This document shows, piece by piece, positions 1 to 64,000 of a stretch of DNA of 64,000 nucleotides. This DNA is from Pontibacter sp. Tf4 (lineage in GTDB: Bacteria > Bacteroidota > Bacteroidia > Cytophagales > Hymenobacteraceae). Location of the stretch: positions 124,001-188,000 of the forward strand of contig NZ_JACKZC010000003.1 in NCBI RefSeq assembly GCF_014212495.1, read 5' to 3'. The position numbers were made by a program, and so were the translations under genes. Position 1 is the stretch's first letter; the number at the start of each line of letters is the position of its first letter. The notes below the pieces were generated by a model that worked only from the letters and a program-made list of their open reading frames with translations, was not told the DNA's origin and searched no databases.

Positions 1-1
1 G

Positions 2-643
2 GGGCTGGGCATCCTCGCCATTGCATTGATAAGTATTTTTGCATTGCCTTCCGTACCGGGCGAGAAACTTACTCAAAATACATCTCCAGTTGCCCTGCTC
101 AGAATCCCGGCTGTCCTGATTGTACTATTGCTTACCCTGCTCGGGGTGAGTGCGCACTATGGAGTATATGTGTATATCACAAGTCTTGTTGATGCGATTG
201 AGCTTGCAGGGGGAACAGAAAGTGCTTTATTGCTTTTCGGGGCGGGTTCGCTGGTTTCTGTATTACTGGCCATAAAATACACCGATGCCTACCTGCGGCT
301 GCTTACGATCGCGATGTTTGCCTTGCTGATTTTTGCAATGGGAATTTTCCTGCTCCTTGGAAAGATTACCGGGGTAGCACATGCTGCTTTCTTTTTATGG
401 GGACTTTCGTTTGGTCCTCTGGTAACGTTGTTTCAGGCAGCGGTAAGCAGGCAGGTAGAAAGTGCCAAAGACGTTGCCACTTCAGTTCAATCTTCAGCCT
501 TCAATCTATCCATCATGCTTGCAACTTCGGGTGCGGGGTTGTTGCTTGGCGCATACTCTCCCATGGTCCTGCCTTACATGGCGATCGCCCTGGCGATACC
601 GGGCATGCTGCTCTCCTTTCTTGCGAAAAAGACATTGAGTTGA
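2..643 (+). CDS. MFS transporter, C-terminal part (5' end outside window)
   Basis: The frame is open from the first bases of the window, so the gene starts upstream; an internal TTG at 26 is not the real start. What is visible are about six hydrophobic segments separated by short polar loops, the size of the C-terminal half of a 12-helix major facilitator. The loop LAIKYTD with basic and acidic residues between helices fits MFS. The general look (small residues, GAGLLLGAYSP near the last helices) resembles the DHA1 drug or sugar efflux subfamily, but the substrate cannot be told. It acts in the inner membrane. The gene is followed by a 150-base gap with an AACTATAGTT palindrome at 653-662 and then a convergent AraC regulator. 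Confidence 0.75.
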   Translation, partial: GLGILAIALISIFALPSVPGEKLTQNTSPVALLRIPAVLIVLLLTLLGVSAHYGVYVYITSLVDAIELAGGTESALLLFGAGSLVSVLLAIKYTDAYLRLLTIAMFALLIFAMGIFLLLGKITGVAHAAFFLWGLSFGPLVTLFQAAVSRQVESAKDVATSVQSSAFNLSIMLATSGAGLLLGAYSPMVLPYMAIALAIPGMLLSFLAKKTLS

Positions 644-792
644 CTGAACTATAACTATAGTTGGTGTTCCCAAGATCAGCCTTTTACTCTCAAATGACTC
701 TACCCCGGTCTTGTTGAAAGGATTAGTGGAGAGTTTGCAAAACCGTTTGTTTGAGAAGATTTGGCAGAGGCACTTACCCCACCTGCCACAAA

Positions 793-1638
793 CTAAACAG
801 GAAATATTCTCGCCTTTGCCTGTTTCTGGAATTGCTCCGGCGTTAGTCCGGTCATTTTTTTAAAGAACCTGCTGAAGTAAGATCTGTCTTCAAAACCCAG
901 GCTATAGCCGATCTCTTTTATAGTTTGCGCGCTGAGGATGAGCTCTTGCTTCGCTTCAACTATAGCTCGCTCCTGCAATAGCTGTGTAATGGTTTTCCCG
1001 GTTTTCTGCTTCAGAATCTGGTTGAGCCGTTTAGGCGTTATGTTCAGTTTATCAGCATAAAACGATACCGACTTTTCTTCTCTGAAATGATTCTCCAGCA
1101 ACAAGAGGAAATGGTAGATTCGCTTCTCATTCAGGCCCTGGCTTGTAAAATTCTGCGTTTTGTACTGCATCAGCTTCAACAGAAATGCCTTCAGTAGCGC
1201 TTTAAGCACCAGTAAATTCTTTTGCAGCTGCTCATACTCATTTTGTAATACCCGCAGGAAGCACTCCAGTTCAGATACCATGTCTTCTTCCAGCAAAATC
1301 GTGGAGAAACTACCCACGCCCTTCCCGAGGAATAGCCTGATCACATCCAGACTAAATTCTTTTACCTCATAGTCGAGTACCGATTTATGAAAAGCGATAA
1401 GTACACCATTTTTACCTGATTTTCTGGGACGCGGAGAGCGGTTGGCCGGAATGAGGTACATCCAGTCACCTTTGATATAAAGCGCTTCATCCTTTATAAA
1501 ATGAATGGGCTCTTCATTCTTTAGCCAGGCTATTTCAAAATAATCTTCGCGGGAGGGGCTTTCGAAAAAAGACAGCGGTACGGCCTTCAGCGGGCTTATA
1601 AAAAACAGGTCTTTCTCCGGATTCACAGGCTGTAACAT
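793..1638 (-). CDS. AraC family transcriptional regulator
   Basis: 281 residues. The C-terminal ~95 residues are a typical double helix-turn-helix AraC domain: first HTH around KRLNQILKQKTGKTI, second around IKEIGYSLGFEDRSYFSRFFKK, followed by the family signature GLTPEQF. The N-terminal ~180 residues are the effector or dimerisation part, with a weak cupin-like pattern (basic PANRSPRPRKSG stretch). The gene is divergent from the aldehyde dehydrogenase at 1849, with 210 bases between them, so it is the likely local regulator of that gene, probably responding to an alcohol or aldehyde; this is inference from position. The family is certain, the ligand is unknown. Confidence 0.92.
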   Translation of the reverse strand: MLQPVNPEKDLFFISPLKAVPLSFFESPSREDYFEIAWLKNEEPIHFIKDEALYIKGDWMYLIPANRSPRPRKSGKNGVLIAFHKSVLDYEVKEFSLDVIRLFLGKGVGSFSTILLEEDMVSELECFLRVLQNEYEQLQKNLLVLKALLKAFLLKLMQYKTQNFTSQGLNEKRIYHFLLLLENHFREEKSVSFYADKLNITPKRLNQILKQKTGKTITQLLQERAIVEAKQELILSAQTIKEIGYSLGFEDRSYFSRFFKKMTGLTPEQFQKQAKARIFPV

Positions 1639-1784
1639 GTTATCAGTTATAAAACTATAGCGCCAAATGCATCGGGCGCTTCTCCCGGTTACCTTCCTTA
1701 ACTATAAACTATAGCTGTCAGGTTATTTCCCTTTTGTCCTACCTTATGGGTGTTCTGTACTACCCCTCGCGCCTGGTATAGTTG

Positions 1785-1792
1785 TAAATTTG
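1785..1792 (+). promoter_or_regulatory. Candidate -7 box (TAAATTTG) of the aldehyde dehydrogenase promoter
   Basis: TAAATTTG matches the Bacteroidota -7 consensus TAnnTTTG and lies 56 bases before the ATG at 1849. No clear TTTG -33 box is seen about 20 bases upstream, which would fit a promoter that needs the divergent AraC activator. Confidence 0.4.
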
Positions 1793-1848
1793 TAAGAGTT
1801 GCAAATCAGTAGCAAGATTCATTTTAGAACATTTAAAGATATAAAATT

Positions 1849-3405
1849 ATGAGCACATTAGTAGAACCCATTCTTGAGAATGGCAAAGCCGAGAAGAAAC
1901 TATATAAATTTCCGCAGCTTAAAGGAAAAGAATTACCACGCGACAACTTTATCGGTGGGCGATTTGTCCCACCAGTTAAAGGCGAATACTTCGACAACAT
2001 TTCCCCCATTAACGGGAAAGTTTTCGCGCAGGCAGCCCGCTCCACGAAGGAGGACGTTGAACTGGCGCTGGACGCGGCGCATGATGCGTTTCAGAAATGG
2101 GGCAAGACATCGCCGACGGAACGCAGTAATACACTATTAAAGATCGCACAGATCATCGAAGACAACCTGGAGTACCTGGCTACACTGGAAACTATAGATA
2201 ATGGGAAACCTATCCGTGAGACACGTGCAGCTGACCTTCCGCTGGTAGTAGACCACTTCCGTTATTTTGCCGGTGTGATCCGCGCCGAAGAAGGTGGTAT
2301 TTCAGAGCACGACGCCAACACGGTCAGCATTGTATTGCACGAGCCGCTGGGCGTAGTAGGGCAAATTATTCCATGGAACTTCCCGTTACTGATGGCTTCC
2401 TGGAAAATTGCTCCGGCCCTGGCTGCTGGTAACTGTATTGTTCTGAAACCAGCCGAGCAAACCCCAACCAGTATTCTGGGCCTGATGGAACTGATCGGTG
2501 ATGCGTTGCCAGCCGGTGTGCTGAACGTAGTGAACGGCTTTGGAGCAGAAGTTGGTAAGGCACTGGGTACTTCTCCGAGGATAAGCAAGATCGCGTTTAC
2601 CGGCTCCACAGCAACAGGTAAGCTGATCATGCAATATGCTTCCGAAAACATCATTCCGTCTACGATGGAGCTGGGCGGTAAATCTCCTAACATCTTCTTC
2701 CCTTCCGTAATGGAAGCTGATGACGAGTTCTTTGACAAGGCCCTGGAAGGTGCCACGTTCTTTGCCCTGAACCAGGGCGAGATCTGTACTGCTCCAACCC
2801 GTATCCTGGTGCACGAAAGTATAGCCGACGCCTTTACAGCCCGCGTGATCGAGCGAGTGAAAGCCATTAAAGCCGGTAACCCGCTGGATGGCGAGACCAT
2901 GATCGGGGCACAGGTATCCAAACCACAGTATGAGAAGATTCTGAACTACATTGAGATCGGTAAAGAAGAAGGAGCCGAAGTACTGGTAGGTGGTGAGGCA
3001 CAAAAGCTGGAGGGCGAACTGGCAGACGGATATTACATCCAGCCTACCATCCTGAAAGGCCGTAACAAAATGCGTGTATTCCAGGAAGAAATCTTTGGTC
3101 CGGTAGTGGCACTGACCACTTTTAAAACAACCGAAGAGGCCATTGAGATCGCCAACGATACCATTTACGGACTGGGTGCCGGCGTCTGGACCCGCGATAC
3201 CCACGAATTATACCAGGTGCCGAGAGCCATTCAGGCAGGCCGTGTCTGGGTTAACCAGTACCACACCTATCCGGCGCATGCTCCGTTTGGAGGCTACAAG
3301 CAGTCGGGTTACGGCAGAGAGAACCACAAGATGATGCTGGATCATTACCGCCAGACCAAGAACATGCTTATTTCCTACGACAAGAAGAAACAAGGTTTCT
3401 TTTAA
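1849..3405 (+). CDS. aldB: Aldehyde dehydrogenase, AldB/ExaC type
   Basis: 518 residues, the usual length. Oxidises aldehydes (acetaldehyde-like in the characterised relatives) to acids with NAD(P)+ in the cytoplasm. Visible motifs: the substrate and cofactor segment [16 protein letters not shown], the Rossmann glycine motif FTGSTATGK, the general-base glutamate in MELGGKSPN (E274) and catalytic Cys313 in NQGEICTAP. The 39-residue distance between Glu and Cys, longer than in most ALDHs, is the insertion typical of E. coli AldB and Pseudomonas ExaC. The C-terminus [12 protein letters not shown] is canonical. Its neighbour is a DUF779 gene, a partner often found with this subgroup, and a divergent AraC gene that probably controls it. 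The ATG at 1849 is preceded by a TAnnTTTG box. Confidence 0.93.
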
Positions 3406-3428
3406 TCTAAAGTTTGTCATTAACCTGA

Positions 3429-3460
3429 AATCACCTGGGGCCTCCTCAGGTGATTTTTTT
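3429..3460 (+). terminator. Intrinsic terminator between aldB-like gene and DUF779
   Basis: Nine-base perfect stem AATCACCTG / CAGGTGATT (3429-3437 with 3447-3455) followed by a run of T. It lies only 14 bases before the next start codon, so it could act as a partial terminator that lowers DUF779 expression relative to the dehydrogenase. Confidence 0.75.
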
Positions 3461-3473
3461 AACATCTATAAAC

Positions 3474-3824
3474 ATGGAAAAGATTATTGTAACAGATAAA
3501 GCAAAAGAAGTGATCAGACAGTTGAAGGAGCGCTATGGCGAGCTGATGTTTTACATGAGTGGTGGCTGCTGCGAAGGTTCGCAGCCTATGTGCTATGAAA
3601 AAGGCGATTATAAACCAGGCTCCCGCGACGTGCTGATCGGCGAGGTGGAAGGCTGTGAATTTTACCTGTCGGAAGAGCAGAACCAATACTATGAGCACTC
3701 ACAACTTCTATTGGATGCGGCACCCGGCATGGGTGGTGGCTTCTCGCTTGAAAGTGTGCTGGGCATGGCCTTTAGCGCTACTACAAATGCACTTATCGCA
3801 TCGGATAACACCAGAGAGGTATAG
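3474..3824 (+). CDS. DUF779 domain-containing protein
   Basis: 116 residues from the ATG at 3474; an upstream GTG lies inside the terminator hairpin and is rejected as start. The protein carries the Cys-rich motif GGCCEGSQPMCY (three Cys and a Met), then an acidic middle part and a Gly-rich GMGGGFSLE segment typical of DUF779. Genes of this family frequently sit directly next to AldB/ExaC-type aldehyde dehydrogenases, as here; the role is not established, and the Cys cluster suggests metal or redox binding. It is probably cotranscribed with the dehydrogenase by read-through of the hairpin in front of it. Confidence 0.88.
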   Translation: MEKIIVTDKAKEVIRQLKERYGELMFYMSGGCCEGSQPMCYEKGDYKPGSRDVLIGEVEGCEFYLSEEQNQYYEHSQLLLDAAPGMGGGFSLESVLGMAFSATTNALIASDNTREV

Positions 3825-3974
3825 TTTATAGTTAAATTGCCCTGTATGGTAATGAATGCACCCCTCAAAATAAGTACACACCAACGTTAGCACAGAAGCC
3901 CGCCATCTTTAACATAGCGGCTCTTATAGTTCACTTCTATTAGAGGAGGATTGTATTCTGAATAACCTGAAGGC

Positions 3975-4640
3975 TTAGCGTGCTTTTTCCAGTACATTGG
4001 CTATAGCAGTGAATCCCATTTTGCGGGCATGCTGCAGCGCTGTCACCCCATCCTTGTCCGGAATGTTGATGTCGCAGCCGGCATCTACCAAGGTTTGTAC
4101 TACCTCTACATAGGTTTGGGAACCATCTCCCAATACAACAGCCTCCATCAAAGCGGTCCAGCCCAGGCGGTTTACATGGTCTATAGGAAAGCCTTTGGTG
4201 TTGGCCAGCAGTTTTACTACCTCCAGGTGTCCTCTCTCGCAAGCTGGAATCAGAGCGCTGCCGTTGTAGCGGTTAAAGACATCAAACCGGGCGCCGTTTT
4301 CCAGGTATAGTTTCACAAGGTCAGTATACCCTGCTGCGCCGGCGTACAAGAACGGACTGTCCTTAATCTCGTCCTGTTGGTTTACATTGGCACCGTGTTT
4401 TACCAGTAAATTTGCCATATCCAGGTTGTTCTGATGCGTTGCCAGGAGTAATAGCGACCTTTTCTGATTATCGGTCGTATTCACGTCTGCTCCGTTTTTC
4501 AGGGCGGTTGCAACAGCATCTAACTTGTTGTTTTTAACGGCTTCCACCAGGGAGGCTTGTGTGGCAGGTGTGTGCATAGCAGTTTCTGTTTGGCAGGAAG
4601 TGAGCAATAAAAACGACAAAAGTAATAGCACTGTGTTCAT
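3975..4640 (-). CDS. Ankyrin repeat lipoprotein
   Basis: 221 residues. The N-terminus is a lipoprotein signal peptide (hydrophobic LLLLSFLLLTSC with Cys16 as the acylated residue), so it should be anchored in an envelope membrane. Residues from about 30 to 215 hold five or six ankyrin repeats, seen as recurring NGADVN, HGANVN, ENGARFD and AGCDIN turns with LLLA/ALMEA helices. Ankyrin repeats mediate protein-protein contact; the partner is unknown. It stands alone between the DUF779 gene (convergent side) and the sulfur block, with a 360-base upstream gap. Confidence 0.88.
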   Translation of the reverse strand: MNTVLLLLSFLLLTSCQTETAMHTPATQASLVEAVKNNKLDAVATALKNGADVNTTDNQKRSLLLLATHQNNLDMANLLVKHGANVNQQDEIKDSPFLYAGAAGYTDLVKLYLENGARFDVFNRYNGSALIPACERGHLEVVKLLANTKGFPIDHVNRLGWTALMEAVVLGDGSQTYVEVVQTLVDAGCDINIPDKDGVTALQHARKMGFTAIANVLEKAR

Positions 4641-4885
4641 AGTATAGGTGTCTGATATACGAGATTTCCCTAATGGATCAATGTTCTTACAGAAGACAAA
4701 CGCGTAACGGCTTCATCAAAGCAATTGGTATAATCTAAGTACCCTGTAATGTACGCAAGCTGAAAACCAATGACTTTTAGCTTCGGTTATAGCTGCCTTT
4801 TCAATTCTTTAACACAAACTATAGTTCTATGTTTCGTCACTATAGTTTATCAGCAAACTATGAAGCATCAATTACCATTTTCTTA

Positions 4886-4930
4886 TGTGACAATCGTCAC
4901 TGAACTGCCTTTCCCTATACTTTACCTTTG
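4886..4930 (+). promoter_or_regulatory. Crp-like operator plus -7 box of the persulfide dioxygenase gene
   Basis: TGTGACAATCGTCAC (4886-4900) is a near-perfect Crp-type palindrome (GTGAC-N4-GTCAC). Exactly 22 bases later comes TACCTTTG (4923-4930), a perfect TAnnTTTG -7 box. The palindrome centre falls near -42, the position of class II activator sites. The same arrangement recurs at 7407, 8348 and 18760 (minus). The remainder of the 364-base gap before the gene holds an AACTATAGTT palindrome at 4817-4826. Confidence 0.7.
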
Positions 4931-5004
4931 TATTACAAATTCAGGATAAATAACCCGGATAGAAGTAAAACGAAAGTAGTATAAAAAGTAAAACGGAACA
5001 GGAT

Positions 5005-6348
5005 ATGAAAATACAGCAATTTGAAGACAAAGGACTGGCTCACTTCGGATATGCCATTTTAAGTGAAGAAACAAATGAAGTAGTACTTATTGACCCGGCC
5101 CGAAACCCGCAGCCTTATTACGATTTTGCCCAGGCCCATAGTGCCAGCATTGTGGGTGTAATAGAAACACACCCGCACGCCGACTTTGTGAGCTCACACC
5201 TGGAGATACATCAGCAAACCGGCGCCACCATTTACACGCATAGCCTGGTGGGCGCAGATTACCCGCATCAGGCATTCGACGAAGGGGCTGTAGTACAGAT
5301 AGGCAATATAAAGCTAAAATCGCTGCATACGCCTGGTCACTCGCCGGACAGCATCAGCATTGTGCTGGAGCACGAAGGAAAAGATAAAGCCGTATTTACC
5401 GGCGACACCTTGTTTATCGGGGATGTAGGCCGGCCGGACCTGCGCGAGAATGCCGGTAACATAACAGCCAAGCGCGAAGAACTGGCCCGCCAGATGTACA
5501 GGAGCACCAGAGAGAAACTGATGAAACTGGATGATGATGTGGTTGTGTATCCGGCGCATGGTTCGGGCTCGCTGTGTGGCAAAGCCCTGAGCGATGCCAA
5601 CAGCAGCACAATTGGAGCAGAGAAAATTGGTAACTATGCCTTGCAGCCTATGAGCGAAGATGCATTTGTGAAGATACTGACAGAAGACCAGCCGTTTATT
5701 CCGAAGTACTTTGGATACGATGTAAGCCTGAACAAAAAAGGGGCACCAGACTATAGCCAAACTATAGATAGTGTTAAGAGGCTGCAGAAAAACTTTATAC
5801 CGGAAGCAGGTGCGCTTATAGTGGATGCCCGAAACGAAAAGGTGTTTAAGAAAGGACACTACAAAGGGGCGATCAACATACAGAACGGTGGCAAGTTTGA
5901 AACCTGGCTGGGAAGTATAGTTGGCCCAGAAGAGCCGTTTTACCTGGCAGCTGAAAGCGACGCGCAACTGAATGACCTGATCTCAAAAGCAGCCAAAATC
6001 GGCTATGAACTGCTGATAAAAGGGGCCTTTGTACTGGATGACGGTGCAGCCTACACATCGCCAATGCTTGATGTAGCTGCTTTCCGGCAGCACCCGCGCG
6101 ACTATACGATTGTAGATATTCGTAATGCTTCCGAAGTAAAGGCAGGCAAATTCTTTGAGAATGCGATCAATATTCCGTTGCCGGAACTGCGGGAGCGTGC
6201 AGATGAAATACCTGCAACCAAACCTATAGTTATACATTGTGCAGGCGGTTACCGTTCGGCCGCAGGTAGCAGTATTGTAGAAGCCGCATTGCCTGAAACT
6301 ATAGTAATGGACCTGAGCGAAGCTGTGAACGATTTCAAAAACAGTTAG
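5005..6348 (+). CDS. CstB-like MBL-fold persulfide dioxygenase with two rhodanese domains
   Basis: 447 residues, close to Staphylococcus CstB in length and domain order. Residues ~1-240 are a metallo-beta-lactamase fold of the ETHE1 type: THPHADFVSSH, HTPGHSPD, FTGDTLFIGDVGRPD and YPAHG supply the iron ligands; Cys191 in GSLCGKAL matches the extra Cys of CstB-type enzymes. Residues ~260-345 are a rhodanese-like domain with no Cys in its active loop (YLAAESD), probably inactive. Residues ~355-447 are an active rhodanese with Cys412 in CAGGYRS. Expected reaction: oxidation of low-molecular-weight persulfide with O2 and sulfur transfer, giving sulfite/thiosulfate, in the cytoplasm. It heads the sulfur block and carries a Crp-like site in its promoter. 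Confidence 0.9.
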   Translation: MKIQQFEDKGLAHFGYAILSEETNEVVLIDPARNPQPYYDFAQAHSASIVGVIETHPHADFVSSHLEIHQQTGATIYTHSLVGADYPHQAFDEGAVVQIGNIKLKSLHTPGHSPDSISIVLEHEGKDKAVFTGDTLFIGDVGRPDLRENAGNITAKREELARQMYRSTREKLMKLDDDVVVYPAHGSGSLCGKALSDANSSTIGAEKIGNYALQPMSEDAFVKILTEDQPFIPKYFGYDVSLNKKGAPDYSQTIDSVKRLQKNFIPEAGALIVDARNEKVFKKGHYKGAINIQNGGKFETWLGSIVGPEEPFYLAAESDAQLNDLISKAAKIGYELLIKGAFVLDDGAAYTSPMLDVAAFRQHPRDYTIVDIRNASEVKAGKFFENAINIPLPELRERADEIPATKPIVIHCAGGYRSAAGSSIVEAALPETIVMDLSEAVNDFKNS

Positions 6349-6366
6349 TAATAAAAGTTAACTTGT

Positions 6367-6401
6367 AAAAGCCGGTATACACACACTATACCGGCTTTTC
6401 G
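6367..6401 (+). terminator. Intrinsic terminator after the persulfide dioxygenase gene
   Basis: Twelve-base stem AAAAGCCGGTAT / ATACCGGCTTTT (6367-6378 with 6388-6399), T-rich on the 3' side, 19 bases after the stop codon. Confidence 0.85.
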
Positions 6402-6538
6402 TTTCTTGTGCAGGTCGTATAGTTAAACAAACTTCTTTAAAAGCCGATTTAACAATACATCAGAATGAAACAAAAGCCACGCTTCAGGTGGTAATTGACA
6501 GGAAGATCAGTAATTTAAAGTTCGTATACAGAAATCTC

Positions 6539-7186
6539 ATGCAGACTATCCCCAAAGAGCTCGTACTTAAAAAATTCCCTTCCCTGGAAGACTCCCTGCT
6601 GGATGAACTACTGGCCGAAAGTACACTGAAAGAAGTAAGTGAAGGTGAAGAAGTAATGCGCTCCGGGCAATACATTACGTCTACCATTCTGCTGTTGCGT
6701 GGTCTATTAAAAGTGTATCGCGAAGACGACGAAGGCAATGAGTTCCTGATGTATTACCTGGAAGCGGGTAATGCCTGCGCCCTGTCGATGATGTGTACTG
6801 CCCGGAACGAGAAAAGCCAGATCAGGGTAAAAGCTGTTACCGATGCGGAAGTGCTGCTGGTTCCCTCCCATTTATCGGAACTATGGCTGGGCAAGTACAA
6901 AACCTGGCACCACTTTGTTATAGCCTCTTACCGCCAACGCTTCGAAGAACTGCTGCAAACCCTCGACAGCATTGCCTTTAAAGGCCTGGACGAGCGGCTG
7001 CTGTTCTACCTGAAACGACACGTAAAAGTTAGTGGCAGCGAGGTTAAACTTTCCCACCAGCAGATCGCCAGCGAACTCAACTCTTCCCGCGAAGTAATCT
7101 CTCGTCTGCTTAAAAAACTGGAGCAAACCGGCGCCATCACCTTACACCGAAACTACATAGAAGTACACGACCTGACTATAGTTTAG
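6539..7186 (+). CDS. Crp/Fnr family transcriptional regulator of the sulfur block
   Basis: 215 residues from the ATG at 6539; the frame is open further upstream (GTG at 6488) but that extension is not family-like. Residues ~15-120 form the cyclic-nucleotide-binding-like beta roll, with the Cys pair in NACALSMMC where ligand-binding residues would sit, which could sense redox or sulfur species. Residues ~145-210 are the winged HTH: LSHQQIASELNSSREVISR. The recognition helix keeps R-E-x-x-x-R, the residues by which E. coli CRP reads TGTGA, and the sites found upstream of three neighbouring transcription units are TGTGAC-N4-GTCAC or one-base variants. Its own upstream region shows no such site. 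Confidence 0.92.
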   Translation: MQTIPKELVLKKFPSLEDSLLDELLAESTLKEVSEGEEVMRSGQYITSTILLLRGLLKVYREDDEGNEFLMYYLEAGNACALSMMCTARNEKSQIRVKAVTDAEVLLVPSHLSELWLGKYKTWHHFVIASYRQRFEELLQTLDSIAFKGLDERLLFYLKRHVKVSGSEVKLSHQQIASELNSSREVISRLLKKLEQTGAITLHRNYIEVHDLTIV

Positions 7187-7400
7187 GAGTTTGTGAGTTT
7201 AGGAGTTAGTGAGTTTGGGAGTTAGTGAGTTTAGGAGTTAGAGAGTTAAAGAGTTGATGAGTTAGTCAGTTTTTGAATTAATTTAATTTGTGTTTTTCCT
7301 TCAATTGAGAAAACTCAAACTATAGATTTATCCCAAAATTCGTACTCCTCAAACTCCTAAACTCTTTAACTCTCTAACTCCTAAACTCACAAACTATAAA
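7187..7400. repeat. Degenerate GAGTTAGT repeats with a perfect 29-bp inverted repeat
   Basis: Between the Crp gene and the TSUP gene the sequence is built from variants of GAGTTTAGGAGTTAGT on the left (about 7187-7265) and their reverse complement on the right (about 7342-7395). Positions 7227-7255 and 7360-7388 are perfect reverse complements of 29 bases, with a ~104-base AT-rich loop. The transcript would fold into one long hairpin and separate the two genes. No gene is seen inside. Confidence 0.85.
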
Positions 7401-7406
7401 CCTCTC

Positions 7407-7451
7407 TGTGACATGAGTCACTGAAGTTAGGGATAGCCTGCAGTACTTTTG
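7407..7451 (+). promoter_or_regulatory. Crp-like operator plus -7 box of the TSUP gene
   Basis: TGTGACATGAGTCAC (7407-7421), then 22 bases, then TACTTTTG (7444-7451), a perfect TAnnTTTG box. Same geometry as at 4886. Confidence 0.7.
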
Positions 7452-7475
7452 TATGGTTCTATAATTAAAATTACG

Positions 7476-8339
7476 ATGGAAATACTTGGGTACATTGCAG
7501 CCATGCTTATTGGCTTATCGCTTGGGTTGATTGGTGGAGGCGGTTCTATACTTACCGTACCAGTTCTGGTTTACCTGCTGGGCCTGAGCCCTGTCATCTC
7601 TACTGCTTATTCCCTGTTTATAGTTGGGCTTACCAGTTTGGTTGGTTCTTACAAGTTTTACCAGAAAGGGCTTGTCAGCCTGAAGACAGCCGCGGTATTT
7701 GGGGTACCTTCTATAGTGGCGGTATACCTCACCCGCCGTTACCTGGTGCCGGCCATTCCGGAAAACATTTTCCAGGCAGGTGATTTTATGGTAACGAAAG
7801 GTGTGCTCCTGATGCTCCTGTTTGCCGGCCTGATGGTGTTTGCTTCTATCTCCATGATCAAAAAGAGAAAAGAGGCGCCAGCTGAACCTGCCGGTGTAGT
7901 AGACGAGAATATAGATACAGAACTGGACGTAGAACACGCAAACCCTGCAGAAGTACACCCGCAACCAAAATTCAACTATGGCGGCATCCTGGCCGAGGGG
8001 CTGATAGTAGGAACGCTAACCGGGCTGGTGGGTGCAGGCGGCGGCTTTCTGATCATCCCGGCCCTGGTCCTGTTCAGCAAACTGGACATGAAAATGGCCG
8101 TGGGCACCTCCCTGCTCATCATTGCTGTAAAATCGCTGTTCGGATTTATAGGCGATGTATTCAATTATGAGATTGACTGGATGTTGCTTGGTATTTTCTC
8201 CACCATCTCAATCGTCGGCATCTTCATCGGCACTTACCTGTCTACCAAAATACATGCTGATAAACTAAAAACCTCGTTTGGCTGGTTTGTGCTTCTGATG
8301 GGTATTTACATCATTATCAAAGAGCTCTTTTTAGCCTAA
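7476..8339 (+). CDS. Sulfite exporter TauE/SafE (TSUP) family permease
   Basis: 287 residues from the ATG at 7476; a TTG at 7449 is in frame but overlaps the promoter box. Two four-helix halves each open with the family glycine motif: IGLSLGLIGGGGSILTVP at the N-terminus and TGLVGAGGGFLIIPAL near residue 190. A polar acidic loop (VDENIDTELDVEHANP) separates the halves. TSUP proteins move sulfite, thiosulfate or organosulfonates across the inner membrane; in sulfide-detoxification operons such as those run by BigR or CstR they are thought to export the sulfite made by persulfide dioxygenase. That role fits here. Confidence 0.9.
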   Translation: MEILGYIAAMLIGLSLGLIGGGGSILTVPVLVYLLGLSPVISTAYSLFIVGLTSLVGSYKFYQKGLVSLKTAAVFGVPSIVAVYLTRRYLVPAIPENIFQAGDFMVTKGVLLMLLFAGLMVFASISMIKKRKEAPAEPAGVVDENIDTELDVEHANPAEVHPQPKFNYGGILAEGLIVGTLTGLVGAGGGFLIIPALVLFSKLDMKMAVGTSLLIIAVKSLFGFIGDVFNYEIDWMLLGIFSTISIVGIFIGTYLSTKIHADKLKTSFGWFVLLMGIYIIIKELFLA

Positions 8340-8347
8340 CCTGCCTG

Positions 8348-8392
8348 CGTGACCAAAGTCACTGAACCCGACCGGTAAACTGCCGAAATTTG
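8348..8392 (+). promoter_or_regulatory. Crp-like operator plus -7-like box of the rhodanese/YeeE cluster
   Basis: CGTGACCAAAGTCAC (8348-8362), 22 bases, then GAAATTTG (8385-8392), one base off TAnnTTTG. Same geometry as the sites at 4886 and 7407. It lies directly downstream of the TSUP stop codon. Confidence 0.65.
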
Positions 8393-8435
8393 TAATAGTA
8401 TTTATCTATAGCTTACTTATTAACCTTACCATAGT

Positions 8436-8762
8436 ATGTTCAATTTATTTAAAGCCGCCCCGAAACAGTACGAAGATCTGGACGGCAAAACATTTAAAAC
8501 CAGGTACGAAAATGCTCCTAAAGCTAAACTGTTAGATGTACGCACAGTTGCAGAGTTTGCTTCAGGTACTTTACCAACGGCCAGTAATTTAGATGTTACT
8601 TCTCCGCAATTTGTAAAGTCACTCGCTGCCTTGGATAAGAATACGGAATACTTTGTATTCTGCCGTAGTGGCAACCGGAGCGGGTCTGCCTGCGATCTGA
8701 TGACCGCACACGGATTTAAAGTTTATAACCTGGCAGGCGGCATTGGCACCTGGCCTGAATAA
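8436..8762 (+). CDS. Single-domain rhodanese (sulfurtransferase)
   Basis: 108 residues, a complete single rhodanese domain: LLDVRTVAEFASG, then the active loop FCRSGNRSGSA with the catalytic Cys near residue 72, and a GGIGTWPE end. It would carry a Cys persulfide and pass sulfane sulfur between thiols in the cytoplasm. It is the first gene of the unit with the two YeeE/YedE genes and has a Crp-like operator upstream. Confidence 0.92.
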   Translation: MFNLFKAAPKQYEDLDGKTFKTRYENAPKAKLLDVRTVAEFASGTLPTASNLDVTSPQFVKSLAALDKNTEYFVFCRSGNRSGSACDLMTAHGFKVYNLAGGIGTWPE

Positions 8763-8834
8763 AAGTATTTAAAGCAGTCAGATAGCTGGTTACCCTGCAC
8801 AACTGCTGCTCAACTATAAAATTAATTTACACTT

Positions 8835-9392
8835 ATGTTAGAGTTTATAAGCCAGCCGTGGCCCTGGTATGTATCGGGTATGGTCATCGCCCTGATCATG
8901 GCACTGCTGTTATTCTTTGGTAAGTCGTTTGGTTTTTCATCTAACCTGCGCGTGATATGTGCCGCCTGTGGAGCCGGTAAAAAAGTAGACTTCTTTGATT
9001 TTGACTGGCGTGCTCAGACCTGGAACCTGCTGTTCTTAGTTGGTGCCATCATAGGTGGGTTTATCGCTTCGGAATTTTTGTCAACCGGTGAGGTTGTACA
9101 GATCTCAAAAGCTACTATACAGGACTTAAACCAAATGGGTATTTCGGCACCGGAGGCATTGCAGCCAATGGAGATTTTCAGCCTGGAATCACTCTTCACG
9201 GTCAAAGGATTTTTGATCCTGCTTTCAGGTGGCTTCATGATCGGGTTTGGTTCGCGCTATGCCGGAGGCTGCACATCGGGGCACGCGATCAGTGGTTTAT
9301 CCAACCTGCAGTTACCATCGCTTATTGCCGTTATCGGCTTCTTTATCGGAGGTTTGATAACAACGTTCGTGCTGCTACCGCTTATCTTTTAA
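8835..9392 (+). CDS. YeeE/YedE family sulfur transporter, half-size protein 1
   Basis: 185 residues with about four to five membrane helices. The diagnostic motif SRYAGGCTSGHAISGLS contains the conserved Cys that in YeeE/TsuA contacts thiosulfate. Full-length YeeE has two such halves; here they are split over two genes, as in the PmpA/PmpB pairs of BigR-type sulfide operons. It acts in the inner membrane and probably moves thiosulfate or another sulfur species; direction is not known. Confidence 0.9.
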   Translation: MLEFISQPWPWYVSGMVIALIMALLLFFGKSFGFSSNLRVICAACGAGKKVDFFDFDWRAQTWNLLFLVGAIIGGFIASEFLSTGEVVQISKATIQDLNQMGISAPEALQPMEIFSLESLFTVKGFLILLSGGFMIGFGSRYAGGCTSGHAISGLSNLQLPSLIAVIGFFIGGLITTFVLLPLIF

Positions 9393-9420
9393 ATAATGAA
9401 TAATTAGTAATGAGTACTGA

Positions 9421-9442
9421 ATAATGTGGAGAGTATAATAAT
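9421..9442. repeat. Small hairpin in the AT-rich spacer between the two YeeE/YedE halves
   Basis: The 114-base spacer is AT-rich with repeated AATAATGA/TAATTAGT words; TGGAGA and TCTCCA around 9426-9447 can pair. No gene is seen. The two halves may still be cotranscribed. Confidence 0.35.
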
Positions 9443-9506
9443 CTCCACTAATCACTACACATCCCTAATTAGTCATTCATCATTAATCTTTAGTAATTAA
9501 TTCACC

Positions 9507-9920
9507 GTGAAAGGATTAAAATTTATACTTGCCGGCATTTTGTTCGGAATCGTGATGAGTAAGTCGGAAGCTATTTCGTGGTTCCGCATTCAGGAAATGT
9601 TCCGGTTCCAGTCTTTCCATATGTATGGCATTATTGGTACAGCCGTGGCGTTAGGCCTGCTCATTACATACATCATCAAAAAATACAACCTGCGTGATTA
9701 CCAGGGCAACCCGATCGTATTTACACCGAAAGAGAAGTCGGTTTCGCGCTACTTGCTGGGTGGTACCATCTTTGGGTTAGGATGGGCACTGACCGGTGCC
9801 TGTCCGGGACCTTTGTTCGTGAACTTAGGACATGGTTTCTGGGCATTTTTACTGGCAATAACCGGAGCTATAGTTGGCACCTTTACTTATGGTGTTGTAA
9901 AAGACAGACTACCGCATTAA
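9507..9920 (+). CDS. YeeE/YedE family sulfur transporter, half-size protein 2 (DUF6691-like)
   Basis: 137 residues with about four membrane helices. The motif LGWALTGACPGPLFVNLGHG has the conserved Cys of the second YeeE half. The start is GTG or the ATG-like context at 9507 (the frame reads VKGLKF after the initiator). Together with the preceding gene it would make one complete YeeE-type pore. Confidence 0.88.
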   Translation: MKGLKFILAGILFGIVMSKSEAISWFRIQEMFRFQSFHMYGIIGTAVALGLLITYIIKKYNLRDYQGNPIVFTPKEKSVSRYLLGGTIFGLGWALTGACPGPLFVNLGHGFWAFLLAITGAIVGTFTYGVVKDRLPH

Positions 9921-9966
9921 AAAATACTGGCTAAACTAATTGACATAATGGTGGCTGGAACGCGAT

Positions 9967-10098
9967 GTGATTCCGAAGTTTGCCGAAAAGGTTTTCGGTA
10001 TTGTAATGAATGTAGTGCTATCTTTGTTAAAGCTACCTGACTATTTACATATTCAAGTAAAGTTTAACCGTCTGCGCTTTTTCTGGCAGAAACAATAG
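9967..10098 (+). CDS. Possible small protein or gene remnant, 43 residues
   Basis: From a GTG at 9967 the frame reads VIPKFAEKVFGIVMN, a hydrophobic VVLSLLKLP and a basic/aromatic end up to TAG at 10098. The frame is open back to a TAA at 9946 with the residues WWLERD before the GTG. The composition is protein-like, with an amphipathic helix and a basic aromatic tail, but the start is weak and I do not recognise a family. It could be a small membrane-associated protein of the sulfur block or the C-terminal remnant of a lost gene. Confidence 0.3.
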   Translation: MIPKFAEKVFGIVMNVVLSLLKLPDYLHIQVKFNRLRFFWQKQ

Positions 10099-10110
10099 CG
10101 CCTTAAAAAT

Positions 10111-10470
10111 ATGCGAAACTACCTGCTGTTATTTGTAAGCTTCACACTACTGCTCTTCACAATGCCGAAGAGTAACAGTTTGCGAAGCTTTACACAGCAG
10201 GCAGCGCTGAAAAAGGACTGCAAATACAGCAGGTTTTCGGGCAAAAGAACCTGTACTAAAAAATGCCTCAGGCATCATCCACTTTCCGGTCAGCAGAGCA
10301 ATGCAGGTATCGCTTCAGATTGCAGCCAGCAGGTGTTTGCAATCGTTCAGGAGCAGCAATCCGCGTCTGACAAAACGTCTACAACTATACGTAGCTACAG
10401 GCTTCCCCATATCCGGAAGTACCTTTCTCCCACTATCGAGTACGACCCTGAGCCTCCCCGGCTTTCTTAA
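10111..10470 (+). CDS. Small secreted Cys/Lys-rich protein of unknown function
   Basis: 119 residues. A clear N-terminal hydrophobic signal (YLLLFVSFTLLLF) is followed by a basic part with Cys-containing motifs KKDCKYSRFSGKRTCTKKC and one more Cys (SDCSQQ). The protein ends in YDPEPPRLS, a Pro-rich ending like that of short periplasmic proteins found beside metal or stress genes in Bacteroidota. Four Cys in the exported part could form disulfides or bind metal. It lies between the YeeE/YedE pair and the TlpA-like thioredoxin, which could act on its Cys. Function unknown. Confidence 0.6.
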   Translation: MRNYLLLFVSFTLLLFTMPKSNSLRSFTQQAALKKDCKYSRFSGKRTCTKKCLRHHPLSGQQSNAGIASDCSQQVFAIVQEQQSASDKTSTTIRSYRLPHIRKYLSPTIEYDPEPPRLS

Positions 10471-10688
10471 ACTATAGTTTACCTATAGCAGTTAACAGCT
10501 TGCTTGTTTAGAGTTACAACTGTTAATGCCAAACCTATGCTAAGCCAATAAGTGTGGCTATAGGTTTGACCTGTCGGACAAATGATTTATTAAAATACCA
10601 GATTTGGTGCTGCCTTGCCGGGGCAGCCCGAACAAAACGATGGCTGGTTAAAGCCACGCTATCTGATTCCTAAAAAATACATGACATC

Positions 10689-11324
10689 ATGAACAAGAAG
10701 AAATTTTCGATAAAAGACATACCGGGCTGGGCAGTGATGCTTGGCGTATTCGGGATTCTATACTTAACAGGTTTACATACAGAGGCCATCGGACAGGTGC
10801 AGCGCATGCTGCTGGCAACCGGTATTAAAAATGCGGATGTACCGGAAACACTGCAAAACCCGGATGCAACCGCAGTGGTAGAGGCCGCTGCCGTGGCCAA
10901 TACCCAAATGGCCGGAGCCGGTTTCAGGATGGTGGACCTGGAGGGCAACCAGGTAACATTTGAAAGCCTGAAAGGGAAAGTGGTATTTCTCAACATCTGG
11001 GCAACCTGGTGTCCGCCCTGCATCGCCGAAATGCCGAATATTCAGTCCTTATACGACAAGGTAGGTTCTGATAAGATTGCCTTTGTAATGCTGAGCGTGG
11101 ACGAAGGCGGTATGGAGAAGGTGAAGAAATTTATCGACAAGAAAAAGTACACCTTCCCGGTCTACATGCCTGCCAGCAATTTCCCGCAGGAGTTCTACTC
11201 CAATGCCATTCCAACAACCTTCATCATCTCGCCCGAAGGCAAGATCATTGCCAAGCAGGAAGGCATGGCCGATTACGATACACCGGAAGTAGCAGAATTC
11301 TTAAAGAATATGGTCAGAAATTAA
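10689..11324 (+). CDS. TlpA-like membrane-anchored thioredoxin
   Basis: 211 residues. Residues ~13-30 are an N-terminal membrane anchor, then a ~45-residue linker and a thioredoxin fold with WCPPC (Cys108, Cys111) in ATWCPPCIAEMP and the cis-proline loop IPTTFI. Proteins of this class are anchored in the inner membrane with the domain in the periplasm, where they reduce disulfides, for example in cytochrome c maturation. The preceding exported Cys protein is a possible client. The gene has its own strong terminator. Confidence 0.9.
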   Translation: MNKKKFSIKDIPGWAVMLGVFGILYLTGLHTEAIGQVQRMLLATGIKNADVPETLQNPDATAVVEAAAVANTQMAGAGFRMVDLEGNQVTFESLKGKVVFLNIWATWCPPCIAEMPNIQSLYDKVGSDKIAFVMLSVDEGGMEKVKKFIDKKKYTFPVYMPASNFPQEFYSNAIPTTFIISPEGKIIAKQEGMADYDTPEVAEFLKNMVRN

Positions 11325-11332
11325 AAACCTGC

Positions 11333-11370
11333 ATGAAGCTGCCTGATCAATACGGGCAGCTTCATTTTTT
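11333..11370 (+). terminator. Intrinsic terminator after the TlpA-like gene
   Basis: Eleven-base stem ATGAAGCTGCC / GGCAGCTTCAT (11333-11343 with 11355-11365) followed by TTTTT. Confidence 0.88.
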
Positions 11371-11729
11371 ACGAGGGTCTGACTACCTGCAGTAAACAGA
11401 TGCTGACGCGGTGGTAATGAAGTTACAAATGGCCTCTTATAAGAGGTACTTCCGTACTTGGTAGTGAGGCTCTCACTGAGAGAACAATTAACAGTTTCGC
11501 CCAGATCGTGTAACCTTTTATGCTTGCTTATAAGTAGAGTACAGGGCTATAGTTGCAGCTGTTTATAAACTGCATTGAAAGCAACTATAGCTTCAAAACA
11601 AACACCGCCGGTAAAGCCCTCTATTTTTAAAACATTATCAAAAAATTGTGATGCTTAGCTGTTAGAGTTACCTTCGCAAATATTCGATACTAACTATACA
11701 CATATCTGCTAAAACAAAGCTATTAGCCT
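11371..11729. other. Intergenic region upstream of the stressosome operon
   Basis: About 360 bases with no convincing gene. It has several CTATAG-containing words (around 11550 and 11583) and should hold the stressosome promoter, but I cannot assign a full -33/-7 pair. Confidence 0.5.
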
Positions 11730-12605
11730 ATGAACCCAACAGCGCAATTGCTCAAAAAAAAGAAGAAGGCCATCCTTGAGAACTGGATGCAAAACCAGTT
11801 GGCAGATGAGTCGCTACGCGAAGACCTGATATCGAACGATGACCTTCGCCGTCAGTCAGAAGAATTGTTGAACGGTCTGCTTTCAGCCATTGAAAAAGGC
11901 AATTTCGATGATATCTACGCAAATGAATTTGAGCAGGTAACGGATATACTGAGCGATATTTCGGTAACGCGTGCTCGCCAGGGCTTTACCCCGTGCGAAA
12001 CAACCCTGTATGTACTGAGTCTGAAAATTGCGCTTACCGATGTACTGGAGAAAGAGCGCCGTGATCAGCCGGAGTTGCTGTACAAAGAAGTGCTGCAGAT
12101 TAACAGATTGCTGGATAGCCTGAGCATACTGACCTTCGAAACGTATTTAAGAGGTCGCGAAGAAGTTATTTTACGCCAGACCGATGAGATTAACGAAATC
12201 TCTACGCCGGTAATCCGGGTGTGGGATGGCATTCTGGCCCTGCCAATTATCGGTACCCTGGACAGCTCGCGCACGCAGGTTGTAATGGAAAACCTGTTAC
12301 AGGAAATTGTAAATACCGGCAGCAGCATTGCCATTTTAGACATATCAGGTGTACCTGCCGTCGATTCATTAGTAGCGCAGCACCTGATCAAAACAGTGAG
12401 CGCCACCCGCCTGATGGGAGCAGAATGTATCATCTCCGGTATCCGTGCCGAAATTGCGCAAACTATAGTTCACCTGGGCATCGATCTGTCGAACGTTAAA
12501 ACAAAAGCTACGCTGGCAAGTGCCCTGCTGCTGGCGTTTAACATGCTCGCCCTCGAGGTAAAACCTAAAAAAACAACCGTTAATACTAACCGCATTATAA
12601 AATAA
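11730..12605 (+). CDS. rsbR: RsbR-like stressosome scaffold/sensor with STAS domain
   Basis: 291 residues. The N-terminal ~150 residues form an RsbR_N-like helical (globin-like) sensor module; residues ~165-280 are a STAS domain closely resembling Bacillus RsbRA. The phosphorylation positions are visible: Ser213 in PAVDSLVAQ (a Thr in RsbRA) and Thr245 in AQTIVHLGIDL. RsbR proteins form the stressosome core with RsbS and are phosphorylated by RsbT to release it. First gene of a five-gene operon. An AACTATAGTT palindrome (12461-12470) covers the codons around Thr245. Confidence 0.93.
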   Translation: MNPTAQLLKKKKKAILENWMQNQLADESLREDLISNDDLRRQSEELLNGLLSAIEKGNFDDIYANEFEQVTDILSDISVTRARQGFTPCETTLYVLSLKIALTDVLEKERRDQPELLYKEVLQINRLLDSLSILTFETYLRGREEVILRQTDEINEISTPVIRVWDGILALPIIGTLDSSRTQVVMENLLQEIVNTGSSIAILDISGVPAVDSLVAQHLIKTVSATRLMGAECIISGIRAEIAQTIVHLGIDLSNVKTKATLASALLLAFNMLALEVKPKKTTVNTNRIIK

Positions 12606-12609
12606 CAGC

Positions 12610-13023
12610 ATGGAACGGATTCCTATTTTAAAGATGGGCCCCTTCCTGCTGGTAACTATACAGGTAGACCTTTACGACAGGCTGGCCCTGAACCTGGAGA
12701 ACGACCTGATCAATATGGTTAGCAAAACCGGTGCCCGCGGCGTGCTTATTGATATTTCTGCCGTAAACATAGTTGACTCCTTTATGGGCCGCATTCTGGG
12801 CAATATCGCCTCGATGTCGCGCATCATGGATGCCGAAACAGTAGTAGTGGGCATGCAGCCTGCTGTTGCCATTACCCTGGTAGAGCTGGGCCTTACCTTG
12901 CAGGGCGTACACACGGCTCTGAACGTAGAGAAAGGCATGGAGCTACTTTATGATAAAACAGATATTTTAACCGAGCAAGCAGAGGAAGATAACGACGGGG
13001 AGACTGATGATCACGATGACTAA
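12610..13023 (+). CDS. rsbS: RsbS-like STAS domain protein
   Basis: 137 residues: one STAS domain with the phosphoacceptor Ser57 in NIVDSFMGRIL, as in RsbS, and an unusual acidic C-terminal tail (EQAEEDNDGETDDHDD). RsbS is the part of the stressosome that holds RsbT until phosphorylated. It starts 4 bases after rsbR and overlaps rsbT by 17 bases, so translation of the three is coupled. Confidence 0.93.
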   Translation: MERIPILKMGPFLLVTIQVDLYDRLALNLENDLINMVSKTGARGVLIDISAVNIVDSFMGRILGNIASMSRIMDAETVVVGMQPAVAITLVELGLTLQGVHTALNVEKGMELLYDKTDILTEQAEEDNDGETDDHDD

Positions 13024-13420
13024 AGACACGATGCAGATCGTGCGTGAGCAGGACGTTGTACCTTTCCGGAACCGGGTGCGTGAGCTGAGCACAAAAATAG
13101 GGATGAGCCTGGTAAACCAGACCAAGCTCATAACAGCAGCCAGCGAGCTTGTCCGGAACATGCTAAAGTATGCCAACGGCGGAAAAATTATCCTCGAAAT
13201 AATCAGCAAAAACGGCCAGACAGGCGTAAGATTAACTTTTGTAGACGAAGGCCCCGGCATCGAGAACATCCCGCAGGCAATGCAGGATGGCTTTTCGACG
13301 GGCCGCAGCCTCGGGTTGGGCTTACCGGGTGCCAAGCGCCTTGTAAACGAATTCGATATAAAGAGCAAGGTTGGCTCGGGTACAACAGTTACGGTTACTC
13401 ACTGGAAAAATGGACGTTAA
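13007..13420 (+). CDS. rsbT: RsbT-like anti-sigma factor family serine kinase
   Basis: 137 residues, a single GHKL ATPase/kinase domain. N-box ELVRNMLKYANGG, G1 box DEGPGIENI, and GRSLGLGLPGAKRL are all present. RsbT phosphorylates RsbR and RsbS and then leaves the stressosome to switch on a downstream partner. In Bacillus the partner is the RsbU phosphatase; here a PP2C phosphatase and a histidine kinase follow instead. Overlaps both neighbours. Confidence 0.93.
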   Translation: MITMTKDTMQIVREQDVVPFRNRVRELSTKIGMSLVNQTKLITAASELVRNMLKYANGGKIILEIISKNGQTGVRLTFVDEGPGIENIPQAMQDGFSTGRSLGLGLPGAKRLVNEFDIKSKVGSGTTVTVTHWKNGR

Positions 13421-14441
13421 GCACCACCAACGTTTTATACTGTCAGACAGAAGTTTTGCAAATATTGTAAAACGTGATATTGCCCGCCTGGCCGAGAGCT
13501 ATGGCTTCTCCCCTGCCGAAGTAGGGCGCATTAACATTGTGGTGTCGGAGATGGCAACCAATCTGCATAAGCACGCCCCGCAAGGGGGCGAAATGCTGGT
13601 AAAATACACCCACGATAACGCCCTTGAAATACTGTGCCTGGATAACGGCCCGGGCATGAAGGACCCGCAGCGAATGCTGAAAGATGGCAACTCTACCGCT
13701 GGCACAGCCGGCGAAGGTCTGGGAGCCATTGTGCGGCAGTCGCATGTGTTTGATATGTTCTCTTCCTCGGGGTGCGGCACGGTCTTGCTTTCCCGCATCT
13801 ATAAAGGACAGGCTGAAGCCCCACGTATTTCCGGTAGTTTTGATGTAGGTGCCCTGCTGGTACCTAAAATGAACGAACAGTTTTGCGGCGATGGCTTTGC
13901 TATGATCGAAAATGGGCGCACCTGTTACCTGATAGCCCTGGATGGTCTCGGACATGGTTCCGCCGCCGAAGATGCCAGCACAGAGGCCGCACATTACTTT
14001 CTGGAGAACTATAGTTCAGACCCGGCCAGCAACCTCCGGGGTATTCACACAGCGATCCGTAAAACACGCGGCGCCGTAGGAACTATAGTACAGATCAGCC
14101 TGGCGCAGAACAAAATGAGGTACTGTGGTATTGGTAACATAGCAGGTAAGGTTTACACTCCTGATGGGGCTGCTATAGTTAATTCATCCAGCAAAAACAT
14201 TATCTCCTATAATGGAATTCTGGGCCATAACATACCAACTACACTTAATACCCAGGTAATGGACTGGGAAAAAAACAAGTTGCTCATACTCCACTCCGAT
14301 GGTATTCTTTCGCGCAGCGACCTGAGCAAATACCCTAACCTGCACCGCCACGATGTAAGTATCATTGCAGCTGTGCTTTACCGCGACTTCCGTCGTGAAA
14401 CTGATGATGCCCTTGTAGTTGTTGCCCGTTCAAGAAATTAA
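13410..14441 (+). CDS. RsbX-like PP2C phosphatase with N-terminal HATPase domain
   Basis: 343 residues from the ATG at 13410, which overlaps the rsbT stop; an upstream in-frame TTG is rejected. Residues ~5-135 are another GHKL ATPase module (VVSEMATNLHKHA, LDNGPGMKD, GEGLGAI). Residues ~150-343 are a SpoIIE/RsbX-type PP2C phosphatase: the metal-binding IALDGLGHGSAAEDAS motif, then GNIAGKV and LLILHSDGILS with a second metal Asp. RsbX dephosphorylates RsbR and RsbS to reset the stressosome. The fusion with an ATPase module is the form known from non-Firmicute stressosome clusters. Confidence 0.88.
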   Translation: MDVKHHQRFILSDRSFANIVKRDIARLAESYGFSPAEVGRINIVVSEMATNLHKHAPQGGEMLVKYTHDNALEILCLDNGPGMKDPQRMLKDGNSTAGTAGEGLGAIVRQSHVFDMFSSSGCGTVLLSRIYKGQAEAPRISGSFDVGALLVPKMNEQFCGDGFAMIENGRTCYLIALDGLGHGSAAEDASTEAAHYFLENYSSDPASNLRGIHTAIRKTRGAVGTIVQISLAQNKMRYCGIGNIAGKVYTPDGAAIVNSSSKNIISYNGILGHNIPTTLNTQVMDWEKNKLLILHSDGILSRSDLSKYPNLHRHDVSIIAAVLYRDFRRETDDALVVVARSRN

Positions 14442-14452
14442 GTGCAGACCAC

Positions 14453-15793
14453 ATGCCACGAAGTATTCTCAAGATTAACATTGCAAACGAGCTGGATGTA
14501 GTGCTGGCTTACAAACGGGCAAAACAGCTCTCCGAAAAGCTGGGCATTACCATTGCCAACCAGACCAAGTTTGCCACAGCTGTTTCTGAAATTTGCCGGA
14601 ACGTGGTGGAGCATGTAGGCAACGGAACTATAGTTTTTAATTTACCCGAAGAGCATGGCGTAAAATACATCGAGGCGGTAGTCAGTGACCGTGGCCGTGG
14701 CATCGGCAACATCGATTACCTGCTGAAACAGCATAAAGGCAGCTCTACAATGAAAGGCTCCGGATTGGCTAACTCGCGCAAGCTGGTTGATTTTTTTACC
14801 ATTGAGAGTGAGTTTGAAAAAGGTACCCGGGTTACCCTGCGCCAGCGCCTGCAGCACAATGCTCCACCTGTAACCAAAGCCATCGCCGAGTCCTGGACCT
14901 ACGAGTTTGATACGGACAGCGTGTCGCCTTATGCAGAGATAAAGCGCCAGAACATGCAATTGCTGGAAGTGCTGGACCAGCTGCGCGAACGTAACGAAGT
15001 TGCCGAACAACAGCTGCAGGAGATCAGCAGGCTGAACGAACAGCTACAGCAGAATAACCAGGAAATACAGGTACTGTTACAGGAGCGCGAACAACAGAAC
15101 GAACGATTGCAGGAGATAAACAAGGAGCTCGACACGTTTGCCCACACCGTGTCTCATGACCTGCGTGCCCCTTTACAGAACATAGACGGCCTTGCCCGCG
15201 CCATGCAGGATTACCTGGAAAGTAACCGACTGGACGATGTAAAGGAACTGCTACCGTTGCTGCACAAGCAAACAACCCGCATGGACCAGTTTATCATGAG
15301 TATCCTTTCGTACTCGCTGGCGGGCAGCAGAAACATTGCCAAATCAAAAGTAGACCTGCTTGAGGTACTGCGCGAAATAAAAGGCCTGTTAAGAGTGCCG
15401 GAGCATGTTCAGATCCTTTTTCCGGCTACTACTTTTACACTTACCACCGAAGTCATTCTGCTGCACCAGGTTTTCAGCAACCTGATCGGCAATGCCATTA
15501 AGTACCACGACATGCAGCAGGGCGCCACCATCTCTGTTTCGTTTAACATTCAGCACGACTGGGTATTGTTTACAGTAGAAGATAATGGCCCGGGGATACC
15601 AGACGCTTTACACACCAATATCTTTAACATGTACTTTACGGTAAACAAAGCTACAGCCGGCACTGGCTTAGGACTGGCCATCGTTAAAAAGATAATAACA
15701 GGTAAAGGCGGGAAAATATGGGTAGAATCAAAAGGGCGGGGTTCACGCTTTACTTTTACCTGGCCTGCCGCCGAACTTACTCCCTTGGTTTAA
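14453..15793 (+). CDS. RsbT-like domain fused to a sensor histidine kinase
   Basis: 446 residues. Residues ~5-135 are a full RsbT-like GHKL module (EICRNVVEHVGNG, SDRGRGIGNI, GSGLANSRKL). Residues ~160-228 are a Gln/Glu-rich coiled coil. Then comes a HisKA domain with His235 in FAHTVSHDLRAPLQNI and a HATPase_c domain with NLIGNAIKYH, EDNGPGIPD and GTGLGLAIVKK. So a stressosome-type switch kinase is joined through a coiled coil to a two-component kinase. The protein has no membrane segment and should be cytoplasmic. The likely phosphoacceptor is the single-domain response regulator transcribed toward it at 15844-16263. Confidence 0.9.
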   Translation: MPRSILKINIANELDVVLAYKRAKQLSEKLGITIANQTKFATAVSEICRNVVEHVGNGTIVFNLPEEHGVKYIEAVVSDRGRGIGNIDYLLKQHKGSSTMKGSGLANSRKLVDFFTIESEFEKGTRVTLRQRLQHNAPPVTKAIAESWTYEFDTDSVSPYAEIKRQNMQLLEVLDQLRERNEVAEQQLQEISRLNEQLQQNNQEIQVLLQEREQQNERLQEINKELDTFAHTVSHDLRAPLQNIDGLARAMQDYLESNRLDDVKELLPLLHKQTTRMDQFIMSILSYSLAGSRNIAKSKVDLLEVLREIKGLLRVPEHVQILFPATTFTLTTEVILLHQVFSNLIGNAIKYHDMQQGATISVSFNIQHDWVLFTVEDNGPGIPDALHTNIFNMYFTVNKATAGTGLGLAIVKKIITGKGGKIWVESKGRGSRFTFTWPAAELTPLV

Positions 15794-15804
15794 ACTATAG
15801 GAAT

Positions 15805-15840
15805 AAAAAAAGCCTGATCCGAAAGATCAGGCTTCTCTTT
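15805..15840. terminator. Bidirectional terminator between histidine kinase and response regulator
   Basis: Stem AGCCTGATC / GATCAGGCT (15811-15819 with 15825-15833), A-run on the left and T-rich right side, between convergent genes. Confidence 0.88.
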
Positions 15841-15843
15841 TGA

Positions 15844-16263
15844 TTATCTGCTTTTGGAGAAAAACTCCTGCAATACTTCCTGTACGTCGTGTTTGGTAAG
15901 GGTTTTGGAGTAGTGTTTTTTAACCCGGTTATAGTTCTTCAAGCGCTCCAGATCGTAAAAACTGGCCGAAGAAGTAAGCATCATAATGATGACATGATCT
16001 TTAGAGTCCAGGTTACGGCTGTGATATTCTTCCAGGAACGAGAACCCGTCCATTACCGGCATCTTGATATCCAGGAATATAAGATCCGGGCAGATATTTT
16101 CTGATGCACCATCTTCACTGCACGCATCAGTCAGGTACTCAATTGCTTCTTTACCATTCGTGCAAACCTTAATCTGCCTGGCTACCTGCATTTCTTCCAG
16201 CAAGCGTTTATTCAAAATGTTAGTGGTCTCGTCATCGTCTACTAACAATATTAAATCAAGCAT
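15844..16263 (-). CDS. Single-domain response regulator
   Basis: 139 residues: a receiver domain only. Acidic pocket DDDE at residues 9-12, phosphoacceptor Asp65 in FLDIKMP, Thr97/Ser98 in MLTSS, and Lys120 in HYSKTL (the usual K-P is K-T). No output domain, so it signals by protein contact or relays phosphate. Convergent with the RsbT-histidine kinase fusion, its probable kinase. Confidence 0.92.
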   Translation of the reverse strand: MLDLILLVDDDETTNILNKRLLEEMQVARQIKVCTNGKEAIEYLTDACSEDGASENICPDLIFLDIKMPVMDGFSFLEEYHSRNLDSKDHVIIMMLTSSASFYDLERLKNYNRVKKHYSKTLTKHDVQEVLQEFFSKSR

Positions 16264-16535
16264 CTTTCAGGTTTTAGAAATAATACAATCAACTCACATA
16301 CAGCTATAGTTTATAGCTGTTTTTCAGTTACAAATATCTTACTTAGTTTTAGATTTTCAAAATGTATAACACCTCTTAAACTGCATCAACATTACTGCAT
16401 GGGCAGAAATTGAGGAAGAATTAAAATCATTGATCAACCTACTGCGAATCTGGACAATACGTTCCTCCTTGCGTAGGAAGCAGGCATTATACTATAGCAG
16501 GTAAACTCTAGTGCTGTTACATTTAATTGTATGTT
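16264..16535. other. Upstream region of the response regulator
   Basis: About 270 bases without a gene. It should hold the minus-strand promoter of the response regulator; CTATAG words lie near 16305 and 16493. Confidence 0.45.
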
Positions 16536-16570
16536 AAAAGGCCGCACTGCAGTAAACAGAGCGGCCTTTT
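16536..16570. terminator. Terminator of the acetyl-CoA synthetase gene
   Basis: Stem AAAAGGCCGC / GCGGCCTTTT (16536-16545 with 16561-16570), read on the minus strand after the stop at 16638; symmetrical enough to work both ways. Confidence 0.85.
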
Positions 16571-16637
16571 ATAGTTCTATAACCCTACGCTATAGTTGGC
16601 TTTCGGGTATTTTAGTGGAATGGGTACTTCAGGAGAG

Positions 16638-18692
16638 TTACCTGTCAATGAAGATGCGGGCATCAACCGCTACCAAAGCTTGCGGACTTCCTAATAGTGG
16701 ATTTATGTCCATTTCACTGATCTCAGGAGCGGCTTCGAGCAGGGCGCTTAGTTTCAGGATGGTCTGGACCAGCAACTCCTCACTTACACCGGGTTTGCCC
16801 CGGGCACCCTGTATGATCGGGTAAGCGCGCAGGCGGCGGATCATGCGGGCTGCTTCCTCGCTGTGCACCGGCGACAAAGCCGCAGATATGTCCTTGAAAA
16901 CCTCTACAAAAATGCCACCCAAGCCACAAAGTACGAGTTTGCCAAACGGTGGCTCTGCCTTGGCCCCCATGTATATTTCAATCCCGCTGCGTTGTTGCTG
17001 CAGCAGTACGGCTTCCGCACCAACTATAGCCATCAAGCGCTTATAGTTGGCCGCAACCTCCTGCTCATTTTGTATGCCAATCACAACACCGCCTACATCC
17101 GATTTATGCACCGGCCCAACTACTTTCATCACCAGCGGGAAACCTAACTCTTTTGCCGCAACTATAGCTTCCGCTTCTGATTTTATAGTAGCCTGCGCAG
17201 CCGTGGCAATACCTGCTGCCTGGAGCAACGTATTCACATCTTCTGGTGGAAGATAGCCAGTCGTATTGTTTCCTATCACCTCCCGGATGCGGGGCACATC
17301 AACTATAGGAAGCGGGGCATCCGGGTAAGGTTGCTGCAATTTATTTACCCTGGACAACACATAGCCAAAACTTACTTCATCCGTAAAATTGACGTGGCCC
17401 ATGGTATGGAAATGGCTCACTTCTTCGGCGGCCTGTATAGCGGAGGGCAGGATCGGAAAAATTGGTTTACGGCAAGTCTTTATCTTTTCGTGCAGCACCT
17501 GGTACACATCATCCACCCGCCACATACCTGTGGTGCCGAATACCACGACTGCCCCATCTATATCATCAAATTCGTTGTCTACATAGTCCAGTATCTCGCC
17601 TAACTGCTGCGCATTACCGGTTGCCAGAAAATCGATGGGGTTTGAGACAGAGGAGCCCGGATGTAGTTTTGCCAGCAACTCACCTGCTTTGGGGCCTTCT
17701 ATAGGCGGCACTTCCATCCCGCCTTTTACCAGTATATCGGTCAGCATTACGCCCGGTCCACCGGCATGCGTGATCACGGCTATGCGGTTACCTTTTAAAG
17801 GTTTTATAGTGAAGATAGCGGCTACATACACCAGCTCTATCCGGCTGTAACAACGGATAATGCCCGCTTTCCGAAACAGTGCACTTACGGCGGCATCGGA
17901 GCCGGCCAAAGCCCCGGTGTGCGAGGAAACAGCTCTTGAGCCAGCCTCTGTATTTCCTGCCTTTATAGCCGCAATCCGGCAGCCTTTGTTAACAAGCGAG
18001 CGGGCATGTTTCAGGAAGCGCGCGGGGTCTGCGATCTGCTCCATGTACAGCAGTTTGATGCTGGAACTATAAGCCGGATCGTACGTTTCGTCCCAATATT
18101 GCAGCACATCCTCTACTCCTATCTGGGCGCTGTTGCCAACCGAAAAAATATCCCGGAATTTCAATCCCCTCGGAATCGCGGATTCCAGCAGGTACACCAT
18201 CGTTGCTCCGGAAGCAGATACACAGTCACAGCCCATCGGATCATATGCAGGCACCGGACCGGCAAAAACGCCTTTATAGTTGCCGGTAATAACACCGATG
18301 CAGTTCGGACCGATGAGCGTTGCACCCACTTCTTCTAATATCTGTACGCAGCGTTGCTCCAGCGCTTTACCGGTCTCGCCTGCCTCGCTGAAACCAGCCG
18401 AGAAAAGGATGAACGCTTTGCAGTTTTTATGATAGGCAAGGGAACTTAGAGCGGCCTCCACCTGGTGCGCAGCAATCGCGATAATCGCCAGGTCTACATC
18501 CGGCAGGTCGTCGCAGGTTGGGTAACAAGGCACTCCCTGCACCTGCTGCTCTCTGGGGTTTACGCCATACACCTTCCCGGCATACCCATGTTTTAGAATG
18601 TTGAAGAGCACTTTTCCTCCTGGTTTGGAGGTATCGTTGGATGCGCCCACAATGGCTATACTGGAAGGCTGCAGAAGTTGCGGTGTGATCAT
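16638..18692 (-). CDS. Acetate--CoA ligase (ADP-forming), fused alpha-beta subunits
   Basis: 684 residues. Order: CoA-binding Rossmann domain (IAIVGASNDTSKPGGKV, ~1-130), succinyl-CoA-ligase-like domain with the phosphohistidine His258 in SSHTGALAG, a flavodoxin-like ligase_CoA domain (~300-450), and a C-terminal ATP-grasp domain (~475-684, VGPVHKSDVGGVVIG, then MDINPLL). The enzyme interconverts acetyl-CoA + ADP + Pi and acetate + ATP, saving energy when respiration is limited. The promoter has a palindrome ATGAC-TTGT-GTCAT 22 bases before TTACTTTG, the same layout as in the sulfur block. Confidence 0.92.
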   Translation of the reverse strand: MITPQLLQPSSIAIVGASNDTSKPGGKVLFNILKHGYAGKVYGVNPREQQVQGVPCYPTCDDLPDVDLAIIAIAAHQVEAALSSLAYHKNCKAFILFSAGFSEAGETGKALEQRCVQILEEVGATLIGPNCIGVITGNYKGVFAGPVPAYDPMGCDCVSASGATMVYLLESAIPRGLKFRDIFSVGNSAQIGVEDVLQYWDETYDPAYSSSIKLLYMEQIADPARFLKHARSLVNKGCRIAAIKAGNTEAGSRAVSSHTGALAGSDAAVSALFRKAGIIRCYSRIELVYVAAIFTIKPLKGNRIAVITHAGGPGVMLTDILVKGGMEVPPIEGPKAGELLAKLHPGSSVSNPIDFLATGNAQQLGEILDYVDNEFDDIDGAVVVFGTTGMWRVDDVYQVLHEKIKTCRKPIFPILPSAIQAAEEVSHFHTMGHVNFTDEVSFGYVLSRVNKLQQPYPDAPLPIVDVPRIREVIGNNTTGYLPPEDVNTLLQAAGIATAAQATIKSEAEAIVAAKELGFPLVMKVVGPVHKSDVGGVVIGIQNEQEVAANYKRLMAIVGAEAVLLQQQRSGIEIYMGAKAEPPFGKLVLCGLGGIFVEVFKDISAALSPVHSEEAARMIRRLRAYPIIQGARGKPGVSEELLVQTILKLSALLEAAPEISEMDINPLLGSPQALVAVDARIFIDR

Positions 18693-18715
18693 GAAGACTA
18701 TAGTTTACCTGAGGC

Positions 18716-18760
18716 CAAAGTAACTCCCTTCCGGGTTCTCAAACTATGACACAAGTCATT
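18716..18760 (-). promoter_or_regulatory. Crp-like operator plus -7-like box of the acetyl-CoA synthetase gene
   Basis: On the minus strand AATGACTTGTGTCAT (18760-18746), then 22 bases, then TTACTTTG (18723-18716), close to TAnnTTTG. The half-sites are ATGAC/GTCAT instead of GTGAC/GTCAC, so binding may be weaker or prefer another Crp/Fnr paralogue. Confidence 0.5.
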
Positions 18761-18825
18761 TTCAGGTTACCTGTTGCGCGGGCTTATTCCCGCACACACC
18801 GGCTATAGTTCACACCAGCTTTACA

Positions 18826-19080
18826 CTATTCCGACAGGCTTTCTATTATTTTCCGTTTCACTTCGCGCTCCACATTAATTGTATCGGAAGCACTAATTCT
18901 GGAAGCCAGCGAATCTATACCGGTGTGCCGTTCCAGTTCTCTGTCTGCCGCCTGGTGCAGCGAATCGATAGCCATGTTGGCGCCGGCCTCTACTACATTG
19001 TATAAGGTATCTTCCAGTGCATTATCGGCAGAGCAGGAGGCCATGCTCAGGGCAACAGCTACATAAAGTATCTTCTTCAT
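18826..19080 (-). CDS. Small lipoprotein of unknown function
   Basis: 84 residues. Signal peptide with lipobox SMASC (acylated Cys16), then a mostly helical, charged chain (ALEDTLYNVVEAGANMAIDS, then ELERHTGIDSLASRI). No recognised family. The helical mature part could form a coiled coil or bind another envelope protein. Confidence 0.65.
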   Translation of the reverse strand: MKKILYVAVALSMASCSADNALEDTLYNVVEAGANMAIDSLHQAADRELERHTGIDSLASRISASDTINVEREVKRKIIESLSE

Positions 19081-19354
19081 CAGATGGGTTCAGGTTGTGT
19101 AAATCTCAATGTAATACTTCCATCAGACAACCTCACTACCAGGCCCACGGATAGCACTTCTGTTAGCCAATACAACCATAATAGCAGGAAATACTTTACT
19201 GGGGATAGTACTGCTTTGTACGGAGGGAATATTTGCCCAACTATAACATAAGCGAACTCGGGTGTATTACCGCCAGGCCTGATACTGCATCAGCTTTCAA
19301 AAATTCTGACCCAAAATGTTAATTGCTATAGTTCCAGGAATGTTGAAACAGGAA

Positions 19355-19513
19355 TTACGCTTCGGTCTTTGGGTTGGCTATTTCACCGTCGTTTCCAGCG
19401 GAATTGCGTTTCGCTTTCTTTGCTAAAGCTTTCTGTTGTTCCTGGTGTTCTTTTCTTTCCCTGAACTCTTTCTGGCGCTGCTTCTTCTGCTGGTCTCTTG
19501 ATCTGGTACTCAT
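19355..19513 (-). CDS. Short highly basic protein, 52 residues
   Basis: ATG at 19513 to TAA at 19355 gives 52 residues with an extreme composition: rich in Lys, Arg, Gln and Glu (MSTRSRDQQKKQRQKEF..., ending NPKTEA). It would be one long charged helix. It resembles the basic N-terminal extension of the cold-shock protein at 26810 in style, not in sequence. Nucleic-acid binding is a guess from charge. It has no overlapping better gene in a 630-base gap. Confidence 0.6.
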   Translation of the reverse strand: MSTRSRDQQKKQRQKEFRERKEHQEQQKALAKKAKRNSAGNDGEIANPKTEA

Positions 19514-19711
19514 TGGCTCTCCTGGTTAACCTGTAATTTCCTGCTGATTATCATACGAATTTAAACCACTTTCTGCGTGTAGCGCAATGAGAAATCGAAA
19601 ATTTAATGACACAACTGGATAGCCGTTACAAACTATAGTTGGAACTATAACTTTTAGCAATCGTCAGTAAACAACACGACAGCGCATCAACTTTAACGAT
19701 AAGAACCAAAT

Positions 19712-21477
19712 TCAGGAAGCTATTGTGTTGCTTTTAAGCCAGTCCTGTGCGTCCTGCACTGCCTGTCGGGTGCTGTTCCCAATGATCTCTTCTTTCCTCC
19801 ATAGCTGTATGTCTTCTAACACCTCGGGTGTTGCCTGCGCCTGAAAACCGGCAAAGCTGTTCTGTCCTAATTCAGTGATATAGAACCTTCCTCCTGCCTT
19901 TTCGATCTTTTCGTAAAATTTCTCGATCACTTCTGTCAGGGTCGCACCGATGTTATTCCGACCTCGCATTTCCAGGATGATGACCGGGCGGTGGGTTTGC
20001 GGTGCAACTATAGGCCATTGATTTTCCAGTATCCGGGCACCGGCAAAATGCAGGTCACCATCTACCGCAAAAATGTGTATTGTCTCACTTTCTATTTGGG
20101 TGGGCATGGCTGTTTCCTTAAACCAGCCTTCGTTTACAAGTTCCCGCCGGTGCAGCTTTACCAACCGCGACGATGTCAGGAAATAAAGGGTAAAGGATAA
20201 CAGTACACCAATGAGCACGGCGTACTGAACGGGCATAAACAGGGTAACTAAAAAGGTACAGATAAGGCCGATCCTGGAGGCCCATCCGGCATTCCAGACC
20301 TGCCTGTTCTCTTCCAGTTTCAGGGAGCTTGCCATGGCATAGATCATGACAGCCGCCAGCACCGGCATAGCTACATTCCCGATCAAAGCAGGCAGCAGCA
20401 AGACAAGCGCCAGCACCAGCAAGCCCGAAAAAATGCCGGCCCACCGGCTCCTGGCACCCGACACAATGTTTAACGACGTAGAGCCCAGCGAACCACCCAC
20501 ACCAATGCCACCAAACAGCCCCGATGTAACATTGGCAATCCCCTGACTGACAAAATCTTTGGATGTGTTGGACCGCGAGCCATCCGGGTTGGGCACACTC
20601 TGGCTGACGCCTGCTGCCTGTATCAGGGAAATAAGCGCCAGCGAAAGCGCACCACTGAACAAGGCCGGTTGCAGCAGCGTGAAATCGGGAAGCCGGAACG
20701 GAGGCAAACCATCTGGTATATCCCCTACATCATGCACCACCTCCACATCGGCCCACTGCATGAAAAAAATAAAGAGCGACGGCAGCGCAATGGAAACTAT
20801 AGCCGATTTATTGCCAAGGGGCGTCCGGGGCAGCACTAACATAAAAAAATGGTAGCCAAACCAGGTAGCAGCGCATGCCAGTTGGTAAGCTGTATTTTCT
20901 GAAACAGGTCTATCGTCTGCAGCACCTTGTTTGGGCCCTCGGCATGAATGGCAAACAGCGTAGGCAGCTGGCTTAAAATGGTAAGGATAGAAATGCCCGC
21001 CAGGAAGCCCGTCATCACCGAATGGGAAACAAACCGCACCAGGTTGCCAAGCTTCAATAGCCCCATCAGGATCATGAGTATACCGGATACAATGACCAGC
21101 AAAAGCAGAGCGTCCACGCGCTGGGCTTCCGGGTAAGCCTGTGTAAGCTGATACAACAGAAAAGCAGCCGCACTGGTGGTAGAAATGATCATCAGTTTGG
21201 AGCTGTTGAAGATACCCCCCACCAGACACCCATATACTGCGGCAAACAACCCCATCACAGGGCTTACCCCGGCCAGCAGGCCGCATGCCATTCCGTCCGG
21301 AATCTCGTTCATGGCTACGGTCAGTCCGGCATTGGCATCATCTTTCAGTGTAGAGACCTTTGCCTGCTTCTGGCGGCGCGCTTCTACCGTGCGTTTCAGC
21401 GTTGCCTCTCCCGGAAGCAGGTCTTCCGGAGGGTCTGTCGTTTTGTTGCCGTTTTTATATTCCGGATTCGTGTTCAT
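19712..21477 (-). pseudogene. SulP family anion transporter with STAS domain, reading frame shifted at a T-run
   Basis: ATG at 21477. The first frame runs to TAG at 20836 (213 residues: NAGLTVAMNEIPDGMACGL, several membrane helices, ending TIFLC). The rest of the protein, transmembrane helices and a C-terminal STAS domain, continues in the -1 frame from about 20842 to the stop at 19712. One extra T in the T7 run (20849-20843) would give a single 588-residue SulP protein of normal length. SulP carriers import sulfate or bicarbonate. The gene follows the arylsulfatase by 92 bases on the same strand, so it would take up or handle the sulfate released. The break could be a sequencing error, real loss, phase variation, or -1 frameshifting at T_TTT_TTA. 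Confidence 0.85.
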
Positions 21478-21569
21478 GCCTTTACAAACTATAGTTACTC
21501 CGGCTGCCGCGAAAGCTGTGTTAACTATAGCCGCTCTGCAAACCAGGGTCTCAAACAGAAAACTATCCC

Positions 21570-23348
21570 TTAATCGCCCAGCTTTGTCGGCTGAATGTTC
21601 TTTTTGGGAGCATTCTTATTTGGTGCATTCTTTTTAGAGTTATCCTTTTTAGGCGCGCTCTTTTTAGAAGCTTTTCCGGTGTTTCTGGCAGTTGTAGCCA
21701 GCCCCGTTTCCGGAGCTATCCGGTGCTTCGGATCGAACCGGTAAAATTCTTCGTACCCAAGCTTGGCCACTGCTCTTTCGTCGTTGGCCTTAATATACCC
21801 CACTGAGAGCACATAGGCATTCCATTCGGCTTTCAGCTCGTTAAACTTATCGGGAAATTGTGCGGCTACGTTGTTTTCTTCTTTGATGTCTTCCTTAAGG
21901 TTAAACAAATGCCATTCGTCTCCTTCGCCATAGGGCGGCGGCATAAAGATCAGTTTCCATTCGCCTTTCATCACGGCTTTGCATTCGGTTATTTCATAGC
22001 CAAGCACATCAAAGGCATTGCGTACCGGTTGTTTGGTTTCTTGCTGCAGGTATGGTTTCAGGGTGGTGCCGTAGAGTGGTTTCATCCCTTTTTCTTTCGG
22101 GTAACTGATGTTGGCAAAATCTAAGATCGTAGGCAGAATATCGGTAACGTGGAGCACCTGGTCGGTTACCACGCCGCGCCGGTGCATGCGCCTGCCCGAA
22201 ACAATGAGCGGCGTCTGGGTACCGCCCTCATAGGTCGTGATCTTGAAGTAAGACAAAGGTGTATTGGCCACTTCGGCCCAGGCCCCGCCTATAGAGATAA
22301 ACGAGTTGATCTTACCGTAATTTTCCAGGCGGTTATCGTATTCCCGGGCAATCGACTCCTTGGTGTTAGGAGCGTAAAAGTGGGGCTCTTTGGGGTTGGC
22401 CCCGTTATCCGACAAAAAGAAAATAATGGTGTCGTCGAATTTATTAAGCTCTTTCAGTTTATCGAACAGGCGCCCCAGGTTCCAGTCCAGGTTCTCGATC
22501 ATGGCCGCATAGATCTCCATTTTCCTCGACGCCTCTGTCCGTTCCTCTTCCGTCAGTTCGTTCCATTTTTTAAACTCCCCGCTGCCTTCATTCGGGGTCA
22601 GATCGTTGGGTACCAGTCCGAGCTCTTTCATCCGTTGCAGGCGCTGATCCCGGATCGCATCATAACCGCCATCATACACGCCTTTGTATTTATCCAGCCA
22701 GCCATCCGGCACTTGCAGCGGGTCGTGCGGCGCAGTAAAGGCCAGGTAAGCAAAAAAAGGCTCCCCATCGTCCTGCTCGGTTATGTACTGCATCATTTTA
22801 TCGGTGTAGTAGTCCGATGAGTAAAAGTCCTCCGGCAGGTTTTCCACTGTTTGTCCGTTTTCCGAGTACTCGGTGTGCGGCTGCTCAAATTCGCTCAGGG
22901 CACGCTGGTCCTTAAAATGACTGACACCGCCTCCTAAAAAAGAAAAGGTTCGCTCAAAGCCACGGGCATGCGGCCGGAAACCTTCGAGTTCGCCGAGGTG
23001 CCATTTACCAGCCATGTAGGTATGGTAGCCTGCCTCTTTCAGTATTTCCGGAATGGTCAGCACATCTTTGTTGAGATACCCTTCATAGCCGGGCTGCATG
23101 TACTGGTTAGTGGAATGCGCCGTTGGCATATTGCCCAGCCCGGCATGGTGGTTGTCGCAACCGGATAGTAACATGGCCCTTGTAGGCGCACACAACGCCG
23201 AAGTATGAAAATTACGGAAGCGTACCCCGTTATCTGCCAGTTGCTGCAGGTTTGGTGTGCTGATCTCTCCGCCAAAAGGCTGACAGTCAGAATAGCCCAT
23301 GTCGTCCACAACTATGAGCAGGAAGTTTGGTTGACCTTGTGAACTCAT
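21570..23348 (-). CDS. Arylsulfatase (formylglycine-dependent, Cys type), no signal peptide
   Basis: 592 residues. Metal ligands in VVDDMGYSD (Asp15, Asp16), the sulfatase signature CAPTRAMLLSG with Cys53 that must be turned into formylglycine, and MAGKWHLGE. Later FLSDNGANPKEP gives further active-site residues. The family hydrolyses sulfate esters. Unlike most Bacteroidota sulfatases it begins directly with MSSQGQPNFLLIVVDD, without a signal peptide, so it seems cytoplasmic. The C-terminal ~35 residues are a low-complexity Lys/Asn/Pro tail (repeats of KKNAPNK type). It is followed on the same strand by the SulP gene. A formylglycine-generating enzyme is not in the window. Confidence 0.9.
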   Translation of the reverse strand: MSSQGQPNFLLIVVDDMGYSDCQPFGGEISTPNLQQLADNGVRFRNFHTSALCAPTRAMLLSGCDNHHAGLGNMPTAHSTNQYMQPGYEGYLNKDVLTIPEILKEAGYHTYMAGKWHLGELEGFRPHARGFERTFSFLGGGVSHFKDQRALSEFEQPHTEYSENGQTVENLPEDFYSSDYYTDKMMQYITEQDDGEPFFAYLAFTAPHDPLQVPDGWLDKYKGVYDGGYDAIRDQRLQRMKELGLVPNDLTPNEGSGEFKKWNELTEEERTEASRKMEIYAAMIENLDWNLGRLFDKLKELNKFDDTIIFFLSDNGANPKEPHFYAPNTKESIAREYDNRLENYGKINSFISIGGAWAEVANTPLSYFKITTYEGGTQTPLIVSGRRMHRRGVVTDQVLHVTDILPTILDFANISYPKEKGMKPLYGTTLKPYLQQETKQPVRNAFDVLGYEITECKAVMKGEWKLIFMPPPYGEGDEWHLFNLKEDIKEENNVAAQFPDKFNELKAEWNAYVLSVGYIKANDERAVAKLGYEEFYRFDPKHRIAPETGLATTARNTGKASKKSAPKKDNSKKNAPNKNAPKKNIQPTKLGD

Positions 23349-23855
23349 ACGATCTTATGTTTAGATATTCGTGATAAAGGCTTCCTGCTAAATAGCTTGA
23401 CTAAAAAGCAGAAAGTATAGAAAAGCCGCCATCCTGTTCTGGTTATATGCAACTATAGTTATTGGCGGCTGCGGACCTGGTGGGTGGTAATGATCCGTAG
23501 TAAGAGGTTTGTGGTGTGTGTTAATGGTTGAAGGCTGGTAAACTATAAACGTACACAAACTATAGTTGCCTTTCTGTGTTTTGAGCGAAGCTATAGTTTG
23601 CGATGTGTCCGGCACTGCAACCACCTGAAATCTATACGGGCCGGCGCCATTAATGCTACAGCTATGCAGGTAAAAAGAAGTAGCGGCGCAGGAAACTATA
23701 GTTTGGGTCCTGCTCCCGGCAACAACGCAGAAGCCTGAACGACAGGCATCTGAACTATAACAGGGAGCGCAGCGTAGCCCTTAAACATAAATAAGACTTA
23801 TAGAGTAAAATAAGAGATTTACTGCGGCTAAACACTCATATCAAAAAACGAAACT
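23349..23855. other. Intergenic region with clustered AACTATAGTT palindromes
   Basis: About 500 bases between divergent genes with no convincing gene. It has three exact AACTATAGTT copies (23451, 23558, 23694) and further partial ones. Promoters for the arylsulfatase and the sugar dehydrogenase must lie here. Confidence 0.6.
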
Positions 23856-25151
23856 ATGAAGAATTTACAACTGATTTTACCCTGGGCGCTGGCACTTGCG
23901 ATCATCGGCACCTCCTGCAACCAGCGTACTGCCACTACCGCCGAAAACGAGACGACCGAGACCGGCACCGATACTTCTGACTCTACCGCCACTGCTGCAA
24001 ACACCTCAGCAGACTGCCAACCGCTGGAAACACGCACAGCCAATGTACCGGAGCAGAAACCTACTTTTAAGGAACAGAACCGCGCCTGCGGTATTACCAC
24101 CAGCACCCCGCTACAGGTTACTGTACTTGCAAAAGGCCTGAAAAACCCATGGGCAGTAGAGCCGCTGCCGAACGGCGACCTGCTGGTAACCGAAAAGCCC
24201 GGCCAGCTGCGCATCATCACGGCAGACGGTAAAATGGGTGCGCCTATCAAAGGTGTTCCTAAAGTAGATGCACGTGGCCAGGGCGGTCTGCTGGATGTGG
24301 CGCTTAGCCCCAACTTTGCATCTGACCGCACCATTTACTGGAGCTTTTCGGAGCCGCGCGGCAACGGCAATGCCACCAGTGTAGCCAAAGGTGTTTTATC
24401 AGAAGACCGCAGCAGCCTGTCGCAGGTAAAGGTAATTTTCCAGGCTAAGCCGGCTTATAACGGCACCATGCACTATGGCTCCCGCCTTGCCTTCGGACCC
24501 GATGGTATGCTGTTTGTAACCCTGGGCGAACGCTCCGACCTGGAAATACGTCCGCAGGCACAGCACATGGACAGCCATATGGGCAAAATTCTGCGCATTA
24601 CTACAGACGGAAAACCAGCACCTGAGAACCCGTTCCTGAACCAGCAGGGCGCCATGCCGGAGATCTGGTCGGTGGGCCATCGTAATGTGCAGTCGGCAGC
24701 TATTGACGAACAGGGAAGACTATGGGCAGTAGAACATGGCCCGCAGGGCGGCGACGAAGTGAACCTGATCGAGAAAGGCAAGAACTATGGCTGGCCGCTG
24801 GTAACCTTCGGGGAAGAGTACAGTGGCAAACCTGTTCCTAATTCAGTGACCACCAAGCAGGGCTACGTAGATCCGGTCTATTACTGGGACCCGGTGATAG
24901 CGCCAGCCGGAGCACAGTTCTATTCCGGCAACCTGTTTCCGGAGTGGAAAGGCAACCTGTTTATTGGTAGCCTGAAAGACATGATGCTGGTACGCCTGAA
25001 GCTGGAGAATGACCGCGTAACCGGCGAAGAGCACCTGCTGAAAGACCGCAGCCAGCGCATTCGCGACGTGCGCCAGGGCCCGGATGGCGCGCTTTATGTA
25101 GTAACCGATCAGGAAAACGGCGAGCTCTGGAAAATTACACCAAAGCAGTAA
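23856..25151 (+). CDS. PQQ-dependent sugar dehydrogenase lipoprotein (GdhB/Asd type)
   Basis: 431 residues. Lipoprotein signal (LALAIIGTSC, Cys22) followed by a Thr/Glu/Ser-rich linker to about residue 75, then a six-bladed beta-propeller of the soluble glucose/aldose dehydrogenase type: LKNPWAVEPLPNGDLLVTEK, GQGGLLDVALSPNF, ERSDLEIRPQAQHMDSHMGKI, EIWSVGHRNVQ, VEHGPQGGDEVN and GPDGALYVVTDQ. These carry the PQQ and calcium contacts in characterised relatives. It would oxidise aldose sugars outside the cytoplasm and pass electrons on. Monocistronic with a strong terminator. Confidence 0.92.
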   Translation: MKNLQLILPWALALAIIGTSCNQRTATTAENETTETGTDTSDSTATAANTSADCQPLETRTANVPEQKPTFKEQNRACGITTSTPLQVTVLAKGLKNPWAVEPLPNGDLLVTEKPGQLRIITADGKMGAPIKGVPKVDARGQGGLLDVALSPNFASDRTIYWSFSEPRGNGNATSVAKGVLSEDRSSLSQVKVIFQAKPAYNGTMHYGSRLAFGPDGMLFVTLGERSDLEIRPQAQHMDSHMGKILRITTDGKPAPENPFLNQQGAMPEIWSVGHRNVQSAAIDEQGRLWAVEHGPQGGDEVNLIEKGKNYGWPLVTFGEEYSGKPVPNSVTTKQGYVDPVYYWDPVIAPAGAQFYSGNLFPEWKGNLFIGSLKDMMLVRLKLENDRVTGEEHLLKDRSQRIRDVRQGPDGALYVVTDQENGELWKITPKQ

Positions 25152-25224
25152 CAAACTATAGTTTAAGAGCGCGTTCTTAACAGAATAACTGAATTACAAC
25201 TAAGGTTGATTAGCGTTGCGCTAA

Positions 25225-25267
25225 AACAAAATATCCCGGCTACTTTATGTGGCCGGGATATTTTGTT
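25225..25267. terminator. Strong bidirectional terminator, 16-bp perfect stem
   Basis: AACAAAATATCCCGGC pairs perfectly with 25252-25267; convergent genes on both sides. Confidence 0.9.
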
Positions 25268-25318
25268 TGCTATAGTTGGGTTAACCATTTGCTATAGTTA
25301 GCCTAACTATAGGCATGC

Positions 25319-25990
25319 TTATTTCGTGCCCAGTTGTTTACCGGCAGTTTCTCCGGCAGTCAATTTCAGGTCGATGGTAAAGTTGTCGTAAATGATCTTG
25401 TCGGCAGCGGTGCCTACCAGGCCGGAACGGTACTTGATGTCGTATTTGGTGCGGTCTACTTCTATTGTGGCGGCGGCAGTGGCGCTTTTGCCATTTATAG
25501 TTACTGTAGCCGGAAACGTGATTGGGTGAGTAATGCCTTTAATGGTCAGGTTGCCGGTTATGCTATAGTTCTCACCTGTCTTTACTTTTAGTAAGGTAGC
25601 TTTAGTAATGGTAAAGGTGGCAGCCGGGTGCTTTTCAACGCTGAAAAAGTCATCTGATTTCAGGTGGTCGGTCAGGCGCTTGTTCGAGTCGGCACGGGTA
25701 ATATCCTCCACCACAATGGTGTTCATATCAATGGTAAAGCTGCCGCCTGTCAGTTTGGTGCCTTTTACCTGCAGGGCGCCATTTGCCAGCTTTATCGTTC
25801 CGTAATGCTCGCCACCCACTTTTTTGGCATTCCACTTCATGGTGCTGGCTTCGGTGTTCACCGGCAGTGTGGTTGCAGCTGCTGCGGTTTTGGTAACGGG
25901 GTTGGTAGTTGTATTGCCAGCGCTCGCAGGAGCTGTAAACAGCAGCGTTGACAGCGCAAGTCCGCTTAGTACAAGGTAGTGTTTTTTCAT
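25319..25990 (-). CDS. YceI family periplasmic protein
   Basis: 223 residues. Signal peptide (LALSTLLFTAPASAG) with a probable cut after ASA. The mature part is a lipocalin-like YceI domain: STMKWNAKKVGGEHYGTIKL, GSFTIDMNTIVVEDI, HLKSDDFFSVEKHPAATF and the GNLTIKGITHPITFP signature. YceI proteins bind isoprenoid chains in their barrel; the physiological role in Bacteroidota is unclear. Convergent with the sugar dehydrogenase. Confidence 0.93.
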   Translation of the reverse strand: MKKHYLVLSGLALSTLLFTAPASAGNTTTNPVTKTAAAATTLPVNTEASTMKWNAKKVGGEHYGTIKLANGALQVKGTKLTGGSFTIDMNTIVVEDITRADSNKRLTDHLKSDDFFSVEKHPAATFTITKATLLKVKTGENYSITGNLTIKGITHPITFPATVTINGKSATAAATIEVDRTKYDIKYRSGLVGTAADKIIYDNFTIDLKLTAGETAGKQLGTK

Positions 25991-26230
25991 ACAGATGTCA
26001 GGTTGAGGTTAAGGATAGTTTCCGGGACTGAAGTTAAGCAATTTTGAGAAACTGCTGTGTCTGGTAACGGACAAAACCGGCGCAAAGTATAAATATTCAC
26101 TTTTATAGTTACAATTTTCACTTATTTAGTTACTCATATCGCGTTTTGTAAATTTTTTATCGTACATTGTACCAAATAATGAACGGATATGCCTCCAAAA
26201 ATGTAATAGGTATATCATAAACAAAATCAC

Positions 26231-26422
26231 ATGAATCAAGGAACAGTAAAATTCTTCAATGACACCAAAGGGTTTGGCTTTATCAAAGAAGACAATTCAA
26301 ATCAGGAGTACTTTGTACACGTAACCGGTTTGATCAATGAAATCAGAGAGAACGACAGAGTAACGTTCGAACTGAAAGAAGGAAAAAGAGGACTGAATGC
26401 AGTCAATGTAAAGTTAGCTTAG
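26231..26422 (+). CDS. Cold-shock protein, CspA family
   Basis: 63 residues, a complete OB-fold cold-shock domain with RNP1 KGFGFI and RNP2 YFVHV. Binds single-stranded nucleic acid and acts as an RNA chaperone. The intergenic stretch before it (241 bases, AT-rich) could contain a regulatory 5' leader, but the start of transcription cannot be fixed. Followed by an intrinsic terminator. Confidence 0.95.
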   Translation: MNQGTVKFFNDTKGFGFIKEDNSNQEYFVHVTGLINEIRENDRVTFELKEGKRGLNAVNVKLA

Positions 26423-26446
26423 TCTGGCTTCATACATCATGTTAAG

Positions 26447-26475
26447 AAAGCCTTACGTCCTGTAAGGCTTTTTTA
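26447..26475 (+). terminator. Intrinsic terminator of the cold-shock gene
   Basis: Stem AAAGCCTTAC / GTAAGGCTTT (26447-26456 with 26462-26471) followed by T. Confidence 0.88.
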
Positions 26476-26529
26476 TTTGTTTGCGCCGCTCCGGCTGCCA
26501 TCTGTTTAACCATTTAACACTGCCCCACC

Positions 26530-26754
26530 ATGAACCGTAAATATTTAGTTGACACCACCACACGCGAATACATCTGCGTTGCGCTGAAAAAAGGACAGGA
26601 CTGGATACCGAACAACCAGGACTCGCTGCCAGGCTTTATGGACTCCAGAGTTAACAGCGATGCAGATGAGTTTGAGCTGCTGACAGGCGAGTTCAGCGAT
26701 AACAACTTTTTTGAAAAGTGGATCCGCAACGGCACCAATTACCTGGCAAAATAA
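26530..26754 (+). CDS. Small protein of unknown function between cold-shock genes
   Basis: 74 residues, start ATG at 26530. No signal peptide; acidic, with aromatic-rich segments (REYICVALKKGQDW and a C-terminal FEKWIRNGTNYLAK). No family recognised. It stands 56 bases before the second cold-shock gene and may share its transcript. Confidence 0.6.
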   Translation: MNRKYLVDTTTREYICVALKKGQDWIPNNQDSLPGFMDSRVNSDADEFELLTGEFSDNNFFEKWIRNGTNYLAK

Positions 26755-26809
26755 GCTGTTAACAAAGCCGAACCGTATATGTAACCAAATCAAAAACCAA
26801 AAACTATAA

Positions 26810-27268
26810 ATGGGTAGATCACAGGAAACCTTCAGTAAAAAGGAAAAAGAGAAAAAGAAATTACGCAAAAGACAAGACAAGGAGCAGAAGCGCGAAGACC
26901 GCAAAACCCACTCCAGCAAAGGCAAGGGCATTGACGAAATGATGGCCTATGTTGACGAATTCGGTAACATATCTGATACGCCGCCGGATCCGACGAAGAA
27001 GAAAAAAGATGTGAAGGCGGAGGATATCCAGATCAATATCTCCCGGCAGGCCCCACCAGATCCGGAAGACCTCATCCGGAAAGGAACCGTCACCATGTTT
27101 AATGCCTCCAAAGGCTATGGCTTTATAAGAGACCACGATACACAGGAAAGCATTTTTGTGCACCAGAACGGCCTGGCCGGTACAATAGCCGAAGGCAACA
27201 AGGTTACTTTTGAGGTAGAGAAAGGACAGAAAGGCCTGGTAGCTGTTAAAGTGAAGCTTGTTAGCTAA
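26810..27268 (+). CDS. Cold-shock domain protein with long basic N-terminal extension
   Basis: 152 residues. The first ~45 residues are a very basic helix (SQETFSKKEKEKKKLRKRQD), followed by an acidic/Pro linker (DEFGNISDTPPDPTKKKK) and a C-terminal cold-shock domain (residues ~88-152) with RNP1 KGYGFI and RNP2 SIFVHQ. This architecture is common in Bacteroidota and is expected to bind RNA through both parts. Confidence 0.93.
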   Translation: MGRSQETFSKKEKEKKKLRKRQDKEQKREDRKTHSSKGKGIDEMMAYVDEFGNISDTPPDPTKKKKDVKAEDIQINISRQAPPDPEDLIRKGTVTMFNASKGYGFIRDHDTQESIFVHQNGLAGTIAEGNKVTFEVEKGQKGLVAVKVKLVS

Positions 27269-27308
27269 GCCATTTGGCAAAATTTTACAATCCTGTTTTT
27301 AAAGATAA

Positions 27309-27376
27309 GGTATAGGTAGCTGCGCCGGCACACGCCTGCAACACAGCTACCTATACCGGAGCCTTTCGGGCTCTTG
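27309..27376. terminator. Two hairpins after the second cold-shock gene
   Basis: A 14-base perfect stem GGTATAGGTAGCTG (27309-27322 with 27344-27357) is followed at once by GAGCC/GGCTC (27359-27363 with 27369-27373) and CTTGTT. Together they probably end the transcript. The remaining ~260 bases to 27639 hold CTATAG words and a TACTTTTG box at 27556-27563 that could serve the ABC gene. Confidence 0.6.
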
Positions 27377-27639
27377 TTACAATAGCCGCTACCAACTATA
27401 GCGGCTATTCCTGTTTACCCATAGTTGGTTTAAACTATAGCTGCCTCTGCTTTCCGGTTAGCAGCCGGCACCAACTATAAACTATAGCTGGCCGCACAAG
27501 TAGTTCTCGCTATTTGGTAATCCGGGTTTCAGGTTATTTAATGCGCCGGATTGTGTACTTTTGGGCATTGCCCGGTTACACTGCTTCAGGTGGTGGCGGC
27601 TATAGTCTGGCTGCAAGGACGGCTCTTTTTTAACTGCTT

Positions 27640-28608
27640 ATGACATTACTTCGTGTTTCCGGTATCTCTGTTGAGGAAGAGGGATCGGTTATTTTGCACA
27701 ACATCAGCTTTAACCAGCAACTGCATCAGAAAATTGCCATTGCCGGCGAAACAGGTTCCGGTAAAAGTACTTTACTGCAAACTATAGCTGGCCTTGTACA
27801 GCCTCACCGCGGCGAGGTTTATTTTAACGACGAAAAGGTCATCGGTCCGCACGACAAACTGGTGCCCGGCCACCCCGAGATCGCTTACCTCTCGCAGCAG
27901 TTTGAGCTGCCACAGTTTCTGCGCGTAGAGCAGGTTTTACGCTACACCAACACCCTGACCGACGAAGAAGCACAGACACTGTACGAAGTGTGCCGCATCA
28001 GCCATTTGCTGCAGCGCCGCACCAACCAGCTCTCCGGCGGCGAAAGGCAGCGCATTGCCCTGGCCCGCCTGCTCAGCACCTGGCCTGCCCTGCTCCTGCT
28101 CGACGAGCCTTTCTCCAACCTGGACATGGGCCACAAGAATATTCTCAAATCCGTTATCCGCGACATCAGCGAAGAACTGGGCATTACGCTCATGCTCATC
28201 TCCCACGACCCGCTGGACACCCTCTCCTGGGCCGATGAAATTTTGGTGATGCAGCAGGGTAAACTCATACAACAGGGCACGCCGCAACAACTTTACCACG
28301 AACCGGTAAACGCCTACACAGCCTCCCTGTTCGGTAAGTACAACCTGGTGCCTTTAGCCTCTGCCAAAACCTTGTTTGGGCTGGAGAACGGCAATGAGCA
28401 ACAGCAGCTCCTGCTCCGCCCGGAAAGTATAGAACTGGTACAAGAGGGTGGCATACCTGCTATAGTTACAGCCGTGCATTACTTTGGCAGCTACTACGAA
28501 CTGGAAGTACAGGCCGGAGAAGTAACCCTGCTGCTAAAAACCAGGCAGCACAATATTAAGGCAGGCGATACCGTGCAGTTAGCGGTAACCGAAGCCTGGT
28601 GGGTGTAA
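27640..28608 (+). CDS. ABC transporter ATP-binding protein with TOBE domain (importer type)
   Basis: 322 residues. Walker A GETGSGKST, Q-loop LSQQFEL, signature LSGGERQR, Walker B ALLLLDEP and H-loop LISHDP are all intact. Residues ~240-322 are a TOBE-like domain (RPESIELV...), as in PotA, FbpC and CysA-type importers of polyamines, iron or sulfate. No permease or binding protein is adjacent, so the partner and substrate are unknown. Ends at a strong terminator. Confidence 0.9.
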   Translation: MTLLRVSGISVEEEGSVILHNISFNQQLHQKIAIAGETGSGKSTLLQTIAGLVQPHRGEVYFNDEKVIGPHDKLVPGHPEIAYLSQQFELPQFLRVEQVLRYTNTLTDEEAQTLYEVCRISHLLQRRTNQLSGGERQRIALARLLSTWPALLLLDEPFSNLDMGHKNILKSVIRDISEELGITLMLISHDPLDTLSWADEILVMQQGKLIQQGTPQQLYHEPVNAYTASLFGKYNLVPLASAKTLFGLENGNEQQQLLLRPESIELVQEGGIPAIVTAVHYFGSYYELEVQAGEVTLLLKTRQHNIKAGDTVQLAVTEAWWV

Positions 28609-28627
28609 GCTTAAAGAGATTGTTGTA

Positions 28628-28668
28628 AAACAGAAAAGGCCTTGCGCATTGCAAGGCCTTTTCTGTTT
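28628..28668. terminator. Bidirectional terminator, 18-bp perfect stem
   Basis: 28628-28645 pairs perfectly with 28651-28668 around the loop GCATT; A-run and T-run on the sides; convergent genes. Confidence 0.92.
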
Positions 28669-28692
28669 ATGTCCTGTGCGTTACGCGCAGGC

Positions 28693-29106
28693 TTACTCTG
28701 TCAGTGTAACGGTAACAGACTCGGTAGCTTCGTTACCGGCATCGTCCATGGCAGTTACATTCACTGTCCAGTTGCCGGGAGCAGCGTTTGCATCTACGGT
28801 GATGTCCACGTCAAAATCAGCGTTTCTGTCATCGTTCAGGAAATCGCGGATGGTCTTATCCGAAAGCTCTGTTGTCGCTCCACTTGGGTCAGTCATACTG
28901 ATCGTGATTTCTTCCAGTCCTTCGTTGTCTGTTACAGTACCTTCAAGGTTAATCTCACCACCAGCTGCAACTGTAGCGCCATCTGTAGGGGACGTGATCG
29001 TGATCACCGGATCGGTTGTATCCAGTGTTACTTCATCATCATCGTCATCGCAGGCAATAAATGCGAAAGAGAAAAGAAACAGGAATGCCCAATTAAGTTT
29101 TTTCAT
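28693..29106 (-). CDS. Ig-like lipoprotein (DUF4625-like)
   Basis: 137 residues. Lipobox FIAC with Cys19 directly followed by five Asp, a pattern of Bacteroidota surface-exported lipoproteins. The mature part is a beta-sandwich with DTTDPVITITSPTDGATV and GNWTVNVTAMDDAGNEATE, as in bacterial Ig-like/HYR modules. Likely surface exposed and adhesive or structural; no enzyme motif. Confidence 0.8.
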   Translation of the reverse strand: MKKLNWAFLFLFSFAFIACDDDDDEVTLDTTDPVITITSPTDGATVAAGGEINLEGTVTDNEGLEEITISMTDPSGATTELSDKTIRDFLNDDRNADFDVDITVDANAAPGNWTVNVTAMDDAGNEATESVTVTLTE

Positions 29107-29445
29107 AGTAATTAGAATTTAGTAAATAATAGTTCATGCTTCCTTTTACGACAAATGCCATTTGGTCCGCATTTCATTTCCTATTTAACGGCAGGGATTG
29201 TACGTTGTTGTGTCAGGTGCCTGAAAGTAAGTGTAGATTAAGGTCGGACTTCCAGCTAAGTTGCGTGGTTAAAGGCTGTTAGGTTACCTGACCCGGCTAT
29301 CATTTTATAGTTTGAGTTTGTCCAGCTCCTTGCCTTTTACCGCATCCCAAGGCTATTTTCTTTTATTGAGAGGCCCAAGACAGGAGAGAGATTGTCTGAA
29401 TCTTTAAATAGGCCCCTACCTCAAGGATTTACATAATTACAGGAT

Positions 29446-29600
29446 TGAGTTTTGGCTATAGTTGTCAGCTATAGTTCTATAGTTAGCAAACACACCCTTA
29501 CCCCTCTCAAGAGGGGAATTGCTGCCCTTGCTATAGTTGGAGTTACAGTTATATAGATGCTGCTGGTCCAATCACCCCTGCCCCCTCAGAGCTACGCTCG
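29446..29600. repeat. Intergenic repeat unit: CTATAGTT words plus CCCTC/GAGGG hairpin
   Basis: TATAGTT words (near 29458, 29470, 29479) are followed by ACCCCTCTCAAGAGGGG (short hairpin CCCCTCT/AGAGGGG), another GCTATAGTTGGAGTTACAG and a second CACCCCTGCCCCCTC. The same ordering recurs several times at 61040-61290. The rest of the 29107-29709 gap holds no gene. Confidence 0.7.
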
Positions 29601-29709
29601 CTACCTTCGAAATCGCTTCTCGGTAGTCTAAGAAAGAGATTTTTTGGTGAGCTGACTTTGACCTCTCGTTCATGGTAGTCCAAGGAGGAGGGAATTTTTA
29701 AATTCCCTT

Positions 29710-30012
29710 TCAGCACATAACTATGTCATTCAGCGACTTCAGGAGCGGGTTCTGTTTTCTGATTAATTCTTCTTTCTTACTCCTGCTCCAATTTTTCAGC
29801 TGCTTTTCGCGCGCTATCGCATCTTCAGGTGTAACGTAGCGCTCGTAGTAGATTAAAGTATAACAGTAGTAGCGACCCGTAAATGTCTTCTTGTCACCAC
29901 TGTTTTGGTAATGTTCATCCATGCGGCGGGCCAGATCATTTGTTATGCCAATATAGTAAGTAGATCGTGTGGTATTAGAAGTGATATAGACAAAGTAATT
30001 GCTGTTAAACAT
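29710..30012 (-). CDS. GIY-YIG nuclease family protein
   Basis: 100 residues. The domain signature reads FVYITSN ... TYYIGITNDLARRMDEH with the catalytic Tyr and Arg, then Glu in YYERYVTPEDAIAREKQLKNW. These short UvrC-N-like proteins are common in Bacteroidota; some are mobile or repair-related, most are uncharacterised. It is flanked upstream (30095-30239) by a long inverted repeat and downstream by a repeat unit. Confidence 0.93.
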   Translation of the reverse strand: MFNSNYFVYITSNTTRSTYYIGITNDLARRMDEHYQNSGDKKTFTGRYYCYTLIYYERYVTPEDAIAREKQLKNWSRSKKEELIRKQNPLLKSLNDIVMC

Positions 30013-30094
30013 AGAGTCAGGTTTAAAGCAACAAGAACTTCAAAGTGTTTATAGTAGTTCCTAAAAACAAGCAAAGTGTATTAAAGCTTTTTTA

Positions 30095-30239
30095 TGTCAT
30101 CCCGAGCGCAGCCGAGGGATCTTATTTGTCCAGAAAAAGATAATTGAAAGCCCTTTTGTTTACTTAGAATAAGAAATAAGAGAGAATTTCAATCTAATAT
30201 ACTGCTATATAAGATCCCTCGGCTGCGCTCGGGATGACA
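30095..30239. repeat. Perfect 31-bp inverted repeat (GAGCGCAGCCGAGGG type)
   Basis: 30095-30125 and 30209-30239 are perfect reverse complements of 31 bases around an 83-base AT-rich loop. The arm core CCCGAGCGCAGCCGAGGG is a dispersed intergenic repeat seen in many Bacteroidota. It lies between hrpB and the GIY-YIG gene, both on the minus strand, and may stabilise or end the hrpB transcript. Confidence 0.9.
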
Positions 30240-30270
30240 AATAGTTACAGTATTCCCTCCCCTGTTTGGG

Positions 30271-32718
30271 TTATCTCTCCCACTTCACCTCCGGAAACAC
30301 AACTTCCAGCTGCCGCCTGATCACCCTATAGTTTCCTTTCCAGAAACTTGCCAGATCCGACACGGTCGTGATCGGTTTTAGGTCTGGCGTAAGTAAAGCC
30401 AGCTCTACCGTCATCTCTCCATCATCCACTTTGGGGCTTTCTTCCCAGTCCAGAATATCCTGCAATCTTATCTCCAGCCGCGGTTGTGCACCATCCGGTT
30501 TATACTCCAACTCGATGGAAGATCCATCTGGCAGCGTCAGATAAGCCGGAGCCAGTACATCCAACCGGGCACGCTGTTCTTTGTTCAGGTACTTCTTTTC
30601 CAGTATCGGCAGTAGCTCCAGTTCCATCAGCTCGTCCGGGTGCTCGATATCGTAGAGGTCAGGCTTCAGCCACTCAGCATTTGTCATCAGCAGGGTGCTG
30701 GTGCTCACGTCGGGCCAGAACTCGGAGGGGCGCCATTTGCGGAGGCTCATCACGCGGTTCTGCCATTGCGTGAGCTCGTGGTTGAAGTCCAGCAGGTGCT
30801 CGCCTTCTGCTTTGATGGCCTCGGACATGGCGGGTACGCGGTGCTTCTCGTCGGGCGCTGGCAGCGGCTTGCTTTGCAGCACGATGCTGCCGATGCGGGT
30901 GTCCAAAGAGGCGGTGAGTTCGCCGTCGTTCACGTCCCAGTGGTAGACCTCCTGCTGTTTCAGCAGCGGGGCCAGGTCGCGGGGGTTGAGCGGCGAGGCA
31001 AGGAAAATGCGGCCCGGGTTGTCGCCGGTGCCGGCGTGCAGATGCGCGATGGCCAGCCAGGGCTCGTGCGCCAGATCATCTCTATGGCCGGCGGAGGCAT
31101 ACTGCCCGCTGGCCAGCTGGAACTGCGCGTTGTTGCCGGGACGGGCGTAGGCGATGCGCTCCGGGTAGCAATGCGCCAGCAGCACGCCGGTTTCATACTC
31201 GTCGAAAGTACCGTTATCGGGCTCTACCTGGAACAGCTGCCGGTACGATCGGGCTATCTTCTCGATCTTGGCAAAGCGTTTGCCCTGCCCCTGCTCTTTT
31301 CTATACCTGCGAAGGGCTTCTACTCTTAAATTAATGTCGATGCCAGCGTTACGGTCCAGCGGGTCGCGCTCTTCCAGTACGGCGGCAATATCGCTTGCCA
31401 GCGGCACCTGGCCGGTTTCTTCGGCTATGAGCAGCATGTGCGCGATACGCGGATGGCAGGGCAGCCGGTGCATGTTCTGGCCATGCTCCGTGATGCGGCC
31501 ATGCTCCAGCGCCTGCAGCTGGTGCAGCATGTCGGTGGCGTAGGCCAGGGCGGCGCGCGGTGGCGGGTTCAGCCAGGTAAGGCCCCGGATATCGGTGATG
31601 CCCCACTGCGCCATGTCGAGCACCAGCGAAGACAGGTCTGCTTCCATGATCTCGGGGGTGCGGTGCGGGGCCATGCGCTCATGCGTGGTTTTGCTCCACA
31701 TGCGGTAGGCAGTGCCGGGGCCCAAGCGCCCTGCCCGGCCGGCACGCTGGTCGGCGGCGTCTTTGGAGATGCGAACCGTTTCGAGGCGCGACAAACCAGA
31801 CTTCGGATCGAAGCGGGAGGTTTTGCCGAAGCCCGTATCCACCACCACCGAAATGCCTTCTATGGTTAAGCTGGTCTCGGCGATGCTGGTTGCCAGCACC
31901 ACTTTGCGCCTGCCCTGGCGGTCGGGCATAATGGCGGCGTACTGCTTGCCGAAGGGCAGCATGCCGAACAGCGGGTGTATCTGCACGCCGCGCAGCTGCT
32001 TGCGAAGTATAATCTCTACTTTTCGGATGTCGTTTTCGCCGGGCAGGAACACGAGGATATCGCCTTCCTGCTCCTGCGCTGCCTGCTGCACCACTTTGGC
32101 CGTCATTTCGGGCAGCATGCGGTCGTCGGCGTCGCCGGTGTAAATGGTCTCGACGGGGTATTGCCGACCCATACTTTGCGCCACCGGGGCCTTTAGTATA
32201 CTGGTGAGCTGGGGCATGTCCAGGGTAGCCGACATCACCATAATGCGCAGGTCCGGGCGAAGCGTTTGCTGCGCTTCCCGGCTCAGGGCCATAGCTACAT
32301 CGGCATGGATGCTGCGCTCATGAAACTCATCAAAGATTACGATGCCCACACCCGTAAGCCCACGGTCGCTGTGGATCATGCGGGTGAGGATGCCTTCTGT
32401 TACGACCTCGATGCGGGTAGCAGCGGAGGTGCGGTTCTCGAACCGGATGCGGTAACCGACGGTCTGGCCTACCTCCTCGCCCAGCAGCTGCGCCAGGCGC
32501 TCGGCAATGGTTTTGGCCGCCAGGCGCCGGGGCTCCAGCATGATGATCTTCTGGCCTGTCAGCCATACTTCATCGAGTATAGCCAGCGGCAGCAAGGTGC
32601 TTTTACCGGCTCCGGGAGGGGCGTTTACGATCAGCGTATTCTGCGCCGCCAGGTGCTCCCTAACAGCAGGTATGATTTCCCGAACGGGTAAGTCTATGGT
32701 AAATGGGTTGAAGGGCAA
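30271..32718 (-). CDS. hrpB: ATP-dependent RNA helicase HrpB
   Basis: 815 residues, the normal length. Walker A NAPPGAGKST, motif II DEFHERS (the HrpB form of DEAH), SAT motif VMSATLDM, then TSIAETSLTI and DQRAGRAGRLGPG, followed by the HA2 and HrpB C-terminal domains. A DEAH-box family helicase of cytoplasmic RNA metabolism; the exact role in bacteria is unclear. Its high GC is in sharp contrast to the AT-rich segment that begins right upstream of its start. Confidence 0.95.
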   Translation of the reverse strand: MPFNPFTIDLPVREIIPAVREHLAAQNTLIVNAPPGAGKSTLLPLAILDEVWLTGQKIIMLEPRRLAAKTIAERLAQLLGEEVGQTVGYRIRFENRTSAATRIEVVTEGILTRMIHSDRGLTGVGIVIFDEFHERSIHADVAMALSREAQQTLRPDLRIMVMSATLDMPQLTSILKAPVAQSMGRQYPVETIYTGDADDRMLPEMTAKVVQQAAQEQEGDILVFLPGENDIRKVEIILRKQLRGVQIHPLFGMLPFGKQYAAIMPDRQGRRKVVLATSIAETSLTIEGISVVVDTGFGKTSRFDPKSGLSRLETVRISKDAADQRAGRAGRLGPGTAYRMWSKTTHERMAPHRTPEIMEADLSSLVLDMAQWGITDIRGLTWLNPPPRAALAYATDMLHQLQALEHGRITEHGQNMHRLPCHPRIAHMLLIAEETGQVPLASDIAAVLEERDPLDRNAGIDINLRVEALRRYRKEQGQGKRFAKIEKIARSYRQLFQVEPDNGTFDEYETGVLLAHCYPERIAYARPGNNAQFQLASGQYASAGHRDDLAHEPWLAIAHLHAGTGDNPGRIFLASPLNPRDLAPLLKQQEVYHWDVNDGELTASLDTRIGSIVLQSKPLPAPDEKHRVPAMSEAIKAEGEHLLDFNHELTQWQNRVMSLRKWRPSEFWPDVSTSTLLMTNAEWLKPDLYDIEHPDELMELELLPILEKKYLNKEQRARLDVLAPAYLTLPDGSSIELEYKPDGAQPRLEIRLQDILDWEESPKVDDGEMTVELALLTPDLKPITTVSDLASFWKGNYRVIRRQLEVVFPEVKWER

Positions 32719-32875
32719 GAGGGTAGAAAATGATTAATTAAAAAATACTTACTACAAATGTACTTAAAGTTGGGGAGTTGAAATTTGTTTATATTCTATA
32801 TCAATAATGATACTATCTTTATCAGAATATAGGCATAGCCCCTAGTAAAAAGCTATTAACTATATCAAACGACAG

Positions 32876-33469
32876 ATGTATCATATTGATAGAAACAACA
32901 AAATGCAATTGGCATTAAATGAAATTCTTAAAGTAGATAAGGGTGTCCCAAACAATACCTTAAAGGCTTTTATTTATAGAATAAAAAATAGTCCAGGAGC
33001 AGATAAGTTAATAGATACTTTAACTTCGTTTGGCATAAATGATAAATTCCCGCTTGAAAAGCTATACAATCAAATGGATCTGGACAATTTTGATAGCGGA
33101 GATAGATTATTCATTCACAAATACAGAGTAGAGCTCATTTATGAATTTATACGCGCTGTTGAACATGGTGATAATGTATCAAGATTTGAAGGACTATACT
33201 TAACCAATAACCCTAAGGAATGGATGCATGTACTAAAAGCCAAAAATGGAGCAAAAGTGTATAGATTTGAACCAATAGCCTTCAAAGGTGAAGAACATGA
33301 TGCATTATGGCCTGAACTAAGTATAGCAACGCTTGATTTTGAAAAGATATATAATAATGCTCAAAGTTACTGGTCAGGGGCAAAAACAGATAACTTTAGA
33401 TCGGAAATTCTTTGCGTCGGCGAATTCAAAGTAGTTGAGAAAGAGACTATAGATATAGCTGTTAGTTAG
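32876..33469 (+). CDS. Unknown protein of the AT-rich island
   Basis: Up to 197 residues; the frame opens at 32876 with a weak start and the ATG at 32903 (MQLALNEIL) is as likely. No signal peptide or membrane segment. Mixed alpha/beta composition with KYRVELIYEFIRAVEHG, LYLTNNPKEWMHVLKAKNGAKVYRFEP and a C-terminal FEKIYNNAQSYWSGA. I do not recognise the family. Codon use is strongly AT-biased, like the methylase and ParB-like genes it converges on, and unlike hrpB. Confidence 0.65.
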   Translation: MYHIDRNNKMQLALNEILKVDKGVPNNTLKAFIYRIKNSPGADKLIDTLTSFGINDKFPLEKLYNQMDLDNFDSGDRLFIHKYRVELIYEFIRAVEHGDNVSRFEGLYLTNNPKEWMHVLKAKNGAKVYRFEPIAFKGEEHDALWPELSIATLDFEKIYNNAQSYWSGAKTDNFRSEILCVGEFKVVEKETIDIAVS

Positions 33470-33502
33470 CGATTATCATTACGTGTACTCAAACATATAC
33501 AT

Positions 33503-33535
33503 TAAAAAAAGCAGCTAAACTATTAGCTGCTTTTT
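33503..33535. terminator. Bidirectional terminator inside the AT-rich island
   Basis: GCAGCTAA / TTAGCTGC (33511-33518 with 33523-33530) with AAAAAAA before and TTTTT after; convergent genes. Confidence 0.88.
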
Positions 33536-33576
33536 GATTAACATTTGATTAGAATAAGAGTCCCATTTCTAAATTA

Positions 33577-34470
33577 CTAGGATTCTATTTCTTGGCTTTT
33601 ATTTTGAAATAAATCATGAACATTATTTAGCAATGGATGCTCAGAAATATATGTATTATCAGAAAATATCATGATCTCTTTACCTTTACTTGCTTTAGCA
33701 GCACTATAGTTTAAAGAATATTCTATTTTCCTATAATTCTCATAAAGTTCACAAATAGGCTGCACCATATCATATGTTACGATCCACTTTTGCTCTGTTA
33801 TATTAGCTATTTCGTCAGCAATATTTTTATGGTCTTTGTAATCATAATAATTTAAGTATAAGTCTTTACCTTTCACATAGTATGGTGGGTCGAAATAAAA
33901 TAATGTTTTAGCTGGTAATTCAGTCCTTAAATTCTGGACTAACTCTACAGCATCAGAGTTATAGAGTTCTATTTTGCTTCTGTAATGAGCTACTCTTTCA
34001 ATTCTTCTAATCAAGTCAGGCTTATTGAATCTAGCATCCATTAAATAATTCCCATTCTGGTTTTTCCCTCCTATTACCCCAGCTTTGATGATACCCGAAC
34101 GGTTGGTTCTATTTAAGAAAAATGTAGAAAAACCTACTTGTAGAAAATCATGCTCGTCCTTATTATCTTGAATTTCTTTTTGTATTTGTCTATTTGCGAT
34201 TGTAACAGGTGTATCATGAATCAACCGACAGAGTTCTTCTGTTCTATTAAGAACAGAATACCAAAAGCTGTAAATTGATTTATCAATATCGTTGATTATA
34301 ATTCTAGATACATATTCGTTAAATAATAAAGAGAGAGCTACTGAGGCACCACCAGCATATGGTTCTACATAAACACCATCATATAAAAGGTTTTCTTTAA
34401 ATATTTTTTTAAAGTAGTCTGCAACTTTACCCTTGCCACCTGGATATCTTAAAGGAGAATAAAAATCCAT
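33577..34470 (-). CDS. D12-class DNA N6-adenine methyltransferase (Dam family)
   Basis: 297 residues. AdoMet-binding RYPGGKGKV (residues 8-16) and EPYAGGASVAL, the Dam-family NRTNRSGI (residues 120-127) and the catalytic motif FDPPYY (Asp194-Tyr197). It methylates adenine N6 in a short DNA target that cannot be read from sequence alone. It starts 3 bases after the stop of the ParB-like gene, so the two are one operon. Base composition is AT-rich and foreign to the flanks. No restriction endonuclease of a known type is adjacent. Confidence 0.93.
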   Translation of the reverse strand: MDFYSPLRYPGGKGKVADYFKKIFKENLLYDGVYVEPYAGGASVALSLLFNEYVSRIIINDIDKSIYSFWYSVLNRTEELCRLIHDTPVTIANRQIQKEIQDNKDEHDFLQVGFSTFFLNRTNRSGIIKAGVIGGKNQNGNYLMDARFNKPDLIRRIERVAHYRSKIELYNSDAVELVQNLRTELPAKTLFYFDPPYYVKGKDLYLNYYDYKDHKNIADEIANITEQKWIVTYDMVQPICELYENYRKIEYSLNYSAAKASKGKEIMIFSDNTYISEHPLLNNVHDLFQNKSQEIES

Positions 34471-34473
34471 CTA

Positions 34474-35841
34474 TTATTTAATATTACCCCACAAAGTAAC
34501 CATAAATTCTTGTATGTTATCCCAAGTTGTAATCAAGCTTTCAGAGCTTGGTGAAAATTTATTGTTGTGAACATAAGCGTGCCATGTATCTACAGCTAAT
34601 ATACTATGATCTTTATTACCTGCTGCAGTTTTTATACCTCTGCAAAGTGCCGCATCAGCTAATTTATTGGCACTTAAATGGTTTGCCACTTTATCAATCT
34701 TAGACTTCAAACCAATATTTGCTTCAGTAGCTGAAGTAGTAGCAACTAATTTGTGTTCCTCTAAATATGTGTCAACACTTAGTTCAACAAAGACACGAAA
34801 TAAAACAGCCGCAGCATTTGTATATTTTAAATCCAGGTCTTGAAGTTCATGGTATATGGCATTTACTTTAGCATTACTAATGGTAATTTTACAAGCTCTT
34901 GGAATTAATTTATTTCTCTCCTTAGGGTTAGGGATTGGCTTTTTAGCAGGTGTAGCCTTTTTCTTTGGTGCAGGTGCTGGGGTAGGTTCTCCACCATCAA
35001 ATTGCCACGGTTTTGAAGCTTTTTTACTTGTATTGGGAATCTTTGTTTTTGGAAAAGAAGCTATGTAATCTTTTCTATCGTCTTTATTATATATGCGTTT
35101 TACAGTAAACTTTGGATCCAATAAATCTTTTGCTACTTGCACTAACCCTTTTATAACTTCCTTTTCTTCAACAGTAGATTGTATTACACCGTTACTTGTT
35201 TCAATACCTAAAAAACTTCGTACATCTGGGTCCCCGAAAAGTCTAGTTGCATTTGTAGCATCAATTTTCTCGATATTCTTTTTGATAGATTCAGGCACAT
35301 CAGCTGAATTTTTCATCAAATTAATAAACTGAATGGTTACAGATGTTTTACCTTCTGTTCTTTCTTTATATCTGTCTTTTTGCAAAGGATCCCATCCATC
35401 CGTCTGTGCCCCACTAGCACCATATCCATGCTTAAGACCTATCCAAACATCAGCTTCTTTAGGATTATCAAAAACAGCACACGAAACCTCTGTAATCAAT
35501 CTTGATGAATTCTCATCACGGAGTTTTTTTATTTTTTTCTTCAAATCAGCATGATCTGAATCAATAAGATCTGGATTATGAAGGATTTTTAAAGTTACGG
35601 TTCGCCTGTTACCTTCTAAAACATTGTACTTCGAACTATCATGATTTGAAACATTTACTTGGATTGGATCGAAGGGATTAAGTCCATGCTGCAGGATATG
35701 CTCTGCCAAAGTAAGCAGTTTCATACCTTGATTATAAATCATTTTGTCAATTGCTTCTTTTTGACTAGCCACTGATTCAAAACGATAGTTTTCTGTGTTA
35801 ACTAGCAAATCAGCAATCGGAATTAATTTAACTTCAATCAT
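34474..35841 (-). CDS. ParB-like (ParB/Srx fold) protein with C-terminal helical domain
   Basis: 455 residues. Residues ~1-95 match the ParB/sulfiredoxin N-terminal fold: IPIADLLVNTENYR, then LEGNRRTVTLKIL with the conserved Glu76, Arg79 and Arg80. The middle (~100-280) is helical with PESIKKNIEKIDATNATRLFG. A Pro/Lys/Ala linker (residues ~285-315, PTPAPAPKKKATPAKKP) leads to a C-terminal helical domain (~325-455) that includes AAAVLFRVFVELSVDTYLEE and TWHAYVHNNKF, which reminds me of HEPN-like domains though I cannot prove it. Not a partition ParB: no ParA and no central HTH evident. First gene of the operon with the adenine methylase. Confidence 0.75.
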   Translation of the reverse strand: MIEVKLIPIADLLVNTENYRFESVASQKEAIDKMIYNQGMKLLTLAEHILQHGLNPFDPIQVNVSNHDSSKYNVLEGNRRTVTLKILHNPDLIDSDHADLKKKIKKLRDENSSRLITEVSCAVFDNPKEADVWIGLKHGYGASGAQTDGWDPLQKDRYKERTEGKTSVTIQFINLMKNSADVPESIKKNIEKIDATNATRLFGDPDVRSFLGIETSNGVIQSTVEEKEVIKGLVQVAKDLLDPKFTVKRIYNKDDRKDYIASFPKTKIPNTSKKASKPWQFDGGEPTPAPAPKKKATPAKKPIPNPKERNKLIPRACKITISNAKVNAIYHELQDLDLKYTNAAAVLFRVFVELSVDTYLEEHKLVATTSATEANIGLKSKIDKVANHLSANKLADAALCRGIKTAAGNKDHSILAVDTWHAYVHNNKFSPSSESLITTWDNIQEFMVTLWGNIK

Positions 35842-35852
35842 CTGTTGTTAAG

Positions 35853-35864
35853 TTGTTTAAACAA
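35853..35864. promoter_or_regulatory. 12-bp palindrome TTGTTTAAACAA upstream of the ParB-like gene
   Basis: Perfect palindrome 12 bases upstream of the start at 35841. Its position would suit an operator controlling the ParB-like/methylase operon. Confidence 0.35.
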
Positions 35865-35922
35865 AATATATGAGATAGAATTTTAATAGACTAAATCATT
35901 AAATATTATTCTAAGTTATTCA

Positions 35923-35950
35923 CCGCTAGCGCGAGCTTGTAGCTCGTGCC
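35923..35950. repeat. REP element (forward)
   Basis: CCGCTAGCGCGAGCTTGTAG... ending CTCGTGCC; the core GCGCGAGCT...AGCTCGTGC folds into a hairpin. It marks the edge of the AT-rich island and belongs to the family around the RAYT gene at 37322. Confidence 0.8.
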
Positions 35951-36014
35951 TTTTCTTTTATGTAGCAACTCCGCCTTTACTACAAGTTTTAATAATAACT
36001 AATGCTCTTACCGA

Positions 36015-36224
36015 TTAACTATAAACTTCGATGATGGTATAAACTTTAAATTCACTTCTTTGTGTAGATAATAACATATTAATCTTTTCTGCAGCTTCAG
36101 CTCTTTCAGAATAATTGATTGGTTCAATAATTTTTAGATAACCATAAGTATCTTCTTGAACTGCTTTGTAATTGGGGCCGTTAGCAGTACCATAAATAAG
36201 CTCTACAATTTTAAACTTTTTCAT
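36015..36224 (-). CDS. Small unknown protein of the AT-rich island
   Basis: 69 residues, ATG at 36224. Starts MKKFKIVELIYGTANGPNY, ends in a beta-like KVYTIIEVYS; SERAEAAEKINMLLSTQR in the middle is helical. Fits a small alpha/beta domain; no family recognised. It is the most upstream gene of the island on the minus strand, about 170 bases before the ParB-like start, with a REP between. Confidence 0.55.
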   Translation of the reverse strand: MKKFKIVELIYGTANGPNYKAVQEDTYGYLKIIEPINYSERAEAAEKINMLLSTQRSEFKVYTIIEVYS

Positions 36225-36285
36225 TTTGTTTTTTTAGCAATATAGCAATTATTAAATATAATAATTGCTATAATTTCCCCAGCTT

Positions 36286-36392
36286 CCCGGCTGAAGTGAG
36301 TTTGTAGCTCGTTCCATTTCTCTACCACGCAGCTATACCTACAGTACAAGTAACAGTACAAGTAACAGTACGAGCTACAAGCCCGCGCTAGC
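36286..36392. repeat. Inverted REP pair (BIME) with tandem 12-mers
   Basis: A degenerate forward REP (36286-36315, ending TTTGTAGCTCGTTCC) faces a reversed REP (36368-36392, GTACGAGCTACAAGCCCGCG...). Between them lie direct repeats of AACAGTACAAGT. The arms can form one long hairpin. Confidence 0.75.
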
Positions 36393-36420
36393 AGACGATG
36401 CATGATTACTATAAACCATA

Positions 36421-36458
36421 AAAGCGGGGCTATAAGGTTATGCACCAGCCCCGCTTTT
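36421..36458. terminator. Terminator of the SRPBCC gene
   Basis: AAAGCGGGGC / GCCCCGCTTT (36421-36430 with 36448-36457), read on the minus strand after the stop at 36501. Confidence 0.85.
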
Positions 36459-36500
36459 ATTTATGCTATTAATATGTTCTCTTTTCTGCAGCTTACAGAC

Positions 36501-37010
36501 CTAGGCCTCCTGCTTCTGAGCAGCCAGTAATGCATCAAGATTTTCCATGGCCATGGTCAGGCCTTCTTTAAAGCCCATCTGGATGGTGGTTTCGAGTTGT
36601 GCCAGGTCATCGAATGTGATCAGGTTCTCTACTAAAGTAACTTCCTCTTTGGGTGTAAAGCTTACCTCCCACTTATATTGCGGCATTTCTGTGTTTACCA
36701 CGCCTTCGGCATTTGCAAAACCATCCATCGCGGTAAAGCGCTTTTTAGTATCAATGGTCTTGTAATGAGCCAAGGCCCAATGCTCTTCCCCTTCCGGGCC
36801 AACCATGGCATAGTGCCAGTAGCCACCTTCCCTGAAATCCATGGTTTTTGTGCGGGCTTTCCAGGGTTTAGGCGCCCACCATTGGTCCAGTATCTCGCTT
36901 TTGGTGTAAGCATCCCACACAAGCGGGAGCTCTGCTGCAAACTCTCTTTTAACGGTGATCGTTTTGTTTTCCTTGTTCACGGAGAACTCGAATGCAAGGT
37001 CGTGTTTCAT
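36501..37010 (-). CDS. SRPBCC (AHSA1/START-like) family protein
   Basis: 169 residues. Typical AHSA1 pattern: [32 protein letters not shown], then [16 protein letters not shown] and a C-terminal helix with [18 protein letters not shown]. The domain forms a hydrophobic-ligand-binding cavity; function in this subgroup is unknown. These genes are usually the second gene after an ArsR regulator, whose stop here overlaps this ATG, but that ArsR gene is broken. Confidence 0.92.
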
Positions 37011-37157
37011 GGCTTATTTTGTTTTATGTTAGAAAATATAGTGTCAAGTTGGTTAAAGCGGTCTTCCCAAATCTTCCGGAACTGCTCCAGCCATTTGTCT
37101 ATTTCTTTCATCTTGGCAACCTCCAGTTGGTAGTAAATTTCGCGCCCCTGCTGTTCT
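37007..37157 (-). pseudogene. ArsR family regulator, only the C-terminal ~50 codons left
   Basis: On the minus strand an open frame reads [23 protein letters not shown]... to TGA at 37009-37007, which overlaps the ATG of the SRPBCC gene. This is the wing and last helix of the ArsR regulators that normally precede SRPBCC genes. The N-terminal ~65 residues with the HTH are missing: the sequence runs straight into a REP element at 37158. So the regulator was destroyed and the SRPBCC gene lost its native promoter. Confidence 0.8.
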
Positions 37158-37249
37158 CCGCTGACGCAAGCTTGTAGCTCGTGCCTTTCTTTTCTACGCA
37201 GCTATACTTCCAGCACAAGTAACAGTACGAGCTACAAGCTCGCACTAGC
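37158..37249. repeat. BIME: inverted REP pair upstream of the RAYT gene
   Basis: Forward REP 37158-37185 (CCGCTGACGCAAGCTTGTAG..., ending CTCGTGCC) and reversed REP 37225-37249 (GTACGAGCTACAAGCTCGCA...), about 40 bases apart. The left arm abuts the broken ArsR gene, the right one lies 73 bases before the RAYT start. Confidence 0.85.
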
Positions 37250-37321
37250 ATTAGTTTTCACCAGCGTCATACTTTCCTAACTCAAAACCCGGACGCATCT
37301 GTTATAAGTATAAGCAGGAAC

Positions 37322-37867
37322 ATGAGCCGGAAGTATAAATTTCATAACAAGGGGGGACTTTACTTTGTAAGCTTTGCGGTGGTGTACTGGATAGACGTGT
37401 TTACGCGGGAGGAGTACTTTGCCGTACTTACGGATAGCCTGGACTATTGCCGCAAAAATAAAGGCATGGAGATCTATGCCTGGTGCATTATGCCCAGCCA
37501 TGTGCACCTTATCTTCCGAGCCAAAGACAACAACCCCAGCGTACTGCTAAAGGAGCTGAAAACCTATACTTCCAAGCAACTGCAAAAAGCTATAGTTGAG
37601 CACAACCAGGAGAGCCGGAAAGAATGGATGCTCTGGCTGATGGAGCGGGCCGGCCTGAAAACCAGCAATGTAAAGCACCGGCAATTCTGGCAGCAGCACA
37701 ATAAGCCTATCGAACTGTGGAGCGCTGCCGTGATTGACCAGAAGATCGATTACATCCACAACAATCCTGTGGAAGCTGGTTTTGTGTCGGAGCCGGAGCA
37801 TTGGAAGTATAGCAGCGCGATTGACTTTAGCGGCAGCAAAGGTGTGCTGGAGATTGATATTGCCTGA
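37322..37867 (+). CDS. REP-associated tyrosine transposase (RAYT, Y1_Tnp)
   Basis: 181 residues. HUH motif in MPSHVHLIF (His60, His62), catalytic Tyr144 in IDYIHNNPVEAGFV, and WKYSSA near the C-terminus are diagnostic for RAYTs. These single-copy enzymes cut and join REP hairpins and are thought to spread REPs/BIMEs. The gene is bracketed by REPs of one family: a BIME at 37158-37249 on the left and a reversed REP at 37876, 8 bases after its stop. Confidence 0.95.
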   Translation: MSRKYKFHNKGGLYFVSFAVVYWIDVFTREEYFAVLTDSLDYCRKNKGMEIYAWCIMPSHVHLIFRAKDNNPSVLLKELKTYTSKQLQKAIVEHNQESRKEWMLWLMERAGLKTSNVKHRQFWQQHNKPIELWSAAVIDQKIDYIHNNPVEAGFVSEPEHWKYSSAIDFSGSKGVLEIDIA

Positions 37868-37875
37868 ATGGTGGA

Positions 37876-37901
37876 GGCACGAGCTGCAAGCTCGCGCCAG
37901 C
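37876..37901. repeat. REP element (reversed) just after the RAYT gene
   Basis: GGCACGAGCTGCAAGCTCGC then GCCAGC, reverse complement of the forward REP consensus. Confidence 0.85.
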
Positions 37902-37945
37902 ATTTGCCAGTCAAATTTAGAATTAACTAACTGGCAACAGGATAA

Positions 37946-37967
37946 GGCCGCAAGCCCGCACCAGCGG
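37946..37967. repeat. Degenerate REP element (reversed)
   Basis: GGCCGCAAGCCCGCACCAGC retains the right half of the family; hairpin partly lost. Confidence 0.55.
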
Positions 37968-38003
37968 GTGTAACAGCCTGCTATATTTTAAGTAAATTAG
38001 TGC

Positions 38004-38345
38004 ATGAGAAAAGCTGAAACAGAGATCATCGACCACCTGCACTTTCATGAAAAATACCTTGAGCTGGTGCGCCAGCGCCAGAAAACGTCGACCGTCCGGT
38101 TAGGGTATGTGCTGCCAAACGCCATACAGTTGCCGCTGGTTTTTGGCGATATGCTTTTACCAGAAAAGGCACAGATAGAAAAGCTGGATTTTACAAAATC
38201 GTTCGCCGACTTAACCGAGGCTGATGCCCTGACAGATGGCTTCGAGAGCCTGGAAAACCTCCGGGCAGACCTGAAAGTGTTTTATCCGGATATTACTGCC
38301 GAAGACCGTTGTACCATCATTTACTTTAAGTTGCTACCCTCTTAA
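38004..38345 (+). CDS. ASCH domain-containing protein
   Basis: 113 residues. FHEKYLELVRQRQKTSTVRLG gives the conserved ASCH nucleic-acid-facing motif (Lys-Thr-x-Thr-x-Arg), followed by LTEADALTDGFESLENLRADL typical of the family. ASCH domains bind or modify RNA or nucleosides; some relatives act as amidohydrolases on modified cytidine. Alone between REPs. Confidence 0.8.
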   Translation: MRKAETEIIDHLHFHEKYLELVRQRQKTSTVRLGYVLPNAIQLPLVFGDMLLPEKAQIEKLDFTKSFADLTEADALTDGFESLENLRADLKVFYPDITAEDRCTIIYFKLLPS

Positions 38346-38371
38346 GATTAGATTAAAATGCAGGCGATTCC

Positions 38372-38399
38372 CCGCTGGCGCGAGCTTGCAGCCCATGCC
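38372..38399. repeat. REP element (forward)
   Basis: CCGCTGGCGCGAGCTTGCAG followed by CCCATGCC; same family as the copies around 37158. Confidence 0.8.
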
Positions 38400-38498
38400 T
38401 GTTCCTTTCACAACTATACCTTTAATCCCCGGAAAAACCGTATAGGGCATAACCACTATATAGGTGGGGGACTGGTGCAGGATTAAAGCGGTAACCTT

Positions 38499-39287
38499 AT
38501 GGCAAATGATTTTTTGTACGCGCACAACAGCATCCTGATTGTAGCGATTTTGTTTGTACTGATCATGGCGGCTCAGGAAGCCGGTTACCGGATCGGGCGG
38601 CATCACCAGCGCAAGTCGGATAAGGATGTAAAAGCCCAGACCAGCACGATACAGGCCGGCACGTTGGGTTTGCTGGCGCTTATTCTGGGTTTTGCCTTCA
38701 GCATGTCGTTACAAACCTACAACAGCCGCACCGAAGCGGTTATCCGGGAGGCCAACGCCATCAGCACGGCCCTGATGCGCACGCACCTCCTCCCCGCCCC
38801 TTATAGTTCGCTCACGCGCCACCAACTGCAACAATACATTGACCTGCGGCTGGCCCTGAGCAACACCAACTTTGCCATGGTAAAAGAACAGGAAGCACTC
38901 GCCACCCAAACCGACTCGCTGCAGCGCAAGCTCTGGGACCAGGCCGTAAGTGCTGCCCGGATAGATCCTAACCCGGTAACCACAGGCTCGTTTGCCACGG
39001 CACTTAACAACGTGGTGGTGGCGCACAACGAGCGCAATGCCCTGCTGGCCATGCACGTACCCGAAGTGATCTTATACCTGCTGTTTATCGTGTTCATTAT
39101 GTCGGGCGCACTGATCGGGTATGGCAGCGGACTGGGGCAACGGCGCACTACCCTGCCGGCAGCCATTCTGAGCTTAATGATCTGCCTCGTAGTATTCATC
39201 ATCATCGACCTGGACCGGCCCGTGCGCGGCATTGTAAAAGTGGACCAGCACAGCCTGGAACGACTCAAACAGCCCAGCAAACCCTAA
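38499..39287 (+). CDS. Membrane protein with DUF4239 (bestrophin-like) domain
   Basis: 262 residues. Membrane segments around residues 10-27, 52-72, 190-210 and 222-242; the central ~120 residues are a soluble helical region (NAISTALMRTHLLP, HQLQQYIDLRLALS). This is the pattern of DUF4239 proteins, distantly compared with bestrophin channels. Function unknown. Confidence 0.75.
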   Translation: MANDFLYAHNSILIVAILFVLIMAAQEAGYRIGRHHQRKSDKDVKAQTSTIQAGTLGLLALILGFAFSMSLQTYNSRTEAVIREANAISTALMRTHLLPAPYSSLTRHQLQQYIDLRLALSNTNFAMVKEQEALATQTDSLQRKLWDQAVSAARIDPNPVTTGSFATALNNVVVAHNERNALLAMHVPEVILYLLFIVFIMSGALIGYGSGLGQRRTTLPAAILSLMICLVVFIIIDLDRPVRGIVKVDQHSLERLKQPSKP

Positions 39288-39721
39288 CGCAATCCGTAGT
39301 CTTGGCTGCTACAACGCTGGCGCGAGCTTGCAGTTCGTGCCTTCTAATTGTATCTTCAGCCTATGTCTTCAGCAAACACAACCGCACAAACTATAGGCCT
39401 GCGCCGGCAAAGAGAATTACAGAAGCAACACGGGTTATGCTACACCTTATACAAAGTAACTAACTCCGGTCCTCACGCTACTAAACCAGCACCAGACGCG
39501 CTCCGGCTAATGCGCCATTCTTATAACACAGCATAAACTTCCCTTATAATTCTGATACCTCCGCCCGATCAAACATTCCTTCCGCTTAAATAAATGGAAG
39601 AGCCGGGGTTAAGCTATCAATTAAAACCCCGTTTTGCCGTATTACCCTTCTACAAATTCAATTGTAACTGAAACAACATTCACTTTAACTTTTTATAGTT
39701 TTACTTTAACCCCTCTGTAGT
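39288..39721. other. Gap with REP element and a terminator-like hairpin
   Basis: A forward REP lies at 39314-39341 (ACGCTGGCGCGAGCTTGCAG...). A hairpin CGGGGTT / AACCCCG (39604-39610 with 39625-39631) followed by TTTT stands before the protease gene. A short frame at 39363-39536 is not convincing as a gene. Confidence 0.65.
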
Positions 39722-41233
39722 ATGTTTAAATCGAAGTATAGCACCACAAAGCTGGTGTTGCCGGCTTTATTCGCTGTTGCCGGCCTTGTAGGCTGTAGCC
39801 AGGACGAAGATCAGGAAGCAGGTAAGGAAATGGGCCTGGAGTCAGTCAGTGCAGCTACCGCGGCCACCTCACCTAACAACCTTGTTTTCAGGTCAAATCA
39901 TTACATCGTTCTCTCTACCAAGGACAAACTGCCGGCTGGTCTTTCCGGCAAACTTGAAGCTGCCAACGGTAAAGTAACTTCGCTGCTGTCGGATGCCGGA
40001 GTGGCCCTGGTGTATTCCGAAGACCCTGCTTTTGCCGCTAAAGCCGGTAAAATAAGTGGAGTGCGCTCTGTAGTACATGATTTTACAACGCAATGGTTTA
40101 ACCCGGACAAGCAGCACACGGTAGCGCTCGAAGACTATGGCACGCCGCCAGCCAGCGGAGATGACGACCGGTATTTTGACTTGCAATGGGGCCATGCTGC
40201 TATAAAAGCCTCGGAAGCCTGGAACAAAGGCTACCGTGGCAAAGGGGCACTGGTGGCCGTACTGGATTCCGGTTTCGATACCGATCATCCGGACCTGGCT
40301 GCCAACATTGAGAATAACTTAAGCAAGAATTTTGTAACCGGCGAAGAAGTTGAGTACAAACTGAACGATGCCTTTAGCCATGGCACCCACACAGCCGGAA
40401 CTATAGCTGCCGCCGACAATGGAACAGGGACGATAGGTGTTGCGCCGGAAGCAAGGCTGATGCTTGTAAAAGTGCTCAGGGATTCGGGTTCAGGTGCTTT
40501 CTCCTGGATCATGCAGGGCATTGTATACGCCTCGCAGAACGGGGCCGATGTCATCAGCATGAGCATAGGGGCTGCCGTGCCACAAAACGGCAGATTCCTG
40601 GATGATAATGATACGCCCGATGACCCGACCGATGACTTTATCGTGAACGATACCAAAGCAGTGCAGGAGCTACTGGTTGCGCTGAGCCGTGTTACAAACT
40701 ATGCCACCCAAAGAGGTTCACTGCTCATAGCATCTGCAGGTAATGAAGCCAACAACGGCATGACCGACCAATCACTGGTTCACCTTCCGTCAGGGGCAGC
40801 CAACGTGGTCTCTATTTCTGCTACTGCACCCATTGGCTGGGCTTTAAATCAGAAAACTACTTTCTTAGATAACCTGGCCTCCTACTCCAACTATGGAATT
40901 GCAGATGTTCATTTTGCAGCTCCCGGGGGTGACGCACTCTACCAGGGTAAAGAGAGTGCGACTGTATCGGGTTTAACTCGCCCGGTTTATGTATTCGACC
41001 TGGTGTTTAGCACAGGTAGTTCGAATAGTTACTACTGGTCGGCGGGTACCAGTATGGCTGCTCCCCATGCCGCTGGTGTGGCAGCGCTTATAGTTGGCAA
41101 AAACGGTGGGCAGATAAGCCCTGCCAGTCTGCTATCTAAGCTGAGAGCATCTGCCGACGACCTGGGTAAACCCGGACAGGACATGTACTATGGCTACGGA
41201 CGTGTAAATGCGGAAAGGGCCGTCTCTAATTAA
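39722..41233 (+). CDS. S8 family serine peptidase (subtilase) lipoprotein
   Basis: 503 residues. Lipobox AGLVGC with acylated Cys25 followed by acidic QDEDQE. Residues ~55-125 look like an I9-type propeptide. Catalytic triad: Asp182 in VAVLDSGFDTDHPD, His220 in SHGTHTAGTIAA, Ser444 in GTSMAAPHAAG; the oxyanion Asn lies in ASAGNEANN. Likely a cell-surface or periplasmic protease. Monocistronic, with strong terminator. Confidence 0.94.
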   Translation: MFKSKYSTTKLVLPALFAVAGLVGCSQDEDQEAGKEMGLESVSAATAATSPNNLVFRSNHYIVLSTKDKLPAGLSGKLEAANGKVTSLLSDAGVALVYSEDPAFAAKAGKISGVRSVVHDFTTQWFNPDKQHTVALEDYGTPPASGDDDRYFDLQWGHAAIKASEAWNKGYRGKGALVAVLDSGFDTDHPDLAANIENNLSKNFVTGEEVEYKLNDAFSHGTHTAGTIAAADNGTGTIGVAPEARLMLVKVLRDSGSGAFSWIMQGIVYASQNGADVISMSIGAAVPQNGRFLDDNDTPDDPTDDFIVNDTKAVQELLVALSRVTNYATQRGSLLIASAGNEANNGMTDQSLVHLPSGAANVVSISATAPIGWALNQKTTFLDNLASYSNYGIADVHFAAPGGDALYQGKESATVSGLTRPVYVFDLVFSTGSSNSYYWSAGTSMAAPHAAGVAALIVGKNGGQISPASLLSKLRASADDLGKPGQDMYYGYGRVNAERAVSN

Positions 41234-41246
41234 AAGGCTTTACCTG

Positions 41247-41290
41247 AACAACAAGCCCGGCAGCGCTCTACCGTTGCCGGGCTTGTTGTT
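41247..41290. terminator. Terminator, 16-bp perfect stem
   Basis: 41247-41262 pairs perfectly with 41275-41290; between convergent genes. Confidence 0.9.
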
Positions 41291-41319
41291 TAAAAGCATT
41301 CGGTCAATATACCTGCTAC

Positions 41320-41943
41320 TTACTCCGTGCCGGAAGGCAAAAAGCCGGAAAGATCCTGAACTATAACTTCGAGGTTGCCCTGTGCCTGCAGGTTTAAGGA
41401 GAGTCCGTCGGGTTTCGGTTCAATGTTCTGTACGGTTACGGTTGCGACGGTACCTTTCAGTTTCAGGCCTTTCAGATCCATGCCCTGCGCCAGCTGCGCG
41501 TTCACATTTTCCAGCACATCTGCTATCTTCTCGCTCACATCAATGCGGGTCTTTTCGAGGATCTGGTTATAGGCAACTTTGTTTACCAATACTTCTAAAG
41601 CTGTGTTGTAAAACCCGCTGGTGGTAGCTGATTCCATCGAGAATTGCTGCACGTATAGTTGCTGGGTAGCATTGTCGTATGCTAAGGCCACGGAGGCGTA
41701 CAGGTCTACTTTGTCGCGTTTGAGCACGGTGCGCAGAATGCGGAGCTGCACCCGCACCAGCAGGTTATAGTTGCCCGCGCTGCTGCCCGCCACGCCCACA
41801 TCCAGTACCTGGGCATAAGGGTTTGATGGCACACCTTCCTCGGGTTGCGGAATGTACATACCGATCAGCTGTTGCTGAAGCACATGTTCGAGGGCAGCGT
41901 AGGAAACGGAGATGGGAATCTGTAGTTGTATAGGGTTTTCCAT
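41320..41943 (-). CDS. DUF4403-like protein
   Basis: 207 residues without signal peptide. Amphipathic beta pattern (PIQLQIPISVSYAALEHVLQQ at the start, YNLLVRVQLRILRTVLKRD, KLKGTVATVTVQNIEPKPDGLSLNLQAQGNLEV at the end) with one helix-rich part (EKTRIDVSEKIADVLENVN). This resembles one half of DUF4403 proteins, which form lipid-binding-like tubes; the assignment is tentative. Lack of an export signal is odd for that family. Confidence 0.5.
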   Translation of the reverse strand: MENPIQLQIPISVSYAALEHVLQQQLIGMYIPQPEEGVPSNPYAQVLDVGVAGSSAGNYNLLVRVQLRILRTVLKRDKVDLYASVALAYDNATQQLYVQQFSMESATTSGFYNTALEVLVNKVAYNQILEKTRIDVSEKIADVLENVNAQLAQGMDLKGLKLKGTVATVTVQNIEPKPDGLSLNLQAQGNLEVIVQDLSGFLPSGTE

Positions 41944-42188
41944 AGGCGGTTTTTACGGCGGCTTATAGTTTCAGGCAGAAGCGCAGGGGTTGGTCCGTAA
42001 CCGGGTAACGAAGCCTGTTCTACGGTGTTCGGCTGCTTAAAGGTACACAGCACAGGCCGGCAGGGCAAATCAGGCATGTATCATTTTCAGGGTTTCGGCA
42101 TCTAATCTATAGTTTCAGGTACCACCGGAAGCTATATCCGGCAAATGGCAACTACCGTTTAAAAGACTATAGAATAAACTATAAACAA

Positions 42189-42599
42189 ATGGTTATGAGA
42201 CACAAAAGTTATATACTGACGCTGCTGTTCCTGCTGAGCACTGCCTGGCTGAGCGGCTGCCGAACCTCCACCGAAACAACCTCCACCACCCGCGACGGAT
42301 TTAACCCGCTGGCCCCAGAGCGCGTCGATGTGCGGGGCATCATCACGATGAGCCGTTACCGCGAAGGGCAGATCATACTGGAAGTGGAAGGCCGCGGCCC
42401 ATCTACTTACTCGCGCTACGACCGGGCCTATGTGCTGGTGCTGCCTACCACCGATATTGTCGGACTGGATGGAAAATCGGTGTACATGAACGAGCTGCTG
42501 CAGGGTGTGAATGTAGCCATTATGCTGCGCGGCCGTGGCAAAGGCGAATTTGAAGGCGTTGGCGTTGCGACCAAAATCTGGATCGAAGAGTTTTATTAA
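42189..42599 (+). CDS. Lipoprotein of unknown function
   Basis: 136 residues. Signal peptide with LSGC lipobox (Cys24; the ATG at 42195 is an alternative start), a Thr/Ser-rich stretch, then a compact beta domain (VDVRGIITMSRYREGQIILEVEG ... AIMLRGRGKGEFEGVGVATKIWIEEF). No family recognised. Followed by a bidirectional terminator. Confidence 0.7.
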   Translation: MVMRHKSYILTLLFLLSTAWLSGCRTSTETTSTTRDGFNPLAPERVDVRGIITMSRYREGQIILEVEGRGPSTYSRYDRAYVLVLPTTDIVGLDGKSVYMNELLQGVNVAIMLRGRGKGEFEGVGVATKIWIEEFY

Positions 42600-42680
42600 G
42601 GCAACTATAGTTTCACCCATGCAATAGGCTGGTCATTCAGGAGATGAAAATTATCCTGATGGCAGCTAACTATAGATCAT

Positions 42681-42716
42681 AAAAAACCGCCGTCGCTTTG
42701 GGCAACGGCGGCTGGA
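42681..42716. terminator. Bidirectional terminator
   Basis: CCGCCGT / ACGGCGG (42687-42693 with 42705-42711), A-run left, T-rich right, between convergent genes. Confidence 0.8.
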
Positions 42717-42731
42717 TTTTATAGTTTACAA

Positions 42732-43613
42732 TTACAGGTCCCGGAACTCCTTTTCACCACGGTCGGAATAATACGGATCGCTGCTGTGGCCCGAGGTGCT
42801 GCGGCTGCTGTTCGTGCCACTTGCGGCAGAGCCATATCCGCCATAGTTGCCCGAGGAAGCGCCATAGTTCTGGTTGCTGAACGAGTCGCCGCGTTGCTGG
42901 CCGGTGCCATAGTTGCGGGCGCCATAAGAACTGCCCATGCCGGTGCCGTAATCATCTGCAAAACTGCTGGTGCTATAGTTCGGAATGCCGCGGTCGGAGT
43001 GCATCGGTGCGTCTCCCATCCCACTGCCATAGCGCGAATCCCGGCTATAGTTAGAACCATACGACTGGCCGTTTCGGCTGCTGTACTGGTCGTTGCCAAG
43101 TGTATTAAACCTGTCGGAAGTGCCGCCATAGTCGGATACACCATAGCCCTGGCGCAGGCTGCCCTGGTTTGTACGACCGCTGTCGTAACGGTCACGGTCC
43201 CAGTCGCTGCGGTTTTCCCTGTTACGGTACTCGTCCTGGTAGCGGTTGCGGCTATAGTTGCGGTCCTCGTCGTGGCTGCGGTTCAGGCCACCCGAAAATC
43301 TTCTCACCAGGTTCTTGTTTTCTTCTTCTTCCAGATCCGAATACCACCTGAAATGGCCCTGGTCCTGCATACGTCGCTCGTACATATCACCAAGGTCGTT
43401 GCCTTCGTGGTAACTGATGTTGCTGCTACTAAAGCGTTCCTCATCATCCCCGATCCAGCGGCCGCCCCGCTCGCGCTGGTAGTCGCGCTCAAACTCATTG
43501 GTTAAATTGCGGGCACTGTGGTAGCGCTCATCGTCGTTGCGGTAGCCTTCGTAGCGGCCAAAGTCATCGTTGTCGTAAGTGCGATCATAGCGATCTCTGT
43601 CTTGTCTGTCCAT
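42732..43613 (-). CDS. Disordered Asp/Arg/Tyr/Gly-rich protein (SWFGD-like)
   Basis: 293 residues of low complexity. The first ~100 residues are rich in Asp, Arg and Tyr (DRQDRDRYDRTYDNDDFGRYEGY), with one ordered-looking segment GHFRWYSDLEEEENK; the rest is Gly/Ser/Tyr-rich (GTGMGSSYGARNYGTG). Similar proteins in Bacteroidota are annotated as SWFGD-domain or stress-associated. The composition is typical of condensate-forming or desiccation/stress proteins. No signal peptide. Confidence 0.7.
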   Translation of the reverse strand: MDRQDRDRYDRTYDNDDFGRYEGYRNDDERYHSARNLTNEFERDYQRERGGRWIGDDEERFSSSNISYHEGNDLGDMYERRMQDQGHFRWYSDLEEEENKNLVRRFSGGLNRSHDEDRNYSRNRYQDEYRNRENRSDWDRDRYDSGRTNQGSLRQGYGVSDYGGTSDRFNTLGNDQYSSRNGQSYGSNYSRDSRYGSGMGDAPMHSDRGIPNYSTSSFADDYGTGMGSSYGARNYGTGQQRGDSFSNQNYGASSGNYGGYGSAASGTNSSRSTSGHSSDPYYSDRGEKEFRDL

Positions 43614-43809
43614 AGCTTTATGTTAAGGTTTACAAATAGTACACTCCTGTTTTAACGACAGAGCGCCCGCGCGGTTCCATTTACAGCTCTTCGGGCAACT
43701 ATCCATCCGGCCACTTTACCGGACTGATAGCATACTGCCAACTACCTGCAAATCACTACGTATCACTTAGGTACCAACCCTTTCTTTCTATAAACAAACT
43801 TAATACAGC

Positions 43810-44862
43810 ATGAACATTACGTTAAAACCATTAAACCAACAGGTCATCGTTATTACCGGGGCCTCAAGCGGAATCGGGCTGGCCACTGCGAGGGCGGCTG
43901 CTAAAAGTGGCGCAAGACTGGTACTTGCCGCCCGCAACAAAGAAGCACTGACTGACCTGGAGCAACAGATAAACCTGCGGGGCGGCAAAGCCATACATGT
44001 GGTGGCAGATGTGGGCCGGCAGGCAGATGTGGAGCGCATTTACGAAGCGGCCATGGAAACCTTCGGTGGATTTGATACCTGGATAAACGATGCAGGCGTA
44101 TCGATCTACGGTAAGCTGGACGACGTGACCGACGAAGACAACCGCCGCCTGTTCGACACCAACTTCTGGGGCGTGGTATACGGCTCGCTGGCAGCTGCCC
44201 GCCACCTTCGCCATACAGGCGGGGCCATCATTAACTTAGGTAGCGAGCTGTCGGATGTAGGCATACCGCTGCAGGGCATGTACGCGGCCAGCAAGCACGC
44301 CGTTAAAGGCTTTACCGATTCGCTGCGCATGGAGCTCACTGAGGACGAAGCCCCTGTTTCGGTTACGCTGATAAAACCGGCCGGCATCAACACCCCTTAC
44401 CCCGAACACGCCAAAAACTACACCGACAAAGAACTGACCTTGCCGGCACCAGTGTATGCTCCGGAAGAGGTAGCCAATGCTATCCTGCATGCGGCCACAC
44501 ACCCCGAGCGCGATATTTTTGTGGGAGGCGGATCGAAGCTGATGAGCAGCCTGAACAAATATGCACCAAGCGTAGTAGACTGGGTGAACGGCAACTTTAT
44601 GACCAGCCAGCAACTGTTGGATAAACCAGCCCGCAACCGCGATGGCGCCCTGCACCAGCATGCCGAAGGCGGGCGCGTACATGGCAACCACGATGGCTAC
44701 GTAATGAAGACCAGCCTGTATACCCGGGCTTCGATGCACCCGGTAGTAACCAGCGCTGTAGTAGCGGCAGCCGGCGCAGCGGCCCTTGCCCTGATCGGGA
44801 ACAACAAACGGAAAAAACGCATGCAAACCACCAACCAGCAGGAAAGCAACTATAACATATAG
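43810..44862 (+). CDS. SDR family oxidoreductase with C-terminal membrane anchor
   Basis: 350 residues. Rossmann motif TGASSGIG (residues 17-24), NDAG, catalytic Ser145, Tyr158 and Lys162 in YAASK. The SDR core ends near residue 240; the C-terminal ~110 residues hold an unusual His/Gly-rich part (HQHAEGGRVHGNHDGY) and a hydrophobic helix (VTSAVVAAAGAAALALIG) followed by basic residues, likely a membrane anchor. Substrate unknown. Confidence 0.9.
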   Translation: MNITLKPLNQQVIVITGASSGIGLATARAAAKSGARLVLAARNKEALTDLEQQINLRGGKAIHVVADVGRQADVERIYEAAMETFGGFDTWINDAGVSIYGKLDDVTDEDNRRLFDTNFWGVVYGSLAAARHLRHTGGAIINLGSELSDVGIPLQGMYAASKHAVKGFTDSLRMELTEDEAPVSVTLIKPAGINTPYPEHAKNYTDKELTLPAPVYAPEEVANAILHAATHPERDIFVGGGSKLMSSLNKYAPSVVDWVNGNFMTSQQLLDKPARNRDGALHQHAEGGRVHGNHDGYVMKTSLYTRASMHPVVTSAVVAAAGAAALALIGNNKRKKRMQTTNQQESNYNI

Positions 44863-45094
44863 TTTTAAACTATAGTTACAGAACCGGCATCAACAGTCCG
44901 AGCAGGCTGCGGGTGCCGGTTTATTTTTGCCCGTTCTTAAAGATGAAAAGCTGTAAGATTAAGATAGCTGTACTATAGTTTCAGAGCCGGACAAGCTGTA
45001 GTTTTGCATTTGTAAACAGCTGCCGTATTTGCCCGTAGAGGCATTATAGCAGGCATGCGCTGTCCTGCCCGTGATGAATACCAGGGACATCTTA

Positions 45095-46906
45095 ATGAAA
45101 CACCAGATTACCGAAACAATGACCACTCCTACCCGCCTTTTTGATTGCCTTACCTACCAGTTACAACACTTTCCTCTACCCGACATGCTGGCGGCCAGGG
45201 AAAAAGGCGAATGGCGATGCTATAGTACCCAGGAAGTACAGCAGAAAGTAGATCAGCTGAGCGCGGGCCTGCTGGGCCTGGGCATTACCCGGGGCGATGG
45301 AACTATAGAAGGCCGCGACAAGATCGCTATCATCAGCCAGAACTGCCCGGAATGGATGCTGGCCGACATGGCCATTCAGCAGATCGGTGCTGTATCGGTG
45401 CCGGTGTACCCGAACATCAACAACAACGAACTACAGTTTATACTGCAGGATGCAGGCGTAAAAATGATCTTTACCGGGGATAAGGCACTTACCAAAAAAA
45501 TAGAAGCCATACAGGAACAGCTCCCCGACCTGAAACACATCTATAGTTTTACCCCCGTAGAGTATACCCCGCTCTGGTCGGAACTGCTGACGGATGTAAC
45601 CCCTGAGCTGAAAGCAACTATAGAAAGCTGCCGCAACCTGGTGCAGGAAAACGACCTGGCCACCATCCTTTATACTTCCGGCACCACGGGCATCCCGAAA
45701 GGTGTCATGCTCTCGCATCACAACATCATCAGCAACGTGTTTGGCAGTGCCGAAATTATACAGGCCATTGGCGTACGCGGCAAGCGGGCACTCAGTTTTC
45801 TGCCCCTGAACCATGCTTTTGAGCGGATGGCAACTTACTGTCTGTTTTACTCCGGTACATCAGTGTACTATGCCGAGAGCCTGGATAAAATTGTCACCAA
45901 CCTGAAGGAAGTGAAGCCTACGCTTTTTACCACAGTGCCGCGCCTGCTCGAAAAGGTGTACGAAGGCATTGTAGCCAAAGGCCGCTCCCTGACAGGAATC
46001 AAGCGCACGCTGTTTTTCTGGGCCCTTAAACTGGCGGAACAATACGAGATAAACACACCTAAATCTGTAAGCTACCGCATGCAGCTGGCGCTGGCCGATA
46101 AACTGATCTTCAGTAAATGGCGCGAGGCAATGGGCGGCGAACTGAAGTCGGTGATCACAGGGGCGGCGGCCTGCCAGGTGCGTCTGCTCCGCATTTTTAC
46201 AGCAGCCGGCATCGTGATACAGGAAGGCTACGGACTGACAGAAGCTTCACCGATCATCAGCGGCAACCGCTACCCGGAAGAAGGCCGCATGTTCGGTACC
46301 GTGGGTCCTTTGCTTACAGGAGTAGAAGTTAAAATTGCAGAGGATGGCGAGATACTGGCCAAAGGCCCGAACGTAATGATGGGCTACTACAAACGCCCCG
46401 ACCTGACCGCAGAAGTAATGGACGGCCAATGGCTTCGCACCGGCGATATCGGCACGATGGTAGACGGCAAATTCCTGAAGATAACGGACCGAAAAAAAGA
46501 ACTGTTTAAGACCAGCGGCGGAAAATACGTGGCCCCCCAGCCCATTGAGAACAAGATGGTGGAAAGCAACTGGATAGAGCAGATCATGGTGGTAGGCGAA
46601 CAGCAGAAGTTTGTAGGCGCTCTTATTGTTCCGGCGTTCCAGGCGCTGAAGGAATGGTACACCAACCAGGGCAAACCCTACCCCGGCGACCAGGCCATTA
46701 CCCAGGACACACAAATAAAAGCCCTGATCCGGGAAGCCATCAATACCTATAACCAGGATTTTAACCCTGTAGAGCAGGTCAAGAAATTTGTGCTGATGCC
46801 CTACCAGTGGACCATTGAAGGCGGCGAACTGACCCCTACCCTGAAACTGAAGCGGAAGATCATCGTGGAGAAATACCATAACCTGATCGGGTCGATGTAT
46901 GCCTGA
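45095..46906 (+). CDS. AMP-dependent long-chain acyl-CoA synthetase (FadD15-like)
   Basis: About 603 residues; ATGs at 45074, 45095 and 45119 are all possible and the one at 45095 is a compromise. AMP-binding P-loop ILYTSGTTGIPKGVMLSHHN, A5 motif GYGLTEASP, WLRTGDIG and ITDRKKELFKTSGGKYVAPQP. Activates fatty acids to acyl-CoA with ATP in the cytoplasm. A TAGTTTTG box at 44999-45006 could be its -7 element. Confidence 0.93.
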   Translation: MKHQITETMTTPTRLFDCLTYQLQHFPLPDMLAAREKGEWRCYSTQEVQQKVDQLSAGLLGLGITRGDGTIEGRDKIAIISQNCPEWMLADMAIQQIGAVSVPVYPNINNNELQFILQDAGVKMIFTGDKALTKKIEAIQEQLPDLKHIYSFTPVEYTPLWSELLTDVTPELKATIESCRNLVQENDLATILYTSGTTGIPKGVMLSHHNIISNVFGSAEIIQAIGVRGKRALSFLPLNHAFERMATYCLFYSGTSVYYAESLDKIVTNLKEVKPTLFTTVPRLLEKVYEGIVAKGRSLTGIKRTLFFWALKLAEQYEINTPKSVSYRMQLALADKLIFSKWREAMGGELKSVITGAAACQVRLLRIFTAAGIVIQEGYGLTEASPIISGNRYPEEGRMFGTVGPLLTGVEVKIAEDGEILAKGPNVMMGYYKRPDLTAEVMDGQWLRTGDIGTMVDGKFLKITDRKKELFKTSGGKYVAPQPIENKMVESNWIEQIMVVGEQQKFVGALIVPAFQALKEWYTNQGKPYPGDQAITQDTQIKALIREAINTYNQDFNPVEQVKKFVLMPYQWTIEGGELTPTLKLKRKIIVEKYHNLIGSMYA

Positions 46907-47234
46907 TTTTGGTTGTTAGTTGCTGGTTATTGGTTGTTGGTTTTTTGCGTTTGGAGAAGCTATAGTTTCATTGGTTTGTGTTGCCGGGTTTTCTAATTCT
47001 GTAGCATTGGGCTTTCTATTCTCCCGAGCCTGTTCTAAGATCAAATGAGCTACTCATCAGACTTTGCGCCCCTTGTGTAAATCGTTGCGTTCTTCGCGGT
47101 TAATCCTGATCCACCAGGAGCACTGATAACCACCTGTCTACCGCTTTACCGTATGTTGGTAACTAACAGCTGCTTACGCCTATTGCATCTATCTGAAACA
47201 ATTACCAGCTTTGTTAAAATAAACCAGCACAGCC
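46907..47234. other. Gap with GT-rich simple repeats
   Basis: Starts with variants of TTGGTTGTTAGTTGC (46910-46945), then ordinary intergenic sequence with one CTATAG word. No gene seen. Confidence 0.5.
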
Positions 47235-48020
47235 ATGAGAAACTTCACCTTGCTTACCTGCACAGCTATAGTTGGGATCTTTCTTTCTGCCAGCTTTATT
47301 TCCCCAAATGCTAAGCCTCAGCCTGATTTAAGCAACACAACTATAGTACAAAACCAAAACCTGGAAGGCGCCTGGCGCTTGTCTGGCCAAGCTGATGGAA
47401 CCACAACTATAAAACTGGTGCAGGATGGCTACTTTACCGTAGCGGTGTATGACCAGAAAGGCAAAAAATTTATAGGCACCTACGGCGGCACGTACACAAT
47501 AACAGGAAACAAACTGACCGAGCAGTACGAATTCAGCACGTTTGATGCCACTCAGGTTGGCAAAACGACTACCGGCACTTCTACGGTAAAGAACGGAAAC
47601 TGGCAGACCACCGGCCTGGGGCAGGCAAAAGGAAAACAGACCTGGGAAAGAATAAACGAGCAGGAATCAGCGTCGCCGTTGGCAGGCACCTGGCGCATTA
47701 CGGGCCGTGGGCAGGAAGGTAAAATGAACACCATGAAACCCGGTCCGCGCAAAACGCTGAAGGTTCTCTCCGGCTCCCGTTTTCAATGGATCGCTTTTAA
47801 CACAGAGACTGGTGAGTTTTCGGGTACAGGCGGCGGCACTTATACAGCACAGGATGGCATTTACACCGAAACCATCGAGTTCTTCTCCCGCGACTCCAGC
47901 CGCGTTGGTATGCAACTGAGCTTTAACTATGCTTTAACCAACGGCAAATGGCACCACACCGGCCAGAGCAGTACTGGCAAAAAAGTAAATGAAATCTGGC
48001 AGCGCATTACGGCCAACTAA
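47235..48020 (+). CDS. Secreted protein with two tandem lipocalin-like repeats
   Basis: 261 residues. Signal peptide (LLTCTAIVGIFLSASF). Two similar halves: residues ~44-138 start GAWRLSGQADGTTTIKL and end QTWERIN; residues ~150-259 start GTWRITGRGQEGKMN and end EIWQRIT. Both share G(A/T)WR, an FTVAVYD/FQWIAFN strand, G(T)YGGTYT/GTGGGTYT and NGxWxxTG. So this is an internal duplication of a small beta-barrel domain, as seen in Bacteroidota lipocalin-like or DUF4488-type proteins. Ligand unknown. Confidence 0.75.
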   Translation: MRNFTLLTCTAIVGIFLSASFISPNAKPQPDLSNTTIVQNQNLEGAWRLSGQADGTTTIKLVQDGYFTVAVYDQKGKKFIGTYGGTYTITGNKLTEQYEFSTFDATQVGKTTTGTSTVKNGNWQTTGLGQAKGKQTWERINEQESASPLAGTWRITGRGQEGKMNTMKPGPRKTLKVLSGSRFQWIAFNTETGEFSGTGGGTYTAQDGIYTETIEFFSRDSSRVGMQLSFNYALTNGKWHHTGQSSTGKKVNEIWQRITAN

Positions 48021-48026
48021 GCCCTA

Positions 48027-48078
48027 CTCTATAGTTTGCAGCCTGTTACACAAGGGCACAGCCTGCAAACTATAGTTA
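48027..48078. terminator. Hairpin built from two CTATAG words
   Basis: CTATAGTTTGCAGCCTGT (from about 48030) pairs with one mismatch with the segment ending in AAACTATAG (to about 48075). It separates convergent genes and shows how the AACTATAGTT word is reused as terminator stem. Confidence 0.6.
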
Positions 48079-48090
48079 GTACAAGGTGTG

Positions 48091-48501
48091 TTATTTCTCG
48101 CCCATTTTCGGGATCTGACTGCAGGGACCTTCGTAGCGCACAAACATGTAGATCCAGAGTACGCGTGATAATCTATAGATAACCGGCAGCAGGCCAAGCA
48201 CCACCGCAGCTACCACGCCTATCATCATCGCCATCGTCAGCTCCTCCACAAAAAAGGACAGAATTACCAGCGAAATCAGGAAAATGGCCACGTTAATAGC
48301 AAAGCTTACATACATGGCACCGTAATAAAACCCGGGCTCCGGCTCATACCACTGTCCGCAGCAAGGACAGGCGGTGTGCATTTTGCCAAAATTGGTTGAA
48401 TACAATGCTCCCGGAAACATCTCGCCTTCGCGACAACGTGGGCAACGGGCAGCAGCAATACCATATAAAAGTGAATTATTCTTACTCATGACGACATGCA
48501 T
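48091..48501 (-). CDS. DUF983 family membrane protein
   Basis: 136 residues (or 132 from the ATG at 48489). Two zinc-ribbon-like pairs CPRC and CPCCGQWYEPEPGFYYGAMY, the DUF983 hallmark, followed by two membrane helices (VAIFLISLVILSFF and MIGVVAAVVLGLLPVI). Function unknown; the family is common in Bacteroidota and proteobacteria. Confidence 0.88.
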   Translation of the reverse strand: MHVVMSKNNSLLYGIAAARCPRCREGEMFPGALYSTNFGKMHTACPCCGQWYEPEPGFYYGAMYVSFAINVAIFLISLVILSFFVEELTMAMMIGVVAAVVLGLLPVIYRLSRVLWIYMFVRYEGPCSQIPKMGEK

Positions 48502-48651
48502 TACAATCTTTTACTCAGTGCCCAAATGTAAGCATTCCGGGTAACAGAAGACAGTTTTATTCCGGATTTAAAAGCATAAACGCCTAAACCTGGTCCGCCG
48601 AAACTATAAGTATAACGATGTAATGGCCGTAAACAACCGGGCAAGCTGGGT

Positions 48652-49515
48652 TTAAGGCAGCAACGTGTAGAAATGCAGGCTCACCATACCGGAAAGCACT
48701 TTTTCGCTCAGGGTGTAGTAGCCTTTCCCATTCACCGAGAAACAGACCGCTTCGCCCTGCGGCTCAAATTTGTAAGGCAGTTTAGTATAAGTGGTCTGCA
48801 GCGCCTTGCTTATCGGCTCGTGGTTGTTGCGTTTAAAATAATACAGGCCTTTATAGGTTTTCAGGATGATGCCCTGACCACTGTCTGACAACGAAGCGCT
48901 TACTACTCCTTTCAGGTCTATAGAGCCAACCCGTTCGGCTGTCTGCACCTGACCGTTCTGCCCTTTTTGCTCTACTTTAAACAGCTGCGCAGACGTATTG
49001 TTTTTGGTGATCAGGTAAATGGTTTCCGTTACAGGATCTACCAGAAAAGCTTCGGCATCATGCGGTCCGTCGGGGTACCGGAACTGTATCTTCTGTATCT
49101 GTCGTACGGTGTCGGTGGTGAGCGGAGGCTCTTCAAACTTATAAATGGTGCTGATGGTGTGCTCGCGGTTGTTGTCGCCGATGTCGGCAATATAGAGGTG
49201 GTTTCCGGCCAGTGCCATGTCTTCCCAGTCGCGGTTGGCAGCGCCTTTCAGGTACACGGTCCGGGCTATTTCGCCGGTATGTTTCAGCAGGTATAGTTGG
49301 GCCGGGTTGCCGCCGTCTTCCTGCACCCACAAATGGCCGGGGTTTCGTTTGCTGTCGGCTATGCCCGAGGCTTCAGTAATGGTTTCCGGTACCGGTGTGC
49401 TGAGAGGTGCCTGCTCGGGCACCGGGGCCATGGAAATTGTTTCTTTTTCGACTGAACAACCGGCTACTGCCACTAACAAAACCAACAACCAGGCGTTTCT
49501 CCTTCCACTCCTCAT
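48652..49515 (-). CDS. Beta-propeller lipoprotein of unknown function
   Basis: 287 residues. Lipobox VAGC (Cys20), then EASGIADSKRNPGHLWVQEDGG, DWEDMALAGNHLYIADIGDN, DAEAFLVDPVTETIYLITKN and FEPQGEAVCFSVNGKGYYTLSE, which are blades of a propeller similar to SdiA-regulated/phytase-like or esterase-like families. Asp/Glu-rich loops (EDMA, DGPHDAEA) may bind calcium. No enzyme activity can be assigned. Confidence 0.7.
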   Translation of the reverse strand: MRSGRRNAWLLVLLVAVAGCSVEKETISMAPVPEQAPLSTPVPETITEASGIADSKRNPGHLWVQEDGGNPAQLYLLKHTGEIARTVYLKGAANRDWEDMALAGNHLYIADIGDNNREHTISTIYKFEEPPLTTDTVRQIQKIQFRYPDGPHDAEAFLVDPVTETIYLITKNNTSAQLFKVEQKGQNGQVQTAERVGSIDLKGVVSASLSDSGQGIILKTYKGLYYFKRNNHEPISKALQTTYTKLPYKFEPQGEAVCFSVNGKGYYTLSEKVLSGMVSLHFYTLLP

Positions 49516-49969
49516 ACGTTCACTATAGCTTTACTAATCTAAACAACCGTTTGTATTCCGGCCTCCTGACCTACAAATTTAGAAGCAGATTAGTTCTGCT
49601 TCTGTACCTGAAAAAACCGGCCCGCAACACAACACCCATCCCGGTAAAAGTCAAAACCGACACCAACTATAGTTTTAAACCAATCCGCAACTATTGCCCT
49701 ATCCAAACTATAGTTGCAGGCTAAACAAAAGGCAGGCGGCAACTATAGATTTTGCTTACCGGAAGCTGTTTAACGAGCCTGAAACATTAAAAACATACTA
49801 TATTCAGAAAACACAGTGCTTAAAATATTTACTAACACTCCGGCCACTTTGCCGTATCAGAGCATAGGTCGCCGGCACATGCGCCGGCTGCCACCCGGAA
49901 AACACACAGTAAAAATACAATCCGGGCGTAACATAAATTTTAGCGACAGTACCCTTTTAGCACAAACCT
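49516..49969. other. Gap with clustered CTATAG palindromes
   Basis: About 450 bases with two exact AACTATAGTT copies (49665, 49706) and further CTATAG words. It should carry the promoter of the minus-strand lipoprotein gene. No convincing gene. Confidence 0.5.
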
Positions 49970-50086
49970 ATGAAGACAATAGCCATAACAAGCTGGAGAT
50001 TATTAATGACGTTGGTAGCCATGGTAGCCGTAACACCCCACGACGACGAGGATAACGAAACCAAACTATGGACCCGCACCAACTAA
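49970..50086 (+). CDS. Possible 38-residue membrane or secreted peptide
   Basis: ATG at 49970 to TAA at 50084-50086. It reads MKTIAITSWRLLMTLVAMVAV followed by an acidic HDDEDNE and a short end KLWTRTN. This is a basic start, one hydrophobic helix and an acidic tail, followed 36 bases later by a good terminator. Such small single-span proteins are easy to miss. Short size limits confidence. Confidence 0.45.
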   Translation: MKTIAITSWRLLMTLVAMVAVTPHDDEDNETKLWTRTN

Positions 50087-50121
50087 GCATTGCCTGAACT
50101 GAGAAACTATAGTTGCACATA

Positions 50122-50158
50122 AAAAAAGCATCTGCCTGGCCTGGCAGATGCTTTTTAC
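50122..50158. terminator. Bidirectional terminator
   Basis: AAAAGCATCTGCC / GGCAGATGCTTTT (50124-50136 with 50143-50155), A-run and T-run on the sides; lies between the small plus-strand frame and the minus-strand LytTR gene. Confidence 0.9.
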
Positions 50159-50177
50159 TTTTTAAGGGAAATACGGG

Positions 50178-50846
50178 CTATACCTGTAGGTGCTGCAGAT
50201 ACGAAGCCCCGACCGGCACACGGTGTTCGTGTATACTTACCTGGTGGCGCTCTATTTTCTCTATTTTTTCTTTGGCTACCACATACGAGCGGTGCACCCG
50301 GATAAACTTATCCGGTGGCAGCAGTTCCATCAGCTCGTTCATCGTCATCCGCGACAGCAGCTTTTTATTTTCCAGCACAAACGTCACATAGTTGCCGGCG
50401 GCCTCCATGTACAGCAGTTCATGAAAGAAAACCTTTACCTGTTCGTAGCCTGTTTTCAGGAAAATGTGGTCTTTTACAGCGGCATTCCCGCGCAGTTGCA
50501 GCAGTTCCTGGGCTTTGTTGCAGGCTTTTATAAAACGCACCAGCGAAAAAGGCTTCAGCAAATAATCCACGGCATCCAGCTCAAAGCTGGTAACGGCGTG
50601 CTCCGAGTAGGCCGTTGTAAAAATTACCATCGGCTTTTTCTGCAGGCTTGTTATAAACTCCAGCCCGGTAATGTCCGGCATTTTAATATCCAGAAACAAC
50701 AGGTCCACGGGCTCGCGGCGCAGGTAATCCAGGGCTTCAAAGGCATCGGTAAAGCAGGCCTGCAGCTCTAAGAACGGCACCCTGGCCGCATGCGAGCGCA
50801 CCACTTCCAGCGCCATCGGTTCGTCGTCTATTGCAATTGCTTTCAT
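50178..50846 (-). CDS. LytTR family response regulator
   Basis: 222 residues. Receiver domain (IAIDDEP at the start, phosphoacceptor Asp54 in LLFLDIKMPD, Lys in YLLKPFSLVRF), then a LytTR DNA-binding domain (~120-222) with YMEAAGNYVTFVLENKKLL and FIRVHRSYVVAKEKI. Controls genes through direct-repeat sites. It follows the sensor kinase gene by 22 bases on the same strand, forming a LytS/LytR-type pair. Confidence 0.94.
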   Translation of the reverse strand: MKAIAIDDEPMALEVVRSHAARVPFLELQACFTDAFEALDYLRREPVDLLFLDIKMPDITGLEFITSLQKKPMVIFTTAYSEHAVTSFELDAVDYLLKPFSLVRFIKACNKAQELLQLRGNAAVKDHIFLKTGYEQVKVFFHELLYMEAAGNYVTFVLENKKLLSRMTMNELMELLPPDKFIRVHRSYVVAKEKIEKIERHQVSIHEHRVPVGASYLQHLQV

Positions 50847-50868
50847 CCGTGTTGCCTATAGTTCAGGG

Positions 50869-52380
50869 TTATAGTTGCAGCGTAAGATGCACAAAAAACT
50901 CTTCGGCTGTTTCTCTGATCACCAGTTCATGCCGGTTCGGGTAAAGCAGATTCAGGCGCTGCTTCACGTTCAGCAAACCTATCCCCGACTTATCTTTCTC
51001 CGTATCCTGCTCCGATTTGGGGTGTTTGCTGTTATATACGTCAAAGAACAGGGTATTCTGCTGGCTGTGCAGCGTTACACGTATCCACGACCGGTTCTTC
51101 AGACTGATGCCGTGCTTAAAGGCGTTCTCCACAAACGGAATGAGCAGCATCGGGGCGATCATTTTATCATCCAGCACTTCTTCAATGCGGGTGTCGATGG
51201 TTATGTTCGGCGATACGGAAGTGCGCAGTAGCTGCAGGTCGATGTAGTTACGCAGGTAGTCGGTTTCGCGGGAGAGCAGTATTTTCTGCTGATGATTTTC
51301 GTGCAGCATAAAGCGCATCATGTCGCCCAGCATCTGGATGCCCTGTGCCGTGCGTTCGCTGTTTTCCTGCAGGGCGGTGCCGTACAGGGTATTCAGGGCA
51401 TTGAACAGGAAGTGCGGGTTTATCTGGGAGCGCAGAAAATCGAGGTTGGCGTTTGTGGTACCCAGTTGTTCTTTTAATACATGCATTTCCTGGTTGCCTC
51501 TCAGCTGGCGTTTGTACAGCAGCCAGGTAGCAGGCGCCACTATAAAGAACTGCACAAGGCTGTTCACGCTGCTCAGGGCAAAAGCAAAATCAGGGTTCTG
51601 GGTTAAGGGGAAGAGGATAAAAGCAACCGGTAAAAATGCCAGCACCAGCACCCCGGCCACCTGCAGCAGGTAAAACAGGAAAGGCTTTTTCTTTGTAAAT
51701 GTTTTGGGAATGAGCACGTAATACGCCACACTATACAACAGAATAGCACTCAGCGAAACAGTGCCCCACACGATTGGAATCTCTTCACCCATGTTCAGTA
51801 CCAGCAGCAAAAACACGCTCACCATCCAGATCACGAATGCAGAAAGTGTATCGCGGGTAATAATGCGGGATCTTGACTGGATCTCGCCGGAATGGGAAAG
51901 CAGGTACAGCCCGGTATATTTAATGGCCGTGTAAAATATCAGCATCAGCAACAGCCAGAACGCATAATGGAAGCCTTGCTGAAAAAAAGCATCATAAGCC
52001 TTGTTTTCGTTACTATACTCACTGAAAAGGTAGGCTTTGGTATAGGTGTCCAGAATTCCGGTAAACAGCCCTACCGCCACCAGCGCCAGCAAAAGCAGCA
52101 ACACATAAAGCCAGACCGTCTTTCGGGCAAGTAGCCTGGGCACTACCATAAAGTTCACGAACAGGAACACCAGGTACAGCAGCACAAACCGGATCAGCTG
52201 CGGCCAGAAATAATTCTCATAGTAATAGTATTCCAGCCCTGCTCCATAAAAATCAGAGCTGTTCGGGCTTGCCCCCATCGAGAGGGCCAGCAACGCAAAC
52301 ACCAGGATGGTTGTAGCGCCCCAGAACTCCAGTTTCTGAATACTGACGGTGCTAAAGGGAAGTTCTTTTGTAAGGTACAT
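50869..52380 (-). CDS. LytS-like sensor histidine kinase
   Basis: 503 residues. The N-terminal ~320 residues hold about eight membrane helices (FVLLYLVFLFVNFMVVP, VYVLLLLLALVAVGLFTGI, etc.). Then the His_kinase domain with INPHFLFNALNTLYG (phosphorylated His) and a HATPase with VPFVENAFKHGI and KSGIGLLNVKQRL. The sensor for the downstream LytTR regulator. Signal unknown. Confidence 0.93.
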   Translation of the reverse strand: MYLTKELPFSTVSIQKLEFWGATTILVFALLALSMGASPNSSDFYGAGLEYYYYENYFWPQLIRFVLLYLVFLFVNFMVVPRLLARKTVWLYVLLLLLALVAVGLFTGILDTYTKAYLFSEYSNENKAYDAFFQQGFHYAFWLLLMLIFYTAIKYTGLYLLSHSGEIQSRSRIITRDTLSAFVIWMVSVFLLLVLNMGEEIPIVWGTVSLSAILLYSVAYYVLIPKTFTKKKPFLFYLLQVAGVLVLAFLPVAFILFPLTQNPDFAFALSSVNSLVQFFIVAPATWLLYKRQLRGNQEMHVLKEQLGTTNANLDFLRSQINPHFLFNALNTLYGTALQENSERTAQGIQMLGDMMRFMLHENHQQKILLSRETDYLRNYIDLQLLRTSVSPNITIDTRIEEVLDDKMIAPMLLIPFVENAFKHGISLKNRSWIRVTLHSQQNTLFFDVYNSKHPKSEQDTEKDKSGIGLLNVKQRLNLLYPNRHELVIRETAEEFFVHLTLQL

Positions 52381-52601
52381 TCGTGCTAACCTAATTTAAG
52401 TTAAAACTATATTATTTTTCTGAAAGGATCAGGACCGCGCCCCGAAGAATTGCCCCCGAAGCCTGTACAAGAATAGTGCATCCCGGCCGCACCCGAAACT
52501 AAATGTGATGAACCTGCGGAAAGATGTGATGAACCTTAACCGGACAGCGGGCTATAGTTCAGCTGTTTAGGAAAACTATAGTCCGGATTATGAAAACAGC
52601 A

Positions 52602-52633
52602 TTTGTGCGGTCTGCTAACCAGCCTTACCTTTG
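52602..52633 (+). promoter_or_regulatory. Complete Bacteroidota-type promoter
   Basis: TTTG (52602-52605), 20 bases, TACCTTTG (52626-52633): both boxes of the Bacteroidota consensus with proper spacing, 22 bases before the ATG at 52655. Confidence 0.65.
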
Positions 52634-52654
52634 GCACTTAACCCCAGCAACTAT

Positions 52655-52930
52655 ATGGAACAGTTTGGCCCCGATTCGCAGTTATTGCCCGACCTGGTAA
52701 ACACAAAAATGCCTTTTGGCAAGTATAAAGGTACCTATATCAGCGATCTGCCGGTCTCTTACCTCGAGTGGTTTCAGCGGGAAGGTTTTCCGCCGGGCAG
52801 GCTGGGCATGATGCTGGCCACCACCTACGAGATAAAACTGAATGGACTGGAGCAGCTACTGACTACCCTTAAAAGGGCCAGAAAAGACCCCTACCAGCCG
52901 GGCAGGTTCCAGCCAAAGTATAACCGCTGA
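52655..52930 (+). CDS. DUF3820 family protein
   Basis: 91 residues from the ATG at 52655; an in-frame TTG at 52631 overlaps the -7 box and is rejected. MPFGKYKGTYISDLPVSYLEWF is the DUF3820 signature (also found as the tail of exonuclease proteins), followed by GFPPGRLGMMLATTYEIK. Possibly a nucleic-acid-related small domain; role unknown. Confidence 0.88.
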   Translation: MEQFGPDSQLLPDLVNTKMPFGKYKGTYISDLPVSYLEWFQREGFPPGRLGMMLATTYEIKLNGLEQLLTTLKRARKDPYQPGRFQPKYNR

Positions 52931-52992
52931 TTTACCGCCCCGGAAACATTTCGTAGCCAGCTGTGTTTTAAAATAAGACAAGTAACCAGATC

Positions 52993-53697
52993 ATGAAAGA
53001 ACAGAAGATCAAAATAGATATAGTTTCAGATATTAACTGCCCGTGGTGCTATGTGGGCGAGCAGCGCCTGAAATCGGCCATTGCCGAAGCCGGTGACAAA
53101 TATGAGTTCGACATCAGTTTTAAGCCTTTCGAGCTGAATGCCTCCATCGCACCGGAAGGCATGGATAAGACGGACTATTTTAAAATGAACTATGGCCCCC
53201 AGATCCTGTCGCAACTGGATGCGATGAACCAGCGCCTTGCTGAAAATGGAAAGGAAGTAGGCATAGATTTCCGGTTTGATGCCCAGACCAAGATAAACAA
53301 TACCTTTAACGGACACCGTCTGATCTGGCTGGCCGGCAAATATGGTGTACAGCAGGAAGTGGCCCACGCCCTGTTCTACAACTATTTTACCGAAGGCAAG
53401 AACATGAACGACGTGGAAGTGCTGAAAGAGACAGGCATTGCCAACGGCATCCCGGCCGAGAAGCTGGAAAATTTCTTTGAGAGTGAAGAGGGCAAAGCCG
53501 AAGTGCGCGAAATGGAGAAATGGGCACAATCAGCGGGAATTACCGGCGTGCCTGCCTTTATCATAAACGACCAATACCTGGTAAGCGGCGCACAGCCTGC
53601 CGAAGTATTTAAACAGGTATTTGCCCAGGTAGCCCCTGCCCTGCAGCAGGTTAAAACCGACGACAGCAACAGTTGCGGTATCGACGGCAATTGTTAA
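52993..53697 (+). CDS. DsbA family oxidoreductase, FrnE-like
   Basis: 234 residues, cytoplasmic (no signal). Thioredoxin fold with active-site CPWC (Cys16, Cys19) in VSDINCPWCYVGE, a helical insertion, the cis-Pro loop GVPAFIINDQYLVSGAQP and a Cys-containing tail SNSCGIDGNC, the same CGIDGNC-like end found in many FrnE proteins. Disulfide isomerase linked to oxidative stress in relatives. Confidence 0.92.
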   Translation: MKEQKIKIDIVSDINCPWCYVGEQRLKSAIAEAGDKYEFDISFKPFELNASIAPEGMDKTDYFKMNYGPQILSQLDAMNQRLAENGKEVGIDFRFDAQTKINNTFNGHRLIWLAGKYGVQQEVAHALFYNYFTEGKNMNDVEVLKETGIANGIPAEKLENFFESEEGKAEVREMEKWAQSAGITGVPAFIINDQYLVSGAQPAEVFKQVFAQVAPALQQVKTDDSNSCGIDGNC

Positions 53698-53743
53698 TGC
53701 CTCTGTTTATAAACTATAACCGTTAAACTATAAATCGTAGAAG

Positions 53744-53768
53744 AGCACCCTCCTGGGGTGCTTTTTTT
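53744..53768 (+). terminator. Intrinsic terminator after the FrnE-like gene
   Basis: AGCACCC / GGGTGCT (53744-53750 with 53756-53762) followed by TTTTTT. Confidence 0.88.
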
Positions 53769-53844
53769 ATTTCAGCAACACTACAACCCGTAGCCACTCT
53801 GAACCTTTCTGTATTTCAACAGGTTACCTGAAAATAAAAATCTT

Positions 53845-53852
53845 TATTTTTG
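53845..53852 (+). promoter_or_regulatory. -7 box TATTTTTG immediately before a start codon
   Basis: TATTTTTG ends 5 bases before the ATG at 53857. If used, transcription would start at or next to the ATG, giving a leaderless message. Confidence 0.4.
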
Positions 53853-53856
53853 CAGG

Positions 53857-54390
53857 ATGGAGTACCGGTCTATACATTACTGGCAATACGAGCCTGATAT
53901 ACAGGAAACGCTTATTTTAGAAGAAGCCGTTGCCTTTACCGGGCGTGAGAATGAAGCCGACCTTTTACAGGCAATCGGCTGCTTTATTGCAAAGCATACC
54001 GGCGCCCTCTACACCATGATCGCCCTGCTCGCTGACGACCTGAAACAGGCCTCTACCGTTGCTTTTATTACAGAAAAGACTGTACTCCCCAACATTACCT
54101 ACACCCTGAAAGGCACCCCCTGCGACGAAGTTGTTACCCAGCGTTTCTGCTACTACCCGCTGAACGTAGCACAGGCTTTTCCGGAAGACAAGGAGTTTGA
54201 AGAAAAGAAAATTGAATGTTACATGGGCAGCATCCTGCTATCGCATAACAACGAGCCGCTTGGCCTGGTAGCCCTGATGCACGACAAGCCGCTCCAGAAT
54301 GTAGCCTTTGCCGAACACCTCATTCTGGTACTAAGCCCGACCATTGAAGCAGAACTTGCGAAACTAAAAGTGATGCAGGTACAGTCCTAA
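53857..54390 (+). CDS. GAF domain-containing protein
   Basis: 177 residues: one GAF-like domain only (LQAIGCFIAKHTGALYTMIALL ... CYMGSILLSHNNEPLGLVALMHDKP ... AEHLILVLSPTIEAELAKL). The conserved order helix-strand-YMGxxL-LGLVAL is typical. Probably a small-molecule sensor without its own output. Convergent with the ABC operon. Confidence 0.82.
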   Translation: MEYRSIHYWQYEPDIQETLILEEAVAFTGRENEADLLQAIGCFIAKHTGALYTMIALLADDLKQASTVAFITEKTVLPNITYTLKGTPCDEVVTQRFCYYPLNVAQAFPEDKEFEEKKIECYMGSILLSHNNEPLGLVALMHDKPLQNVAFAEHLILVLSPTIEAELAKLKVMQVQS

Positions 54391-54397
54391 AATTCTG

Positions 54398-55078
54398 CTA
54401 CATCCTGATAATCCGGCCATCTTCCATCTCTATGATGCGGCCTGAGCGCTCGGCAAAACCGGGGTCGTGGGTAACGATGAGCAGGGTCTGGTTGTGTACT
54501 TCGGCCAGTTCTTTAAATATCTCGAACACCATCTCGCTGTTGCGCATGTCCAGGTTGCCGGTTGGCTCGTCGCCCATAATAATGTGTGGATCGTTGATGA
54601 GCGCCCGCGCAATTGCCACCCGCTGCTTTTCGCCCCCGGATACCCGGTAGGCGCTCTTGGTTGCCAGGTGCCCGATGCCCAGCATGTTCAGCCGCTCCAT
54701 GGCCCGGTGCTCTACTTCCTGTTCGGTGTAACGTCCCAGTTTTAAGCCTGGCAGCATAACGTTGCGCAGCACGGTAAACTCGTTCAGCAGGTAATGAAAC
54801 TGGAACACAAACCCGATCTTCTCGTTCCGGATAGCGGCCAGTTCCACGTCCTTCCTGCCCGTCATCAGTTCCTTATCTATCAGCAGCTCGCCGGCATAAT
54901 CAGTATCCATAGTAGACAGAATGTAGAGCAGCGTAGATTTGCCGCAGCCTGATTTCCCGATCACAGACACAAACTCGCCCTTGTTAATGGAAAAAGTAAT
55001 GTCGTGCAGCACCTTTACCGTAACCGGGTCGTGAAACTCTTTGCTGATGTGCCGTGCATCCAGTATCGTTTCTGCCAT
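54398..55078 (-). CDS. ABC transporter ATP-binding protein, LolD/MacB-NBD type
   Basis: 226 residues. Walker A GKSGCGKST, RVSGGEKQRVAIARALI signature and ADEP-like MGDEPTGNLD Walker B region, and H-loop VTHDP. The MxxxxDEPTGNLD sequence is typical for the MacB/LolD family of mechanotransmission ABC systems. Start is 1 base after the permease stop, so translation is coupled. Last gene of a three-gene operon. Confidence 0.94.
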   Translation of the reverse strand: MAETILDARHISKEFHDPVTVKVLHDITFSINKGEFVSVIGKSGCGKSTLLYILSTMDTDYAGELLIDKELMTGRKDVELAAIRNEKIGFVFQFHYLLNEFTVLRNVMLPGLKLGRYTEQEVEHRAMERLNMLGIGHLATKSAYRVSGGEKQRVAIARALINDPHIIMGDEPTGNLDMRNSEMVFEIFKELAEVHNQTLLIVTHDPGFAERSGRIIEMEDGRIIRM

Positions 55079-55079
55079 G

Positions 55080-56339
55080 TTACTTCCCTCTGATTATTTC
55101 CACCGGATCCACTCTGCTTGCTTTACGGGCCGGAAAGAAACCGGCAAAATAGGTGGTAATGAGCGCAAAAGAGCCCCCGATGAAATAAAAGATCAAACTA
55201 TAGTTAATGGGGTAGGTTTTTATAGTTGGCAATGCCGCCGTGTTGAACGGAATGTTATCGATGATGACGGAAAAGATTAAGCCGAATAACAAACCTACCA
55301 CGCCGCCAAACAACCCGATACTCAGGGCAATTACCAGGAAAATGCGGTTCACGTCGCTGCCCGAAAAACCAGTTGCTTTCAGGATAGCGATCGAATCCAT
55401 TTTTTCATAGATCATCATGTTCAGGATGTTGAAAATACCAAAGCCGGCAACTATAAGCAGCGTAACGCCCACAGCATACGAAATAAGCGAACGGATGCTG
55501 CTGCCGGTATCGAACTGGGCATTGGCGGTCTGTATATCTTCGGCATCGATAGCAAACAGCTGGGCGTATTCTTTGGCTACAGCCGGGGCCATGTCCAGGT
55601 CGTGGAGCTTCACCTGTATGTCGGTGATATAGTTGGCCGGTTTACCTAACAGCTTCTGGGTAGTGGCAATGGAGGCATAGCTCTGCACCTTGTCGTATTC
55701 CTGAATACCGGACTGGAAATAGCCTACTACTTTCAGGGGAAAGCGCTCGCCTTGGGCGGTCGTTACCTGCACCACATCGCCAATATCGGCTACCAGAATT
55801 TCGGCCAGGCCTTTGCCTAAAATAATGCTGTTGGCTACCTGCTCGGCATCTATCGCGGAGCCCTCAGTTACATAATCGCCGAAGTTGAAAAGCCGCATCT
55901 CTTCTTCCACATCCACCCCGTTTATCACACCGGTAATATCAATGGTACCTTCGTTGTAAAAAACCTGTGTTGAGAGGCGGGGCGTTACACCCAGCACGCG
56001 CGGGTCGTTTTTTATAGTTTGCAGAATGGGGCCGCTGTTGTAGATCTCCTGGCGGGTAACGCCTGCTTTTACAGAGCTTATAAAGTTGTAGGAATCCTTG
56101 AACCCGGGCGCTGCATTTACCGGCTGGTTCTCGCTGGGCTTTATTTCGTTGTAAAGGCGCACATGTGGCGTGCGGTTCAGGATAAGGCCATCCAGCAGGT
56201 CGTTCAGGCCGTTCATAAAACTGAGCAGCGTAATGAACATGGCAATACTGAAGGTAACCCCAACGGCCGCCACCAGCGTTTGACGCCACCGCGCCAGCAA
56301 CAGCGACTTAGCTATCCCGAATATCAGTTTACTTCTCAT
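55080..56339 (-). CDS. ABC transporter permease, MacB/LolC-E (FtsX) type
   Basis: 419 residues. N-terminal helix (LVAAVGVTFSIAMFITLLSFM), a large periplasmic domain (~40-285) and three C-terminal helices (AVGVTLLIVAGFGIFNILNM, IALSIGLFGGVVGLLFGLIF, YFIGGSFALITTYFAGFFP) ending in ARKASRVDPVEIIRGK, the FtsX-superfamily C-terminal signature. It overlaps the adaptor gene by 4 bases (ATGA). Confidence 0.93.
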   Translation of the reverse strand: MRSKLIFGIAKSLLLARWRQTLVAAVGVTFSIAMFITLLSFMNGLNDLLDGLILNRTPHVRLYNEIKPSENQPVNAAPGFKDSYNFISSVKAGVTRQEIYNSGPILQTIKNDPRVLGVTPRLSTQVFYNEGTIDITGVINGVDVEEEMRLFNFGDYVTEGSAIDAEQVANSIILGKGLAEILVADIGDVVQVTTAQGERFPLKVVGYFQSGIQEYDKVQSYASIATTQKLLGKPANYITDIQVKLHDLDMAPAVAKEYAQLFAIDAEDIQTANAQFDTGSSIRSLISYAVGVTLLIVAGFGIFNILNMMIYEKMDSIAILKATGFSGSDVNRIFLVIALSIGLFGGVVGLLFGLIFSVIIDNIPFNTAALPTIKTYPINYSLIFYFIGGSFALITTYFAGFFPARKASRVDPVEIIRGK

Positions 56340-57421
56340 TGCGCCGGTTTTACGATCACAGCATCTTTGCCAAGTCCCTCCACAATCTCCACTTTCTGGT
56401 AATCCTTCAGCCCGGTTTTCACTTTTACCTTCTCGTCATCATCGGTCAGCACATAGTTTTCGTCCAGCAGGTACTCGCGGGGTATGGTCAGGGCATTTTT
56501 CTTTGTCTGGATAACGATGTTGGCTTCGGTGGTGAGGTTGGGGAACAGCTCGGGCGGGCTTTTGGTGAAGCGGGCTTCTACGGTAAACGAGCGGGTGCGC
56601 GCATTCATGGCCGGGTTTATCTTATACACTTCGGCTTCAAATACCTGGCCTTTGTAGCTGTCCATGTTCAGGAACACGCGCTGGCCAGGCTTTACGCGCA
56701 CAATGTCATATTCATCTACCTGCAGCTCAACTATAAAATCGGTGGCATCGCCAACTATAGCTACCGGCGTCTGCGGACTCACCAGTTCTCCTTCCTCCTT
56801 CAATACACTGTATACCTTGCAGGCGGTCTCGCTTTTCACGGTATAGTCATCGGCTACAGCGCTGCTGATCTCCAGGTTTTTCTGGGCCTGGCGGGCGGCT
56901 ACGTTCAGTTGTTTTTTCAGGTCGTTGTAGCGCAGTTTAGCCGAGTTGTAAGCCGTTACCGAGTTCTCGTAGCTGAGTTCGCGCTGCTCCAGTTCTACCC
57001 GGGTGCCGATGTTGCTGGCCCACAGGTTGCGCTGCCGTACCAGCAGCAGCGAATCATTGTGTTTGCGCTGGCGGGCCAGTTCTATGGTTTGCAGCAGTTC
57101 GTTCAGCTTTTCCTGGTTTGCTCCTACCCGGGCGGCTTCGGCAGCAATGCGGGCATTTTCAGTACTCAGGCGGGCTGTCTCGTTATCTAATTTCAGCAAT
57201 GGATCGCCTTTGGCTACTGTATCGCCTTCGGTCACAAATATCTTCTGTATCGTGCCGCTCACCGTAGGGAAAACCTGGTACTGGTCCACACTCTTCACTA
57301 CGCCAGAGGCGTATACCGATTCCGAAATATCTTCTACGGTTGGTTGTGTCTTTTCCTGTTTTCCGCCACAGGAAGTAAGTATGGATAGCAGCAGGAAGGC
57401 GAGTGGAAAGTATAGTTTCAT
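56336..57421 (-). CDS. Periplasmic adaptor (HlyD/MacA-like) lipoprotein
   Basis: 361 residues from the ATG at 57421; a 33-base upstream extension is rejected because it would bury the lipobox LTSC (Cys18). Residues ~50-70 give the biotinyl-lipoyl half motif (GTIQKIFVTEGDTVAKGDPLLKL), a long alpha-hairpin coiled coil (~75-190), then the second lipoyl half and a beta-barrel (PGQRVFLNMD). It would link the FtsX-type permease to an outer-membrane exit duct, which is not encoded here. Exported substrate unknown. Confidence 0.92.
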   Translation of the reverse strand: MKLYFPLAFLLLSILTSCGGKQEKTQPTVEDISESVYASGVVKSVDQYQVFPTVSGTIQKIFVTEGDTVAKGDPLLKLDNETARLSTENARIAAEAARVGANQEKLNELLQTIELARQRKHNDSLLLVRQRNLWASNIGTRVELEQRELSYENSVTAYNSAKLRYNDLKKQLNVAARQAQKNLEISSAVADDYTVKSETACKVYSVLKEEGELVSPQTPVAIVGDATDFIVELQVDEYDIVRVKPGQRVFLNMDSYKGQVFEAEVYKINPAMNARTRSFTVEARFTKSPPELFPNLTTEANIVIQTKKNALTIPREYLLDENYVLTDDDEKVKVKTGLKDYQKVEIVEGLGKDAVIVKPAQ

Positions 57422-57493
57422 GCAGGGATATACTTTGTAGTGTGGTGCTGGCAAGGCTATCGTTTGGTTGCCTTACCTACATACAAGTTATAG

Positions 57494-58051
57494 CTATAGT
57501 TTGTTAAACGGAAAATATCCGAGGTGTAATTTATCCGGCTCACCGGTGGCTCCGGGCATTAGCAGCAAACTATAGACTGCTTTCAGCTCCGGGGGCAGGA
57601 TGTCTTTTACGAGGTGCAGTTCGTCTACGTCCACGCCAAATTTATCGTCGATGTGCGAGGCGGCGCCTTTAAAGCCGGTGTGTTTGTAAAAAGTCGTTTG
57701 TTTTGCCTGCCGTATGGCTTCGGCCTGGTTATTGGCCACCACCAGCATCTTGTAATGAAACTCATCAAACTCACCGGCCTTGTAACCTCCTAAGTTCAGG
57801 AAAAACAAGTGCTGGTCTGTTACTTCATTGGCTTCAGTTTTAGAAACTATAGTTACCCGATACTCTCCTACTATGGTTACTTCGCGCCAGGCATCTACGT
57901 GCATGGTTCCGGCCCCGGGCCAGAACTTTTTAAACTGCGGCACCAGGTCCTTTATCGTTTCTCCTATCCCGAAAAAGACATCGTGCTGCTCGGTGTTCCG
58001 GCCGGGTGGCCTGCAGCCAAGCATCACCATAAATAATTTCTGATCTGCCAT
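57494..58051 (-). CDS. DUF1543 domain-containing protein
   Basis: 185 residues, duplicated DUF1543-like domain: LFMVMLGCRPPGRNTEQHDVFFGIG and later FEFHYKMLVVANNQAEAIRQAK-like sequence with FKHTGFKG. HVDAWREV is also a family element. Cytoplasmic; function unknown. Confidence 0.88.
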   Translation of the reverse strand: MADQKLFMVMLGCRPPGRNTEQHDVFFGIGETIKDLVPQFKKFWPGAGTMHVDAWREVTIVGEYRVTIVSKTEANEVTDQHLFFLNLGGYKAGEFDEFHYKMLVVANNQAEAIRQAKQTTFYKHTGFKGAASHIDDKFGVDVDELHLVKDILPPELKAVYSLLLMPGATGEPDKLHLGYFPFNKL

Positions 58052-58155
58052 ACGTTACCCTGCAACGGGTGCTTGCTATAGTTTGATTCCGTTGCTTAAT
58101 CTTTAAACAGGCAAATAAAGTATAAGTTAAACAACAGCAAATGTAGGAAACAACT

Positions 58156-58650
58156 ATGGAAGACAACTATAAAGTACCTGCCCAAACCACCATCGGACAT
58201 GTGCACCTTAAAGTAAGCGACCTGGACCGTGCCCTGGAATTTTACACTGGCTTACTTGGCTTCGAGCTGATGCAGATGTATGGAAAGGATGCGGCTTTTG
58301 TTTCGGCGGGCGGGTATCATCACCATATCGGGCTCAATACCTGGTACAGCAAAGGTGCTGGCCCGGCTCCGGTTCGCGCGGCCGGCCTCTTCCATGCTGC
58401 CATCCTCTACCCTACCCGCAAAGACCTGGCTGCCATTGTTAAACGCCTGATAGAAGCCAACTACCCGCTTACCGGTGCCTCCGACCACGGCGTATCGGAA
58501 GCCATATACCTGAACGACCCCGACCAGAACGGCCTGGAACTATACTGGGACCGCCCGCGCGATGAATGGCTGAGAACCGCAGATGGCGGGATAAATATGT
58601 TTACCGAGCGCCTGGACCTGGAAGACCTGCTGAAAGAACTCGAAAAATAG
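58156..58650 (+). CDS. VOC family protein (glyoxalase/extradiol dioxygenase-like)
   Basis: 164 residues, two paired beta-alpha-beta-beta-beta modules. Metal ligands suggested by IGHVHLKVSDLDRALEFYTGLLGF (His) and GLFHAAILYPTRKDL (His) and LELYWDRP (Glu). It resembles CatE/YfiE-type catechol 2,3-dioxygenase-like proteins. Substrate unknown. Confidence 0.9.
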   Translation: MEDNYKVPAQTTIGHVHLKVSDLDRALEFYTGLLGFELMQMYGKDAAFVSAGGYHHHIGLNTWYSKGAGPAPVRAAGLFHAAILYPTRKDLAAIVKRLIEANYPLTGASDHGVSEAIYLNDPDQNGLELYWDRPRDEWLRTADGGINMFTERLDLEDLLKELEK

Positions 58651-58876
58651 CGTGCCAAAGAGGCTGTTTTGAATTTATTTGCCGGGCTGCAAAGTGCATT
58701 TCCCGGGACCTGGCTTCTGCTCTTTTTGCGTCATAGAGCTGCTATGCCACTCAAAAGGAGCATCGACAGCACCCTGAAATACATCTTTTCGCTTCCGGAA
58801 ATAAAATCAAAACAGCCACTTATAGTTTGCACTTATAAAATCAGTAAGTTCGTATACGCTTACAAACCCACAAACC

Positions 58877-60364
58877 ATGCAACCAACTTACGACCTGCTG
58901 ATAACCGGTGCAACTATACACGATGGAACAGGACATACGCCTTACATAGCAGATGTATGGGTGAAAGAAGATGAGATCTGCCTGATCGGGAAACACAATG
59001 ATGCCTCTTTTTCAGCAAAGCGGATCATTAACGGAGATGGCCTTGTCCTTACGCCTGGTTTTATAGATGCCCATGCGCATGGCGAGCCTTTTAAAACACC
59101 GGAGTTTGAGAATTTTCTTTCGATGGGCGTGACAACCATTTGCCTGGGCCAGGATGGTTTCAGCCCTGACCTAAGCGAAGACAGCTATATTTCGGGAGAA
59201 GCATTAAGCAGTTGGATGAGCCGTGTGGATGAGTTGCAGCCCGGTGTGAATATTGTGATGTTTGTGGGCCATAATACGATCCGGATGCAGAGCGGCGCCA
59301 AATATAAGCTGGAACCTACCGAAGAGGATTTTGCCCAGATGGAACAACTCCTGCATGAGGGCATGGACCTGGGCTGTTTTGGCATGACCACCGGCCTGGA
59401 ATACAACCCCGGCTTTAACTGCAAAACGCCTGAACTGGACCGGTTGGCTAAAATTGTAGGTCATCGCGGCGGCATGATCATGAGCCACATGCGGAGCGAA
59501 AACGATGCAACTATAGTTCCGGCAATCGAAGAACTGCTTTCGCAAGGCAACTACTGCCCGGTGCAGATATCGCATATAAAAGTAGTATATGGCAAAGGTA
59601 CCAGCCGCGCCGAAGAGATCTGTAATCTGCTGGACGAGGCCCGCGCCAATGGCATCAAAGCATCAGCCGACTTTTACCCTTATACGGCCAGCTACACGTC
59701 CATCGAAATCCTGTTCCCGGACTGGGCCAAGCTACCTAATAACTACGAGGAGGTAAAAGCCACTCGCGGCGAAGAGCTAAAGCAATTCCTGGAAGAAAAG
59801 ATAACCTCACGTAACGGTCCGGAAGCAACGTTGCTGGGAACAGGCCCTTTCAGGGGAAAAACCTTGGGCCAGATTGCTACAGAGTTAAACAAGCCTTATG
59901 AGGAAGTGCTGATGGAAGACATCGGTCCTTACGGAGCCTTTGGAGCCTATTTTATAATGGATGAAGCCCTGCAGGATACCTTACTCAAATACCCCAACAC
60001 CATGCTTTGCACTGATGGGAGCCCGTTTATGAACCACCCACGCAGCTTTGGTTCGTTTGCGAAGATGATCGAGACCTTTGTATTTGAAAAGCAACTTTTC
60101 CCGTTGGAAGAAGGCATCCGCAAAATGACCGGCCTTACGGCCGAAACCATAGGTATACCAGATCGTGGCTTCATAAAACCCGGCTACAAAGCAGACCTGT
60201 TACTCTTCGACCCTGCAGAAATAAAAGCCAATGCCACGTACGAAGACCCGGTGCAGCTAAGCACTGGTTTCCGGTATGTGATCGTAAATGGCAAAGTAGT
60301 AAAAGAGCAGGAAACCTTTACCGGTGATCGTGCCGGCCGCGTGTTGCGAAAGCCGCAACTATAA
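58877..60364 (+). CDS. D-aminoacylase-type amidohydrolase (N-acyl-D-amino-acid deacylase family)
   Basis: 495 residues. Metal motif GFIDAHAHGEPF (His-x-His), GVTTICLGQDG, later HIKVVYGKG with a metal His, and CTDGSPFMNHPRSFG with the catalytic Asp; the C-terminus GFIKPGYKADLLLFDP is typical of the amidohydrolase superfamily. Members hydrolyse N-acyl-D-amino acids or related cyclic amides. Cytoplasmic. The first ~25 residues form the small beta domain. Starts at the ATG at 58877. Confidence 0.9.
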   Translation: MQPTYDLLITGATIHDGTGHTPYIADVWVKEDEICLIGKHNDASFSAKRIINGDGLVLTPGFIDAHAHGEPFKTPEFENFLSMGVTTICLGQDGFSPDLSEDSYISGEALSSWMSRVDELQPGVNIVMFVGHNTIRMQSGAKYKLEPTEEDFAQMEQLLHEGMDLGCFGMTTGLEYNPGFNCKTPELDRLAKIVGHRGGMIMSHMRSENDATIVPAIEELLSQGNYCPVQISHIKVVYGKGTSRAEEICNLLDEARANGIKASADFYPYTASYTSIEILFPDWAKLPNNYEEVKATRGEELKQFLEEKITSRNGPEATLLGTGPFRGKTLGQIATELNKPYEEVLMEDIGPYGAFGAYFIMDEALQDTLLKYPNTMLCTDGSPFMNHPRSFGSFAKMIETFVFEKQLFPLEEGIRKMTGLTAETIGIPDRGFIKPGYKADLLLFDPAEIKANATYEDPVQLSTGFRYVIVNGKVVKEQETFTGDRAGRVLRKPQL

Positions 60365-60397
60365 AATGCGTAACTTGCGCCTTTATAGTTCCTTTTT

Positions 60398-61024
60398 ATG
60401 ACGCACCGCCATTTTATATTACATAAGCCGTATGGTTACCTGAGCCAGTTTGTCTGCGAGCACAAGAAGAAGAAAATGCTGGGCGAACTACACGATTTCC
60501 CGGAAGGAACGATGGCGATTGGCAGGTTGGATGAAGACAGCGAAGGCCTTTTGTTACTCACTACTAACGGAAAAGTAAGCGAGCAGGTCCGTAGCAAACA
60601 CATCGAGAAAGAGTACTATGCCCAGGTAGACGGCCTGATAACCGACGAAGCCATAAAATTATTGCAGGAAGGCGTGGAAATAGGCATCGGTGGCGACAAG
60701 TATACAACGCTTCCCTGCGCTGCTTTCAGATTAGAACAAGATCCCGGTTTCCCGCAACGCAGCCGCAAGATTCGCGACGACCGCCATGGCCCTACCAGTT
60801 GGGTTTCCATTACCTTAACCGAAGGCAAAAACCGCCAGGTCCGCAAAATGACCGCTGCGGCCGGCTTCCCTACATTGCGTTTGGTAAGAGTAAGAATTGG
60901 CTGTATTCACTTAGCCGATCAGCAGTCTGGTGAAGTGGTGGAAGCAGAAGATCTGTCGCTGGCTATCATGTCCGAGCAGATCCTGTCTGAATCAGGATTT
61001 TCAGGATTTGGGCTTTCGCTATAG
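60398..61024 (+). CDS. rluE: rRNA pseudouridine synthase, RluE-like
   Basis: 208 residues. YGYLSQF at the N-terminus, catalytic Asp in GRLDEDSEGLLLLTTNG, KEYYAQVDG, and GKNRQVRKMTAAAGFPTLRLVRVRIG. No S4 domain in front, as in RluE, which makes pseudouridine 2457 in 23S rRNA of E. coli. It lies 33 bases after the deacylase gene and is probably cotranscribed. Confidence 0.92.
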   Translation: MTHRHFILHKPYGYLSQFVCEHKKKKMLGELHDFPEGTMAIGRLDEDSEGLLLLTTNGKVSEQVRSKHIEKEYYAQVDGLITDEAIKLLQEGVEIGIGGDKYTTLPCAAFRLEQDPGFPQRSRKIRDDRHGPTSWVSITLTEGKNRQVRKMTAAAGFPTLRLVRVRIGCIHLADQQSGEVVEAEDLSLAIMSEQILSESGFSGFGLSL

Positions 61025-61630
61025 TTTTAGCTATTGTTCGGTGGTTGCGAAATAACCCACCCCTCCCCCTCCCGAGAGGGGAATTTCGGCTGTTGCTATA
61101 GTTTGAACTTTATAGTTTCGTAGTTACTGTTTGTCCAACCACCCCTGCCCCTCCTTAACCAAGGAGGGGAACTCTGATACTGCTATAATTGAAGTTATAG
61201 TTCTATAGTTGCTGCTTTAACACCCCTATAGTCCCCTCAAGGGGACAGTCTCCGTCTTGCTATAGTTGACAACTATAGTTCTATAGATACAGACCAAGAG
61301 CGGACAGGTCGCGACCTGTCCCTACGGAACTATAACCACGAGAAAAACCGATCTACTTTATCGAAGAGCAAGCACAGCAACTATAGTTGCAACCGTAGCT
61401 ATCGAACTGATCTCAGTCTTTGGGTTGAGCGCCTTGTAGATTTCTGGTGCTGAAAGCATTGCGAGGCACGAGCAAAGGAAATGTACACCGCGCGATGCCC
61501 GAAGACGGGGCCTCCCGGCCTCAGAGGGAGCCAAGCTAACTATAAAACGATAGGTACATAGAGCTCCCAGGATTGGTAGAAGCTATAAAACAGAAGGCTG
61601 GTTTCAAACATTTTAGACGTTTACCATCAG
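61025..61630. repeat. Intergenic repeat array: CTATAGTT words alternating with CCCCTC/GAGGGG hairpins
   Basis: From 61040 to about 61290 three degenerate units follow each other: CACCCCTxCCCCTCC...GAGGGGAA (hairpins at ~61060-61085, ~61148-61172, ~61222-61246), then GCTATAGTT, a TATAGTTxxxTAGTT pair and TGCTG/TGTTTGT-like spacer. A 20-base perfect palindrome GGACAGGTCGCGACCTGTCC follows at 61302-61321, another dispersed intergenic repeat type. A related unit stands at 29446-29600. No gene is seen in these 606 bases. Confidence 0.75.
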
Positions 61631-62896
61631 CTAAATTCCCGGCTTTACCAACTGCCACCACACCTCATTGCCATTCTCCTTCTTTATAGTATAAGCAACC
61701 AGTAAGTCCGTATCATTTATAGTTGCGATGACCGGGTACACGGCACTTCCGTTGGCTGCTGTCAGTTGGGTTGTTTTTAAGTGGGCGCCGTTATCGTTTC
61801 TGATCTGTAAACCGATGTAATTGTTGGGTTTGCTGCTATCGTTGCCGCGCTCGTCCCAGACTACGGCCAGTTTACCATTGTCAAACGTACTTAGTTGCGG
61901 ATGCCGGGCAGCCGGGGCGTTGCTGATCGTTTCGCGGGGAGTAAATGTTTTACCAGCTTCTTTCTGGCTATAGTATACGCCGCTGCCACCGCCCATTGTA
62001 AACCAGGCATAATGCATCCCGAATTTATTAGACACCATCGCCGGACCAGTGTGCGGACAACCATCGATCACCCAGTTGTCGGCGCTGATGCGTTCAGGCT
62101 TAGAGAAGGTTTTACCACCATCTACAGAAACCAGGTGCATCATGTCGCGGATGCTGTCGTTCAGGATGCCGCGGTAAGCTACGTGCAGTTGCTGTGCCTG
62201 GTCTAAATACAGGTCGGTGCGGCAGCATTGGCAGAGTTGCCTGTCGATTACTTTCTCCCCCACAAAACCGTTACGGCCATTGGTGCTGGCAAAATATAAA
62301 CTGGAACCCTCCTTATCCGAATCTTTGCGCGAGTCAAGCCAGATAGCCCCTATTTCGCCGTTCGGCAGCACTTCCATGTCAAAATAGCGCTCGTCAATGC
62401 TGTTCACGGTGTCTTCAGCCAGCTGCCTGGCTGTAGTCCAGCTTTTACCCCCGTCAAACGACTGTGTATAGAAAACGAGGCCGGCATAGCTGTTCTTCGG
62501 GTTCGGGTTGCTTACCGGGAACATGGCCATAATGTCGCCATTCTCCCGGAAAAGGATTTTGGGCAGGTTCTCGTCGTGCGGGTGTACCGCGCTGGTAGTT
62601 GGTATAGTTTGCGGGTTGCCAAAGATTTTTCCACCGTCTTCCGACACGGCGTAGACCATCTTGTAATGATCCAGCGTATCAGTAGCCTGCACCCAGCTCA
62701 GTACTACGTTCCCGTTATGGTCTTTGGTAAGGAAAGGGCACGAAGCCGATAAGCCCTTTGCCGAAATAAGGGTTGGAGTAGACGGAGCTTCTGTCGTTTC
62801 TGCAGGGTTCTCCGCCTTTTTCTGCTGGTTGCAACCCGCCACTATAAGCAGGGCAGCCAGAAAGCAGGTGTATAGAAAGTTGAAAGTGCGTGTCAT
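61631..62896 (-). CDS. Sialidase-fold (BNR repeat) lipoprotein
   Basis: 421 residues. Lipobox VAGC (Cys22). Asp-box motifs SEDGGKIF, SFDGGKSWTT and SVDGGKTFSK show a six-bladed sialidase-type propeller. A CQCCR cluster lies in the middle (RQLCQCCRTDLYL), and HPHDEN and GCPHTGP contain His/Cys that could bind metal. No clear sialidase catalytic set, so the enzyme activity is doubtful. It follows the TonB receptor gene by 21 bases on the same strand, so it may be its surface or periplasmic partner, possibly for metal or chelate uptake. Confidence 0.8.
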   Translation of the reverse strand: MTRTFNFLYTCFLAALLIVAGCNQQKKAENPAETTEAPSTPTLISAKGLSASCPFLTKDHNGNVVLSWVQATDTLDHYKMVYAVSEDGGKIFGNPQTIPTTSAVHPHDENLPKILFRENGDIMAMFPVSNPNPKNSYAGLVFYTQSFDGGKSWTTARQLAEDTVNSIDERYFDMEVLPNGEIGAIWLDSRKDSDKEGSSLYFASTNGRNGFVGEKVIDRQLCQCCRTDLYLDQAQQLHVAYRGILNDSIRDMMHLVSVDGGKTFSKPERISADNWVIDGCPHTGPAMVSNKFGMHYAWFTMGGGSGVYYSQKEAGKTFTPRETISNAPAARHPQLSTFDNGKLAVVWDERGNDSSKPNNYIGLQIRNDNGAHLKTTQLTAANGSAVYPVIATINDTDLLVAYTIKKENGNEVWWQLVKPGI

Positions 62897-62917
62897 GGTT
62901 TGTGCGGATTTTATAGT

Positions 62918-64000
62918 TTAGTTGGCCTTTGCGCCAAAAGTGTAGCCAACACCAACGTGAATGGTTCGTGGCGCGCCCTGGCGGTAACTTTTGCCATAGC
63001 TATATTTGTCTGCAGTAGTCGCGTATAGTTCATTGGTCAGGTTCAGGACGTTGGTCCATAGTTCCAGACCGCCAATCGTGTAGCCGATGCGTGCGTTCAG
63101 CAGGTCGTAGCCATTATATTTTTCAGAGTTGGCTGCATCCAGGTAATACTTGCCCATGTGCTGCCACTCCAGCCCCAGCCGCAGGCCTTTTACCATAGCC
63201 GGTTTGTACACAACTTCGGTGTTGCTGATAAAGCGTGGGGCCGTTGCCATTTCTTTGCCGTTCAGCTCCATGCCTTTTTCAGAGAAGTTGATGTAAGTAT
63301 GCCGGGCATTAGTGCCGCTGAAGCGGAAGTTCAGGTTCTCAACAGGAGCGTACTTCAGGGTATACTCCACGCCACGGTGGCGCGTGCGGCCGGCATTCTG
63401 GTTCTCATAAGAGCCATCTTCTAACCTCACCGACACGATCTCATTTGTTCCGTCCAGTTGGTACAGGCTTACATCCAGGTAACCTCTGGTATTGGCAAAA
63501 CTGATCCAGCCACCCAGCTCATAGTTGTTATAGTTAGCAGGTTTCAGGGTTGGCACCTGCACGCCGCGGTATAGTTCGGTTATCTGCGGAGGCGTAAAGC
63601 CCACGCTATAGTTGGCATAAACTCCTTTGTCCTTGCCCAGGTCGTAGGTCATACCTAGTTTTGGTGTCAGGCTTTTAAAACCGTTTTTCTCGTCGGGAGC
63701 ACCTGTAAAAGCGCCCGGCTGCAGGTGGTTGTCGAAGTTAAAATCGAGGCGGTCGTAGCGCAGGGCAGCCACCGCTTTCAGCCGCTCTACAGGGTTGATC
63801 TCGAACTGGGTGTAAACGGCGGTGTTCAGCAGGTCTACGCTATAGTTTGTCAGCAAAGTGCCGGTCTGGCTATAGTTGGTATACTTGCCAGTGGCATCGC
63901 GGTCAATCTCTGTCAGTTCTGCTTCGTAAGTTGCCGGGCTATAGTCTGCGCTGATTCCACTGATAAGCTGTGCATTCAGGAACGGGAACAAGGTTTTATG
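62918..64000 (-). CDS. TonB-dependent receptor, C-terminal part (5' end outside window)
   Basis: The frame is open through the right edge of the window; about 360 residues of the beta-barrel are visible. Repeating amphipathic strands ending in aromatic residues (KAVAALRYDRLDFNFDNH, GVYANYSVGFTPPQITELYRG, NYELGGWISF) and the NVLNLTNELYATT and TIHVGVGYTF end are typical of the TonB_dep_Rec barrel, outer membrane. The GFxPPxxxELYRG segment is like siderophore/FecA-type receptors. The plug domain is outside. Forms an operon with the following sialidase-fold lipoprotein. Confidence 0.92.
   Translation of the reverse strand, partial: HKTLFPFLNAQLISGISADYSPATYEAELTEIDRDATGKYTNYSQTGTLLTNYSVDLLNTAVYTQFEINPVERLKAVAALRYDRLDFNFDNHLQPGAFTGAPDEKNGFKSLTPKLGMTYDLGKDKGVYANYSVGFTPPQITELYRGVQVPTLKPANYNNYELGGWISFANTRGYLDVSLYQLDGTNEIVSVRLEDGSYENQNAGRTRHRGVEYTLKYAPVENLNFRFSGTNARHTYINFSEKGMELNGKEMATAPRFISNTEVVYKPAMVKGLRLGLEWQHMGKYYLDAANSEKYNGYDLLNARIGYTIGGLELWTNVLNLTNELYATTADKYSYGKSYRQGAPRTIHVGVGYTFGAKAN

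Follow-up and report, generated by a model that had tools for sequence, protein, structure and literature searches.

TATAGTT, an iterated one-armed word in Pontibacter, as a probable dialect of genus-wide self-recognition words

The window analysed here, a stretch of 64,000 nucleotides from one contig of Pontibacter sp. Tf4, carries the decamer palindrome AACTATAGTT in many exact copies, which raises the question of what the repeated unit is and what maintains it. The original prediction described a HIP1-like iterated palindrome and listed methylation, segregation, uptake and repair as possible roles. Counts in the window and the genome, comparisons among 50 genomes of the genus and searches for competence proteins were used to address this question.

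The palindrome and its one-armed unit

All 23 predicted copies of AACTATAGTT were recovered at their predicted starts, with none extra or missing. Fifteen lie outside the listed open reading frames (ORFs), namely the double site at 653..662 and those at 4817..4826, 10470..10479, 19631..19640, 23451..23460, 23558..23567, 23694..23703, 25154..25163 (directly past an ORF end), 44868..44877, 48068..48077, 49665..49674, 49706..49715, 50105..50114, 61271..61280 and 61379..61388. The remaining eight lie within listed ORFs, where at least six coding copies had been claimed. The copy at 12461..12470 encodes T-I-V in an rsbR-like ORF (11730-12605; RsbRD_N and STAS domains) and the copy at 14007..14016 encodes N-Y-S-S in a phosphatase ORF (13371-14441; HATPase and SpoIIE domains), both peptides being as predicted. 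Further coding copies were located at 14626..14635 in a histidine-kinase-like ORF (14453-15793), at 42603..42612 (ORF 42159-42620), at 55196..55205 (ORF 55080-56339), at 57845..57854 (ORF 57494-58051), at 59509..59518 in an amidohydrolase-like ORF and at 21487..21496 in a doubtful ORF that overlaps other ORFs. At site 12461, relatives without AACTATAGTT keep T-I-V using different codons. No exact copy was present between 25154 and 42603, in agreement with the predicted absence from the island.

AACTATAGTT is the most frequent 10-mer of the window (the runner-up has 16 copies), and only two other palindromic 10-mers occur there at least twice. On both strands of the window it was counted 46 times, against an expectation of 0.1 (order-1 and order-2 models) to 1.6 (order-3 model), and in the genome of 4.45 Mb it occupies 1477 sites compared to 4 for the reversed word. 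The predicted genome-wide iteration was thereby borne out, with counts far from Markov expectation. Under a (k-2)-order model, AACTATAGTT was absent from the top 12 10-mers of the window; thus, the 7- and 8-mers within the decamer account for its excess.

What is iterated is not the palindrome but the one-armed word TATAGTT. In the window's own genome (G000), TATAGTT was counted 13,109 times compared to 626 for the reversed word, and the favoured preceding base is C or T (YTATAGTT). In the window (1..64000), TATAGTT or AACTATA was found 196 times on both strands compared to 7.7 expected, corresponding to 173 distinct places of which 23 are palindromic; the predicted additional sites with CTATAG and a single arm are the key here. 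Within 464 kb, counted on both strands, 1564 CTATAG, 774 CTATAGTT and 131 palindromes were present; at least one GTT arm accompanied 643 of the 782 CTATAG sites, and armless CTATAG was rare. Because the two arms behave as independent of each other when all TATA places are pooled (129 palindromes, ratio 0.97), the palindrome was set aside as the unit. A preference for it nevertheless persists at fixed peptides, since the full palindrome was used at 90 of 128 [xxA]TIV positions, whereas the left arm alone was used at 474 of 1116 [xxA]TI positions without a following V. It consists of two TATAGTT words in inverted orientation that overlap, and this pair is favoured over the single copy. Of the original description, the iteration, the genome-wide occurrence in coding and non-coding DNA and the thinness in an island were supported. 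The HIP1-like palindrome was supported only in part: the word in excess proved to be one-armed and to change between species groups.

No USS-like extended flank was found beyond positions -3 to +8 in the two larger copy sets, the TATACCT set (78 copies) being too small for this analysis. In intergenic clusters, the copies are spaced by 8, 12 and 20 bases, and in the window three TATAGTT copies are clustered between hairpin repeats at 29455..29485 on the forward strand.

Dialects, selection and distribution of the word

Three dialects, TATAGTT, TATACTT and TATACCT, were found in the genus, differing by one or two bases; written as a family they are YTATAGTT, TTATACTT and TATACCT. Among the 50 genomes, 39 have a clear dialect, 2 are borderline and 9 have none. 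A single dialect predominates in 35 of the clear genomes, and two occur together in G026, G032, G065 and G071. Seven genomes, a part of the window's own clade, were sampled in depth for k-mers. In G031, G035 and G004, the dialect is evident from genome counts and is not among the top three 7-mers of the stretches beside rpoB. On a quick tree of the single gene rpoB, in which G007 was coded as TATACTT, G036 as TATACCT and G065 as TATAGTT only, 11 dialect changes were required compared to a mean of 26.1 after shuffling, and none of 200 shuffles gave a number as low. The TATAGTT genomes form one clade of 7 and the TATACCT genomes one clade of 12. The dialects follow phylogeny, as judged by this tree. 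Among the RpoB matches in named genomes were Rufibacter (90% identity) and Hymenobacter (86%).

Where synonymous codons permit the word, 57-75% of the places are occupied by it. T-I-V is encoded as ACT-ATA-GTT 34 times out of 44 in G000, where codon use predicts 0.5, and 50 times out of 68 in G030, where it predicts 1.5. This spelling was used in none of the 23 cases of a TATACTT genome and in none of 9 cases in dialect-free genomes. Between species of the same dialect, copies outlast control words: from G030 to G066, 147 of 208 own-dialect copies were kept compared to 110 of 216 control words (Fisher p 4e-5), and from G000 to G030 the numbers were 54 of 125 and 11 of 77 (Fisher p 1e-5). The control words were picked by hand and included ATAGTTT, which has six bases in common with the motif and therefore acts against the retention finding. 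Conservation and codon drive would also follow from any other strong sequence-specific selection.

The word is present at 7-10 copies per kb in intergenic DNA and at about 2 per kb in coding DNA, the latter compared to 0.16 per kb in a pool of dialect-free genomes that included the two borderline genomes G007 and G036. Copies are spread over both strands and evenly round the chromosome, islands excepted. Within the window, TATAGTT is reduced to 1.0 per kb over 30271..41233, compared to 3.2 and 3.9 per kb on the flanking sides, and this stretch, which contains an adenine methyltransferase gene (33577-34470) and an IS200-type transposase gene (37322-37867), is probably acquired DNA. Single motif-poor stretches were also seen in G030 and in G020, and in a poor island of G000 (C17:1-100000) TATACTT (81) exceeded TATAGTT (72). 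In viral contigs, the doubled copy was found in 22 and the reversed word in 40, which is no excess. Regarding the strands, no clear replication polarity was obtained: in G030, 814 compared to 857 copies over 26 stretches gave a correlation of -0.05, and in G020, 317 compared to 364 gave a skew correlation of -0.49, a weak reverse lean. An imbalance of 563 to 387 was observed in the first 280 kb of contig C1 of G000.

Comparison with known systems and search for a reader

To our knowledge, dialects of DNA uptake sequences are known only from Neisseriaceae and Pasteurellaceae. Pasteurellaceae USS have a copy density in the same range as the word here and likewise split into types by clade (two in USS), with copies both within and between genes. 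The uptake words of known systems comprise 9-12 bases, compared to a core of 7-8 here. In the portions of the respective sources considered, USS are described as a 9-base core with an extended flank and the minor pilin ComN/PpdA as predicted reader (PMC12616744), and as biased to gene ends (PMC2346458); in contrast, the extended flank motif is missing here and a gene-end bias of the copies was not obvious. The traits of the word here recur in Neisseriaceae DUS, for which parts of PMC3630211 describe thousands of one-armed copies, few-base dialects tracking phylogeny, the presence of two dialects in a single genome, dyad pairs that overlap (in Simonsiella muelleri), intergenic enrichment and foreign stretches with another dialect. 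Differences from DUS are the core (10-12 bases in DUS), the phylum and the reader, which in the case of DUS is the minor pilin ComP; in the 50 genomes here, no type IV prepilin peptidase was detected above the cut-off. Within Bacteroidota, natural transformation is represented by Riemerella. Riemerella columbina prefers its own DNA (PMC7965970), and Riemerella is reported to be competent with no type IV pilus described for it (PMC7965970, PMC8459023); in the sections of these papers considered, only A-rich k-mers are given as frequent words and no proven uptake word is named.

ComEC (PF03772) was detected in 50 of 50 genomes, the 9 dialect-free ones included. As it also occurs in bacteria not known for such words, it has no discriminating value, and it was dropped as a discriminator since it is universal in the 50 genomes. 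The ComEC match of G000 lies in a frame of 561 residues (about 700 in most relatives), and in G009 and G021, both of which have a dialect, ComEC contains an internal stop. The type IV prepilin peptidase, searched with the single family model PF01478, was above the cut-off in 0 of 50 genomes; the only sub-threshold match was in G060 (19.7 bits, cut-off 26.5), and among 14 control genomes the model detected the family in 12. This makes a reader of the ComP/ComN type unlikely. PF18942, a lead from a Riemerella screen and the only one tried as receptor, matched in 22 of the 50 genomes and was dropped as evidence, and no receptor was found by this route. By eye, the short PF18942 proteins are located in apparent SusD/SusC-type nutrient operons, and a long protein of this family is present in four dialect-free genomes (G064, G024, G033 and G002).

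Weighing of explanations and implications

Among the roles originally listed, uptake fits best. Methylation of the HIP1 type, a Chi-like function and an origin from repeats are poorer fits. It is unlikely that the word is a signal of the Chi type for recombination or repair, read on one strand by a RecBCD/AddAB-like helicase-nuclease whose specificity drifts between species. Chi is strongly biased to the leading strand and numbers about a thousand copies in E. coli. The density of the word here far exceeds this, the leading-strand link is absent in G030 with a weak opposite lean in G020, and the nine genomes without the word would imply a lost Chi function. What the word shares with Chi is that it is short (7-8 bases), one-armed, very frequent, selected at synonymous sites and variable between species, Chi words being named as variable in part of PMC3630211. 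Slightly less credible is a HIP1-like site maintained by a DNA methyltransferase together with mismatch or photodamage repair. HIP1 density is near that of the TATAGTT word, both are short iterated words that can take a palindromic form and occur within genes as well as between them, fixed peptides show a preference for the palindrome, and an adenine methyltransferase gene is present in the window. This gene, however, sits in the motif-poor stretch, and whereas HIP1 is described in the part of PMC4390886 considered as an unvarying palindrome of eight bases linked to methyltransferases, the unit here is one-armed, has three dialects and favours the palindrome only as a double site. We hold it about as improbable that the word is a nucleoid, segregation or nuclease-protection mark, bound at thousands of sites by a protein of drifting specificity. 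The even chromosomal spread outside islands and the spacings in intergenic clusters would suit such a mark, but the polarity typical of segregation words is lacking, nine genomes lack the word, and we know of no such mark whose letters change among members of one genus with copy numbers still in the thousands.

The spread of copies by REP-like intergenic repeats and RAYT transposases is very improbable, although hairpin repeats flank clusters of copies and the window contains an IS200-type transposase gene. Of 1205 copies, only 16.5% share at least 22 of 36 flank positions with a partner (2.0% for random places) and 11.7% share at least 24 (1.2% for random places), and the coding density remains far above that of dialect-free genomes. 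Moreover, the hairpins beside copies carry the local dialect, with TATAGTT to TATACTT at 279:3 in G000, 216:0 in G030 and 2:29 in G020, as counted on both strands in overlapping windows so that copies were counted more than once. The corresponding count in G060 was an uninformative 0 to 1. The unique contexts of the copies already largely refute this origin. Long repeats as the source were likewise set aside, only about 12-17% of copies being in repeated contexts. Least probable of all is mutational bias without selection. The coding examples do show point substitutions without indels relative to the relatives, but 57-75% of the suitable places carry the 8-base target, for which as many as three synonymous changes are needed, and the words of sister clades differ by one base, a way in which context mutation is not known to act.

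We consider it somewhat probable, from the genomic comparisons, that TATAGTT is the local dialect of genus-wide self-recognition words with a function like that of DNA uptake sequences. In natural transformation, word-bearing DNA would be preferred by a DNA receptor at the surface or in the periplasm, which would have to differ from a type IV minor pilin, and the imported fragments would recombine into the chromosome; recombination of this kind would spread copies born by point mutation and restore lost ones. The palindrome would be a double site, available for binding on either strand. A shift in receptor specificity may found a new dialect and with it a species barrier, and receptor loss would let the copies decay. 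For the broader reading the chances appear about even: a third line of words that mark self-DNA for natural transformation, arisen independently in Bacteroidota, with a receptor other than a type IV pilin, at least three dialects that act as mating barriers within the genus, two-dialect species in mid-switch, and repeated loss.

If the word did not serve uptake, it would still need explaining why selection acts so strongly on eight bases throughout whole genomes and switches their letters. If it does, it would be a third case, in another phylum and apparently with no pilus machinery, which would mean that such tags evolved repeatedly with different readers. The 50 genomes form a natural series of three dialects, mixed, weak and absent states; dialect switching and loss are thus open to direct study, and the receptor may be sought by co-variation.

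Excess and unit of the word

All 23 copies of the decamer palindrome AACTATAGTT claimed in the original prediction were confirmed at their exact positions in the window, in which it is the commonest 10-mer and no more than two other palindromic 10-mers are present twice or more. The excess proved to be genome-wide, with 1477 sites versus 4 of the reversed word (same letters read backwards) in the source genome G000 (4,452,287 bases, 23 contigs), in which the window corresponds to C17:124001-188000. The decamer consists of two overlapping inverted copies of TATAGTT, and this single arm with its complement AACTATA was counted 196 times on both strands of the window versus 7.7 expected (order 1). 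In 464 kb of G000, TATAGTT reached 1278 copies versus 72.7 expected (order 2), CTATAGTT 774 versus 13.4 and AACTATAGTT 262 (131 sites) versus 1.0. The whole genome holds 13,109 copies of TATAGTT (6652 and 6457 by strand) and 626 of its reversed word.

Since the two arms around TATA combine as if independent (ratio 0.97, 129 palindromes), TATAGTT almost disappears with three classes of substitution in its TATA core and the preceding base is mostly C (57%) or T (29%; 3319 copies), the unit of the excess is YTATAGTT. Thus, of the predicted HIP1-like iterated palindrome, the genome-wide iteration stands and the palindromic unit does not; the double site is nevertheless preferred at fixed peptide, AACTATAGTT being used in 90 of 128 [xxA]TIV sites versus AACTATA in 474 of 1116 [xxA]TI sites without a following V (Fisher p 2e-9). 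Long duplicated repeats are unlikely to be the source, as only about 12-17% of copies lie in repeated contexts; these include hairpin-repeat arrays, the spacers of which hold the local dialect, i.e. the locally over-represented word.

Placement in the genome

TATAGTT density was about 2 per kb in coding sequence and 7-10 per kb between genes (four blocks), and sense copies avoid the frame giving a TAG stop. Counts over 26 stretches spaced around the one contig of G030 (4.34 Mb) gave 818 and 853 copies by strand and 814 versus 857 by GC-skew (correlation -0.05); TATACTT in G020 gave 317 versus 364 by GC-skew (correlation -0.49). Against this even picture stands an imbalance of 563 to 387 on 280 kb of contig C1 of G000, which is partly due to the coding-sense rule.

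The local word is thin at window positions 30271-41233, in single stretches of G030 and of G020, and in G000 C17:1-100000 (0.15-1.6 per kb; 72 TATAGTT, 81 TATACTT, 45 TATACCT). The latter stretch, upstream of the window, resembles a defence island on visual inspection, with what we take to be BREX-like and type I restriction-like genes; TATACTT slightly exceeds TATAGTT there (L039-L043), as if the stretch came from a species of another dialect.

Additionally, REP-like repeats (families D2, D3 and D8) at window positions 35919-39409 surround an IS200-type transposase gene (37322-37867), possibly a RAYT and its repeats. Tandem repeats of the type AGTTTAGG/AGTTAGTG, with a period of 8 bases, occupy 7164-7283, and CTAG is strongly avoided in the window (28 versus 266 expected, both strands). 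Metallo-beta-lactamase-like and TauE-like genes at G000 C17:52425-57478 resemble, in their first residues by eye, the pair at window positions 5005-8339.

Dialects across the genus

Eight of the 50 genus genomes carry AACTATAGTT frequently (1477, 1300, 1164, 1124, 1087, 330, 232 and 104 copies) and the other 42 hold 0 to 28 copies; genomes poor in it carry sister words. In k-mer counts of 20-kb samples TATACTT occurred 50 times versus 3.0 expected (G029) and 55 versus 1.3 (G014), and TATACCT 36 versus 1.5 (G063). Over whole genomes, TATAGTT is 15-21 times as frequent as its reversed word in G000, G030, G066, G060 and G065, TATACTT 8.8-38.5 times in 19 genomes and TATACCT 17.7-38.4 times in 12. 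TATAGTT and TATACTT occur together in G026 (8118/7552), G032 (6094/9116) and G071 (3531/10614), and G065 has 5110 TATACTT beside 11,674 TATAGTT. G007 (TATACTT, 4.0 times) and G036 (TATACCT, 5.7 times) are borderline, with ratios within the range that other-dialect genomes show for these words. Nine genomes are dialect-free (G025, G027, G068, G069, G064, G024, G033, G002 and G023); they are larger (median 5.8 Mb versus 4.6 Mb in the other 41; Mann-Whitney p 1e-5, kinship ignored). Five other genera of the family, represented by 154 genomes, showed no TATAGTT excess (highest count seen 528 versus 460), and no TATA word stood out in 20-kb loci of Rufibacter, Hymenobacter, Algoriphagus and two Cyclobacteriaceae, nor in the best 25 of 80 named loci.

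In an rpoB DNA tree that includes every one of the 50 genus genomes and three outgroups, the TATAGTT bearers G000, G060, G032, G065, G026, G030 and G066 form one clade (SH-aLRT 100), outside which G071 sits with some TATAGTT, and twelve TATACCT genomes form another (SH-aLRT 99). TATACTT, probably the ancestral word, is spread over the remainder, and a dialect must have been lost several times to give the dialect-free genomes. Taken together, the states require 11 changes, compared with a mean of 26.1 after shuffling (none of 200 shuffles as low).

Codon choice, retention and a proposed uptake-type reading

Codon choice was used as the control for X-I-V and X-I-L occupancy. Four TATAGTT genomes encode X-I-V with TATAGTT at 254/447 sites after C (8.5 expected), 147/371 after T (9.8), 18/194 after A (6.9) and 22/144 after G (3.3). 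T-I-V alone is so written in 101 of 135 cases; its odds, about 160-fold over codon expectation, would correspond to a scaled drive of about 5 if mutation-selection balance holds. In TATACTT genomes X-I-L uses TATACTT at 79/253 sites after T (1.9 expected) and 10/203 after C (1.0). Dialect-free samples fill 6/205 and 8/255 such sites, and G026 fills both the TATAGTT and the TATACTT kinds (23/51 and 30/58).

Copies of G030 persist in G066 at 147/208 versus 110/216 for control words, and foreign TATACTT at 18/39. From G000 to G030 retention was 54/125 versus 11/77; from G030 to G032 it was no better than that of control words (21/85 versus 26/98), and across dialects, from G030 to G029, 2/43 copies were retained versus 7/69. 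G was exchanged for C in place at 4/43, 7/145 and 4/85 aligned copies.

The original prediction was sound as an observation and holds in part as a reading: because an asymmetric word on both strands, clade-wise dialects, genomes with two dialects, dialect loss, scarcity in islands and retention of copies occur together, the sequences point, with moderate confidence, to an uptake-type self-recognition word with dialects rather than to a HIP1-like palindrome. DNA uptake sequences are marked by the same combination (PMC3630211). Known uptake-word readers are minor pilins (PMC12616744). Type IV prepilin peptidase was above the cut-off in none of the 50 genus genomes and was detected in 12 of 14 controls, and therefore a minor-pilin reader is unlikely here.

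ComEC is present in 50/50 genus genomes. Its frame has 561 residues in G000 and about 700 in most relatives, and in G009 and G021 a stop lies inside the match; either assembly error or decay may account for these cases. Transformation in Riemerella, a genus of the same phylum, depends on ComEC, DprA, ComF and RecA and on envelope proteins that have no known counterparts in other such systems (PMC8459023), and R. columbina favours its own DNA, with no word reported as proven (PMC7965970). An envelope receptor of the Riemerella kind may thus read the word. PF18942 was rejected as this receptor, as it led to other operons, and no receptor gene was found by it in the genus genomes. In the TATAGTT clade a DUF5689 lipoprotein gene adjoins a SusD-like gene (L224 on contig C3 of G000; L221-L223, L225 and L227), and in several of these genomes a gene resembling, by eye, a phospholipase-D-type nuclease follows the pair.

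Literature on uptake words and dialects, iterated palindromes, Bacteroidota competence and Pontibacter transformation, with subscription papers mostly outside coverage, gave no account of these words, and among the matches listed for the decamer all concern malaria parasites. Dialects as such are already known; new are this word, this phylum and the absence of the pilus peptidase.
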